The notes beneath the pieces are model-generated. The model was not told where the DNA came from, did not search any database, and saw only the letters and a program-made list of their open reading frames with translations. DNA of 64,000 bases from Rhea pennata (taxonomy: Eukaryota; Chordata; Aves; Rheiformes; Rheidae), in assembly GCF_028389875.1 (NCBI RefSeq), contig NC_084676.1, forward strand, positions 1,426,001 through 1,490,000, in the 5' to 3' direction. Shown in pieces: positions 1 to 64,000 of this stretch (position 1 is its first letter; each line of letters begins with the position of its first letter). A program made the position numbers and the translations under genes.

Positions 1-2260
1 CTTAGTAGTTTATAGGGTGCAGGTGGAAGAGCAAATCTCGAGGTAGGTGGAAGACATGGAAAAGTGTGTTGCTCAATAAGCCAGGGCGTATATGTCAAGG
101 AGCTGCTTTTGGTCAGCAGGAGCCCTGGTGAAAGCTTGTCACTCATGGTTGCTGAGTGGGCCAGTTCCATGTGTCCCATGGTGGTGGGCCGTGCTTGTTT
201 TGTGAGAGTGCAGATAAACATGCTGTGATGGTGCCACGGTGCCTGATGGTGAGCATGTGGGTACCAGCTGGGACAGCATTTCCCCCCAGTGGAACCAGCC
301 CCTTTCCCCATCGCCAGCGTGACTTGGGAGATATCTCAATATTTGAGTGCAAGATGCAGAGACTGCCTCATTCTGGTGTCCGTGTGATGTGCAAACTGGG
401 GCCGTGTGCCATCGGTGTGGGCACTTCTTTTCTCCTGTACGGAGGCGCATTTGACCTCGAGGGAATGACATCAGATGACAAACTTCCTTTCTGCTGCTAC
501 CCTTCTCATGGAAGTGGACATAGTGCATACATTTATCGCAGCTCATGAAGAGGGAGCGTGTGGGTATGTTCTGCGGGAAAACACAGGGAGTAACTGTCAC
601 GTCTGTTCACATCATCACACACCTGTCACATAAGTCAATGGTTGTGAGGCAATGTGTGGGATCTCATTACTGTGCGTAATGAACTTCTGGCTCTGTTGTT
701 CTGCAAGTGCTTGCCTGTCTGGAAAGACAAGCAGGAACTGGACATGCATCATGCAGCTGCTGTGCAAAAATGAGGAAGAGGAACATGTCTTGCTTGAGGG
801 AGAGAGAGACCACCAAAGAGAGAGACCACTTTTCTTCTTTATGGAGATGACCTCGAGAGAATGGCGTGCATGTCCAGCTTTCTGTTCTGCTTCTGAATTG
901 CACAGAAGTGGCTATAGGGATGAGTCAGTGATGCAGTGATTTCAGAGCTTTGAGAAGACATGCACAGTTTGTGCAAATCACACTTCCACGGAAGTTATCC
1001 TTGTTATTGGTCACTGGAGAATTCGCTTAGAATGCCTTCTGGAGGAATAATCTGATTTATTTTTCTGAAGAAGCAGGCAGTGGCAGAACATCCAGGGGCA
1101 CATTGCTGTGCATACAGAAATTCCTATTTTTTTATTGTGTGAGTACTTGCCTTCTTGGAACGATAAGGAGAAGCTGGACAAGCAAAATGCACCTGCAAAT
1201 GAAAAACGAGGCAAAGGGAAATACCACCTTCCTTGGGGGAGAGAGAGACCACCAAAAAGAGCCGTGCTTCTCCTCTATGTTTTCACTCTTCTCTGAAGGT
1301 CAGCATGCCAAGATATGCTCACATTGTCCTGCTGAAGTAAGTAGTTGTCAGATCTCTTTGGAGTGTCTGTGTGCTCACCCTGTCTCAGGGATGGCTTGCA
1401 TTTGAAAGGGTGGACAATGCTGTCATGGTCCAGTAGAGACGTTCTTTGTAACATGATCTCCTTGCTCTGTGCTGTGCTTTCTGGTGAAGACGGAGAGTAC
1501 GTGAAACCGTGGAGCCACATGTGTGTGTCAAATGCAACCTTGCAAGAAGAAGAATTGGTGCCTGCTGCTAGCAGTGATCTTTCAGAAATCAGTCCCATGT
1601 GGCTACAGTTGTGGTATAAGCCTCGGTCTGTGCAGTGGATGGAAGTCTTCTCCCAGAGAGGGGGAGTGCCTGCTTTGTGCAGCCTGGAAGCAGGCGGGAG
1701 CCCTTTTATTCCTGCTGAGCACAGAGAAGTGAGGGCGGGTCAAAGAGGACAGAGCTGAGGGCAGTGTGGTGTCACTGAAGGCCTTCCCAGGCGTGCTCCG
1801 TGGCTCTGAATCCAGTGGCAGATGGGGAGAGATTGAGGAGATCGAGGGACTTCCCTAGAAAAGCAGTTTCCCAAGAGCCCTTTGGAATCCTCAGTACTCA
1901 GGGACCTCGTGCAAGCCAAGATGGGAAAGAGTTAAGAAGAGGCAGGAGAGGTTTTGCCCCAAGTCATGCATGAGCCTCATGTCGAGAGCGGCACAGACAT
2001 TCAGAAAACGCTTTAGAAAAGGGAAGAAAGAAGAGAAATGGAGGGAAGAAGAGAACACGAAGAGGTGGAAAGCGTTTTGAAGAGGCTAGAAGAGAAGGAG
2101 TTTTAAGCAGAGGGAAAGGCAGGAGAGGGAAGGAGGAAAAAAGAATTCGATAACATTAGCGAGCATGATGGCTCTCTGCTGAATACCGCTAGTCACGAGG
2201 GAGCTTACCCACCATTCAGAGCAATCGCACCGTGCCAGGGAAGTGATGCCCCGTGGTAAG
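1..2260. repeat. Intergenic spacer of the PCDHA array, unit upstream of exon 1
   Basis: No gene is supported here. The stretch is a member of the spacer family that separates the variable exons. Positions 1-1000 recur at about 8070-8890 and 28960-29640, and the rest recurs at about 29990-31180, upstream of exon 3, with few differences. The spacer itself contains an internal repeat: a block ending in a GAGAGAGAGACCACCAAA motif occurs near 800 and again near 1240. Compared with the copy before exon 3, about 300 bp near 1090 are missing. Short open frames here are kept open only because the copies are recent. Confidence 0.8.
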
Positions 2261-3183
2261 CGGTGACCCGGAGTTCCCCCGCAGAGGGAAGCAAGACGGA
2301 AGTGGGCGATTTCTCACGAGCTCCGTTTTCCTCCTGCATTCCTTCTGGATTTCGCCTCATGGCCCCCTCCTCGCCAAAGGAAGCGGGGGGAGCTCATCGG
2401 TCCTCCACAGAGCCTATCACACCATTTAGCAGAAGAACGTTGTTCCGGTGCAGCAGAGCTTGTTGCCGTTCCCTTTGCATCCTCTGCTGTTTTGTTGCAG
2501 ATCCTGCCCCTTGCCCACGTTTTCCTGCACCGCGTTTGTGCAGCTCCCGCAGGTCTCCGCTTACCGGGATACGCGGGACTCATGCAGGGTGTACGCCACT
2601 GCCGAGCGCTCCTGGCCGGGCTCGAGGCAAAAGGAGCAGGACGCCCGTGGCGCTCGCTGTGCTTCGACTGCATGGGTGCAACGGGCCAGCGCTCGGCCTA
2701 CGGCGGGGGCGGCAGCACGGAGTGCGCTGTGGGAGGCGAAGGCTGCGGTTAAGGAAGCCTCGCTGGGCGGGAGGCGGCTCAGCGCGGGAAGAGGTGCGCG
2801 GGCGGCGGTGGCGTGTCCGCGCCTGGGCAGGCGCGTGGAGCGTCGGGCAGCGGAAGCGGCGGCACCTGAGCGGAGAGGGGAGGCGGAGGTGCGGTGTGGG
2901 GCGTGTGCGGGAGAGGCCGCGGGTGCCGGGGCGCGAGTCGGCGGTGTGGGGCGTGAGGGCCGCAGGCGGCGGCTTTGCCGGCGCGCGTTTGGCGTCGGGG
3001 CACACGGTGTCGCTGCAGGCTCAGGAACGGCGGCGGCGGCGGCGCGGCGGCTCCGCCCCGGCGCGGCGGAAAGCCCGGCTGTGAGCACGGGGGGAGCGGC
3101 AGGGCGCGGGCGGCGGTGCCGGGGAGCCGCGGCGAGCGGCGGCGGTGCCGGGGAGCCGCGCGGGGCCCGTGCGAGTGCCGGCC
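2261..3183 (+). promoter_or_regulatory. CpG-rich promoter and 5' leader of PCDHA variable exon 1
   Basis: Base composition rises sharply from about 2600 to the start codon, with dense CpG. The segment is nearly identical to the regions upstream of exon 2 (about 17970-18689) and exon 3 (about 31180-32126). Known PCDH alternate promoters carry a conserved CGCT-box element that binds CTCF, roughly 200 bp before the ATG. The best candidate here is GGTGTCGCTGCAGG near 3006-3019, about 170 bp before the ATG. The promoter role is inferred from position and family knowledge; the exact element is a guess. Confidence 0.6.
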
Positions 3184-5631
3184 ATGGGCGTGTGCGTGCG
3201 TGCGGTGCTGCGGGTGCTGGTGCTGCAGGCGGCCTGGGCTCTGGGCGGCGGCCAGCTGCGCTACTCGGTGCCGGAGGAGGCCGAGGGCGGCACGGTGGTG
3301 GGTCGCCTGGCGCAGGACCTGGGCCTGGAGGCGGGCGAGCTGGAGGCGCGTCGGCTGCGGCTGGTGGCGAAGGGCCGGCGGGCGAGCGTGGAGGTGAGCA
3401 GGGCGAGCGGGGCGCTGGTGGTGAGCTCGCGGCTGGACCGGGAGGAGCTGTGCGGGAAGAGCGCGCCGTGCGCCCTGCGCCTGGAGGTGCTGCTGGAGCG
3501 GCCGCTGCGCGTCTTTCACGTGGAGCTGGAGGTCACCGACATCAACGACAACGCGCCGCTCTTCCCCGCCGCCCGCAAAAACCTCAGTGTCGCGGAGTCC
3601 TTAATGCTGCCGGGATCGCGCTTCCCGCTGGAGGGCGCGTCGGACGCAGATATCGGAGCCAACGCGCAGCTCTCCTACAAACTCAGCCCGAGCGAGCATT
3701 TCGCTCTGGATTTACAGAAAATGAATGACGGAAATATGCTACCCGAACTCGTGTTAACGAAGGCTCTGGACCGGGAGGCGATGCCTGTGCACCGGCTGCT
3801 GCTGACGGCGAGTGACGGGGGCAGACCGTCGCTGTCGGGCACCATGGAGCTGGTGGTCTCGGTGCTGGATGTGAACGACAACGCGCCCGAGTTCAACCAG
3901 TCGGTCTATAAAGTGCAGCTGGCAGAGAACGCTGCAGAGGGGACGCTGGTTTTGCGCTTGAGCGCCACGGATCCTGACGAGGGATCGAACCGCGCAGTGA
4001 CCTACACAGCCACCCACTTCCTGCCACTCCTTGGGAAAGATGTCATTAGCGTGAATCCAAACACGGGAGAGATCAGACTGACGGCGCCCCTGGATTTTGA
4101 AGAAGTCAAAGTATTTGACTTCCGCATAGAGGCGAGAGACAAGGGTTCGCCTCCGTTGTCGGGACACTGCAGAGTGGAGCTGGAGGTGCTGGACGTGAAC
4201 GACAACGCGCCGGAGGTGTGGGTGACGTCGCTGTCGGTGCCGGTGCCGGAGGACGCGGCCCTAGGCACGGTGGTGGCGCTGCTGAGCGTGTCGGACCGGG
4301 ACTCGGGGGCGAACGGGCGCGTGCGGTGCGCGGTGTGGCCGGCGGCGCCGTTCGGGCTGGTGGCGACGTTCGAGGGCTCGTACTCGCTGGTGCTGCGGGA
4401 GGCGCTGGACCGCGAGCGGGTGGCGGAGTACGAGGTGGAGGTGCGGGCGGAGGACGGCGGGGCGCCGCCGCTGCGCGCCAGGCGCGGGCTGCGGGTGCCG
4501 GTGTCGGACGTGAACGACAACGCGCCGGCGTTCGCGCAGGCCGTGTACACGGTGCTGGCGCGGGAGAACAACGCGGCGGGCGCGGAGCTGGCGCGGCTGT
4601 GGGCGCGGGATCCGGACGAGGCGGGCAACGGGCGCGTGAGCTACTCGCTGGCGGAGGGCATGGCCGGGGGGGCGTCGCGCTCGGCGTCGAGCTACGTGTC
4701 GGTGGAGGCGGAGAGCGGGCGTCTGTGGGCGCTGCAGCCCTTGGACTACGAGGAGGTGCAGGTGCTGCAGTTCGAGGTGCGCGCGGTGGACGCGGGGGAG
4801 CCGGCGCTGTGCGGCAACGCCACGGTGCAGCTCTTCGTCGTGGACGAGAACGACAACGCGCCGGCGCTGCTGCCGCCGGCGGGCGGCGGCGCGGGGCCCT
4901 GGGCGGGCGGCGCGTCGGGGTCGGCGTCGGCGGGGCCGTCGGCGTCGGCGTCGCTGTGGGCGTGGGCGGCGTGGGGGTCGCCGGCGGGGCAGGTGGTGGC
5001 GAAGATCCGCGCGGTGGACGCGGACTCGGGCTACAACGCGTGGCTGCGCTACGAGCTGCGGGAGCCGCGGGGCAAGGGCGCGTTCCGCGTGGGGCTGTAC
5101 AGCGGCGAGGTGAGCACGGCGCGGGCGCTGGAGGAGGCGGACGGCCCGGGGCAGACGCTGCTCATCGTGGTGCGGGACCACGGCGAGCCGGCGCGCTCGG
5201 CCACGGCCACGCTGAGCGTGTCGCTGGGCGAGGGCGGCGAGGCGGCGCTGGCGGCGGCGGGCTCGTCGTCGCCGGGGCTGCGGCCGGCGGCGGGCGCCGA
5301 GGGCGGCGGCGGCGGTGGGGCGGCGGCGACGAACGTGTGGCTGGTGGTGGCCATCTGCGCGGTGTCGAGCCTCTTCCTGCTGGCGCTGGTGCTGTACGGG
5401 GCGTGGCGGTGGGCGCCGCGGGCGGCCGTGCTCTCGGGGCCCGGGCCGGCGACGCTGGTGTGCGCCAGCGAAGTGGGCAGCTGGTCGTACTCGCAGCGGC
5501 AGAGCCGGAGCCTGTGCGTGGCGGACGGCGCGGGCAAGAGCGACCTCATGGTTTTCAGCCCCAACTTCCCGCCGCCCGCCGGCGGCGCGGCGAAGGAGAC
5601 GCCGCAGGATCTGCCCGCTCTGCTGGACACG
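3184..5631 (+). CDS. PCDHA: Protocadherin alpha variable exon 1 (first in window)
   Basis: This single exon codes for 816 residues of a clustered protocadherin, a neuronal surface protein for homophilic recognition. The ATG at 3184 has a strong Kozak context (GCCATGG). In order: signal peptide about 1-22; EC1 ending DINDNAP (119-125), with the family CX5C loop at Cys90-Cys96; EC2 ending DVNDNAP at 229; EC3 ending DVNDNAP near 337; EC4 ending DVNDNAP at 442; EC5 ending DENDNAP at 554; EC6 with an Ala/Gly/Ser-rich insert (562-598); transmembrane segment about 717-738; and a tail with GSWSYSQ and KSDLMVFSPNFP, diagnostic of the alpha family. The exon ends in phase 0 at ACG|GTCAGT. Without splicing the frame runs 17 more codons to a stop at 5680. 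The EC1 position where many mammalian alphas have RGD reads GRRAS. Which alpha number it corresponds to cannot be told. Confidence 0.94.
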
Positions 5632-5637
5632 GTCAGT
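5632..5637 (+). other. Splice donor of PCDHA variable exon 1
   Basis: The sequence ACG|GTCAGT follows the last shared codon (LLDT). The same donor stands at the same place in all four variable exons. It has C at +3 and C at -2, so it is weaker than the GTAAGT donors of the relic at 42859 and of PCDHAC1. Phase 0 agrees at all six donors seen. The donor choice is inferred from family structure. Confidence 0.75.
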
Positions 5638-8600
5638 GGCACTTTCTTTTCTCCTCCCCTCCCACCCTTCCGCCTGCCCTGACGCTCCTTGCCCGCTTTT
5701 GCCTCTGCCTTTCGGCCGGTACTTGGCAGCCTTTTGGTCTGCGCCTCTTGGCACTGCGATGCCCGCTGTGTCTCCCTTCGCTTGCAAAAGCTCTCGGCGT
5801 TCAGAGCCGGTGCGTGCTTGGAGAAGGAGTCCGCGCTCTGGAGCGTGGGGCTTGGTGGGATCCCTTCTGCAGAGGTCTTCCCGAGGGTTCTCCCCGGAAC
5901 GCTTTCTCCTGAGCGTTTCCCATTTCCCGTTCCTGGGAACGGTGCTGCGGGAGGGTGTTCTCGTGGCGTGCGGCGCCGGGAGCTTGCCTCGGCCTCCGGA
6001 GGTGTTGGGGTTGTGATGCTGGGGCCTTATCCTTCTCAGAGATGGTTTCCAGCGAGGCATGAGGAGGAGTGTGCCCCTCGGCTCTTTGGTCTGCTGGCTT
6101 TCAAATCTGCTGCCTGGTAGCTGTCGCTCACTCTTCCCGAGTTGGGTAGTCGTCTCAGAGAATGAAGTGAGAGCCGCTTGTGGTTGGAGCTGTCTCGGCA
6201 GCACCTTCACAAATGTTATTGCCTCCAGTGTGTGGAGTTCCCAGCAACCGTTTGCTGCTTCGATGCCCGTCGTGTAGGTTCTGGCTGAGATGCTCTGCCT
6301 ATTTGGCACAATCCGTATATTCCTTCAGTAATAGTGTGGCTGTTAGGGTAAGGATCTGCATTAGGCCCAGTCGTGCTGGGAGTGGGAAGCAGAACTGTGG
6401 GAGCTGGTTGGTGTTCAGCAATTTCCTGGCACCGTGGCACTGGCGCCGAGAATGCGTAGAGAAGTGCCTAAGTCAAGAGAGCTGCTTAGTGATGCTTTCC
6501 CAAGACCGTTTTGCAGGCTGCACGAGCCTGGAGAGGCAGCCTGAAAAGGATGCCTGACCTTCATCCTTCAGCTGCAAGTGGAGAACGAGATACAACGGAA
6601 GTTTTGTTTGGCGGGATTGGCGGGATTGACGGGGGGCGGGGGGAGAGAGATCACTGGAGAGCTGTGTCTCCCCTATTGAAATTCATCTTTCGCTGGGCGT
6701 TTTCTTGCTGGGCTTTGTTCAGTGGGACTTGCCAACGAAAGCGTGCCTGGAGTTGTCAGGTGTCTCTGGAGTCTGTCCACACCGACCGTATCTTCGGCTG
6801 GTCTCGTATGTCGGGAGGTGGAGTACCCTGTCACGGCGTAACAGAGGTGTTGTTTGTAAAAGGATTACCCTGCTCTATTATCCGCTCTTCGGTAAGGAAG
6901 GAGAGCGCCTGAAACCGCTGAGCTACATCAGTGTCTCAAAGGCAGCCTTGCAAAAGGGAAGAGTCTGCGCCTGTGCCTGTTGATCATGGTGAATCAGGAG
7001 CTTCGTTCCCACGCAAACAGCTTCGTTGTGGAGGCCTCGGTGTTTGCGATGGCTCGGTGGGAATCAAGAAGGCAGAGGCCTGAGGGCTTTTTCCTGAAGT
7101 GCTGCGCGTACTTGTTGCAGGAGTGGAGTCGACATGTAGAAAGCACTACAGTGGAAAAGGCGGGATTGGAGACGAGGAAGCGAGAAGAGGGTGTTGTGGA
7201 CAGGAATGTAACGGCAGGGGATGTTGCGGCCAAAGAGAGGAAAGGAAGGAAAGGGAAGGGAAGGGTGGAAAAGAAACTCAGGAGATTGCCGTCATTAACC
7301 GACATCACCTCCATATAGTGCCTGCAGTCAGTGCCTAACGAGCTTAGCCTTCATTAGGTGTGAATGGACAATGCCAGGCAGCTGGTGGCCGTAATTAGCG
7401 CTGATGGCTCCGTCTTTGATGGTCTGAGGGGGCGGGGAGTGGGGGTGAGGCCCCTGAAGGGCTCCTCGCGGAGGAAAGTTGAGAAGGGGGTGGGTGACTT
7501 CTCTCCCTCATTTTCTTTCTTCTTTGCCTTTGCTCGTTCTTCCTTCTGGATTTGTGTTCCCCACCTTCTTAGTCCCCGTCCGCGAGAAGCGGGAGAGAAC
7601 GAGAACCTCAGCTGTGCCCCACCCAGTGTCTTCTTGCAGCAGACATGGTTCCCGTTCGCTCCGCATCCCTGGTTGTCATCTTGATGGTTTCATTCCTTGT
7701 GTGTTTTTTCCTGTGTGCCGTTTGCGCGGTTGTAGTGCAGGTTTCCCCCCTGTGGGGTTCCATGTTGTTACATACTCATGCGTAGCTCTGCCAGAAAGTG
7801 TAGTTCTACCGCAGCTGGCACTCGTGTTCGGCTGTGACTCAGTGCTGCAGAATACTTGCACAGTGTCTCGGGACGGACTGCTTTCGACTGCCTGTGTCTG
7901 AGTGCCAGGCAAAGCGGAAGTAATTGCGTGCTGCGGCATGCTGCGTTGCTTCGACTCTGCAGGCGCACGAAGCCACTCTGCAGTCTACAGAAGGAGTAAC
8001 AGCTTGAGTTCTATCCTGGGAGGTGAATCTTGTCGTTGAAAAAGCCTCGATTCAAGGACGTTGTTAACATGCTTAGTACTTCAAAGGGCGCAGGTGCAAG
8101 AGCAAATCTCGAGGTAGGTGGAAGACATGGAAAAGTGTGTTGCTCAGTAAGCGAGGGCATATATGTCGAGGACCTGCCTTTGGTCAGCAGGAGCCCTGGT
8201 GAAAGCTTGTCACTCATGGTTGCTGAGTGGGCCAGTTCCAGGTGTCCCGTGGTGGTGGGCCGTGCTTGTTTTGTGAGAGTGCAGATAAACATGCTGTGAT
8301 GGTGCCACGGTGCCTGGTGGTGAGCATGTGGGTTCCAGCTGGGACAGCATTTCCCCCCAGTGGAACCAGCCCCTTTCCCCATCACCAGCGTGACTTGGGA
8401 GATATCTCAGTATTGTGTGCAAGATGCAGACTGCTTCATTCTGATGTCCGTGTGATGTGCAAACTGGGGCCGTGTGCCATCGGTGTGGGCACTTCTTTTC
8501 TCCTGTACGGAGGTGCGTTTGACCTCGAGGGAATGACATCAGATGACAAACTTCCTTTCTGCTGCTACCCTTCTCATGGAAGTGGACATAGTGCATACAT

Positions 8601-9049
8601 TTATCGCAGCTCATGAAGTGGGAGCGTGTGGGTATGTTCTGCGGGAAAATGCAGGGGGATAACTGTCACGACTTATGTTAACATCATCACACACCTGTCA
8701 CAGAAGTGAACGGGTGTGAGGCAATGTGTGGGATCTCATTACTGTGCGTACTGAACCTCTGTCTCTGTTGCTCTGCAAGTGCTTGCCTGTCTGGAAAGAT
8801 AGGCAGGAACTGGACATGCATCATGCAGCCGCAATCAGAAAATGAGGAAGAGGAACACGTCTTGCCTGAGGGAGAGAGAGACCACTAAAGAGCTGTGGCT
8901 GTCCTAATTTTTCACCCTTGTCTGAGCATTTGCACGTCAAATGCCAAATATCTCCAAGGATGGCAATTTGACACCCTCTCTGGGCCCCTGCTCAGCTACC
9001 TAGCCACTCTCACCTCAGAGGTTAGTTTCTGTTTACCCAGTCTTTTATC
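5638..9049. repeat. Spacer after exon 1, with an exon-less promoter-like block
   Basis: No gene is supported. The part 5632-8060 is a near copy of 21153-23590 behind exon 2. Positions about 7340-8060 resemble the flank normally found upstream of a variable exon (compare 2230-2560 and 17870-18250), but no exon follows. Instead the sequence enters another spacer start at about 8070-8890, homologous to 1-810. A short flank at 8990-9046 matches 23750-23812. A breakpoint at about 9050 then enters the CR1 element; compared with the second copy, about 720 bp are missing at that join. Confidence 0.75.
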
Positions 9050-11405
9050 CAGTGCTCCATCACTCTCACAGTAAAGAAGTTCATCCCTATATACAGACAG
9101 AGCTTCGTCTGGTTCAGTTTGTGACCGTTCCCTCCTGTCCTGTTGAATGTCACCACTGAGAACAGTTTGGCCCCATCCCCTTGACACCCTCCCTTGAGGT
9201 ATTTGTAGACATTGATAAGACCCCCTCTCAGTCTTCTCTTCTGCAGGCAAAACAGCCCCAGCTCTTGCAGCCTTTCCTCATAGGGAACATGCTCCACTCC
9301 TCTGATCATCTTTGTAGCCCTATGCTGGGCACTCTCTGGGGACTCCATGTCTCTCTTGCTCTGGGGAGCCCAGAACTGGACACAGGACTCGAGATGAGGC
9401 CTCACCAAGGCTGGGTAGAGCAGCAGGATCCCCTCCCTCAACCTGATGGTAACACTCTTCATCGTACACCCCAGGATCCCATTGGCCTTCCTGGCCACAA
9501 GGGCACATTACTGGCTCATAGTCACCCACCAGGCCTCCCAGGTCCTCCTCTGCAGAGCTGTTTTCCAGCAGGTCAGCCCCCAGCCTGTACTGGTGAATAA
9601 CTGAAAGGGTTATTCCTCCCTAGCTGCAAAGCCCTGCACTTGCCCTTGTTGAACTTCCTGAGGGTCTTTTCTGCCTAACTGTCCAGATCTCTCTGAATGG
9701 CAGCACTGCCTTCTGGTGTATCAGCCACTCCTCCCAGCTTGGTATCCTCAGCAAACTTGCTGAGGAGGCGCTCTGTCCCTTTGTCCATGTCATTGACGAA
9801 TAAGTTGAAGAAGACTGGCCCCAGTACTGAGCCCTGGGGAACTCCATTAACTACAGGCCTCCAGCTAGACTGTGTGCCAGTGATGACAACCCTCTCAGCT
9901 CTACCTTTCAGCCAGTTCTCAATCCACTTCGCTGTCCACTCATGTAACCTTCACTTCTTGAGTTTACCTAAGAGGATGTTATGGGAGACAACGTAAAAAG
10001 GCTTGCTGAAGTCGAGGTAGACAACATCAACTGCTCTCCCTTCATCTACACAACCAGTCATTCCGTCGTGGAAGGCTGTCAGATTGGTCAAGTGTGGTTT
10101 GCCCTTGACGAATCCATGCTGATTCCTCCCGATCACCTTCTTTACCTCCGTCTGCTTGGAGATGATGTCCAGAACGAGCTGTTCCATCACCTTTGCAGGG
10201 ATGGAGGTGAGGCTGAGCAGCCGTTTTTTCGTGGGTTCTCCTTCTTGCGCTTTTTGAAGATGGGAGTAACACTGGCTTTCTTCCAGTCCTCGGGCACCTC
10301 TCCAGTTCTCCATGACCCTTCAAGGATGATGGAGAGTGGCCTAGCAACAACATCCACCAGCTCCCTCAGTACTCGTGGGTGCATCCCATCAGGGCCCATG
10401 GATCTGCAGATGTCAAGTTTGCCCAAAAGATCTCTAACCCGATCCTCCTTGAGCAGAGGAAAGTCTTCCTTTCTCCAGACTTTCTCTCTCCTCTCATGGC
10501 TCTGGGATTGGTGAGGGCTACCCTTAGCAGTGAAGACTGAAGCAAAGAAGGCATTGAGTAACTCTGCCTTCTCTGCATCGTTCATCACCAGGGCTCCCAC
10601 CCCATTCAGGAGCAGGCCCACATTTTCCCCAGTCTTCCTCTTGCTACTGATGTGTCTGAGGAAGCCCTTCTTGTTGTCCTTGACATGCCTTGCCAGGCTT
10701 AAATCCAAATGGGCCTTGGCCTTCCTCATTGAATCTCTGCATACTCTGACAACATACTTAGAATCCTCCCAAGTGGCCTGTCCCCTCTTCCACATTCTGT
10801 GTACTTTCCTCTTCCATTGGAGTTTTGGCAGGAGCTCCTTGCTCATCCATGCAGGTCTCCTGCCCCCTTTGCTGGACTTGTTTCTCCTTCGGATGCATGC
10901 TCTTGAGCTTGGAGGAAGTGATGCTTGAATACTCGCCAGCTCTCCCGGACCCCCCTTCCTCCTGGGGCCTTAAGCCATGGGACTTCTCCCGGTAGGCCTC
11001 TGAAGAGGCCAAAGTTGGATCTGCTGAAGTCCAGGGTTGCGATCCTGCTTATTGGCTTGCTTCCTCCATGCAGGATCCTGAATTCCACCATCTCATGGTC
11101 ACTGCAGCCAAGGCTGCCCCCAACCTTCACATCTGCAACCAGTCCTTCTTTGTGGGTTAGGACAACGTCCATCAGGACACCCCTCCTCATGGCTCCTCCA
11201 CCACCTGTGTCAAAAAGTCCTAACTGATGCTCTGCAGGAGCCTGCGGGTCTGGCTGTGCCTAGCTGTGTAGTCCTTCCAGCAGATATCGGGGTGGGTGAA
11301 ATCCCCCATGAGAAGCAGGGCCTGTGATTGTGAGGCTACTTCCAGCTGTCTGTAGAAGGCCTCCTCGACTTCCTCTTCCTGATCAGGTGGCCTGTAGTAG
11401 GCACC
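9050..11405 (-). mobile_element. CR1 LINE, copy 1, 3' portion of ORF2 (reverse transcriptase side)
   Basis: Read on the minus strand this gives CR1 reverse transcriptase and part of the endonuclease in broken frames. Recognisable CR1 phrases include [18 protein letters not shown] text and YYRPPDQEEEVEEAFY. The catalytic FADDT-type box reads FAEDT. The 3' end of the element, present in copy 2, is deleted here. The copy is interrupted at 11405 by the retrovirus and resumes at 16505. It is non-functional because of frameshifts and stops. Confidence 0.9.
11400..11405. repeat. Target-site duplication (left) of the endogenous retrovirus
   Basis: GGCACC directly abuts the left LTR and recurs at 16505-16510 after the right LTR. 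The paralogous CR1 copy has one GGCACC at 26735-26740, which is the empty site. A 6-bp duplication fits alpha- and betaretrovirus-type integrases. Confidence 0.9.
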
Positions 11406-11767
11406 TGTCGGAGGCGGGCTTGTGGAATCATAAGACGACTCAATATGAGCTAGCAATATGATCCGTTTATTTCAGCAACTTAACCTGCTTATATACCATC
11501 GTATGCAGTTCACACGCTCAAGCATCCTGCTGGTTATATCTAATTGGCTTACTACTATAGTTCACGCCGCAAAGCTCTGTGCTATTGGCTATCCACATAT
11601 TCACTGTCCCATCTCACCAGCCCCTTCATCCTGTTTTTACATAGCATTCATTCTTATTCCCTCATTACTTGTCCTTCAAGGTGTCTCCAAGATTACTCCA
11701 TATCAGCAAGTCAGGGTTGCTCATTTGTATGGCCTGATATCCATGCTCGTCCAGCCAATTCTCTGCA
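11406..11767 (-). repeat. 3' LTR of the endogenous retrovirus
   Basis: Read on the minus strand the LTR starts TGCAGAGAATTGG and ends GCCTCCGACA, so it has TG...CA ends. A TATA-like TATATAAG lies at about 11488-11495 and an AATAAA signal at about 11466-11471, consistent with a short R region. It differs from the other LTR at about 12 of 362 positions, mostly transitions, by hand comparison. Confidence 0.92.
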
Positions 11768-11780
11768 ATTCCCCCATTTT
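11768..11780 (-). other. Polypurine tract of the endogenous retrovirus
   Basis: On the minus strand AAAATGGGGGAAT directly precedes the 3' LTR. This is the expected place and composition for the plus-strand DNA primer. Confidence 0.8.
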
Positions 11781-12480
11781 TCTTTTGAGCAACCCAAACT
11801 TGTTTAAGAGCCTTGGGAACATCCGCTTAACACAGCTAAATGTAATACAGAGGAATACACCCAGCAAGCACAGCACAACTGCTATCCACAATAGTTCTTT
11901 GATCAAACTTAACAACCATCGAGGCAAAGGGCCAAACAAACCCTGTAGCCATCTGTCCAAAAGTCCCTGCTCTTGTTGTATTTTCTTCGTATGATCTTGT
12001 AGCCACCGAATCTTCTTGTGGATAGATTCACTGTGATCTGACAGGTTCAAGCAACACATTCCCTCAAAGTCCTCACATCCATGTCCTTGTGCCAATAGGA
12101 AAAAATCAATTGCTGCACAATGGCTTACGTTTAGGGATTGATTACAATTGTGAATGCTAAACGGCTTAAAATACTTGATCCAAAAAGTGGGAACTTCTAC
12201 CAGACACGTCCAAATCTGCTTGTGCCATTGGTATGTGAATTGCATCGGGCTCCTGGCCGGTGATGGCCACCAGCCTATCCTGTCCTTTTCTAATTACTTC
12301 CTCTACTTGCTCCAGGCGCGTAACAATACTACACTTCGGTTGGAGAGGGAGAAATATCCATTGCAAAACCGCTATCACATCTCTCCCTCCCCCCCCTTTT
12401 CTTTTTGCCACTGCATGATGACTGCACACACTTATGGCCAGATAACAGTACGACAAGCCTATATGGCTCGTCTTCAAACC
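11781..12480 (-). pseudogene. Retroviral env remnant, transmembrane subunit only
   Basis: Two minus-strand frames carry the pieces. The upstream piece (about 12166-12440) has a heptad-like stretch (RLEQVEEVIRKGQDRL). The downstream piece (11721-12245) has the CX6CC motif CEDFEGMCC, a further helical stretch, a hydrophobic membrane span (LLWIAVVLCLLGVFLCI) and a short basic tail. The two pieces are in different frames. The surface subunit and the fusion-peptide region are not recognisable. It is a broken relic of a membrane-fusion glycoprotein. The junction with pol sequence lies at about 12400-12480. Confidence 0.8.
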
Positions 12481-13390
12481 GACAAGATGCCCACCGTGAT
12501 GTGACTAAATCCGTTAAGTGCTGTAAACAAGCCTGTTGTGCTGTAGACAAATGGACAGGGGTAGCTGGATCCGAGCCCTTTAATAAGGGGCGAAGAGGCT
12601 CCAGCTCCTCGTTTCGAATGCCTACTATGGCCCTGATCCATTGTAAATCTCCCATAAGTTTCTATGCATCCCGTAGGGTGTGGATGGCAGTTGTCAGTGT
12701 AACCTTTTGTGGTCTGACCATAGTATCACTGATGTGCCATGCCAAATATTTCCATGGGCTGGTAACCTGTATCTTTTCTGGAGCAACCTGTAATCCTCTG
12801 GCCAGTATCGTATCATGCAAATATTTGCTTTGATGGTGTGAAAAGGGAGCAGCCTGGGCTACTAAAATGTCATCCATATAATGATAAATGATTGCTTGTG
12901 GCCATGCTTGACGGATGGGCTGCAAGGCGGCCGCTACGAGTAACTGACACATGGTGGAGCTGTTACGCATCCCTCGAGGGAGCACGACCCATTCAAATCA
13001 CTGACTCGGGGCGGCCTTATTAAGCGCTGGAAGGGAAAAGGCAAATCGAGGTGCATCAACCGGGTGAAGTGGAATTGTGAAAAAAACAATCCTTAAGGTC
13101 TACAATCAGAATGTGCCATTCACGTGGAATCATTGTAGGTGCTGGCAGCCCTGGCTGCAGCGCCCCCATTGGCAGCGTTTGCTTGTTTACCTTTCTTAGG
13201 TCATGTAACAAATGCCACTTCCCTGATTTTTTTTGGAATAACAAATATAGGTGTGTTCCAAGGACTTGTTGAAGGTTGAATATGCCTGACACATAACTGT
13301 TCAGCAACTAATTCATGCGCCCGTTGCAACTGTTCCTGTGTCAGCGGCCACTACTCCACCCACACTGGTTCATTAGTGAGCCAAGTGAGC
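12400..13390 (-). pseudogene. Retroviral pol remnant, reverse transcriptase fingers to thumb
   Basis: The minus strand shows the N-terminal region with [16 protein letters not shown] and LIVDLKDC, then YMDD at about 12869-12880, then a thumb segment beginning MGDLQWIRAIVG. These parts lie in at least two frames, and a stop interrupts the N-terminal part. No RNase H or integrase follows; the sequence passes directly into env. It would have copied the viral RNA genome into DNA and is now inactive. Confidence 0.88.
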
Positions 13391-13448
13391 TTCAGGGGTG
13401 TCGGTTGCTTCACAGCGGCCACTGAGAAAAAAACCGAGTCAGGGGTTG

Positions 13449-14242
13449 CTAAAACAACTCCCCATTGTGTGAGGCACTCCCGTCCCACCAACCCATTGAC
13501 CCCTTCAGGTAGTGGCAGGATAGTAAGGAGTACCCGGGGCTGCGTTGCTCAAGGATCAGCTCCGCAGGCTGCAAAGTTACCATGGCTTGAGCTGATCCCC
13601 CCACACCCGCAACTGCATCTGGAGACGGACGAACTGGCCAGAGTGTGGGCCAAACCGTGGCTGACATGATCGTAACATCAGCTCCTGTGTCCAACAGCAA
13701 GCAGAAGTACCGCTGCTCACCGGCATAATTTACTTGCACCGAGACCATCGGTCTACGGTTCATGTTTAGAGTTAGACAAGCCAGCGGGTCGGTACTTCCA
13801 AACCCAGCATTCCCCCACTGGGGCAACTCTCGAAGCTGAGCAGGATTGGTCAATTCTGCTAATAACTGTGGAAATGGGATGATCTGGGCAATTTTACTTC
13901 CCCTTGGTATAAAAATGGGAGGAGTTAGAGTATATGCTACTATCCAAACTTCACCTGTATAATCAGCATCAAGAACCCCAGGGCATACAATGATGCCCTT
14001 CAAGCCGGCCGAGGAGTGGCCTAACAAAAGGCCCCCACTCGATCAGGTGGCTTGTGCCACCCTGTTGGAATTTTTTGTGGCCTGGTGTCAATCAGGGTGA
14101 TTTCTACTGCTGTTGCCAGGTCGAACCCCAAGCTCCCGGCAGTGGCTGGAGTCCCCCAACCACCGGAGCCAGAGGAGGGGTTATTGTTGTCTGCATGCAA
14201 CCCCCTTTCGCGCTCCACAAGCCGTTTCCCGACCGCCAACAT
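13449..14242 (-). pseudogene. Retroviral dUTPase-protease remnant
   Basis: The dUTPase part shows a first motif in SLGFDLATAVEITL (frame ending near 14021) and later motifs in HSSAGLKGIIVCPGV and FIPRGSKIAQIIP (next frame, 13449-14027), so a frameshift lies near 14025. The aspartic protease follows with DTGAD at about 13677-13691. Its beginning overlaps the end of gag in another frame, as expected for a class II element that makes Gag-Pro by ribosomal frameshifting. The dUTPase-before-protease order is the best class marker in this element. Confidence 0.85.
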
Positions 14243-16120
14243 GCAGCAGAGGCGTGAGTGTCTCTTTGACAGTTCTCACACCACACTTGTGCCTCCCTGC
14301 ATTATTTCCAGGTGTGGCCCGGTTTCCCACAGCGGAAGCAAGCCCCTAAGTTACGAGGTCTCTTCTGCTGGGTCGGGCCCTGTAAGGCAGCGGCAAGCGC
14401 CTGTGTCTGCTGTGCCACTGCTTCTGCAAGCGATTTGCTTTGCTGTTTAACAGCAGCGGCAACCGCCTCAGACACAAACGCAGCTTGCTGCTGGAGGCCA
14501 GAATTAGCTGCTCTCTCCAGCATCTGAGAGAGCGTGGCACTCCTAGGCAAGGTGCTTAGCAACATTTTCATTTTCGCATTTGCATTCTCAAACGCAAAAG
14601 CACGCAACAACTATTCCTTGACCCCCTCCCCGATCTCGTGAGACGCCTCAATAGACACCACAAGCTTATTGACAAAGGAGTCAAAGGGCTCCTGGACTCC
14701 TTGACACAACGTAGCCCAACTGGGTGGCTTCTTTTCCATCGGCACTCTCCACAGCGCGTTTTTAGCTGCTTCAGCAGAGGCGTTGTGGAAATCCACCGGA
14801 AACTGCAGTTGTTGAGCAGCGGCAGCATAAATTCCTTTGCCCATCAGCATATCCAAGGTGACATCTCGCAGGGGATCAGTTTATGGCCTCGGCACGTTGA
14901 CCACCTTGCGACAGCCCTCCTCCCAATATCGTTCCCACAGGAGAAACTGCGCCGGGGTCAACACCAGTTTTGCCACTGAAACACAGTCATCCGGTGTCAT
15001 GACATTTGATGCAAACAAATACGTAATCATTTGTCATGACGGCTCTCCGTGTAATCCATAGGTAGCAACTGTATTGCGAATTTGCTGCATCAACTTCCAC
15101 TCGAAAGGGTGATATCTAGCAGTGGCTTGGCCACCTGCATTCGTACCAGTCACAGGGAAGGCAGAGGGAGGAGAGGCAGCGGCGGCCTGCCACTCACCCT
15201 CCAAAAGGGCATCGCAGATCACCCCTGACCACCGATGTTGTGTATTCAAGGGCTTTAATTGCACTCCGCCAGAAGAGATAACAAGCACATCACCCACTTC
15301 TCCAGCTTGCAAATTGCTCATGTGCCGAGTAACTTCCTCCAACAGATGGTCTGAAGGCCGAGGCCCTGAGCGGCGTGACCGCAGCGAAGGAGGGGGGTCA
15401 AGGAAGCGGCCCTCCTCCTCAGGTTCCGCATGCGCACTCCTTGCCCCAGCTGTTTTCCCTTTGTTATCACTATTCTCGTTCTCTGGCAGAGGCGGTGCAG
15501 AGGGACGGCAACAAGGGCCCCCTTGGCCTTCGTCCAAACGAGAAGTCTGCCCCTCCTGCTCTGCCTGGCTCTGAGCCGCTTTTGCCCTTATCTCTGCTGC
15601 GCTCTCAGCCACAGGAACCTCCATTCCTCCTGCGGAGGACTGGCTCGCAAAAAGCCGTGAGGGAGTAACTGCGGGAGAGGTTTCCGAGGGGCGATCCCCC
15701 AGCATTGCCGATGCGGCACATGCGACCCTTTTTTCTGACTGATATTTCTACAGGGCATTAATCACTTCCCGCCAGGTTGCACTCAATTCCTTCGTGATTT
15801 TGCTACCATCCAGAGTCTTGTCCCATAGGGTACTGCCAACCTCCTGCCATTCGTCGACACTAAATACCAAGGTGGGTGTCACTTAAATGTCCATGCCCCC
15901 TCGCCCACTCACAGAGGGCAAGTAACTTCTTAGTAGAGACGGGCGCCTCTTGCTTAGCGAGGAATTCCATCAATAACTGTATTGCTGCTTCTCGTTCCAT
16001 CTCTATGGCAAGGATCAGCGGTCTTACTGGCATTCGGAGGGCAGCTGCACGAATTCCTCTTTAGTGCGCACAGGGCCTTTCCTCCAGCTTTCATAGAAAG
16101 CAGGTTCACTTATGTCTTCG
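14104..16120 (-). pseudogene. Retroviral gag remnant
   Basis: From about 15705 down to 14104 the Gag text keeps one minus-strand frame but is cut by at least three in-frame stops, near 15034, 14611 and 14287. Recognisable parts are a Pro/Ser-rich middle region, the capsid start (AFPVTGTNAGG), the major homology region (QGVQEPFDSFVNKL) and nucleocapsid with two zinc knuckles, CFRCGKPGH and CENCQRDTHASAAC. The last stop falls inside the first knuckle, before its final cysteine. The matrix part above 15705 is not resolved. Confidence 0.82.
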
Positions 16121-16122
16121 GG

Positions 16123-16140
16123 GTCCCTGTTCGGGTGCCA
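16123..16140 (-). other. Primer binding site, tRNA-Lys type
   Basis: On the minus strand TGGCACCCGAACAGGGAC lies two bases after the 5' LTR. It matches the familiar lysine primer site (TGGCGCCCGAACAGGGAC) at 17 of 18 positions, so the element is of the K-primer type. Confidence 0.88.
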
Positions 16141-16142
16141 CT

Positions 16143-16504
16143 TGTTGGAGGCGGGCTTGTGGAATCATAAGACGACTCAATATGAGCTAGCAATATGATC
16201 TGTTTATTTCAGCAACTTAACCTGCTTATATACCATCGTATGCTGTTCACACGCTCAAGCATCCTGCTGGCTATATCTAATTGGCTTAGTACTATAGTTC
16301 ACACCGCAAAGCTCTGTGCTATTGGCTATCCACATATTCACTGTCCCATCTCACCAGCCCCTTCATCCTGTTTTTGCATAGCATTCATTCTTATTCCCTC
16401 ATTACTTGTCCTTCAAGGTGTCTCCAAGGTTACTCCATATCAGCAAGTCAGGGTTGCTCATTTGCATGGCCTGATATCCATGCTTGTCCAGCCAATTCTC
16501 TAAA
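16143..16504 (-). repeat. 5' LTR of the endogenous retrovirus
   Basis: This 362-bp repeat pairs with 11406-11767. Its outer end on this side reads TTTAGAG instead of TGCAGAG on the minus strand, so the terminal TG is mutated. The partner LTR, the target duplication and the adjoining primer site fix the borders. Confidence 0.9.
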
Positions 16505-17101
16505 GGCACCCACAACAGTGTCCCCCATGTGAGCCTGCCCTTTAATCCTTACCCATAAGCTCTCTGCTCACTCTTCATCCACCCCTAGGCAGAGCTCGAT
16601 ACATTCCAGTTGCTCTTTCACATGAAGAGCAACTCCACCACCTCACCTGCCTGGCCTGTCTTTCCTAGAAAAGCACGTAACCATCCATGACAAAATTCCC
16701 ATCATGTGAGCTATCCCACCATGTCTCTGTAACTGCAATGAGACTGTGGCCCTGTGACTGCACACAGATCTCCAGTTCCTCCTGTTTATTCCCCATGCTG
16801 CGTTCCTTGGTGTACAGGCATTTCAGAGAGGTAGTTGTGGACACAGGTTTCCCAGAAGGGGTGCAAGGGGATCCCCCATAGCCATGTCTCATATGCCCAT
16901 CCCCAGCTGCACAGACCCTCTGGAGGCCTCCTGACTTGAGCTCTGTTTTGTTGACTACCCTGTCTTTATAACTGTCCCGTTCCCCCGTCCTACCTAGTTT
17001 AAAGCCCTCTTTACCCCACAGGCCAACCTGTTGGCCAAGACATGTATGCCCCACTAAGTGAGGTAGATCCCATCTCTCCCCATCAGCTGTTGATCTTCAT
17101 C
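16505..17101 (-). mobile_element. CR1 LINE, copy 1, 5' portion (endonuclease start)
   Basis: This continues the CR1 copy interrupted at 11405; it matches 26735-27328 in copy 2. The minus-strand text contains the CR1 endonuclease start (MGNKQEELEICVQSQGH, AVTETWWDSSHDGN). At 17102 the TTCTGA that borders the insertion in copy 2 is reached and spacer sequence resumes. Confidence 0.88.
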
Positions 17102-18480
17102 TTCTGAAGAAGAAGGGGAGTGCATGAAGCCATGGAGCCACATGTGTTTTTGTCTCAAGCCCAGCCTTGGGAGAGGGACTAATCTGTGCCTGCTGTTAGC
17201 AGTGATCATTCAAAATCAGACCCGTGTGATGACAGTTGTTATGCAAGCCTCAGTAGTTGCAATGGATGGAGGTCTTCTCCCCAAAAGGGAGCAGAAGTAC
17301 TGGGGGAGATTGCCTGCTGTGCCCAGTCTGCAAGTAGCCAAGAGACCTGTATTGCCTGGTGAGCAGAGAGAAGTGAGGACAAGCCCAGGGGGAGAGAGGC
17401 GGGGGCAGGGTCCTGTTGTGAATGGCCTTCCCAGGTGTGCTCTGTGGCTCCGAGTCCACAGGCATATGGTGGGGGAGTGGGGGGATTCTCAGAAACTGCT
17501 TTTCGGGGTAATCCTACAGAATCCTCAGTACTCAGGCACCTCGTGCAAGCCAGGATGGGAAGGAATCAGGAAGTGCTAGAGTAGGCTGTGCCTGAAATCT
17601 TGCCCAAGCCTCATGTCAAGAATGGCACAGACGTTCGGAAAATGCTTTGGAAAATGGAAGAGAGGAGAAGAGAAATGGAGGGAAGAAGAGAACCCGAAGA
17701 GGCAGAAAGCGTTTTGAAGAGGCTAGGAGAGAAGGAGTAGGAAGCAGAGGGAAAGGCAGGAGTTGGAAGGGAGGGGAAACAAATTCACCCACAGGAACAA
17801 GCTTGATGGCACTTTGCTGAATACTGTTAATCAGTAAGGAGCTTGCCTCTCGTTTGGAGTGCATGTGCCATGCCAGGGAGCTGATGCCCCGTAGTAAGTG
17901 CTGATGGCTCCGTCTGTGATGGTCTTAGCAGCGGAGTGGCAGTGGTCCAAAGTGGTCCGTGGTAAGCAGTGATCCGGAGTTCCCCCGCAGAGGGAAGCAA
18001 GACGGAAGTGGGCGATTTCTCACGAGCTCCGTTTTCCTCCTGCATCCCTTCAGGATTTCGCCTCATGGCCCCCTCCTTCGCAAGGAAGCAGGGGGAGATC
18101 ATCGGTCCCCTACAGAGCCTGTTACACCGTTTAGCAAAGAACGTTATTCCGGATGCAGCAGAGCTCGTTGCCGTTCCCTTTGCATCCTCTGCTGTTTTGT
18201 TGCAGATCCTGCCCCTTGCCCACGTTTTCCTGCACCGCGTTTGTGCAGCTCCCGCAGGTCTCCGCTTACCGGGATACGCAGGACTCATGCAGGGTGTACG
18301 CCACTGCCGAGCGCTCCTGGCAGGCAGCCGGAGGGCTCGAGGGCTCGAGGCAAAAGGAGCAGGACGCCCGTGGCGCTCGCTGTGCTTCGACTGCATGGGT
18401 GCAACGGGCCAGCGCTCGGCCTACGGCGGGGGCGGCAGCACGGAGTGCGCTGTGGGAAGCGAAGGCTGCGGTTAAGGAAG
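17102..18480. repeat. Spacer upstream of exon 2
   Basis: No gene is supported. Spacer family sequence resumes after CR1 in register with about 1483-2260 of the first unit, and 17102-17560 nearly repeats 27329-27790. From about 17870 the flank typical of a variable exon appears, closely matching the exon 1 and exon 3 copies. Confidence 0.75.
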
Positions 18481-18689
18481 CCTCGCGTTTGGCGTCGGGG
18501 CACACGGTGTCGCTGCAGGCTCAGGAACGGCGGCGGCGGCGGCGCGGCGGCTCCGCCCCGGCGCGGCGGAAAGCCCGGCTGTGAGCGCGGGGGGAGCGGC
18601 AGGGCGCGGGCGGCGGTGCCGGGGAGCCGCGGCGAGCGGCGGCGGTGCCGGGGAGCCGCGCGGGGCCCGTGCGAGTGCCGGCGCCGGCC
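18481..18689 (+). promoter_or_regulatory. Shortened CpG-rich promoter of PCDHA variable exon 2
   Basis: The region matches 2984-3183 upstream of exon 1, but about 223 bp present there (2764-2986) are missing. The missing segment is bounded by CGC on both sides, which suggests deletion by microhomology. The candidate CGCT element GGTGTCGCTGCAGG is retained near 18506-18519. The leader before the ATG has an extra 6-bp GCCGGC-type repeat relative to exon 1. Confidence 0.6.
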
Positions 18690-21152
18690 ATGGGCGTGTG
18701 CGTGCGTGCTGTGCTGCGGGTGCTGGTGCTGCAGGCGGCCTGGGCTCTGGGCGGCGGCCAGCTGCGCTACTCGGTGCCGGAGGAGGCCGAGGGCGGCACG
18801 GTGGTGGGTCGCCTGGCGCAGGACCTGGGCCTGGAGGCGGGCGAGCTGGAGGCGCGTCGGCTGCGGCTGGTGGCGAAGGGCCGGCGGGCGAGCGTGGAGG
18901 TGAGCGGGGCGAGCGGGGCGCTGGTGGTGAGCTCGCGGCTGGACCGGGAGGAGCTGTGCGGGAAGAGCGCGCCGTGCGCCCTGCGCCTGGAGGTGCTGCT
19001 GGAGCGGCCGCTGCGCGTCTTTCACGTGGAGCTGGAGGTCACCGACATCAACGACAACGCGCCGCTCTTCCCCGCCGCCCGCAAAAACCTCAGCGTATCG
19101 GAGAATTCCCCTCCCGGCTCGCGCTTCCCGCTGGAGGGCGCGTCGGACGCAGATATCGGAGCCAACGCGCAGCTCTCCTACAAACTCAGCCCGAGCGAGC
19201 ATTTCGCTCTAGAAGTGAAATCCGCGGATGAAAACAGGAAATCGTTATTTCTGGTGCTGTCGAAGGCTCTGGACCGGGAGGCGATGCCTGTGCACCGGCT
19301 GCTGCTGACGGCGAGTGACGGGGGCAGACCGTCGCTGTCGGGCACCATGGAGCTGGTGGTCTCGGTGCTGGATGTGAACGACAACGCGCCCGAGTTCAAC
19401 CAGTCGGTCTATAAAGTGCAGCTGTCAGAGAACGCTGCAGAGGGGACGCTGGTTTTGCGCGTGAGTGCCACGGATCCGGACGAGGGAATGAACAGCGAAG
19501 TGACATATACAGTCACTAACGTAATCCCTGGTAGAGGAAAAAACCTGTTCTTGCTAGATCCAAGCACAGGGCAGATGAGGCTCGCGGGTCCCCTGGATTT
19601 TGAGGACGTTCGTCTATACGAGATACAAGTGGAAGCGAAAGACAAGGGTTCGCCTCCATTGTCTGGACACTGCAGTGTGGAGCTGGAGGTGCTGGACGTG
19701 AACGACAACGCGCCGGAGGTGTGGGTGACGTCGCTGTCGGTGCCGGTGCCGGAGGACGCGGCGCTGGGCACGGTGGTGGCGCTGCTGAGCGTGTCGGACC
19801 GGGACTCGGGGGCGAACGGGCGCGTGCGGTGCGCGGTGTGGCCGGCGGCGCCGTTCGGGCTGGTGGCGACGTTCGAGGGCTCGTACTCGCTGGTGCTGCG
19901 GGAGGCGCTGGACCGCGAGCGGGTGGCGGAGTACGAGGTGGAGGTGCGGGCGGAGGACGGCGGGGCGCCGCCGCTGCGCGCCAGGCGCGGGCTGCGGGTG
20001 CCGGTGTCGGACGTGAACGACAACGCGCCGGCATTCGCGCAGGCCGTGTACACGGTGCTGGCGCGGGAGAACAACGCGGCGGGCGCGGAGCTGGCGCGGC
20101 TGTGGGCGCGGGATCCGGACGAGGCGGGCAACGGGCGCGTGAGCTACTCGCTGGCGGAGGGCGTGGCGGGGGGGGCGTCGCGCTCGGCGTCGAGCTACGT
20201 GTCGGTGGAGGCAGAGAGCGGGCGTCTGTGGGCGCTGCAGCCCTTGGACTACGAGGAGGTGCAGGTGCTGCAGTTCGAGGTGCGCGCGGTGGACGCGGGG
20301 GAGCCGGCGCTGTGCGGCAACGCCACGGTGCAGCTCTTCGTCGTGGACGAGAACGACAACGCGCCGGCGCTGCTGCCGCCGGCGGGCGGCGGCGCGGGGC
20401 CCTGGGCGGGCGGCGCGTCGGGGTCGGCGTCGGCGGGGCCGTCGGCGTCGGCGTCGCTGTGGGCGTGGGCGGCGTGGGGGTGGCCGGCGGGGCAGGTGGT
20501 GGCGAAGATCCGCGCGGTGGACGCGGACTCGGGCTACAACGCGTGGCTGCGCTACGAGCTGCGGGAGCCGCGGGGCAAGGGCGCGTTCCGCGTGGGGCTG
20601 TACAGCGGCGAGGTGAGCACGGCGCGGGCGCTGGAGGAGGCGGACGGCCCGGGGCAGACGCTGCTCATCGTGGTGCGGGACCACGGCGAGCCGGCGCGCT
20701 CGGCCACGGCCACGCTGAGCGTGTCGCTGGGCGAGGGCGGCGAGGCGGCGCTGGCGGCGGCGGCGGCGGGCGCGGGCTCATCGTCGTCGGGGCTGCGGCC
20801 GGCGGCGGGCGCCGAGGGCGGCGGCGGCGGCGGCGCGGCGGCGACGGCGACGAACGTGTGGCTGGTGGTGGCCATCTGCGCGGTGTCGAGCCTCTTTCTG
20901 CTGGCGCTGGTGCTGTACGGGGCGTGGCGGTGTGCGCCGCGGGCGGCCGTGCTCTCGGGGCCCGGGCCGGCGACACTGGTGTGCGCCAGCGAAGTGGGCA
21001 GCTGGTCGTACTCGCAGCGGCAGAGCCGGAGCCTGTGCGTGGCGGACGGCGCGGGCAAGAGCGACCTCATGGTTTTCAGCCCCAACTTCCCGCCGCCCGC
21101 CGGCGGCGCGGCGAAGGAGACGCCGCAGGATCCGCCCGCTCTGCTGGACACG
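18690..21152 (+). CDS. PCDHA: Protocadherin alpha variable exon 2
   Basis: The exon codes for 821 residues with the same plan as exon 1: signal peptide, six EC repeats, transmembrane segment and alpha-type tail ending LLDT before ACG|GTCAGT. The start at 18690 has the GCCATGG context. It is nearly identical to the other three exons in EC1 and EC4 to the tail. It differs at the EC2 start (SVSENSPPGSRF, one residue shorter), in the EC2 patch FALEVKSADENRKSLF, and across EC3, where it carries LDPSTGQMRLAGPLDFED. EC6 has slightly longer Ala runs. After the membrane span it reads GAWRCAP, so a juxtamembrane cysteine replaces the Trp of exons 1 and 4. Without splicing the frame stops soon after, at about 21201. 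Confidence 0.94.
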
Positions 21153-24100
21153 GTCAGTGGCACTTTCTTTTCTCCTCCCATCCCACCCTTCCGCCTGCCC
21201 TGACGCTCCTTGCCCGCTTTTGCCTCTGCCTTTCGGCCGGTACTTGGCAGCTCTTTGGTCTGCGCCTCTTGGCACTGCGATACCCGCTGTGTTTCCCTTC
21301 GCTTGCAAACGCTCTCGGCGTTCAGAGCCGGTGCGTGCTTGGAGAAGGAGTCCGTGCTCTGGAGCGTGGGGCTTGGTGGGATCCCTTCTGCAGAGGTCTT
21401 CCCGAGGGTTCTCCCCAGAACGCTTTCTCCTGAGCGTTTCCCGTTTCGTTCCTGGGAACGGTGCTGCGGGAGGGTGTTCTCGTGGCGTGCGGCGCCGGGA
21501 GCTTGCCTCGGCCTCCGGAGGTGTTGGGGCTGCGATGCTGGGGCCTTATCCTTCTCAGAGATGGTTTCCAGCGAGGCATGAGGAGGAGGGTGCCCCTCGG
21601 CTCTTTGAAAGCCAGCAGACCAAATCTGCTGCCTGGTAGCTGTTGCTCGCTCTTCCCGAGTTGGGTAGTCGTCTCAGAGAATGAAATGAGAGCCGCTTGT
21701 GGTTGGAGCTGTCTCGGCAGCACCTTCACAAATGTTATTGCCTCCAGTGTGTGGAGTTCCCAGCAACCGTTTGCTGCTTCGATGCCCGTCGTGTAGGTTC
21801 TGGCTGAGACGCTCTGCCAGAAGCTGCCTATTTGGCACAATCCGTATATTCCTTTAGTAATAGTGTGGCTGTTAGGGTAAGGATCTGCATTAGGCCCAGT
21901 CGTGCTGGGAGTGGGAAGCAGAACTGTGGGAGCTGGTTGGTGTTCAGCAATTTCCTGGCACCGTGGCACTGGCGCCGAGAATGCGTAGAGAAGTGCCTAA
22001 GTCAAGAGAGCTGCTTAGTGATGCTTTCCCAAGACCGTTTTGCAGGCTGCACGAGCCTGAAGAGGCAGCCTGAAAAGGATGCCTGACCTTCATCCTTCAG
22101 CTGCAAGTGGAGAACGAGATACAACGGAAGTTTTCTTTGGCGGGATTGGCGGGGGGCGGGGGGAGAGAGATCACTGGAGAGCTGTGTCTCCCGTATTGAA
22201 ATTCATCTTTCGCTGGGCGTTTTCTTGCTGGGCTTTGTTCAGTGGGACTTGCCAACGAAAGCGTGCCTGGAATTGTCAGGTGTCTCTGGAGTCTGTCCAC
22301 ACCGACCGTATCTTCGGCTGGTCTCGTATGTCGGGAGGTGGAGTACCCTGTCACGGCGTAACAGAGGTGTTGTTTGTAAAAGGATTACCCTGCTCTATTA
22401 TCCGCTCTTCGGTAAGGAAGGAGAGCGCCTGAAACCGCTGAGCTACATCAGTGTCTCAAAGGCAGCCTTGCAAAAGGGAAGAGTCTGCGCCTGTGCCTGT
22501 TGATCATGGTGAATCAGGAGCTTCGTTCCCACGCAAACAGCTTCGTTGTGGAGGCCTCGGCGTTTGCGATGGCTCGGTGGGAATCAAGAAGGCAGAGGCC
22601 TGAGGGCTTTTTCCTGAAGTGCTGCGCGTACTTGTTGCAGGAGTGGAGTCGACATGTAAAAAGCACTACAGTGGAAAAGGCGGGATTGGAGACGAGGAAG
22701 CGAGAAGAGGGTGTTGTGGACAGGAATGTAACGGCAGGGGATGTTGCGGCCAAAGAGAGGAAAGGAAGGAAAGGGAAGGGAAGGGTGGAAAAGAAACTCA
22801 GGAGATTGCCGTCATTAACCGACATCACCTCCATATAGTGCCTGCAGTCAGTGCCTAACGAGCTTAGCCTTCATTAGGTGTGAATGGACAATGCCAGGCA
22901 GCTGGTGGCCGTAATTAGCGCTGATGGCTCCGTCTTTGATGGTCTGAGGGGGCGGGGAGTGGGGGTGAGGCCCCTGAAGGGCTCCTCGCGGAGGAAAGTT
23001 GAGAAGGGGGTGGGTGACTTCTCTCCCTCATTTTCTTTCTTCTTTGCCTTTGCTCGTTCTTCCTTCTGGATTTGTGTTCCCCACCTTCTTAGTCCCCGTC
23101 CGCGAGAAGCGGGAGAGAACGAGAACCTCAGCTGTGCCCCACCCAGTGTCTTCTTGCAGCAGACATGGTTCCCGTTCGCTCCGCATCCCTGGTTGTCATC
23201 TTGATGGTTTCATTCCATGTGTGTTTTTTCCTGTGTGCCGTTTGCGCGGCTGTAGTGCAGGTTTCCCCCCTGTGGGATTCCATGTTGTTACATACTCATG
23301 CGTAGCTCTGCCAGAAAGTGTAGTTCTACCGCAGCTGGCACTCGTGTTCGGCTGTGACTCAGTGCTGCAGAATACTTGCACAGTGTCTCGGGACGGACTG
23401 CTTTCGACTGCCTGTGTCTGAGTGCCAGGCAAAGCGGAAGTAATTGCATGCTGCCACATGCTGCATTGCTTCGACTCTGCAGGCACACGAAGCCACTCTG
23501 CTGTCTACAGAAGGAGTAACAGCTTGAGTTCTATCCTGGGAGGTGAATCTTGTCGTTGAAAAAGCCTCGATTCAAGGACGTTGTTAACATACTTAGTAGT
23601 TTATAGGGTGCAGGTGGAAGAGCAAATTTCGAGGTAGGTGAAAGACACAGGGAAAATGTGTTCCTCAATAAGCCAGGGCGTATGAGTCGAGGAGCTGCCT
23701 TTGGTCCCCTTGAGCCCTGGTGAAAGCTGGTCACTCATGGTTGCTGTTCAGCTACATAGCCACTCTCACCTCAGAGGTTTTTTTCTGTTTACCCAGTCCC
23801 TTATCCTTGGTCTCACTGTTGCACACTGTAGCCCTAGTTTTGAAGAGAGCTGCCATGCGGCCCTGCAGTCCTCTCTTGCTGAGTATGGAGAGCTGCTGCT
23901 CCAACAGAAGCTGTTCCAGACTCTGATCATGCTGCCAGCTGAAACAAACCTCTTCCAATTCTTCTCCCTGCAATTTCAAATTTTTTACCTAGGGAAGAGA
24001 AGTGTCCTCACCATTCAGGCTGTTGGTGAACCTTGCATTCAGATAATGCAAAATCAAGTCCTTTCTTTCCTTTCCTTTTTTCCCCCTCTCTCAATATTCT

Positions 24101-24358
24101 TGGAATCTGTAGCACTTTGGTGGCCTCTGAACCCTAAGGGGATGTGTGCATGGAGTTATCAGACATAGGCCAGATCATGTTTCAGAATGACAACTGCGTA
24201 GTTGAGAGACTATACAAAAACTTTGCAAACTTCATGTTTGTTTCTGTCCACACTCACCTTGTCTCAGGCTGGGCTTGTCTTTCAAAGGGTGGATCAATCA
24301 AAGCCTAGTAGGGATGTTCTTTGCAGTGTGACTTCCTTGCCTTGTGCTAAACTTTCTG
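21153..24358. repeat. Spacer after exon 2, with an exon-less promoter-like block
   Basis: No gene is supported. Positions 21153-23590 nearly repeat 5632-8060. The block at about 22860-23590 again resembles the flank upstream of a variable exon, but no exon follows. Only about 150 bp of the spacer start (compare 1-150) remain before a jump at about 23748 to sequence also found at 8990. The unique stretch 23812-24358 leads to TTCTGA at 24353-24358, the left border of the CR1 element. Confidence 0.75.
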
Positions 24359-27328
24359 ATCACAGAATCACAGGATGGCAGAAGTTGGAAGGGACCTCTG
24401 GAGATCACCTAGTCCTACCTGCTTGCTCAAGCAGGGTCACCGAGAGAATGTTAGACAGGATTGCATCCAGGCAGCTTTTGAATATCTCCAGAGAAGGAGG
24501 CTCCACAACCTCTCCGGGCATCCTGTTCCAGTGCTCCAGCACTCTCATGGTAAAGAAGTTCTTCCTCATGGTCAGGCAGAACTCCCTGTGGTTCAAGTTT
24601 GTGCCTGTTGCCTCTTGTCCTGTTGAATGTCTCCACTGAAAATAGTTTAGCCCTATGCTGGGCACTCTCTGGGAGCTCCATGTCTCTCTTGCTCTGGGGA
24701 GCCCAGAACTGGACACAGGACTCGAGGTGAGGCCTCACCAAGGCTGCGTAGAGCGGCAGGATCCCCTCCCTCCACCTGCTGGCAACACTCTTCATCGTAC
24801 ACCCCAGGATCCCATTGGCCTTCCTGGCCACAAGGGCACATTACCGGCTCATGGTCAACTTGTCCACCAGGCCTCCCAGGTGCTTCTCTGCAGAGCTGCT
24901 TTCCAGCAGGTCAGCCCCCAGCCTGTACTGGTGAATAACTGAAAGCGTTATTCCTCCCTAGCTGCAAAGCCCTGCACTTGCCCTTGTTGAACGTCATGAA
25001 CTTCTCCTCTGACCAAATGTCCAGCCTGTCCAGATCTCTCTGAATGGCAGCACTGCCTTCTGGTGTATCAGCCACTCCTCCCAGCTTGGTATGCTCAGCA
25101 AACTTGCTGAGGAGGCGCTCTGTCCCTTTGTCCATGTCATTGATGAATAAGTTGAAGAATACTGGCCCCAGTACTGAGCCCTGGGGAACTCCATTAACTA
25201 CAGGCCTCCAGCTAGACTGTGTGCCAGTGATGACAACCCTCTGAGCTCTACCTTTCAGGAAGTTCTCAATCCACCTCACTGTCCACTCATGTAACCTGCA
25301 CTTCTTGAGCTTGCCTAGGAGGATGTTATGGGAGACAACGTAAAAAGGCTTGCTGAAGTCGAGGTAGACAACATCAACTGCTCTCCCTTCATCTACACAA
25401 CCAGTCATTCCGTCGTGGAAGGCTGTCAGATTGGTTAAGTGTGGTTTGCCCTTGGTGAATCCATGCTGATTCCTCCCGATCACCTTCTTTACCTCCGTCT
25501 GCTTGGAGATGATGTCCAGAACGAGCTGTTCCATCACCTTTGCAGGGATGGAGGTGAGGCTGACCAGCCGTTTTTTCGTGGGTTCTCCTTCTTGCGCTTT
25601 TTGAAGATGGGAGTAACACTGGCTTTCTTCCAGTCCTCGGGCACCTCTCCAGTTCTCCACGACCTTTCAAGGATGATGGAGAGTGGCCTAGCAACAACAT
25701 CCACCAGCTCCCTCAGTACTCGTGGGTGCATCCATCAGGGCCCATGGATCTGCAGATGTCAAGTTTGCCCAAAAGATCTCTAACCCGATCCTCCTTGAGC
25801 AGAGGAAAGTCTTCCTTTCTCCAGACTTTCTCTCTCCTCTCACAGCTCTGGGATTGGTGAGGGCTACCCTTAGCAGTGAAGACTGAAGCAAAGAAGGCAT
25901 TGAGTAACTCTGCCTTCTCTGCATCGTTCATCACCAGGGCTCCCACCCCATTCAGGAGCAGGCCCACATTTTCCCCAGTCTTCCTCTTGCTACTGATGTG
26001 TCTGAGGAAGCCCTTCTTGTTGTCCTTGACATGCCTTGCCAGGCTTAATTCCAAATGGGCCTTGGCCTTCCTCGTTGAATCTCTGCATACTCTGACAGCA
26101 TTCTCAGAATCCTCCCAAGTGACCTGTCCCCTCTTCCACATTCTTTCCTCTTCTGTTGGAGTTTTGGCAGGAGCTCCTTGCTCATCCATGCAGGTCTCCT
26201 GCCCCCTTTGCTGGACTTGTTTCTCCTTCGGATGCATGCTCTTGAGCTTGGAGGAAGTGATGCTTGAATACTCGCCAGCTCTCCCGGACCCCCCTTCCTC
26301 CTGGGGCCTTAAGCCGTGGGACTCCTCCCGGTAGGCCTCTGAAGAGGCCAAAGTCCGATCTCCTCAAGTCCAGGGTTGCAATACTGCTTATTGGCTTGCT
26401 TCCTCCATGCAGGATCCTGAATTCCACTATCTCATGGTCAGCGCAGCCAAGGCTGCCCCTAACCTTCACATCTCCAACCAGTCCTTCTTTGGTAATACAA
26501 GGTCCATCAGGACACCCCTCCTCATGGCTCCTCCACCACCTGTGTCAAAAAGTCCTAATTGATGCTCTGCAGGAGCCTGCGGGACTGTCTGTGCCTAGCT
26601 GTGTAGTCCTTCCAGCAGATATCGGGGTGGTTGAAGTCCCCCATGAGAAGCAGGGCCTGTGATTGTGAGGCTACTTCCAGCTGTGTGTAGAAGGCCTCCT
26701 CGACTTCCTCTTCCTGATCAGGTGGCCTGTAGTAGGCACCCACAACAGTGTCCCCCATGTGAGCCTGCCCTTTAATCCTTACCCATAAGCTCTCTGCTCA
26801 CTCTTCATCCACCCCTAGGCAGAGCTCGATACATTCCAGTTGCTCTTTCACATGAAGAGCAACTCCACCACCTCATCTTCCTGGCCTGTCTTTCCTAAAG
26901 CATGTAGCCATCCATGACAAAATTCCCATCATGCGAGCTATCCCACCATGTCTCTGTAACTGCAATGAGATTGTGGCCCTGTGACTGCACACAGATCTCC
27001 AGTTCCTCCTGTTTATTCCCCATGGTGCATTTGTTGGTGTACAGGCATTTCAGAGAGGTAGTTGTGGACACAGGTTTCCCAGGAGGGGTGCAAGGGGATC
27101 CCCCATAGCCATGTCTCATATGCCCATCCCCGGCTGCACAGACCCTCTGGAGGCCTCCTGACTTGAGCTCTGTTTTGTTGACTACCCTGTCTTTATAACT
27201 GTCCCGTTCCCCCGTCCCACCTAGTTTAAAGCCCTCTTTACCCCACAGGCCAACCTGTTGGCCAAGACATGTATGCCCCACTAAGTGAGGTAGATCCCAT
27301 CTCTCCCCATCAGCTGTTGATCTTCATC
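24359..27328 (-). mobile_element. CR1 LINE, copy 2, near-complete ORF2
   Basis: This CR1 runs on the minus strand from the endonuclease start near 27280 (MGNKQEELEICVQSQGH) through reverse transcriptase ([35 protein letters not shown]) to the 3' UTR. It ends with the typical ATCACAGAATCACAG-type tail at 24359. TTCTGA flanks it on both sides (24353-24358 and 27329-27334) and is a probable target duplication in PCDHA spacer sequence. The FADDT box reads FAEHT, and frameshifts separate the domains, so it is inactive. About 150 bp present in copy 1 (9165-9315) are deleted near 24650. It lacks the retrovirus found in copy 1. Confidence 0.9.
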
Positions 27329-30300
27329 TTCTGAAGAAGAAGGGGAGTGCATGAAGCCACGGAGCCACATGTGTTTTTGTCTCAAGCCCAGCCTTGGGAG
27401 AGGGACTAATCTGTGCCTGCTGTTAGCAGTGATCATTCAGAAATCAGTCTCGTGTGATGACAGTTGTTATGCAAGCCTCAGTAGTTGCAATGGATGGAGG
27501 TCTTCTCCCCAAAAGGGAGCAGAAGTACTGGGGGAGATTGCCTGCTGTGCCCAGTCTGCAAGTAGCCAAGAGACCTGTATTGCCTGGTGAGCAGAGAGAA
27601 GTGAGGACAAGCCCAGGAGGGGAGAGGCGGGGGCAGGGTCCTGTTGTGAATGGCCTTCCCAGGTGTGCTCTGTGGCTCCGAGTCCACAGGCACATGGTGG
27701 GGGAGTGGGGGGATTGCCCCGAAAAGCAGTTTCTGAGAGTCCTCCAGAATCCTCAGTACTCACGCACCTCGTGCAAGACATGATGGGAAGGAGTCAGGAA
27801 GAGGCAGGGACTGCAGGGGTTTCCTCAAGTCATGTGTGAGTCTTAGGTGAGGAGTGGTGCAGACGAAAGAAAGAGGAGGAGGAATGGAGGGAAGAGGAGA
27901 ATGTGGAGGGGTGGAAAGCATTTGGAAGAGGTTTAGAAGGGAAGGAATAGGAAGGTGAGGGAAAGGGGAAAAACATATTCGCCCACATGCACAAACATGA
28001 TGGCTTGCTCTAGTCCCAAATGACCTTACCCTTCATCACATGTGAGTGTGCCATGCCAGGGAGCTGATCCCCCATAGTAAGTGGTGATGGTTCTGCCTGT
28101 GATGGTGTCAGCCATTGAGGTGGAGGCAATCTGAGAGCTCCTCACAGAGGGTAGGTGAGTATGAAGTGAGCTATTTCTCATGGGCTCTGCTATGCTCCTG
28201 CATCCCTTCTGGTTTTTGACTTATGTCCCCCTCCTCACCAAAGGAAGCAGGTGAAGCACGTTTTTTCACTGCAGAATCCATTGTATCATTCAGGAGCAGA
28301 AGGTAACCTCCTGTGCTTGTTACTCATGGTGGAGCATGAGCTATGAATCCTTCCCATGCAAACATCCTAGTTGTGGAAGCATCAGTCATTGCCAAGGCTC
28401 AATGAATTTCAAAGAGGAAGATTCCTGGGAGCTTTTCCCTGAAGTCCTGCTCATACTTCTTAGTCCCCATCCATGAGAACTGGGAGAGAACCTCAGGTCT
28501 TCCCTCCAGAGTCTGTTGTTCCAGCAGACATTGTTCACATTTGTGCTACATGCTTGGTTGTTCTCTTGACGATTTTATTTCTTGCATGTGTTTTCCTGCA
28601 TGCTGTTTGTGTGACTGTGCCAGAAGTTTCCCGCTCTCGAGTTACATACTGCTATATACTCATGCGTAACTGTGTCACAAGATGTAGTTCTACTGCAGCT
28701 GGCACTCATGTTCAGCTATATTTTAGTGGTAAAGGACACTGTCTCGAGACATACTGTTTCCAGTGCCTCTGTGTGGGTTCCAGGCAAAGCAGAAGTAATC
28801 ATGTGCTGTTACATACTGCCTTACCTTGACTCTGCAGGTGCAAGATGTCACTCCTCCATCTGCATAAAGAGCAACAGATTGACTTTTATCTTGAGAGGTG
28901 AATCTTGTCATTGAAAAAGCCCCGACTCAATGATGCTGTTAACATGCTCTTGTAGTTTACAGGGTGCCAGTGGAATAGCCAATCTCAAGGTAGGTGGAAG
29001 GCACAGGGAAAGTATGTTGATCTATTAGCTGGGATGTATTGGTTGAGGACCTCCCTTCAGTCACCAGGAGCCCTGCTGAAAGCTTGTCACTCATGGTTGC
29101 TGAGTGGGCCAGTTCCATGTGTCCCGTGGTGGTGGGCCGTGCTTGTTTTGTGAGAGTGCAGATAAACATGCTGTGATGGTGCCACGGTGCCTGATGGTGA
29201 GCATGTGGGTTCCAGCTGGGACAGCATTTCCCCCCAGTGGAACCAGCCCCTTTCCCCATCACCAGCGTGACTTGGGAGATATCTCAGTATTGTGTGCAAG
29301 ATGCAGACTGCTTCATTCTGATGTCTGTGGGATGTGCAAACCGGGGATGCGTGCCGTCCGTTGGGCACTTCTTTTCTTCTTTATGGAGATGACCTCGAGA
29401 GAAGAGAGAATGGCATGCATGCTCAGCTTTCTGTTCTGCTTCTGAATTGCACAGAAGTGGCTATAGGAACAAGTCAGGGATGCAGTGATTTCAGAGCTTT
29501 GAGAAGACATGCACAGTTTGTGCAAATCCCACTTCCACGGAAGTTATCCTTGTTATTGATCACTGGAGAATTCCCTTAGAATGCCTTCTGGAGGAATAAT
29601 CTGTTTTATTTTTCTGAAGAAGCAGGCAGTGGCAGAATGTCCAGGTGCCTCCAACTACAAGGGAGGAAGATGTGCCCGACAGGCAGATGTCTCTGTGTTC
29701 CCGTTCAGTCGTGATATGATTGTTAGGATCGATGTAATGTTGCCCAGGTCATGGCTGTAAGCTTATCCCAGCCGGCAGAACTTGTGAGTGACCTCGTGCC
29801 TTCCACGTCGCTTCCCGGCAGAATGTGAGGGGGTGGTAGGAAGCCCGTGTGATTTAGTGTGGGAGGCTGCCTGGTGTGTTAATCTCAGTGGATGTGGGGG
29901 GAGTGTGTGTGGATGTTTTGCATGAAAATGCAGGCGTGTAACCTTCACGGCTTCTGTTTTGTTGCTTAACAGATAGCAGGTACTAATGGGTGTGAGGCAA
30001 TGTGTGGGGACACATTGCTGTGGGCAGAGAAATTCCTATATTGTTGTTGTGGGAGTACTTGCCTTCTTGGAATGATAAGGAGAAGCTGGACAAGCAAAAT
30101 GCACCTGCAAATGGAAAACGAGGCAAAGGGAAATACCACCTTCCTTGGGGGTGGGGGGAGAGAGAGACCACCAAAAAGAGCCGTGCTTCTCCTCTATGTT
30201 TTCACCCTTCTCTGAAGGTCAGCATGCCAAGATATGCTCACATTGTCCTGCTGAAGTAAGCAGTTGTCAGATCTCTTTGGAGTGTCTGTGTGCTCACCCT

Positions 30301-31180
30301 GTCTCAGGGATGGCTTGTATTTGAAAGGGTGGACAATGCTGTCATGGTCCAGTGGAGACGTTCTTTGTAACATGATCTCCTTGCTCTGTGCTGTGCTTTC
30401 TGGTGAAGACGGAGAGTACGTGAAACCGTGGAACCACATGTGTGTGTCAAATGCAACCTTGCAAGAAGAAGAATTGGTGCCTGCTGCTAGCAGTGATCTT
30501 TCAGAAATCAGTCCCATGTGGCTACAGTTGTGGTATAAGCCTCGGTCTGTGCAGTGGATGGAAGTCTTCTCCCAGAGAGGGGGAGTGCCTGCTTTGTGCA
30601 GCCTGGAAGCAGGCGGGAGCCCTTTTATTCCTGCTGAGCACAGAGAAGTGAGGGCGGGTCAAAGAGGACAGAGCTGAGGGCAGTGTGGTGTCACTGAAGG
30701 CCTTCCCAGGCGTGCTCCGTGGCTCTGAATCCAGTGGCAGATGGGGAGAGATTGAGGAGACCGAGGGACTTCCCCAGAAAAGCAGTTTCCCGAGAGCCCT
30801 TCGGAATCCTCAGTACTCAGGGACCTCGTGCAAGCCAAGATGGGAAAGAGTTAAGAAGAGGCAGGAGAGGTTTTGCCCCAAGTCATGCATGAGCCTCATG
30901 TCGAGAGTGGCACAGACATTCAGAAAACGCTTTGGAAAAGGGAAGAAAGGAGAAGAGAAATGGAGGGAAGAAGAGAACACAAAGAGGTGGAAAGCGTTTT
31001 GAAGAAGCTAGAAGAGAAGGAGTAGGAAGCAGAGGGAAAGGCAGGAGAGGGAAGGAGGAAAAAAGAATTCGCCAACATTAGCGAGCATGATGGCTCTCTG
31101 CTGAATACCGCTAGTCACGAAGGAGCTTACCCACCATTCAGAGCAATCGCACCGTGCCAGGGAAGTGATGCCCCGTGGTA
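27329..31180. repeat. Spacers between CR1 copy 2 and exon 3
   Basis: No gene is supported. Positions 27329-27790 match 17102-17560. Positions about 28030-28960 form a third, more diverged promoter-like flank without an exon. From 28960 the spacer start seen at position 1 begins again and runs on, closely parallel to 1-2260. It includes a segment at about 29650-29980 that is deleted in the first unit. The repeated GAGAGAGAGACCACCAAA block is near 30165. Confidence 0.75.
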
Positions 31181-32126
31181 AGCGGTGATCCGGAGTTCCC
31201 CCGCAGAGGAAAGCAAGACGGAAGTGGGCGATTTCTCACGAACTCCGTTTTCCTCCTGCATCCCTTCTGGATTTCGCCTCATGGCCCCCTCCTCGCCAAA
31301 GGAAGCGGGGGGAGCTCATCGGTCCTCCACAGAGCCTATCACACCATTTAGCAGAAGAACGTTGTTCCGGTGCAGCAGAGCTCGTTGCCGTTCCCTTTGC
31401 ATCCTCTGCTGTTTTGTTGCAGATCCTGCCCCTTGCCCACGTTTTCCTGCACCGCGTTTGTGCAGCTCCCGCAGGTCTCCGCTTACCGGGATACGCGGGA
31501 CTCATGCAGGGTGTACGCCACTGCCGAGTGCTCCTGGCAGGCAGCCGGAGGGCTCGAGGGCTCGAGGCAAAAGGAGCAGGACGCCCATGGCGCTCGCTGT
31601 GCTTCGACTGCATGGGTGCAACGGGCCAGCGCTCGGCCTACGGCGGGGGCGGCAGCACGGAGTGCGCTGTGGGAGGCGAAGGCTGCGGTTAAGGAAGCCT
31701 CGCTGGGCGGGAGGCGGCTCAGCGCGGGAAGAGGTGCGCGGGCGGCGGTGGCGTGTCCGCGCCTGGGCAGGCGCGTGGAGCGTCGGGCAGCGGAAGCGGC
31801 GGCGCCTGAGCGGAGAGGGGAAGTGGAGGTGCGGTGTGGGGCGTGTGCGGGAGAGGCCGCGGGTGCCGGGGCGCGAGTCGGCGGTGTGGGGCGTGAGGGC
31901 CGCAGGCGGCGGCTTTGCCGGCGCGCGTTTGGCGTCGGGGCACACGGTGTCGCTGCAGGCTCAGGAACGGCGGCGGCGGCGGCGCGGCTCCGCCCCGGCG
32001 CGGCGGAAAGCCCGGCTGTGAGCGCCGGGGGAGCGGCAGGGCGCGGGCGGCGGTGCCGGGGAGCCGCGGCGAGCGGCGGCGGTGCCGGGGAGCCGCGCGG
32101 GGCCCGTGCGAGTGCCGGCGCCGGCC
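31181..32126 (+). promoter_or_regulatory. CpG-rich promoter and leader of PCDHA variable exon 3
   Basis: The segment is almost the same as 2261-3183 of exon 1, including the part deleted in exon 2. The candidate CGCT element GGTGTCGCTGCAGG is at about 31946-31959. Near-identity with the other two promoters implies the same regulatory input or a recent shared origin. Confidence 0.6.
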
Positions 32127-34589
32127 ATGGGCGTGTGCGTGCGTGCGGTGCTGCGGGTGCTGGTGCTGCAGGCGGCCTGGGCGCTGGGAGGCGGCCAGCT
32201 GCGCTACTCGGTGCCGGAGGAGGCCGAGGGCGGCACGGTGGTGGGTCGCCTGGCGCAGGACCTGGGCCTGGAGGCGGGCGAGCTGGAGGCGCGTCGGCTG
32301 CGGCTGGCGGCGAAGGGCCGGCGGGCGAGCGTGGAGGTGAGCGGGGCGAGCGGGGCGCTGGTGGTGAGCTCGCGGCTGGACCGGGAGGAGCTGTGCGGGA
32401 AGAGCGCGCCGTGCGCCCTGCGCCTGGAGGTGCTGCTGGAGCGGCCGCTGCGCGTCTTTCACGTGGAGCTGGAGGTCACCGACATCAACGACAACGCGCC
32501 GCTCTTCCCCGCCGCCCGCAAAAACCTCAGTGTCGCGGAGTCCTTAACGTTGCCGGGCTCGCGCTTCCCGCTGGAGGGCGCGTCGGACGCAGATATCGGA
32601 GCCAACGCGCAGCTCTCCTACAAACTCAGCCCGAGCGAGCATTTCGCTCTGGAGAGGCAGAAAACCGAAGAGGACGGTGAATCGTTATTTCTGGTGCTGT
32701 CGAAGGCTCTGGACCGGGAGGCGATGCCTGTGCACCGGCTGCTGCTGACGGCGAGTGACGGGGGCAGACCGTCGCTGTCGGGCACCATGGAGCTGGTGGT
32801 CTCGGTGCTGGATGTGAACGACAACGCACCCGAGTTCAACCAGTCGGTCTATAAAGTGCAGCTGGTGGAAAACAGGGAAGCGGGAACGTTAGTGATGAGA
32901 GTGGAAGCCACGGATCGCGATGAGGGAACGAACAGCGATATTTCATATGTCCTCCGAAGTATTTTTCCTGTGGACAGGAGGGACGTGTTCAGAGTCGACA
33001 GGAACAGTGGGGAGATCAGTCTTAGAGAACAGCTGGATTTTGAAGACGTTCCCCTCTATCGTCTGCAAGTGGATGCAGAGGACAGGGGAAACCCCCCGCT
33101 GTCCGGTCACTGCAAAGTAGTGGTGGAGGTGCTGGACGTGAACGACAACGCGCCGGAGGTGTGGGTGACGTCGCTGTCGGTGCCGGTGCCGGAGGACGCG
33201 GCGCTGGGCACGGTGGTTGCGCTGTTGAGCGTGTCGGACCGGGACTCGGGGGCGAACGGGCGCGTGCGGTGCGCGGTGTGGCCGGCGGCGCCGTTCGGGC
33301 TGGTGGCGACGTTCGAGGGCTCGTACTCGCTGGTGCTGCGGGAGGCGCTGGACCGTGAGCGGGTGGCGGAGTACGAGGTGGAGGTGCGGGCGGAGGACGG
33401 CGGGGCGCCGCCGCTGCGGGCGAGGCGCGGGCTGCGGGTGCCGGTGTCGGACGTGAACGACAACGCGCCGGCGTTCGCGCAGGCCGTGTACACGGTGCTG
33501 GCGCGGGAGAACAACGCGGCGGGCGCGGAGCTGGCGCGGCTGTGGGCGCGGGACCCGGACGAGGCGGGCAACGGGCGCGTGAGCTACTCGCTGGCGGAGG
33601 GCGTGGCGGGGGGGGCGTCGCGCTCGGCGTCGAGCTACGTGTCGGTGGAGGCGGAGAGCGGGCGTCTGTGGGCGCTGCAGCCCTTGGACTACGAGGAGGT
33701 GCAGGTGCTGCAGTTCGAGGTGCGCGCGGTGGACGCGGGGGAGCCGGCGCTGTGCGGCAACGCCACGGTGCAGCTCTTCGTCGTGGACGAGAACGACAAC
33801 GCGCCGGCGCTGCTGCCGCCGGCGGGCGGCGGCGCGGGGCCCTGGGCGGGCGGCGCGTCGGGGTCGGCGTCGGCGGGGCCGTCGGCGTCGGCGTCGCTGT
33901 GGGCGTGGGCGGCGTGGGGGTGGCCGGCGGGGCAGGTGGTGGCGAAGATCCGCGCGGTGGACGCGGACTCGGGCTACAACGCGTGGCTGCGCTACGAGCT
34001 GCGGGAGCCGCGGGGCAAGGGCGCGTTCCGCGTGGGGCTGTACAGCGGCGAGGTGAGCACGGCGCGGGCGCTGGAGGAGGCGGACGGCCCGGGGCAGACG
34101 CTGCTCATCGTGGTGCGGGACCACGGCGAGCCGGCGCGCTCGGCCACGGCCACGCTGAGCGTGTCGCTGGGCGAGGGCGGCGAGGCGGCGCTGGCGGCGG
34201 CGGCGGCGGGCGCGGGCTCGTCGTCGTCGGGGCTGCGGCCGGCGGCGGGCGCCGAGGGCGGCGGCGGCGGCGCGGCGGCGACGGCGACGAACGTGTGGCT
34301 GGTGGTGGCCATCTGCGCGGTGTCGAGCCTCTTCCTGCTGGCGCTGGTGCTGTACGGGGCGTGGCGGTGTGCGCCGCGGGCGGCCGTGCTCTCGGGGCCC
34401 GGGCCGGCGACGCTGGTGTGCGCCAGCGAAGTGGGCAGCTGGTCGTACTCGCAGCGGCAGAGCCGGAGCCTGTGCGTGGCGGACGGCGCGGGCAAGAGCG
34501 ACCTCATGGTTTTCAGCCCCAACTTCCCGCCGCCCGCCGGCGGCGCGGCGAAGGAGACGCCGCAGGATCCGCCCGCTCTGCTGGACACG
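32127..34589 (+). CDS. PCDHA: Protocadherin alpha variable exon 3
   Basis: The exon codes for 821 residues with signal peptide, EC1-EC6, transmembrane segment and alpha tail (GSWSYSQ, KSDLMVFSPNFP), ending LLDT|GTCAGT. The ATG at 32127 has the GCCATGG context. EC1 and EC4 to the tail match the other exons almost perfectly. The EC2 patch reads FALERQKTEEDGESLF. EC3 is the most distinct of the four (QLVENREAGTLVMRVEATD, VFRVDRNSGEISLREQLDFE). The juxtamembrane text is GAWRCAP. If unspliced, the frame continues about 110 codons through a poly-T tract, encoding a Phe run, to a stop near 34917. Confidence 0.94.
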
Positions 34590-36170
34590 GTCAGTGGCAC
34601 TTTCTTTTCTGCTGCTTCTCACCTCTGCGTCTCCCGGAAGCTCCTTCTTATTTCTTGGCTCTGCCTTTCGGCAGCGCCTCTCGGAGCCGCGGTCGGCCCC
34701 CGGCGCCTGCGGGGGGCCAGTACTTGGCAGCTCTTTGGTCTGCGCCTCTTGGCACTGCGATGCCCGCTGTGTCTCCCTTCGCTTGCAAACGCTCTCGGCG
34801 TTCAGAGCCGGTGCGCGCTTGTAGAAGGAGTCCGCACTCTGGAGCGTGGGGCTTGGTGGGATTTTTTTTTTTTTTTTTTTTTTTTACAAAATTTCTATAC
34901 CGTGAAGTGTTTCGCATGACGGTTTCCCTTTCTGTTCTTGACTAAGATGTTATTGGAAAGCAGGCGTAGGCTCCTACGGCCTGTAGAATCTCCTAGGGAT
35001 TTTTTTGTTTTGTTTTTGTTTGCTTTTGCTTTTGCTTTTCTTGGTGGAAGACCTATAAGTGAACCGAGATCTGGAGCATGATCTGGGATGAAAAGGGCGT
35101 TTGGAAGCCTCCGGTGCTATCCCCGTGCTTAAAGTGGATCTAACTTTGAAGTTGGATGAGGTTGCTGAGGATGTTGTCCATTCTAGTTCTGCATATCATG
35201 TCTCACTGTCATTCTCCATCTACCCCTGCTTGTGAAGAGCTCTGCCGTGTGCCCTCCTCAGTCATTTCTTTTTGAATATGAGGAATTATTCCTCAAAGAG
35301 AAGTTCCCCCCTTTAGTGTTTTGATCAGTTTGATGGCCATCTCTGAAAGCACTATTCTTGCTCTTCTCTTTATCGTATTTAGAAGATGATGAACTGCACG
35401 CACAATTCAAACTCTCGTTGAACCTTGAATTTGCCTCATGTGGAATGAAACTCTTTGTTTTCTTCTCTCCGTTCTCAGAAAGCTTACTCTTTTGATGTTC
35501 TCTGAGGACTGAGGTGACATACCTATGTTGCTGTCTTTCCTATGCAAAAGATGTAATTTCAGAGTGGTATAGGCTTAGCTCAGAGCTCGTGTTAAATTCT
35601 GTAGATGACAGATTCTTTTCCTCATTCACTCGTTTTTACACTGTCTTTCATGGAAAATCATGTACCATTTTCCCACTCAGTACTTCAGTGTTGTAAATCT
35701 TTTTTTTTTTTGCAGTTTTTCACAGAAGACCCCCCTTATAACGCTACTCAGTGAGGTAATATCTGCTGAAATCTTCCTCACGTTGCTCTCCATGCCTTTT
35801 CTAGATCTTTTCCTGGAGACATTATATGACAGAAGCCCGAGAAAAAAAGTCTCAACCAAACTCCAGTGATGACTTTCTGATTTTGCTCAAGTGACCAGCC
35901 TCGGTCTTTCTGCCACCTGTGTTGTTATATTATACTTCCTAGTGCCTCTTTTAGCCTCCTTTCATTTTGTGTGGAGTGCCTTCATTTGTATACATTCTCC
36001 TGTTTTGCAAGTAGGCCAGTTCTAATGGATATTTTATTTTTGGCTGATGATGCTCCCACAGAATGCCTATTTCCGGTCTTCTTGCTTACTGAGAGCATCA
36101 TACTCCTCCTCTTGTTTCATTCCCTCTTTCATTCATGCAATGTGCCCTCTGTTGTTACTTTATGCTTTTA
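34590..36170. repeat. Spacer behind exon 3, duplicated behind exon 4
   Basis: This 1.58 kb block recurs at 41180-42762 with only about four or five substitutions seen by eye and a poly-T length change (24 versus 26 T). The first 270 bp also resemble the start of the spacers behind exons 1 and 2, up to GGCTTGGTGGGAT. There the poly-T tract (34862-34885) begins and the homology ends. A strong acceptor-like TTTTTTTTTTTGCAG lies at 35701-35715. Confidence 0.85.
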
Positions 36171-38400
36171 TTCCTCCCCTTGCACGGCATGTATGTGTTC
36201 TTGACACACTACACAATTACTTTGTAGGTGGAACAGGTAATGGGACTATTTCATATTTCCAAGTATGAAGTTCATGTACTTTGTAATACAAAGTGGTTCT
36301 ACCAGAAGAGTGCAAACCAAGAGAAGTGTAAGAGACCCGTAGCTGTATTGCCATATTAAGCAGGATGTATTGCTAGAGGACTTGTTCCTAGTGAAGGAAT
36401 TCCTTTATAGAGACACTTCACTCATATTTCTTGACTGAATTCTTTCCAAGTAACCTGCTATGGTAGTCATTGTATTTTCTTTTCCTGAGAGTTATTAAAA
36501 AAATCGGTATTTTTTAAATCTGTGCCTTATGTTGATCATGTAGACATCAGCTTGGACAACACTTGAAACTCCCCATTCCCCTGTAAAGAGCATGACTTAA
36601 CTTTCCTCTCTGAGGACATAGGTGAGTAATTGTGAGGTGCGAGCCAATGTTGCGAAGCATTGTTGGCTGTTTGATTTCAGAATTTGTGCCTCTCATCATC
36701 CTTGTGGGTAGTTGTCTTCTAGGCTCTTGAGCTGAGGTTTACCCGTTGAGAATGTCTTGAGTTTTCAGGTTTTATTGTGATTGCTGTTATTGTGGAAGTG
36801 GATATAGGATTACTGGCAATAATGCAAAGAACTGAGCCCATTGACAAAAACTGCTTTTTTTTCTAGATGCACTTCCTTGGAAATCATTGACAACTATCAC
36901 TGATAATTGCCCTTTGAACTTTTTATATGGCTGAGACCTGGAAATAAACCAAGACTACTGTTAGAACAGCTGTATGGATAAAAGTGTAATTAGAGATAAT
37001 CTGTTTGTCAGACAGACATGTTTGTGTTAGCATTTAGTATCTTTATTTTTGTGCAACCTCATGTTGCATGGCTAATGTTTCTTTGCTAGAACGAGCAAGT
37101 AATTTGTGTATGAAATCATCCATCTCGTGTTTCTGCCTGGCCTATGTGGCAGGGTGGCAGCAAGCTTGCACAGTAGTGTAGAGAAAGGGTTGGAAGGGGC
37201 TCTGATGTCTTTATCTCGGGGGGTGTGGTGGGAGTTTGGGGAGATGTTTTCAGACAAGCAATACCTTGCCTAAGCAGTGGTGTAACCTTTGGGGGGTTCT
37301 GCTTGGTTATGTGGTGTGTGGATCGCTTTAATGAATGAGGGGCATCCGGCAAGGACTAATTTCCACTAGAAATAGAAATAATCTTGCTTTGTTGTATGAT
37401 GCATGCATGCTTACCTAGAAAGGTAAGAACTTCACTTTTATTGTGCAACTACAAGTGGGAAACAAAACTCGTAGGAAGTACTTCATTGAGGCACATAAAG
37501 ATTAGTAGAGAGCTGTGGTTCTACTTTGTTATTTCACTCTTCAAGGATGTGTGCAATCTGGGCTATGTTAAGTTAAGGAGATCCTGCTGGAGTTGAGACA
37601 CTGAAGTAGTGTATGTACAGATGGTGTTTGAGCATCATAAAATACTGTGCATACAATATTTCAAAGACTGAAACCACTGTTACAGTCTTAGAGAGATATT
37701 ATTTGTAATAGGATGTCCTTGCTCTGTTATTTGGTGTTTGAAAAGCAGGGGGAGTGTATAGAATCGCTTGACGTCACCACTGGCACTAAGTAATAAGAAA
37801 GTAAACAATTTATTCTTGTTTTTAGCGACAAACCCTAGGTACAAATCATCTTCTGAAGACCTTGGTCCTTGTATGGATGGAGACCCCAAAGTGTGATCTT
37901 CAACAGTACAGGAAGCAGAGATGCAGGGGGAACCTGTATGCTTTGCAAAGAATGACAGAAGCCAGAACACTTTGTTACACTGCCAGAGGAATGTGCAGTG
38001 AAGACAAAGTCAAGGGGAGCAGAAGTGGTGGAGGCTGTTTTCAGTGAAGGCCGCCTCAGGTTCAATCCCTTGCACAGTATCTCTGAGTGCACAGGCATCT
38101 GGAAGAAGAGAACTTACAGGAAAAGGAGCTCCTAAGAGAGCACCAGACTTCAGAAATGACCTTATGGAAGGCTTGATGGAGAACAGGAACTATCAGGGAT
38201 GAGGTCTTCTGTCTGAAACCACGGACATGCTTCATGTCAAGAGAGCTGTAGGCAGTTAGTAAACATTTGGTAAGTACTGGTCAATGATGCACCATTTAAG
38301 AAAAGAAAAGGAAAGAAGGGGAAAGAAAAAGACGTAAGATCTGCAGACTCGTGTTCGGCAGAGGGAGAAGTTCTGAAGGGAGATAGAGGAGCTCCCCGGC
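36171..38400. other. Unique spacer before exon 4, with a diverged spacer-family segment
   Basis: No gene is supported. Positions 36171-37600 look unique and AT-rich. From about 37640 to 38330 the text is a diverged relative of the common spacer: a phrase near 37700 (GATGTCCTTGCTCTG) parallels 1440-1500, and 38220-38280 parallels 1965-2020. The flank of exon 4 is therefore an older member of the array, not a recent copy of the flank of exons 1-3. Confidence 0.6.
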
Positions 38401-38716
38401 CCGAGCGGGCACGGCAACATCCTGTCCTTCCTCAGTGTGGGCTCAGCTTCGGAAGAGCAGGAAGCCGGCGGGAGAGTCCTCTTGCAGGAGGCGGAGCCGG
38501 TGTCGGACACAGAGTGTCGCTGTCGCCCGCGAAAGCGCCGCGAGCCGTGTGGAAGGAGGCGGCTCCTCCCGAGCCGCTAACACCGCTGCCCGTCAGCGGC
38601 CGGGGCCGGCGGAGCACGGATGAGGCGGCATGGGGTGGCGTAGGCGCCTGCGGCGGGGAGCCGCGGCGCCGGTGCCAGGGAGCCGCGCGGGGCCTGTGCG
38701 AGTGCCGGCGCCGGCC
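38401..38716 (+). promoter_or_regulatory. Divergent CpG-rich promoter of PCDHA variable exon 4
   Basis: Unlike the near-identical promoters of exons 1-3, this one is largely different down to about 38650, after which it matches the exon 3 leader. It keeps an AGTGTCGCTGTCG element near 38513-38525, about 200 bp before the ATG at 38717. That is the best CGCT-box candidate because its core is shared with the other promoters while its surroundings are not. An upstream ATG at 38630 is in frame with the coding sequence. Confidence 0.6.
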
Positions 38717-41179
38717 ATGGGCGTGTGCGTGCGTGCGGTGCTGCGGGTGCTGGTGCTGCAGGCGGCCTGGGCGCTGGGAGGCGGCCAGCTGCGCTACTCG
38801 GTGCCGGAGGAGGCCGAGGGCGGCACGGTGGTGGGTCGCCTGGCGCAGGACCTGGGCCTGGAGGCGGGCGAGCTGGAGGCGCGTCGGCTGCGGCTGGCGG
38901 CGAAGGGCCGGCGGGCGAGCGTGGAGGTGAGCGGGGCGAGCGGGGCGCTGGTGGTGAGCTCGCGGCTGGACCGGGAGGAGCTGTGCGGGAAGAGCGCGCC
39001 GTGCGCCCTGCGCCTGGAGGTGCTGCTGGAGCGGCCGCTGCGCGTCTTTCACGTGGAGCTGGAGGTCACCGACATCAACGACAACGCGCCGCTCTTCCCC
39101 GCCGCCCGCAAAAACCTCAGTGTCGCGGAGTCCTTAACGTTGCCGGGCTCGCGCTTCCCGCTGGAGGGCGCGTCGGACGCAGATATCGGAGCCAACGCGC
39201 AGCTCTCCTACAAACTCAGCCCGAGCGAGCATTTCGCTCTGGAGCTGCAAAAGAACGAGAAGTACAGTGAATCGTTATTTCTGGTGCTGTCGAAGGCTCT
39301 GGACCGGGAGGCGATGCCTGTGCACCGGCTGCTGCTGACGGCGAGTGACGGGGGCAGACCGTCGCTGTCGGGCACCATGGAGCTGGTGGTCTTGGTGCTG
39401 GATGTGAACGACAACGCACCCGAGTTCAACCAGTCGGTCTATAGTGCGCATTTATCAGAAGATGCCTCAGAGGGGACACTGGTGTTGTGCGTGAGCGCCA
39501 CGGATCCGGATGAGGGAATTAACCATGAAATGGCGTACACAGTCAAAAACGTAAATCCTGAAAGTGGAATGGACCTGTTCGCATTAGATCCGAGCACAGG
39601 GCAGATGAGGCTCGCGGGTCCCCTGGATTTTGAGGACATTCGTCTGTACGAGATACAAGTGGAAGCGAAAGACCGGGGTTCGCCTCCGTTGTCGGGACAC
39701 TGCAAGGCGGTGGTGGAGGTGCTGGACGTGAACGACAACGCGCCGGAGGTGTGGGTGACGTCGCTGTCGGTGCCGGTGCCGGAGGACGCGGCGCTGGGCA
39801 CGGTGGTGGCGCTGCTGAGCGTGTCGGACCGGGACTCGGGGGCGAACGGGCGCGTGCGGTGCGCGGTGTGGCCGGCGGCGCCGTTCGGGCTGGTGGCGAC
39901 GTTCGAGGGCTCGTACTCGCTGGTGCTGCGGGAGGCGCTGGACCGTGAGCGGGTGGCGGAGTACGAGGTGGAGGTGCGGGCGGAGGACGGCGGGGCGCCG
40001 CCGCTGCGGGCGAGGCGCGGGCTGCGGGTGCCGGTGTCGGACGTGAACGACAACGCGCCGGCGTTCGCGCAGGCCGTGTACACGGTGCTGGCGCGGGAGA
40101 ACAACGCGGCGGGCGCGGAGCTGGCGCGGCTGTGGGCGCGGGACCCGGACGAGGCGGGCAACGGGCGCGTGAGCTACTCGCTGGCGGAGGGCGTGGCGGG
40201 GGGGGCGTCGCGCTCGGCGTCGAGCTACGTGTCGGTGGAGGCGGAGAGCGGGCGTCTGTGGGCGCTGCAGCCCTTGGACTACGAGGAGGTGCAGGTGCTG
40301 CAGTTCGAGGTGCGCGCGGTGGACGCGGGGGAGCCGGCGCTGTGCGGCAACGCCACGGTGCAGCTCTTCGTCGTGGACGAGAACGACAACGCGCCGGCGC
40401 TGCTGCCGCCGGCGGGCGGCGGCGCGGGGCCCTGGGCGGGCGGCGCGTCGGGGTCGGCGTCGGCGGGGCCGTCGGCGTCGGCGTCGCTGTGGGCGTGGGC
40501 GGCGTGGGGGTGGCCGGCGGGGCAGGTGGTGGCGAAGATCCGCGCGGTGGACGCGGACTCGGGCTACAACGCGTGGCTGCGCTACGAGCTGCGGGAGCCG
40601 CGGGGCAAGGGCGCGTTCCGCGTGGGGCTGTACAGCGGCGAGGTGAGCACGGCGCGGGCGCTGGAGGAGGCGGACGGCCCGGGGCAGACGCTGCTCATCG
40701 TGGTGCGGGACCACGGCGAGCCGGCGCGCTCGGCCACGGCCACGCTGAGCGTGTCGCTGGGCGAGGGCGGCGAGGCGGCGCTGGCGGCGGCGGCGGCGGG
40801 CGCGGGCTCGTCGTCGTCGGGGCTGCGGCCGGCGGCGGGCGCCGAGGGCGGCGGCGGCGGCGCGGCGGCGACGGCGACGAACGTGTGGCTGGTGGTGGCC
40901 ATCTGCGCGGTGTCGAGCCTCTTCCTGCTGGCGCTGGTGCTGTACGGGGCGTGGCGGTGGGCGCCGCGGGCGGCCGTGCTCTCGGGGCCCGGGCCGGCGA
41001 CGCTGGTGTGCGCCAGCGAAGTGGGCAGCTGGTCGTACTCGCAGCGGCAGAGCCGGAGCCTGTGCGTGGCGGACGGCGCGGGCAAGAGCGACCTCATGGT
41101 TTTCAGCCCCAACTTCCCGCCGCCCGCCGGCGGCGCGGCGAAGGAGACGCCGCAGGATCCGCCCGCTCTGCTGGACACG
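38717..41179 (+). CDS. PCDHA: Protocadherin alpha variable exon 4 (mosaic)
   Basis: The exon codes for 821 residues from ATG 38717 (GCCATGG context), with signal peptide, six EC repeats, transmembrane segment and alpha tail, ending LLDT|GTCAGT. An in-frame ATG at 38630 would add 29 mostly basic residues before the signal peptide; the inner start is preferred because it is shared with the other exons and begins the signal peptide. EC1, the EC2 start and EC4-EC6 match exon 3. The EC2 patch is FALELQKNEKYSESLF. EC3 carries LDPSTGQMRLAGPLDFED, as in exon 2, while its end (KAVVEV) follows exon 3. The juxtamembrane text is GAWRWAP, as in exon 1. The coding sequence is intact. Confidence 0.93.
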
Positions 41180-41446
41180 GTCAGTGGCACTTTCTTTTCT
41201 GCTGCTTCTCACCTCCGCGTCTCCCGGAAGCTCCTTCTTATTTCTTGGCTCTGCCTTTCGGCAGCGCCTCTCGGAGCCGCGGTCGGCCCCCGGCGCCTGC
41301 GGGGGGCCAGTACTTGGCAGCTCTTTGGTCTGCGCCTCTTGGCACTGCGATGCCCGCTGTGTCTCCCTTCGCTTGCAAACGCTCTCGGCGTTCTGAGCCG
41401 GTGCGCGCTTGTAGAAGGAGTCCGCACTCTGGAGCGTGGGGCTTGG

Positions 41447-41482
<36 letters not shown>

Positions 41483-42764
41483 ATTTCTATACCGTGAAGT
41501 GTTTCGCATGACGGTTTCCCTTTCTGTTCTTGACTAAGATGTTATTGGAAAGCAGGCGTAGGCTCCTACGGCCTGTAGAATCTCCTAGGGATTTTTTTGT
41601 TTTGTTTTTGTTTGCTTTTGCTTTTGCTTTTCTTGGTGGAAGACCTATAAGTGAACCGAGATCTGGAGCATGATCTGGGATGAAAAGGGCGTTTGGAAGC
41701 CTCCGGTGCTATCCCCGTGCTTAAAGTGGATCTAACTTTGAAGTTGGATGAGGTTGCTGAGGATGTTGTCCATTCTAGTTCTGCATATCATGTCTCACTG
41801 TCATTCTCCATCTACCCCTGCTTGTGAAGAGCTCTGCCGTGTGCCCTCCTCAGTCATTTCTTTTTGAATATGAGGAATTATTCCTCAAAGAGAAGTTCCC
41901 CCCTTTAGTGTTTTGATCAGTTTGATGGCCATCTCTGAAAGCACTATTCTTGCTCTTCTCTTTATCGTATTTAGAAGATGATGAACTGCACGCACAATTC
42001 AAACTCTCGTTGAACCTTGAATTTGCCTCATGTGGAATGAAACTCTTTGTTTTCTTCTCTCCGTTCTCAGAAAGCTTACTCTTTTGATGTTCTCTGAGGA
42101 CTGAGGTGACATACCTATGTTGCTGTCTTTCCTATGCAAAAGATGTAATTTCAGAGTGGTATAGGCTTAGCTCAGAGCTCGTGTTAAATTCTGTAGATGA
42201 CAGATTCTTTTCCTCATTCACTCGTTTTTACACTGTCTTTCATGGAAAATCATGTACCATTTTCCCACTCAGTACTTCAGTGTTGTAAATCTTTTTTTTT
42301 TTTGCAGTTTTTCACAGAAGACCCCCCTTATAACGCTACTCAGTGAGGTAATATCTGCTGAAATCTTCCTCACGTTGCTCTCCATGCCTTTTCTAGATCT
42401 TTTCCTGGAGACATTATATGACAGAAGCCCGAGAAAAAAAGTCTCAACCAAACTCCAGTGATGACTTTCTGATTTTGCTCAAGTGACCAGCCTCGGTCTT
42501 TCTGCCACCTGTGTTGTTATATTATACTTCCTAGTGCCTCTTTTAGCCTCCTTTCATTTTGTGTGGAGTGCCTTCATTTGTATACATTCTCCTGTTTTGC
42601 ATGTAGGCCAGTTCTAATGGATATTTTATTTTTGGCTGATGATGCTCCCACAGAATGCCGATTTCCGGTCTTCTTGCTTACTGAGAGCATCATACTCCTC
42701 CTCTTGTTTCATTCCCTCTTTCATTCATGCAATGTGCCCTCTGTTGTTACTTTATGCTTTTTAT
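41180..42764. repeat. Spacer behind exon 4, copy of 34590-36170
   Basis: Nearly identical to the block behind exon 3, including the poly-T tract (41452-41477) and the acceptor-like TTTTTTTTTTTTGCAG ending at 42307. The match stops at about 42762, directly before the relic exon end. Confidence 0.85.
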
Positions 42765-42859
42765 GCGACCTCATGGTTTTCAACCCCAACTTCCCGCCTC
42801 CATCAGGGAATGGTGTTACTGGGAAAGAGCAATCACTATTCCCACATTCGTCAGGCGTG
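42765..42859 (+). pseudogene. Stranded 3' end of a lost PCDHA variable exon
   Basis: From 42767 the sequence encodes DLMVFNPNFPPPSGNG and then a short unique end, HSSGV, 31 codons in all without a stop. It stops at GTG|GTAAGT in the same phase as the complete exons. DLMVF.PNFPPP is the tail motif of the alpha variable exons. The end after it differs from the four complete exons, so it comes from a different exon. Nothing upstream belongs to it: the preceding base is the edge of the spacer copied from behind exon 3. The donor is closer to consensus than those of the complete exons. Confidence 0.85.
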
Positions 42860-45800
42860 GTAAGTGCGCTCGTTTGTTTTTCTGGTCCAGAGTGTTTTCT
42901 TTCCTAGCAGTTTTTTTTTCTCATTACGAGTCTTTTGGGAAGAAAAGCATCTTTGATGATGTATATTTTTTTGAAAGTGTAGTCCGACCCCGTTTTTGCT
43001 GTTGTATGTAGTTGGAGTGGTCCAAATTTATAACCCTGTTTTTGGTCTTAGAACTGCCCCCTTTTCCGGTTTCTCGTGTTGTAAAACATTTTTCTTTGAC
43101 ATTTAATAGTTCGGAAGACGTTACTGTTTATTCTTTTTTGACGCACTATGTTTTCGGGAAGCATCGCTCTTTCTAAGTCTTATTTGCTATGGTGTATTTG
43201 GTGAAATGTGTGTTTAGCGTTTTAAGGTTTTTATCTTGTACACGGTATTGAGTGCCCATGGAGTAAGGTTAGTCAGTCTGTTATTTTACCTTATTAGTGT
43301 CTACTCTGTTGGCCTTGCTCTCAAGCTGACCCCACTCGTCAGGCTGATCAAAGATAGGTTATTTATTATGTTCGAATCCACTGTGATTGCGATAGGTTTT
43401 AATGACGAATGTGCCTATATGCGTCACCGTTTATTCTTATCTTACTGGTTGAGAAACTCGCTGGGTGGTTTACCTTGCTAATCTCATGGAGGTGGAACAC
43501 CTTGAAATACTATTATGGTCTGAAGTGAGGGGAAGAAGTGTTGAAGGTCCTTAATGGTGTGTTGTCCTTGGAAAGATCTCGTATAACTGATGTAATTCTC
43601 GTTGCAACGCTAAGAAACGGAGATCGTGTGACTTCCGGAGAGGTCAACACTGTCAGTACTTTTATATGATCGATTTTCGCGGCTCGTGTTCAAGTCGCGA
43701 AAGTCATGCGTTTAGATAACTACCACAGTTTTGGGAAAACGTGATCCTGACCACTCATATTTCTCTTGAGAACACTTATTTTGCTGGTTCTTATAGCAAC
43801 AGATCTCACTTAGGTAAAGAACATAGCTTAAAAATCAAAGTCACATATCGATAATTCCAAATTGACAGGAATGTTGCTTATAGGTAAACCAAAATTCAGG
43901 TAAAGAAGGTGGATGTCAGCTTTATATAAATTCTCAGGGACCAGATATCTCCTGTGGATCCATAGAAAATGTCAGTGCGTCCCATCAGTTTAATTTTCAT
44001 TCTTGAGTTTCTTTTACATCACTTTAAAAAGACTTAAAGTTCGACTTCTTTGTATATTTGTTGGAAATTTTATTCGAAGACTCCTCTGACCACATCCGAT
44101 AGGTGATGTGCATACGGAGAGAGATGCTGATCGCTTTTTAATTAGGTGTGAATCACTTGTCTGTGAGCAGCAAGGGTTATCACAGTGCTGTAGAAGTGTT
44201 AGGATGTTTTTTTTAATTCGTAAGGCTCCGACAGAAGGCAGGGAAAAAAAATGAGATTTCAGACTTGGTGGAGATTGTTTTTCCCTGATTTAAGAAGGTT
44301 TTACTAACTCTAGAAAAGGTTGCCGAACCAATTCCCGTCCGAGAGAGCCTCACAGCTAGTGCGGAAATGAAGAAAACGCGATCCGCCACCGCGGAGGTGG
44401 TGGGGAGTCACTTGTTTCCGCGGGCTGAGATTAAAAGAGATGATATGGAATCTCTTAATGCCGATCAATTAGGGGTAAGAAAAGATTTGTGTTGTCTGAA
44501 GAGACTCGCGTAATTCCACATATTTCTTTGGTTTCACTATGACCACTAGAATAAACTGAGGATCGGAGGAGACCCTACAGTGATACGAAATATTGCTGCA
44601 TGTTTCTAAAAGAAACCCGGAAGCATTAACTTCAGAAATAAACTTCATGAATGCTTTACTTCGTAGTATATTCTGGGAAGAAGTCGTTAACAGAAGATAG
44701 AAGAGACTGGCGCAAGATCGTCAGTCTCTGCCAGACCAGGCTCTCTTCATTTCAGAGGCTGTCACCGTTGCCGCATGTGGTTTTGGAAAATGATTCTGAT
44801 TAATGACGACTGACGCACGATGTAGTCGTGTTGTTGGGAGTCATGGGTTTTTGACAGGGGTAGCTAATGTCGGGGCTTAGAGCTCGAGCTGCGGCTATTG
44901 CTGGGCGCGCTGTAGCCGTTCATCAGTAGGTGGCTCCTTGAGCCGGAAAATTGGAGCGGAACTGGCCGTAGAGAGCGGCTGCTGCAGCGCTCCGCACCGA
45001 TTTGCAGGCAGGAGGCTGTTTCGCAGCTGCGGAAGCGGGAATTTTGCAGGGAAATGCCGAGCGCCGCTGCGGGAAGATACCGCCACTGGGTGCGCAGCTT
45101 GGAGCCGCGCTTTTGCACACGTAGTACCTGTCATTCGTACCCTCTGTCGCTGGTGTCCCCCGGCATCTCCCACAAAGCTCGGTGGTCTCTGAGAGGGGTA
45201 AATAGACCAGTCGCAGACCTCAGGGGGAATAGACGCGTGTTCTTGCCTGAAATTTAGTGGATGGCACGGTGCTAGTGTTTCTATTGCTTGATGTAGGTCA
45301 TGAAGATCTTTAGGAGGATGCTGAAATCTAAAAATCCTCTGCGTGCGAGACTTATTCTCACGGGCTTATTATAGTAACCTCAGTTCCTACTGTGCCCACG
45401 TCGCAACTCCAAGCTCTCATGATTTGCCGAAGGGCATTCTGGCATCGGTACCCGCTCTGCCAGCAGTCACAGTCTGCCTGCGCGGAAGGGGGAGGTTGGC
45501 TCGGAGCCTCCTGCTGCGGTGACAGCAGCAGATCAGCCCCAGCCCTGCAATCAACACGGAGGGAAGCGCGAGGCGGTGGGGCTGAGCGTTGCACGGGAGA
45601 CGCAGCCGGGCGCGGGAGATGGCTCAGTCCCACTGGCTGCAGCCCGGGGGAAGCAGCGGGTGCTACAGCCACGCCGAGTCCCGAGCGAAAGAGCCCAGTG
45701 TTCCGGGGCGCTCGGGTTGTCGTCACCTTTGCGTTCACTGTTGTCCGAGGGAGCCCATGTGGGGAAGGCGATAGCGGGGTCCCTGTACCTCCATCGGCAG

Positions 45801-48800
45801 CTATTAAACCCTTTCTCCGCGCCGGCATTTCGGGCTCGGTCCTAGGAGGAGCCCCTGCACTTGCCCCAGTCGTCTTCAGACCGCAGGCAGATCCCGTTTT
45901 CTGACGGACCCCTGTGACACCGTCAGTATGCAAACTGTTTTTATGCACCTTTCCGGGTGGAGATCAAAGCTGGGGCTCCCTGCTTGTCCGGGAACAGCTG
46001 TCCATGCCGCCGCGGAGTGCTCATCCATTCACCTCAACGGAGAAACTGCAGGGCTGTTGCTGCATCTGCTTTCCCGGGCGGATCTAGCTTCTTCTGATGT
46101 CTCACCTCTCCCGGGAGACACTCTGCTGCCGCGGAAGCGCCCTGTTTCTGGTTTAGCATCAACGGGGGCCCTCCGTTGTGGTGGGGACCCTCGGAGAAAC
46201 GGGGCAAGTTCTGTTGCTCGCATTTTCCCTAACCTCAATACAGATCTAGAGATGTCTGTGATCTGCAGACCTCCCCCAGAGATGCCGATCCGCGTTTGCG
46301 TGGCCTTCGATGGCCATGAGGATAATGAGGCGTTAAAATAATAACGTAAATGATGGTATTCAAACACGTGGGACCCTTCGTATGGTGCAGCCATGTCCTT
46401 CAGAGCCCCGAGATAATCCGGTTTGATCATTCCTCTTTGTTTTCTGCCTTTGATCGCCTACCAGCTTCTTCGGGCCGCTGCCATTGATTCAAGCACAGTG
46501 CGCACGGCTGGAGAAATGACGTCTTACAGCTGAAAACAGGGATGATTGGCTGAGAATGTAAGACGGGGCGGGAGAAAAGAGGACGTAGGAGATTCTCAGG
46601 GCTCAGAGGCAGTGTAATTGCAACGATGCAATAGCCTATTGGGTGGGAGCACAGGGAAGAACCGCTCTGTGAGCACGTCGAGGAGCAGAAGATTATAGAG
46701 GGATTGTGTAGCGGTGGGTGAGACCGCGGAGGTCCCGGAACACGCCCTCGGAGTCGCAAAAAGTTTGATTCCTCGGCGACTCGGGCCAAAATAGCCTGGT
46801 GGGTGGGTAAACTGGAGGGAAGGGAATAGGAAACGTTTCAGAGAGGGCAAATTGAAGGCAAAGGCGACATCAGAGATAAGAGATTTTAAAAAGTGGTTAC
46901 AATATCCGCTGTGATGAGTTACCAAGGGAGGCGTCTATGTTTAAAGGTATTTGATATGGCTCGTGCAGATAACCTAATTAGGGAAAGAGACTGGGCATGG
47001 CAAGGAGATCCCTAAGGTTTTGGACCATGAAGTGACAGGACCTGTAAGTGGTGACACGGAAGAGCGGCCGAACAAGAGCGAGAGCGGACATCCTTGAGGC
47101 ACTGGGCATCTGAGTGTGAGAGGCGAGACGCCGGGCAGCTGGATGTTGGAGACTGAGAGCAAACTATATATGCGTGTGTGTGTGAGGGGGAAATTGCTCT
47201 GTGGTGCACGAACAGGCCCGGGAGTCTCCCGGGCACAGCAGGCACTTCACGCACGGAGCAAGGCTGGGGTCTGCACTCGTCTACCTCCATTGGATAGCGG
47301 CGTCACTCTCTTCAGAGCACGAGTGGCTGAGTTGTAATTGGCCGTAGATATTAATATTGCTAAGAGTTTTATTTTTGTGTGACCCAGAATTTTCCCGTGA
47401 GCAGGGAACCCGTGCAGTCAACCCGTGCAGACACTCGTCCGGTCTGAACCGGAAAGGAAGCGTGGCGGGAATGGGAGGAGTGGTTGTGTACTAAAACAGT
47501 GTTGGCAATACTTATGTTCCAGTGATCAATAGCTTATGACTTCCGGGGATATCACTCTCTTTCAACAGCAGAGAGTGGAAGGAAACAACAGGACAAAAGA
47601 TGTCAAAATTTAAAAGCAGGACTGTAACGTTATGAAAAAGAGAATTGTAGGCAGGACTCATTAGACAGATGTCAGGCAACACTACAGAAGAAAAGGAGGA
47701 GATGTAGTGGAAAGCTGAAGAAATTATCTCATATGATAAATGAGTAGTAAATGAGCAAATTAACAAGTAAAAAATCGGTGAAGGTTGCCAAATACTTCTA
47801 AAAGATTAGTAAATCTTGTAGAGAGGCAAATGTACAATCACTTTAACTGTTTGTAGCCTTTGTTCACTGATCATCCAGCCAATGTTTCAGGTACTAGTGT
47901 GCATAACCACAGCCTTTTAATTCAAATATTAGGATTAAAAAAAATCTACCTTTGAAGTGAGTCTGTCCCTTCGATGAGAGGAACTTGGGCCCAAGATTCC
48001 TGGGTGAGTAGAGCGTGTGTATTATAGCTGTATATGCATCTAGGTATAATAACACTGCTCCAGTTTTCCCAGAAGGATATATTTATCTTTGCTATTGGCC
48101 AAGGCTAAGGAAAAACTTTAGGTGTCTTCCCTTTGACTTCAGTAAGTGATATTATGTTGGTCCAGCATGTTTATAGTAGCTGCACATCATTATAGAGAAG
48201 TAAGAACAGTGTCTTTTTCCATATTATAGAGGACATTACATTCTGATAGATGGGAAGTCTGGGGGAATTTAGGGCAGGGGGGTCTAGATGGTAATTTTAT
48301 GGTGACTAAGTGGGAAGTGAGAATTAGGATTTCTACAGTTAGTGTGTGGGGGGGGAAGTCCAGGTAAACAGCATGCTGTAAATATGGTATATATGTTATA
48401 TACTGCATCCAACGGCCCACTGGCCAAATTTACAAGGTCTTTGAGTTAAGTCAGAGACAAACCACCCACGCAGCTCTTACAGGTGCTGTAGCATCAATGC
48501 AATAAGTGGAAAATACAACCTTCAAATATTTCCAGGAGAGCTGAGAATCTTAATAATCTCAAACACTTGTGCTGCGGTGGACCAAGGCTTGCTCTAGTGC
48601 CGATAGGATAGGAACCTCTCTTGGAGGTTTTGCTGAGTTAAGGATACAGACAGATGTATCGAATTTTTATTTAATGAATCATTTCTGGCTGTGCTCCTAG
48701 TTTTCTCCTATTTTTAGAAGCACTGACAGTTTGTGTAATTGAAATGCTCTTTTTTCACTGGCCTGGAAATTTTCAGCTGCATGAAATAAGTAGAAGCAGC

Positions 48801-49779
48801 CAGTGTGAGAATGGTTAAGGTCTGCCTTTGCAGCATGTTTATACCCTCTTCCTTTTGATTGATCAGGATCTCATGATAATAGGCTATCATAGGCAATCGG
48901 GAAGTTTTCATGGGCTGAAAGAAAACACTAAAAATTGCTGCGGGAAGGAAGTGACCCATTCTTTTAAGAAAGGTATTTTTGAAATGCATTCTGCCTTCTC
49001 CCACACCGTCAGCGAGCAGTGGCTATCTACACCTTCGGTGCAGGAAGTCGGGGGAGTTGGAGAGCTTTGATCTCCACGCCCGGTCTGTTATATCTTGGTG
49101 GTTTCTGCTTGTTTCTCGTCAGTATTCCTGAGCGAGAAATCTAAACCTAATCCTAAATACCAGACCTCCCTGACTTTGGTACCTACTTCTGTGCAAGTAA
49201 CTCGACTGCTGCAGCTTCCCAGTTTCTCCCTGCTTACCCAAGCTGTCCCAGTCCTGCTCTGGCGCGTTGGATGGGAGCTCTTCTGTGGTTGCAGGTGATC
49301 ACATTGGGGCAGTCAGACGAGAGACACTTTTTCTGCAATAATCGGAGTTATTTTATCTTGTGCAGAAAGAGAACCAGGCAAGAGTTTTATTATATTGTTG
49401 TCATCTTTATTATTTTTATTATCTGCATTATTTTTAATATTTTTGCTTAAAAGAGCAGGCACGACTGCCTGCTTTAATCGTGCTCTTAAACCCCCTCTGG
49501 GAGATCTTGTGCTCAGCCGGAGTGTGCTGGGACTGCGCTGACCCCTGTTTAGCCGATGCCTGTCACTTCTCATAAGCGTTTCCCTTCCACCCCGGTACTC
49601 CGACAGCGTGAGACGGGCGCATCCTCTCGCTGGCTCTTCTGCGAATATGCAAAGACCCACGAGAGGGGGGGAGCGCGTCTTCTCTGCATCTCTCGCTCAC
49701 GGAAACACGTTCATGCTGCAGACTTGGGGGCCGAGAGGCCCCTCGCACCTCCCTAGGGGCCTTAAAGAGAAAGGAGAAG
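42860..49779. other. Unique spacer between the array and PCDHAC1
   Basis: No coding gene is supported. The stretch is mostly unique and of mixed composition. CpG-rich patches occur at about 44340-44420, 44880-45200 and 45380-46220, with no convincing open reading frame. An inverted CCAAT box (ATTGG, about 46536) and a GC box (GGGGCGGG, about 46564) stand close together. An ACTCTGTCGCTGGTG-like text near 45142 resembles the CGCT core of the exon promoters. From 47340 to 49300 it is AT-rich and featureless. Confidence 0.5.
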
Positions 49780-50186
49780 GGGAGGGGGGAAGAAAGCCGA
49801 GAAGCCGGCCGGCGTTTTTCTCAGGCGCGTGGGCTCCGCAGCCCCTTCCCCGCGGCGCGGTGCAGCTCGCAGCGCGGCCTCTGGGTGGCGCCGCCGCCGC
49901 GGGCCGCCGCGGCGTGTAGCCGGCGCGCTCGGCCGCCGGGCCGGCACAGCGAGCGGCGGCGGCGGGCGCAGCGGAGCTGCCGGCTCTCCGCGCTCGGCTG
50001 CCGGCGGCGCGGGGGAGCCGCGGCGGGGCTGGGGCGCTCCCTTTACCTGCGGCGAACTTTTTCGCCTTTCCGTCGGTGCACCCTCGCGCCAGTTCCTTTT
50101 GCACTGGAAACTTCAGGTCTTCGCTGAAATATTGGATTATGTTACTGCTGAGACGGTCTGCAGGGAGCTGAGCCAGGGGAGGAAGA
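49780..50186 (+). promoter_or_regulatory. CpG island promoter of PCDHAC1
   Basis: A sharply bounded GC- and CpG-rich block lies at about 49790-50050, just before the PCDHAC1 exon and inside otherwise AT-rich DNA. GGGGCGCTCC at 50031-50040, about 150 bp before the ATG, contains CGCT and is a candidate for the promoter element. The start-codon context GAAGAATGC is weak compared with the alternate exons. Confidence 0.6.
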
Positions 50187-52616
50187 ATGCGGGTCTATTT
50201 AATGGTCTTCTGCCTTATTTCCTGCACTGTGAACGGGCAAATAGTGTATTCCATCACCGAGGAAACGGAACGTGGAGTGTCTGTTGGAAATATAGCAAAA
50301 GATTTAGGAATAAATGCGGCTACACTTTCATCCAGGAAATTTCGCATGATCTCCGGTTCAAGTAAGCAATATTTTAATATAGATGTAAGCACTGGGGCTC
50401 TATCTATTAAGGAGCCCATAGATAGAGAGCAGGTTTGCGAATTAAAGTCTACCTGTTTTCTGAATTATGAACTTGTGCTAGAAAACCCTCTAGAGCTTTA
50501 TAGGATGGAATTTAAAGTCCTGGACATAAATGACAACTCCCCCAGCTTTCCCTTAAGTGAATATCACGTAAATGTGGCTGAGTTCCTCTCACCTGGGGCA
50601 CGGTTTACACTCCCCACTGCTCAAGATTCTGATGAAGGTTCCAACAGTGTCCAGAATTATACTCTGAGCCCTGATGAACATTTCTATTTGGAAATGCAGA
50701 CACACGGGGATGGGAGTAAGTATCCTGAACTGGTGCTGGACAAAGCTTTAGACAGGGAGCAGCAAGCCACTCACAGACTTACCCTTACAGCCAAAGATGG
50801 TGGGAATCCCCCAAAGTCTGGTGACGTCCAGGTCATTGTGACTGTGCTGGATACCAATGACAATGCACCGGAATTTGAACACTCTGTCTACAGGGCGAGT
50901 ATCTTGGAAAACTCCCCCAATGGCACTTTGGTAGTCCGAGTTCATGCCACAGACTTGGACGAAGGTCCAAATGGAGAAGTCAGGTATTTATTTAGCAATA
51001 GCACTGCTGCTGATCTACAGCAAATGTTCTTAATTCACCCTCACACCGGCGAGGTGACAGTCAATGGCATTTTAGCTGTTCAGAGACCTCTTCTTGAGAT
51101 GCTTATTGAGGCAAGGGATAAAGGGACATTTGGCATGTCCAGCACAGCTAAGCTGCTGGTGGAAATCACTGATGTGAACAATCATGCCCCAGAGATAACA
51201 ATTGCATCCCTTTCTAGTCCCATCCCCGAAGATGCTGTGCCTGGCACTGTGATAGCTCTTCTGAGTATTATGGATAAAGACCCTGGGGAGAATGGGAAGA
51301 TAACCTGCCAGATCCCTGATAACCTTCCCTTCCAGCTAAAACCTTCCCTTGAAAACTACTACAGCTTGGTCACTAGTGGGCTTCTGGACCGAGAGGTGAT
51401 TAGTGAGTACAACATCACTGTTACTGCCACAGACCTGGGATCCCCTCCCATTACCACTCAGAAGATCCTTTTGGTGCAGATTTCTGATGTGAATGACAAC
51501 CCCCCTGTCTTCACTGCTGACACATGTGACATTTCTGTGGAGGAGAACAATCCACTTGGTGCTTTTCTCTACCAGGTTTCAGCATCTGACCCTGATGTGG
51601 GGGAAAATGGACGGGTCTCTTATGCACTCAGGAACTCCACAGTTGCAGGCAGTGCCCTGACCAGTTTTTTATCTGTGAGCTTGGTCAATGGTAGCATCTA
51701 TGCAAAGCGTGCCTTTGATTTTGAGCAGCTTAGGAGCTTCCATTTCCAAGTGGAAGCCAAGGACAATGGGTCACCAGCCTTGAGCACTGCCATAACTGTG
51801 AATGTTTACATCTCAGACCAAAATGACAATGCTCCAGCCATCCTGTATCCCACCAGCCAGAACGGCTCAGTGGCTGTGGAAATTGTGCCGCGCCTGGCTG
51901 ATGAGGATTACCTGGTGACCAAAGTGGTGGCAGATGATGATGACAATGCACAGAATGCCTGGCTTTCCTATCACCTTGCCCAGTCCTCTGATTCCACACT
52001 GTTCCGCTTGGTACCTCACTCTGGTGAGCTGCGCACTACACGCTCCATGCGCTCCACTGACTTTCTCAAGCACAAGGTGGTTGTAGTAGTGCAGGACCAT
52101 GGGGACCCACCACTCTCTTCTACTGTGACTGTGGGCATCCTGCTGGCTGACTCCCTGCCCCAGGCACTGCCTGACTTTGATGACAGTGGGGAGCCACCAC
52201 CACTGCTCAACACCACAAACCTCTACTTGATTGTTTCCATTGCCTGTGTCTCCTGTGTCTTTGCAGCATTCCTCCTCTTCCTTGCTTTGGCACGGTTGTG
52301 CCACTGCCGGACTTCCCACCACCATGGATGCTGCAGCTGCTGCCACTGCTGCCCAGTGGATGAGTATGAGAAGTATTGCTACAATGTGCGCATGCTTCCC
52401 AGCTCTCACCTCACAACAGATATGCTGGAATTTGCTGGTGTGGGCAAACTGACTCATACCTACTTGTACAGGGCGTCTGTAGGCTTTGGACCTGATAATG
52501 GCAGCATCCCAAATGGTGATACTGGGAACCTCCCCAGTGGCTCAGAGTTAAAAATGCCAGGACCTTCCATCCAAGTGCAGCAGGTCCAAAGTGATCACTT
52601 GAGTGCTGTTCTTGTG
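50187..52616 (+). CDS. PCDHAC1: Protocadherin alpha C-type exon, PCDHAC1-like
   Basis: This exon codes for 810 residues. In order: signal peptide about 1-17; EC1 (QIVYSITEETERGVSVGN) with CX5C at Cys84-Cys90 and DINDNSP at 113-119; EC2 ending DTNDNAP at 222; EC3 ending DVNNHAP at 329; EC4 ending DVNDNPP at 434; EC5 ending DQNDNAP at 544; EC6 with NAWLSYHL; transmembrane segment about 678-702; then a Cys/His cluster (705-722) and the tail motif LTHTYLYRAS. EETERGV, FLSPGARFTLP and THTYLYRAS recall mammalian PCDHAC1 more than PCDHAC2. Phase-0 donor GTG|GTAAGT at 52617. C-type isoforms are generally expressed more uniformly than the alternates. Base use is ordinary, unlike the GC-saturated alternate exons. 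PCDHAC2 would be expected further right. Confidence 0.87.
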
Positions 52617-52622
52617 GTAAGT
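52617..52622 (+). other. Splice donor of the PCDHAC1 exon
   Basis: GTG|GTAAGT follows the codon for the last valine (AVLV) in phase 0, as in the alternate exons. Without splicing the frame would go on for 49 codons to a stop near 52764. Confidence 0.8.
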
Positions 52623-55600
52623 ATTTACTGCTTTTTTGCTCCCTGGCACATGACCCCAAGTCTACACTGGACTGATGTCAGTGTGGAAGAAGGTACGGAC
52701 ACTATTTGTTGGCAGGAGAGCAGGTGGCATTTCATGGCATCTAAAGGAAACTTCAGGACCCTTTAATATATTTTCTAAAGCTGAGAACTGACTCAGAAAC
52801 TGTAGGCAGAGCATGCACATGGGTTGGCAAAAGAAAATTTCTCTCATCAGCATTTAGGATATGCAGACATAGCTGGAAGGTGTAAGTGAAAGTTAAATAC
52901 CTTGTAAGTTCATCTGTCCTATTCAGACAGCTAGGTAGGGGTGGCATAAGAGTCCCCTCTAGCTTCTGATTCATGTGAAGCTTACACACTGTATGGAGAC
53001 TATGATTTTCTACTTAATGAGATTTTTCCAATGAGAGGTGAGTAGTCCGCTAAGCCAAGATGTTGTTCTACAGTGCCTAGGCTAGGCCTTGTGGTGGAAT
53101 AGCAGGAATTCAATATTTAGCACCAATTTTGGAAAATGTTGAAATGTTCCTTGCAGTTCTCATCTTTCCCTTTCAAAGCAACCTGCAGGCTTTGTGAAAC
53201 TAAAAAGAAAAGTCTGTTCTGCTCCTCTGACTAAGCTGGTTTATTCCTAATAGTCTGATGGATGACTTTGCATGAAAAAATGTCCCAGTGTACTCATACT
53301 GCAGGACTACAAGGTAGGATATGTGTGTAGTTCTCATCTGCTGGGTGTCACTGGGTCATTTCTCCAAAATTCAATTTTCCTATACACATAATAACATTGG
53401 TGATACTTTTTTAATGCATGTTGTGAGTCTTGTTTGCATTTTTGTGAAATTTGTAGGTGCTTTGTGTGTGGACTACCCAAGTTCACAAGTATGCATAAGG
53501 GTAGTTGTGTAATCAGTGGTTATGTGCCTGAAAAACACCACTGTGAATGTGAGCTGGATATATAGCTCAGGTAATGCTGTTCCTTTGATTTGGCTTATAT
53601 CATAAGTTTTTGTGACTTTTCTAAAAGAGCATGATTTTTCTCAGTTACACCAACTTTGGATGCCACAGTTTAAGCCATTTTGAAAGACCTTGAACATCAG
53701 GGAACAACTTCTGAAACCAGATGTTTTGGTATGTATCAAGTTCCAATCCCCCAAGTTAGGGATAATCGGATGCTGGCACTTCTAGGTCTATGGAATTGTG
53801 ACCAATGCAGGCTTTGTCAAGGCCAGTACTCTGTAGTAATAGCTAAAGCAGATGTTTTCAAGGCAAATGTAAGAACCCATAGTAGATATCTGTTCCCCAC
53901 TGTTGTTCTTATGCTAATTTATAATCATTAAAGATTGTCCTAATCCTATAATCTTGAGGTTTATTTTTATCTGAGATCATTATAATTAGTTTTTTTTATA
54001 GTTGAGGGTTCTTAATACATGGAAATGCCCAGTTCCCCTTTGAACTTTGATGTATGGGTAGCTTCAGTGATTTCTTTGGATAATCAAATACGTATTCAAC
54101 TATACAGTATCTGGAAAAAAATAAACAGACTTCCTTTTTACTTATCAATTTCCAGGTCATAATTTCATTACCTTTTCCCTTCTTGAAAAGATTCTTGATC
54201 CAGTCTCAACTACACAGTTGTTTTACTGCGATTTCTCTTATTTTTCTGATGGCCAGGTGAATGTGGCTTTTTGGTCTCTCTTTCTACCCTTTTCTGAACC
54301 CCTTCCAATTCTACAGATAAATTGTAGTGACAGGCAAAGATCCTCTCTCAAACATTTACAATTTGATTTATTCATTGTGGTCTATATAGTATTTAATCAA
54401 GGTCATAATCAGTCTCAAGTTCTGCAGTGACAGAGGGTTGCATGTTTCATAGGTACCTCGCTATGCAAAGGGGAGCATGCAGCAAATCAAGGTCAAAAAA
54501 GCAGAATTTTCAATGCCTCTTGGTCAGAAATTGTAGCCTTCAAGAAAATAGCATTTGGCAGTATCAGAAGAAGAATTTTGGTCAAGTGCATTTGGCAATA
54601 TAATTGTTTGTTTATTTTGAGGACCTAAAAAATATCCAACTCTACACCTTCAAAATGGGACATTAAAAGCCTTTTTAGCCCTCTTAACTTGGAGAGTGTC
54701 TGCAAGAACGTTGGTAATATCTTAGAGCCACTTCCTTGGCTGGAGAGCAGTACATAGCTGGAAAACGTGTATGAAAACAGAGGTGGCATAAAAAACTGGA
54801 ACAACAAAATTTTATGTTTCTATGATCAAGATCTTGACACTCAGGTTGTTAGGACATTATTGGATTAAACAAGAACAAAAATGGAAATTTATCCCTGATC
54901 TCTATAACTGGAACAACCAAAATGTGTCCCATTGAATCTCATTGTATTTCCTTGGTGGTGGGGGAGACAAATCCCAGAAATCACCTTTCACAATTCTTTC
55001 TGCTCGAACAGAGATGGGGTAAGCATAGGTGTAACCCTCATGGAAAGTCCAAAGGCCATGCATTAGCTAAGCAGAAGAGTGCAAAGGAACACAGGCAGAG
55101 ACTGTGAGGCTTTATTTATCCTTAGAGACAAAGTGATGTTAGTTATCATTAGTTTGGTGCTGATGATCACAAGGGTTAGTTTGCTGAAAGATCAACTATA
55201 TGTGTGTTGTAAGTTATATATTTCTAGAATTTGCAAGTCATTAAAGGGTGCTTATATTAAAATAACCAGAAGAGGACAGAAGCAGTAGTTTGTGCACTTT
55301 CATTTCTACACATGCTTTAGATTTGCTAATGCTTTATATAAAATAAAGTAGAATCATGTTAAAGACATACCAGGGAATTGTCTCCTGTGATTGGAAGTTG
55401 GAAAGAAAACTATCATTCATTCCTGAAAAATATTCCTTAGTCCAAATTCCTGTGGACTTAGATGTGATTTCTATGTAGAAAGTTCAATAATTTCATTAAT
55501 GAGGAAATGTGTACTCATTGTATATTAAAATGGGAGGATTATCATTTTTGGATATTTATCAATAGACATTTCAGAAAAAAATAAAAAATATAAGCTTGAT

Positions 55601-56010
55601 TATAAAATAAATTTTGACTTCAAGTGCTTTCACACTGACTTATTCAGTGTTACAAAAAGATAAACATGTATCACCCTCTGAACTTCTGATGGGGTTCATT
55701 GTACGGCTCCCTGAAAATATACATGTAACAAAAATAAAGCATGAAATATTTAAAACCTACTGGGAGCAGCTCCATAATTACAATTTGAGCAGAACTTAAA
55801 TCCCTGACTTTTACAATATATTTAGTATTACAGTTTTTAGTACCCAGAAAATATTAAAAAAGAATTACATATAATAGGAGTTAATTGAAGTTCCACGAAT
55901 GAAAATTAAATGTATTTTTAAGATTCAGGTTGGTTTCTTTATTGATGATTCTCTGTTGCTACTGAATTAAATGCTAGGCTTGAATGGTATTTACTCAGAA
56001 AAAAGAGACT

Positions 56011-56600
56011 TCTGTGCTTTTGCATTTTCTGTTTAGGTTAGAGCTAAAAATAGAACTATGTATGGCTGTATTAGCAGTATAGTAAACTGTAACTGTATAT
56101 ATTTCAGTGTCTTGCTGCATTTTTATGTGATGTAACATATGTGACAGCTAACTGAAAAATATATTACACTGCTATGCTACTACGCTGTGTTACAGACAAG
56201 GCATTAGTGGGATTACACATTGAAGTATGGATAAGTTCACTGAGTAAATGTTTCCATGATCTTGGGGTAACCGCAGCTTTTTACAGCCTTTTCTTTTGTA
56301 TGCTCATTTTTTGTCCATTGTGCTAGACAAGACTTGCAAGATATTTGCACATTCAAAGTGTAGTGACCTCTCTGTGCTTTTACATACCATATTTAGGTTA
56401 CATCCAAAAATAGAGACAACCCTAGCGACAGAGAATATTTCTTGCTAAACTGCAATAAGAGTGGAATCATTTTATTCAATGTGGCATGCATGTCAAGACA
56501 AAAACGGATGCACTTTCATTTTGACAGTGGCATGTGATCTAGGCTGAACTGCTGTAGGCAAAGCATCGATGGCTTACTCACGCAAGTAAAGATCCAGCAT
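56011..56600. repeat. Diverged intronic tandem duplication, about 360 bp unit
   Basis: TCTGTGCTTT followed by a TTTAGGTTA phrase occurs at 56011-56040 and again at 56371-56400. After each, parallel phrases follow (AAAAATAGA, then TGACAG and TGCTGTAGGC-like text). The copies are strongly diverged, so the event is old. Confidence 0.45.
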
Positions 56601-58904
56601 GTGAGTATAGTCTCCCTATATCTGGTTCTGATGAGAATGTGCTAAATGTAATGGTAAAGCACCTTCCCACCTTCTTCTGTCTGCAGTGCTAAGAACCTTT
56701 CCTAAGACTGTGGTCTTATGCCCACATTGTAAGACTTCAGATGAGTAAGCAGATTTCCTGGCTACTGAAATTACTCTCTGACCGCTGCCAAGAAAACCCT
56801 AGAAAGAGTAATGGTCAAAGAAAATTTAACAAGGGAAAACACTGTAGATTTCTTTCTTTTTGACTGCTCCAATTACCTTTTGCAAAGAAAGGTCCTGCAT
56901 CAGTGTTCATTTAGTGAACAGAGTGTCTAGGAAGGCTTCAAATGCCTAAGTTGAAACCTTGCGTGTCTGATGTCTGCCTCTGAGTACTATTTTTAGAATT
57001 AGCAAAAGGGAAAGTGACAGAAAGAATAGCTTGAGACAAAGGGCTTCAGGGAATGTGGAGAGTAATGTAACTGTATTTAGAGATGCATGATAGCAAAGGG
57101 AAATCATGAGCTGGATAGACTAAAGTTTAGATGAGGAGCTGGGCTGAGGGAAGGGAAGAGAGGGACTGACTGGGCAATCAGACTTGGGATTTTGTTAAAA
57201 ACCGTGTAGGAAAAGCCCACAGTAAGTGCATGTGTGAGCAGTAATTCTTTTTAACAATAGACCATAGGACAAGAAAACAGCTTTTTGTGTATCAGATAAC
57301 ATTCTTAAATCTTTAAATCCTTAAACTTTTATTCTTAAACTCCTTTTAACTGTAAAATTCACCGACAGTTTTGTGCTCACTGTTCCTTTTGGAAAACTGT
57401 TCCTCTAAGGCTTTGAAGAGTTCTTCTAACATCCTTTCATCTTCTAGCATCTTTATTTGCTATTTGTATTTGTATTTTATCACCCTCTTTGGTGCTTGCT
57501 TTCTTCATAAAGTTTCGAAAGCAACCACATCCTTTTTTTCAGTCTTTGTTTGACTAAGTTAAACAAATCATTTTAGTCTTTTTTCTAAGGTATCTCTGCA
57601 CTTGCCTGATCATGCTAATATTCCTTCTCTGCATCTGTTCTTGCTTTGCAGACATGTATTTCTTGCAAATACGTGACCAGAATCATACGCAATATTTCAG
57701 ACAAAGTGCTTTGTACAAAGTGATGTGAGTGCTTCCCTATCTCTGCTAGAAATATGAGGGCAGTTACCTTCTCCATAGTTGTAACACATAGATTGCTCAG
57801 AAGATTATTGCAAGACTTTTTTTAGGGGGAGCACAAAGGGCAGGGAGGTGGTTCCTAAGATAGTGGTTCTTCTGCCTACCTTCAGTCACCTAAATATTTG
57901 TTGGCTGAACTTTAGATATTAAAAAATCATTGCCACCTGCTGAGATCAACTCATCTGTCTGTCTTACACATAAAATAAATGGTCTCTTTTCGCTAAGTAT
58001 TGAGAAGATTTACAAATGGCACTCAGATTACAGGCCTGATTTCTAAAAGGTTACGTTGTATGAGTAGCATCCTATGGGACTTCCAACTTTGAGTTGTTAG
58101 ATGCCATCTATTTCTGTGACAGACCTCAAGTTGTTCTTCCAGTGAATGATGCCATCCAACTTGTGTATTCCACAAATGTTATTAGAACAGCCCAACTTCT
58201 TCTGCCATCATTACAGTTTTCAATGTAGCAGTGTATTGAATGTTTTACTGGTTACAGAATAAATGAGATTGATTTTTTAATATTCATTAAAGAGATTCTA
58301 AGATCAGCCTAGTAAATATTTGTCTTTGACTAATCTATAAAAATTTAGTTCCTTTTCAATGTACTTTCATCTCTTATTTATTCTTTCTTTTCAAATTCAT
58401 TCCGAATCTATGTGAATTTTAGTTCCTTTTCAGCATACTTACATCTTGTATTTGTTCTTTTCCACAAAATTTGTTCTAAACAGGCAGGCTAATAGGCTTG
58501 TAGACATGTAAGTTGAATTTTAACTTTCTTAATTATGTGCATTGTATTTATTTCTTTCCAATCTGATTATTTTACTCCAGACTCAATAGTTTTATTGGGG
58601 AAAACAAACAAACAAAAAACCCCCCAAAACTTCAATCCCATGGTTTCCTGGTTTCATTCCCCCCCTCCCCCTTTTTTTTCCTAATCTCAAATAGAGGTAG
58701 TGGAGATTTCAGGATACTGACATTTCAGCGTTTTGCTTCTACCTTGGTGATAACAGTTTCCATTTCCTAAGAGTCATCATTTATAGCTACTTTGCTGTGT
58801 AGTCACAATCATATTGAAAATGGAGGAAAATACACATTTATTGTCATAAGTTAGGATGATGTCTCAAGAGAAAGATTTCTTTCTCTTCTTCCTTTCTCTT
58901 TCCT

Positions 58905-58920
58905 CTCCCTCTCTCTCTCC

Positions 58921-58953
<33 letters not shown>

Positions 58954-58966
58954 ACACACACACACT
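58905..58966. repeat. (CT)n(CA)n microsatellite
   Basis: A run of CT dinucleotides, interrupted by a few C and T changes, passes directly into ACACACAC. It is simple-sequence DNA without coding meaning. Confidence 0.9.
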
Positions 58967-61900
58967 TTTTATGTAGTAGAGAAAGCTTTGCTACTATCTT
59001 CCATTTCTTTGTACATTTTGACTTTTCTTTTGAGTTTTCTTTGCCAGTGAAAATTTTCTTTTCCTTCCCCTGCCCCCCATCTTACTGGCTTCTTTGCTTA
59101 TTTGTGTTATAACTATTGCAGAAGCAGTGTATCCTGTTTTCTCTAATACTCTTTACAAAGATTTTGCTTTGCAGTGAAAGCTCCAGAACTTTTGCATTGA
59201 CTTAGAGACAGCAGACATTCTCCATGTTCATACTCTTAAATGTTTCACTTCTCTGTTTCAGTAATAAGTGGCCACTCTTTTATTTATTATTTTGCTTAAT
59301 TTAAATGGAATTAACCTCTTCTGCATTTAATCTGAGATTTGTTTTCTGTGACTATATTTGTTCCTTCTTTCCCTATTTCATGTACATTGTATGGTCTTTA
59401 CACACACTTTTTCTTTTTTCTTCTTCCCTGATGTGGTATCATTACCCTATTCAGTACTAAGATGTCTTGTGATACAGTGAGAAAGTGGAGTTACATGGTG
59501 AAGGAACCTTGTGTTCAAAAGATAGCTTGTTCGATTATTGCAGAAGTTGAATATGTGCACTAGATGAACTACAGGACCACAGGAGGGAAGGGAAGGTCTT
59601 CCGCTGGGTGAGAAGAGCTGAGGTCTACTCTAGAGAACTAGGTTACAAATCTTATGCTGACATTTGGTTTCAGTATGCTGAATGAGTTAAGGTAGCTCCA
59701 AATTGTGCTTCATATTCTAGATTCCTAGTTTGAGACCTTGAAATTTGCCCTGTAAACGTACTGAACACTGACAATGACATCTAATGTCAACTGGCATTAC
59801 ATTTTGAATGCATAAAATACATTATAAAACTAATTCATTTGAAAAAGGTAGGCATTACAAATGTAGACAAAATTTTGTATGGATTATTGACCTTAATAGC
59901 TCCGTGCCTCAGTTTCCCATTTTAAAATGGAAGTAATAATATTCCAGAAAAGCATTGTGAGAATAAATTCACTGACATGGTGGAGTAAATCTTACAGCAG
60001 ATCCTTTCATTTCTACAATGAAGCTTTCCAGGTGATATTTAACACAGTTCCAGTCCATCAAGTTGAACAAAACTAAAATCTGTGAAAACTGGAAACTTCA
60101 CAGGTAAGAGACTCCTGTAAAACTTTCACTTGGAGCTTTTTATAGCTAATAGTCTGCATTTGATCCATCTTTCTCTGCTGTGTCAGTATTGATTGCAACA
60201 GACAGGCAGCATTCTGATTTAGACGTGGCCTGGGAGGGACATGCCTTTGGAAAAAGAAGGATATTTCCACATCTGAGAAGCAGAAATTTATAGGAGACTC
60301 TGTTACCTGAAGAGTGGAGGGGATCATCTTGCCAATGAGACTAGTTAGATTATCTATGTTTAACAGTGGGCAAATGGTGCTACAATATTGGTCAATGTCC
60401 TGCGGGAATTTTGGAAGAAAAATAAAGTAAACAGATGAGGTATTTCCTTCCATGGAGTAGACTGTGTTTGACAATATTGCGTTCCTACCAGTGTGGTGCA
60501 AGTCAAAGTATCTTTGTTGGAGATATTGTTAGCTTACTCAGAGAGAGTAAGAGTTAACAGCAGTGTGAACAAATATATAATTTTCCAAGGTTTTATATCT
60601 CTGGATTTTTTGAAGACAACATTGTGGAAGCACAGACATTCATGCAAAATATAAATATATAACACTTCATATTATATATCATTCAATTTTAAATGAAAGT
60701 TTCTAGGAGAGATTGATATATTTGTATATGCTCCTTAATACTGTACTGTAAAATCTGCTAATATTTTCAGCAAATTGTAAACTACATTTATTTGAATAGA
60801 ATTCTAACGCTTTTTCATTTGCTCTTTGAAAGGTCTGTTTGAATATTTTAATAGGGCAGGATGATTTGGCAGAACACTGAAAGTTCCTGGAAGAATAATT
60901 TCTTAACAAATCTCCAAAAAATCATGCCAAAAATATTTTTGAGGACATTTTGGAATAGTAATTATGAAAAATTTATTGCCATATTTGAGAGGGAGCAGCT
61001 ATATGAAGACCATTTGACTTTCATAGGCAGTTTCACAGCTTTAACGTGGTATTTCAAGGGGGCAGTTACAGAAGAGATTTTTTTTTTGAACAATTCAGAG
61101 GCTGAAATTTGCTCACACAGATTTGAAACTATATTTCCAAGTAGCTAGCAAATTAATACATAAGCATGTTCACAGAGAATTCATAAAAGAAAAAAATGTT
61201 ACATTTACTGTGTATATGCGACAGATATTTCACTGGGAATGAAAATTAAAAAGAAATCTTGTATGGAAGGATCAAGTCAATTCATATCACAGAGCTTCAA
61301 AAATCCCTTGTCTTTTTTTCCCTCAGGGGACTGACTGAATTGATGATCTGAGTAGCATTCACTGCCCAGCAAGAATCTTTCATACTGTGTCAGAAATAGA
61401 TGCTTTGTGGCTAATAGCAGTAATATTGCATTGTACGCAAACAGCCTTAGCAAAACCTTTGGAGACCCTGTCCTCTTCACAGGCTACTTCTGGGCATCCA
61501 CTTTCTCCTGTCACAGCAGTAACAGGCTGCTAGGCTTTTTGAACCCTTCTATAACTGGATGTCCTTCTTCATCTCTCTAGTTCTACCCTAGGTACAGTTC
61601 TGCTGAACCTGGTAAAAGTTTAATCTAGATCACATGTGAAGTTAAGCTTGCCTTGTTACTACAAAAGGCCTGGCTACTTTTTGTAGCTCCCCAGTCCTCT
61701 ACAGCTTAGGTTCAGCTTTGCTGCAAAATTTCTGACCCAAAAGCAGAATAATAATTCATTTGTCTCATTTTTCTACCGAATGATAACTTATAAACCTCTG
61801 TGACAGTTAGTTATGCTTTGAGTTAAAAAAAAATTTTTTTTGAAAACATTTAAAGTAGTTGTCTTTCAATTTTATATGAAAGTCTTTGGTTTGTGCAGTC

Positions 61901-64000
61901 AGCTCTCCAGTGTTAAGGAGATGGGGCTTCCCACATATATAGGTAATATAAACATTATAGGACATCTTAGGCTGTGCAGTATAAAGGAATAAAGGCACTT
62001 GTATCCACAGCCAGCATAGCAGATTGGCAAGGCTGTTCTAGAGCTTGAGCTGAGACAGGTCTGAAATCCCTGCTCTGAGCTCATCTGTGCTCCAGTCTTC
62101 AGAAGCCATCTGAGTCCAGGGCTCCCTGTATGTAGCTGTATCTGAGCCAATGAATCCTGCTGGACCAAACTCTCTGTGCAAACTGAAGCCTGGTTTCTAC
62201 AACAGTGACAAAGTTCACTTCCCGGTGAATAAATCATGTGTCCATAAAGAAGAATACATTGTGAAGACTATATCAAAGAACTTGCTCTGCCTCCTTGATG
62301 CTCCTCATTAATGTGCGTGCTTCTAAAACATCTTCTCTTATCACAGGGAAAATCCTTTGCAGAAGGTAGTTAATTGTGTCAAACTGGTTTCAATGAATGA
62401 TATCAATTTATACAAACTAAGATACTTGCCTCCTAATATATGACTAGAATACTCTGTACATCTTAATACCTTCTGATAATTGAAGTGCCTCCATGTTTAT
62501 AACTGTTACCATCTGCTGATTTTTGGTAACTGTTACAATTTTGCTGGAGCTGTCTTTAAAGTGGATAATCTAAAACAAATAAGAGTATTACAGACTTGGA
62601 TAGTATATTCTATGGATACACTGGAAGTGTACTAGTACAGGAGGATGTTTATTGGTAAAGACTGGGTATTTAGTTCTGGTACAACGAGTTAACCTTTAAA
62701 AGGATTATTACAAAGATACTAGACTTGTAATTTGTTGAGATCTAAGAAAGTGAGGGTGGGAGGGAAACCCAGTACTGTGAATCAGGTAGTTGAGGGAATG
62801 CTAGAAGATACCCCTATTCAATACATTATCTTTATAGCAAATTTGTGCTTTTCTTTTTGAGGAAATTATTACTGATTCATGAAACAATACAGGCCCAATG
62901 TAATGAAAGAAATACTACTAAGAGCGCAGTTTTTTGAGGACTCTCTGAAATCTGTGGTTAATCAAAAGAATCAGAATGAAGTCCAACAGTAGATCTGAAA
63001 GGTGTGGGAAGAAAGCCCATAGGAATTAAGACATTCAATTTAGACTTGTAAGGCAAAGAAAATGGCAGCAGAACAGCAGAAAGACTTGATGTTAGCAGAG
63101 GCATTTGGAGAATAAAAGTAGATCTGAAAAATGTAGCCAGTGGAAAATGAATATCTGAGAAAGAAGGTGGATTAAGAAAAAAGTTTGTACTTTCCAGTCT
63201 TTGAGCAGTCTCTGTAAGACACCCTAATGCATTCTTGTTCCTTCAGTCCTTCTCCAAATTCATCTCTGTTTTGACCTGTTACCTCTTCCATTCTTTCTTG
63301 GGCTTTGCTCAGCCTGACGGTTATTTTCTCCTGGAAACCTTGTTTAGTGACTTTTCATTTTCTTTCTTTTTCTATCAAATCTAACTTTTAGAAATCAAAC
63401 ACCTTTGTGTTACTATTTTGCAAAATCAAGGTTTATGATGGTCATTTAAGAACCTTGAGGCTGGTGTTTCCAAGAGGTCTTTTGTTGTTGCTCATGCTTT
63501 GCCAGTTCCTTGCTAGGAGACAGAACTGAGCAAGGTAGTTTCTCAGCTGAATGGGCTCTTCACCTTTTGAACTGTACAAATTTCCTGCCTCAGGAATGTA
63601 TTTGAAATAGGTATTAGACTCAGTTTTCTACCAAACAGCTGTATGGCAATTGGTGCAATATCCTTAAGATTATAGCTGTTTGTACCGCGCACTGTTAAAT
63701 TCACAGAAACGTGATCAGACCTATATAAATGAAGCATGAGGATATTTCAATATAAGCCAAATTTCAGACTTTTTATCTTATGAGACCTCACACATCCATT
63801 CCTTTAGTAGAGGAATGTGCTGGCTGTGCCCTGCTCTGCAGAGGTATGTGATGAAGAGGGAGAAATTGTTCCCTATGGGATTCCTGGTGGGTAAAATACT
63901 CTTGGGCCTTCCCTCCATACTTATGATCTGTCTGTGTTCCCCGATACCAGTGGCTTGAGGCCAACTGACTGCGTTGCACAAGTGGGAGAGAGTGCAGAGC

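What the first reader, a model, noticed from the sequence alone, without database searches (positions are those of the whole stretch)
3184..41179. Isoform diversity confined to a small EC2 patch and EC3; the rest homogenised
By direct comparison of the four variable exons, EC1, EC4, EC5, EC6, membrane span and tail are nearly identical. The differences gather at the EC2 start, in a roughly 15-residue EC2 patch before LVL.KALDRE, and across EC3 (about residues 239-335). In clustered protocadherins the trans interface pairs EC1 with EC4 and EC2 with EC3. If so, recognition identity in this cluster may rest almost wholly on the EC2:EC3 contact, with EC1:EC4 made common.
Basis: partly seen in the sequence, partly recalled or inferred. 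Interest (0 to 1): 0.75.

Follow-up and report, generated by a model that had tools for sequence, protein, structure and literature searches.

The report
Bird protocadherin-alpha exons, protected variable islands
In this bird, a row of neuronal cell-recognition genes is almost identical copy by copy except for a few short stretches, and the two main ones match parts known in mammals to help tell isoforms apart and are shared with other birds as old, inherited types.

Summary
The window lies in the Pcdh-alpha cluster of a rhea (Rhea pennata) and holds four of nine near-identical variable exons. Across the nine, EC4 is 100% identical in protein and EC1 99.1%. Of 94 variable residues in EC1-EC4, 90 fall in three islands: EC2 start (112-120), EC2 beta4-beta5 hairpin (151-171) and EC3 (219-309). 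Synonymous divergence is 0.003 in EC1 and 0.03 in EC4 against 0.88 in the hairpin patch and 0.78 in EC3, so the DNA itself is homogenised. The 17 bird species with three or more usable isoforms all show it. EC1+EC4+EC5 trees group isoforms by species; hairpin+EC3 trees group them into old classes shared between species. Hairpin and EC3 tend to be inherited together; the EC2 start is unlinked. Best reading: gene conversion keeps rewriting a common EC1:EC4 frame while selection keeps matched EC2/EC3 specificity cassettes. EC2:EC3 specificity is already argued in print for mammalian alpha isoforms, and the role of EC1:EC4 is disputed there; birds offer a natural test. No binding was tested here, and one EC1 difference (residue 38) lies at a known specificity position.

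The parts
3184..5631 (+). Variable exon A (exon 7 of the nine): signal peptide, EC1-EC6, TM and short tail; donor after ...ALLDT
   Evidence: the spliced form is seen in the database protein of sister exon D (P0007)
18690..21152 (+). Variable exon B (exon 8)
32127..34589 (+). Variable exon C (exon 9); its EC2-EC3 class has relatives in many birds
38717..41179 (+). Variable exon D (exon 10)
   Evidence: 100% identical over 821 aa to Rhea pennata P0007
3253..3555 (+). EC1 of exon A, homogenised (330 of 333 nt of codons 1-111 invariant in nine exons)
3592..3609 (+). EC2-start island of exon A (codons 114-118 plus a one-residue insertion); unlinked to the other islands
3610..3708 (+). EC2 middle of exon A; codons 121-150 identical in DNA in all nine exons
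3709..3759 (+). EC2 hairpin patch of exon A (mature residues 152-168)
3760..3909 (+). EC2 end / spacer of exon A (codons 169-218); codons 172-200 identical in DNA in all nine exons
3910..4182 (+). EC3 island of exon A (residues 219-309)
4210..4524 (+). EC4 of exon A, no amino-acid difference among nine exons
19098..19112 (+). EC2-start island, exon B
19212..19262 (+). EC2 hairpin patch, exon B
19413..19685 (+). EC3 island, exon B
32535..32552 (+). EC2-start island, exon C
32652..32702 (+). EC2 hairpin patch, exon C
32853..33125 (+). EC3 island, exon C
39125..39142 (+). EC2-start island, exon D
39242..39292 (+). EC2 hairpin patch, exon D
39443..39715 (+). EC3 island, exon D
50187..52766 (+). 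Divergent C-type-like variable exon E (open frame from ATG; exon end not fixed), outside the homogenised set; the C-type name rests on position and recall

Best explanation
This is the avian Pcdh-alpha cluster under concerted evolution with protected islands. Shown: within a species the EC1, EC2-frame, EC4-EC6 and tail sequences of the sampled isoforms are nearly identical, while an EC2 beta4-beta5 hairpin patch and EC3 belong to a few old classes shared with other birds. Inferred: repeated gene conversion between neighbouring exons, probably GC-biased, overwrites the frame, so the isoforms of a species share nearly one EC1:EC4 contact (a common, affinity-giving contact). Conversion that would merge hairpin or EC3 types is removed by selection because these two patches face each other across the antiparallel trans dimer and set homophilic identity. 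Each hairpin/EC3 pair is kept as a matched cassette. The EC2-start island shuffles independently; whether it adds to specificity is open.
For: dS over nine exons: EC1 0.003, EC4 0.031, EC5 0.019, EC6 0.017 against EC2 patch 0.88 and EC3 0.78; GC3 0.97-1.00 in EC1 and EC4-EC6 against 0.52 and 0.65. Blocks of 90 and 87 nt between islands are invariant in nine exons. Homology of exon D to A and B runs only from about 85 bp before the start codon to about 0.2 kb after the exon, and exon 2 aligns to exon 3 only from +36, so recent duplication alone does not explain the likeness (12 of 36 pairs compared). In the 17 informative species groups EC1 and EC4 are 0.99-1.00 and EC3 0.61-0.77. The tree of EC1+EC4+EC5 needs 14 species-label changes, the minimum for 15 labels (50 shuffles: 41-49); the hairpin+EC3 tree needs 38 (shuffles 42-50). 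One Rhea clade on cassette data is rejected, p-AU 2.8e-42, and one Dromaius clade, p-AU 1.6e-4. Patch~EC3 linkage r=0.77 (0 of 300 permutations as high), thinned to one isoform per EC3 class r=0.32 (1 of 300); EC2 start~EC3 r=-0.05 and -0.01. Published: the alpha EC2 beta4-beta5 loop and EC3 hold high-ICR residues, EC1/EC4 low (PMC5001838).
Against: No binding, expression or population data. dN does not exceed dS in the islands (EC2 patch dN 0.73 / dS 0.88; EC3 0.26 / 0.78), so retention is inferred and fresh diversifying selection is not seen. Residue 38, a known specificity position, still varies in EC1, and in Calonectris EC1 79 and EC4 373 vary, positions that papers name in or near the interface. 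The linkage falls from 0.77 to 0.32 when near-duplicates are thinned out, and unthinned the EC2 middle and spacer also correlate weakly with EC3 (r 0.15 and 0.17, 0 of 300; thinned -0.01 and -0.04). The cassette tree keeps some species signal (38 changes, below all 50 shuffles). Goodman et al. 2016 hold that EC1:EC4 also sets specificity, including alpha7/alpha8 (PMC5106212); in beta6/beta8 the five interface residues mutated include EC1 41, EC2 117 and 125, EC4 369 and 371 (PMC8901172, passages), which speaks for EC1:EC4 and for an EC2-start role. The homologue set is the top 120 of a list ranked by likeness to exon B and clustered at 90%, so divergent bird alpha isoforms could be missed, and some entries may be transcripts of one exon (e.g. 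P0022/P0023 are identical in the cassette); only in Rhea was the whole alpha stretch read.
Confidence: 0.68

Rival explanations
1. The islands carry no recognition code. Homogenisation simply cannot enter them because the copies there are too unlike for conversion, so EC2/EC3 types drift and isoforms may bind promiscuously.
For: dN/dS is below 1 in the islands, and no binding data exist here.
Against: Homogenised blocks of 90 and 87 nt survive between islands, so heterology alone does not stop conversion nearby. Hairpin and EC3 stay matched across the spacer while the EC2 start does not. The hairpin and EC3 match published high-ICR regions.
Confidence: 0.2
2. The nine exons are recent tandem duplicates; the divergent EC2/EC3 pieces were imported later from a few donors, with no long-running concerted evolution.
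For: Several units share kilobases of flank at 94-98% (exons 6/7, 5/6, 3/5), and exon 2 shares its 3' flank with exon 3, so some duplication is recent.
Against: Exon 10 (compared with 7, 8 and 9) and exon 2 (compared with 3) share almost no upstream flank. EC3 classes have counterparts in emu, kiwi, ostrich, tinamou and neognaths, and the other birds sampled with several isoforms have their own homogeneous frames, so the cassettes are old and the frame seems to be rewritten in each lineage.
Confidence: 0.08
3. Protein-level purifying selection alone keeps EC1 and EC4 alike.
For: EC1 and EC4 are also conserved between genera (0.96 and 0.94).
Against: In Rhea synonymous sites are as uniform as amino acids (dS 0.003 and 0.031), and within-species identity exceeds between-genus identity.
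Confidence: 0.02
4. An assembly or polishing artefact merged near-identical copies.
For: The locus is highly repetitive; PMC10463633 notes that the human locus is too duplicative for good short-read mapping (passage).
Against: The same pattern appears in other species' records, species-specific frames form clean clades, and the homogenised 90-nt blocks lie inside otherwise distinct exons. The four Rhea database proteins probably come from this same assembly, so they are no independent check.
Confidence: 0.02

Closest known systems
Mammalian Pcdh-alpha cluster (mouse alpha isoforms)
   Same: EC2/EC3 are the most diverse domains (PMC4978886 Table 1); EC2 beta4-beta5 loop and EC3 rich in isoform-specific residues (PMC5001838). 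The tandem variable-exon plus constant-exon layout is recalled.
   Different: Mouse alpha mean identity EC1 95.85, EC2 69.29, EC3 58.52, EC4 85.49; here EC1 99.1, EC2 88.0, EC3 64.1, EC4 100. EC2 variation is confined to two short islands.
Regional gene conversion in fugu Pcdh clusters (zebrafish cited there as similar)
   Same: Paralogues more than 99% alike in converted regions, raised GC3, lineage-specific conversion (PMC1852091, passages)
   Different: In fugu the shared part is the 3' side from EC4 or EC5 on; here EC1 and the EC2 frame are homogenised as well, leaving islands inside EC2.
Anole Pcdh-alpha paralogues
   Same: Alpha subcluster and the same dS-per-domain test (PMC2764143, passages)
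   Different: Anole alpha dS is 0.151 in EC1 and 0.513 in EC3, highest/lowest ratio 3.40, read there as little conversion; here 0.003 and 0.78 (mean pairwise Nei-Gojobori, so perhaps not the same estimator).
Chicken Pcdh-alpha cluster (Sugino et al. 2004)
   Same: Bird alpha cluster
   Different: Only its citation was seen. It may already describe part of this pattern in chicken.

Membership tests
Clustered protocadherin, alpha subfamily | One large exon with signal peptide, cadherin repeats, TM and short tail | tested here: met
   One open frame with cadherin domains by Pfam; six ECs by DxND landmarks; signal peptide and TM judged by eye
Clustered protocadherin, alpha subfamily | Variable exons in tandem, same strand, ahead of shared alpha constant exons | tested here: met
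   Twelve same-strand variable-type exons in 264 kb by a motif screen; the C-terminal tail of P0007 (annotated Rhea alpha) maps in pieces downstream at about C14 1519767, 1522092, 1556294 and 1556835 (converted from offsets)
Clustered protocadherin, alpha subfamily | Closest solved relatives are alpha Pcdhs | tested here: met
   5dzv Pcdha7 best by sequence, E 4.3e-184; 5dzw alpha4 and 5dzv alpha7 rank first by fold, although the model's domain arrangement is poor
Clustered protocadherin, alpha subfamily | Strict homophilic trans binding through antiparallel EC1-EC4 | not testable with these tools
   needs proteins and binding assays
Regional gene conversion (concerted evolution) | Synonymous divergence much lower in the homogenised regions | tested here: met
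   (Rhea only; other birds were protein only)
Regional gene conversion (concerted evolution) | Raised GC3 in the homogenised regions | tested here: met
   (Rhea only)
Regional gene conversion (concerted evolution) | Paralogues cluster by species in homogenised regions, by class elsewhere | tested here: met
EC2:EC3-only specificity (EC1:EC4 fully common) | No isoform difference at EC1:EC4 interface residues | tested here: inconclusive
   EC4 0 of 105 variable and EC1 residue 36 invariant, but residue 38 is V/A; the full contact list could not be computed without coordinates

The most novel reading that the evidence does not exclude
In birds, Pcdh-alpha identity is carried entirely by a co-inherited EC2-hairpin/EC3 cassette on a species-wide common EC1:EC4 scaffold that conversion keeps nearly identical. 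The matched cassettes have lasted since before the palaeognath-neognath split, and different paralogue groups of the same locus put their diversity on different interface patches: alpha on the EC2 hairpin plus EC3, one gamma group mostly on the EC2 hairpin, another partly on EC1:EC4.
Probability: 0.45. Interest if true: 0.72.

Novelty: new variant of a known kind. Interest (0 to 1): 0.52.

Why it matters
Two groups disagree in print on whether EC1:EC4 helps set Pcdh specificity (PMC5001838 against PMC5106212). A natural repertoire in which EC4 is identical in all nine isoforms and EC1 nearly so lets this be tested without engineered chimeras: if bird alpha isoforms are strictly homophilic, EC2:EC3 is enough. 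It also shows at nucleotide scale how conversion and selection can divide one exon into a common frame and protected recognition islands.

Tried and rejected
Exonic CTCF sites as the reason for the invariant DNA blocks in EC2: scanned with a recalled core consensus, up to two mismatches; no match inside any of nine exons, one upstream match in six of nine, no more than shuffles give (mean 1.68 per region). Not supported, but the scan is crude.

AlphaFold model of EC1-EC4 of exon B: mean pLDDT 71.9, the other four models 42.5 or less, pTM 0.43, and rmsd about 35 A to alpha7. Used only for local secondary structure (strands 149-157 and 160-167, i.e. the hairpin), not for interface geometry.

Isochore effects on GC3 were not tested apart from GC-biased conversion. 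Recent duplication alone, purifying selection alone and assembly error were weighed as rivals. Corvus moneduloides was left out of the counts (its three entries are identical in all domains). Of the 120 proteins listed, 109 were aligned: 11 were left out (four Rhea entries, replaced by the genome's own exons; one turtle; six fused, partial or low-coverage bird entries). Of the 120 listed (108 of them new), eight were added, chosen by me as class-C relatives. The trees used 61 of 126 rows. In the gamma control, 22 of 26 fetched exons were placed in groups; four singletons were left out and two (L049, L052) were added to a group by me.
Full report
WHAT THE WINDOW IS. The window is G000:C14:1426001-1490000 of a 1.27-Gb genome. 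Database proteins of Rhea pennata match exons 3, 4, 5 and 10 at 100% over 819-824 residues, so the bird is Rhea pennata or extremely close to it. Reading 100 kb on each side gives twelve same-strand variable-type exons in 264 kb by a motif screen. Nine are near-identical alpha exons (numbered 2-10 here; window A-D = 7-10). One divergent exon lies 5' (C14 1345353) and two C-type-like exons lie 3' (window 50187 and C14 1509983); the C-type name is by position and recall. The C-terminal tail of a Rhea alpha protein maps in pieces downstream. Exon D reads ...ALLDT before the constant region in that protein, and GT follows at that place in the DNA of all four window exons. Sequence and fold both put exon B nearest to mouse Pcdh-alpha7 and alpha4.

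THE OBSERVATION. For nine exons, mean amino-acid identity is EC1 0.991, EC2 0.880, EC3 0.641, EC4 1.000, EC5 0.989, EC6 0.985 and TM+tail 0.986; the four window exons give the same picture. Of 94 variable positions in EC1-EC4, 90 lie in codons 112-120, 151-171 and 219-309; the others are 38, 50, 201 and 202. Synonymous sites follow: dS 0.003 in EC1, 0.031 in EC4, 0.88 in the EC2 patch, 0.78 in EC3. GC3 is 0.97-1.00 in EC1 and EC4-EC6, 0.52 in the EC2 patch and 0.65 in EC3. Between the islands, 90 of 90 and 87 of 87 nucleotides are invariant in all nine, and EC1 codons 1-111 are invariant at 330 of 333 nucleotides.

WHY IT IS NOT JUST RECENT DUPLICATION. Twelve of 36 exon pairs were compared with 6 kb on each side (local alignments of at least 100 bp in register). 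Some pairs do share long flanks (94-98% for 6/7, 5/6 and 3/5). But exon 10 aligns to exons 7 and 8 only from about -85 to +2690 (the exon ends near +2463), and exon 2 aligns to exon 3 only from +36, although its 3' flank is shared. So duplication is part of the history, yet the coding frame is also alike where flanks are not.

OTHER BIRDS. From 120 listed homologues of exon B, 109 were aligned to the nine. Eighteen species groups, Rhea included, had three or more isoforms; one (Corvus moneduloides) is a set of entries identical in every domain. In the other 17, within-species EC1 and EC4 identities are 0.99-1.00 and EC3 0.61-0.77; between genera EC1 is 0.96, EC4 0.94 and EC3 0.65. In a later count that includes Athene and leaves Corvus moneduloides out, 10 of 18 species have no EC1 or EC4 difference at all among sampled isoforms, and eight have one to four positions; in Calonectris these include EC1 79 and EC4 373, named in print in or near the interface. 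Rhea exon 9 has EC3 0.87 identical to an emu isoform but 0.53-0.61 to its own paralogues. Trees of 61 isoforms: EC1+EC4+EC5 separates every species label (14 changes, the minimum); hairpin+EC3 needs 38 changes, still below 50 label shuffles (42-50), so some species signal remains. It forms classes with SH-aLRT support 98-100 in the quick tree that mix palaeognaths and, for three of the four Rhea classes, neognaths. The AU test rejects one Rhea clade (p 2.8e-42) and one emu clade (p 1.6e-4) on cassette data. I read this as concerted evolution of the frame with trans-species survival of the cassettes. The age of the split is recalled, not computed.

LINKAGE OF THE ISLANDS. Within species (18 species, 79 isoforms), distance at the hairpin predicts distance at EC3 (r 0.77; 0 of 300 permutations). 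After thinning to one isoform per EC3 class (12 species, 48 isoforms) r is 0.32 (1 of 300). The EC2 start shows none (-0.05; thinned -0.01), though it is nearer to the hairpin than EC3 is. The EC2 middle and the spacer correlate weakly with EC3 unthinned (0.15 and 0.17; 0 of 300 each) and not when thinned (-0.01 and -0.04). In Rhea, exons 3 and 5 have identical hairpin and EC3 but different EC2 starts; 4, 6 and 7 likewise share a class with three different starts. So exchange does happen at this scale, yet hairpin and EC3 stay matched. In the published trans dimer EC2 meets EC3, and for alpha isoforms the EC2 beta4-beta5 loop is singled out as rich in isoform-specific residues (PMC5001838, section 5 read in full). 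The patch here is that hairpin by local secondary structure of a weak model.

EC1:EC4. Residues 36 (EC1), 322 and 324 (EC4), part of the published alpha7/alpha8 switch (PMC5106212, passages; section 10 read), are invariant in nine Rhea exons and 117 other bird rows. Residue 38 is V in six and A in three Rhea exons, and V in 115 of 117 other rows. So the EC1:EC4 contact is very nearly, not perfectly, common. Nicoludis et al. 2016 argue that EC1/EC4 gives affinity without specificity; Goodman et al. 2016 contradict this. In beta6/beta8 the five interface residues that were exchanged include EC1 41, EC2 117 and 125, and EC4 369 and 371 (PMC8901172, passages), a warning against writing off EC1:EC4 or the EC2 start.

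CONTROL IN THE SAME GENOME. Of 26 gamma-side exons fetched, 22 fall into groups of five, eight and nine that behave differently. One group differs mostly in the EC2 hairpin (EC1 0.992, EC2 0.935, EC3 0.990, EC4 0.994). One differs at the EC2 start and across EC3, plus an EC1 patch at 68-76. In the third, a block at EC1 37-43 with an insertion changes together with EC4 339, 341 and 343: the three exons with the four-residue insertion carry N, H, A where the others carry K, R, R, apart from the outlier L049 (N, R, R). This is about the region of the published gamma-B E41-K338/R340 contact (position match by local alignment). Common EC1:EC4 is thus a property of the alpha set and not of every group at this locus.

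WHAT IS KNOWN AND WHAT IS NEW. Regional conversion, GC3 rise and exemption of EC2/EC3 are known (PMC1852091, PMC4978886, PMC3966226, passages). Specificity by EC2/EC3 is known (PMC5001838; PMC7811963, passage). Seven paper searches on Pcdh with conversion, birds or chicken, one on EC2/EC3 interface residues and one on chicken CNR showed no paper on this bird pattern by title or abstract in the listings. Noonan 2004 and Wu 2005 are not held and the chicken alpha paper of 2004 was seen only as a citation, so priority cannot be excluded.

STATUS. Shown: the islands, the synonymous contrast in Rhea, the recurrence in sampled isoforms of other birds, species-wise frames with class-wise cassettes, hairpin-EC3 linkage. 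Inferred: gene conversion as the agent, selection as the guard, EC2:EC3 as the carrier of identity. Not tested: binding, expression, populations.

Noticed in passing
C14 1382999 and 1407652 (exons 3 and 5; loci L014, L017): Two alpha exons encode identical EC2 patch and EC3 (EC3 dS 0) but different EC2 starts and EC1 residue 50; they may be one recognition identity under two promoters.
   Followed up: partly
L033-L037, L039, L050 (gamma side, within C14 1698900-1766400): In one gamma group an EC1 block at 37-43 with a four-residue insertion changes together with EC4 339/341/343, as if both sides of the EC1:EC4 contact were swapped together.
   Followed up: partly
L029, L031, L043, L045, L047 (gamma side): Five gamma exons differ mostly in the EC2 hairpin (153-164), with two residues at the EC3 start and a few others.
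   Followed up: partly
L029-L032, L043-L048 (C14 1614600-1683800): A two-exon unit recurs five times at 14-16 kb spacing (by the fetched places); the proteins of L030 and L032 are identical over EC1-EC5.
   Followed up: no
L021, about C14 1511966: The second C-type-like exon's frame stops inside EC6 and similar coding continues in another frame; a real break or an assembly slip, not resolved.
   Followed up: no
window 9022-10969 and 24911-26363, minus strand: ORFs in the spacers look like fragments of CR1-type reverse transcriptase (by recall from the translations).
   Followed up: no
window 11721-15747, minus strand: Broken ORFs in the A-B spacer look retrovirus-like (by recall from the translations); described only.
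   Followed up: no
C14 1345353-1348146 (L010/L011): A divergent variable-type exon at the 5' end of the cluster escapes the homogenisation.
   Followed up: no
window 34590-34919 and 41180-41497: Exons C and D share a sequence after the splice donor that differs from that of exons A and B; the 3' flank falls into two types.
   Followed up: no
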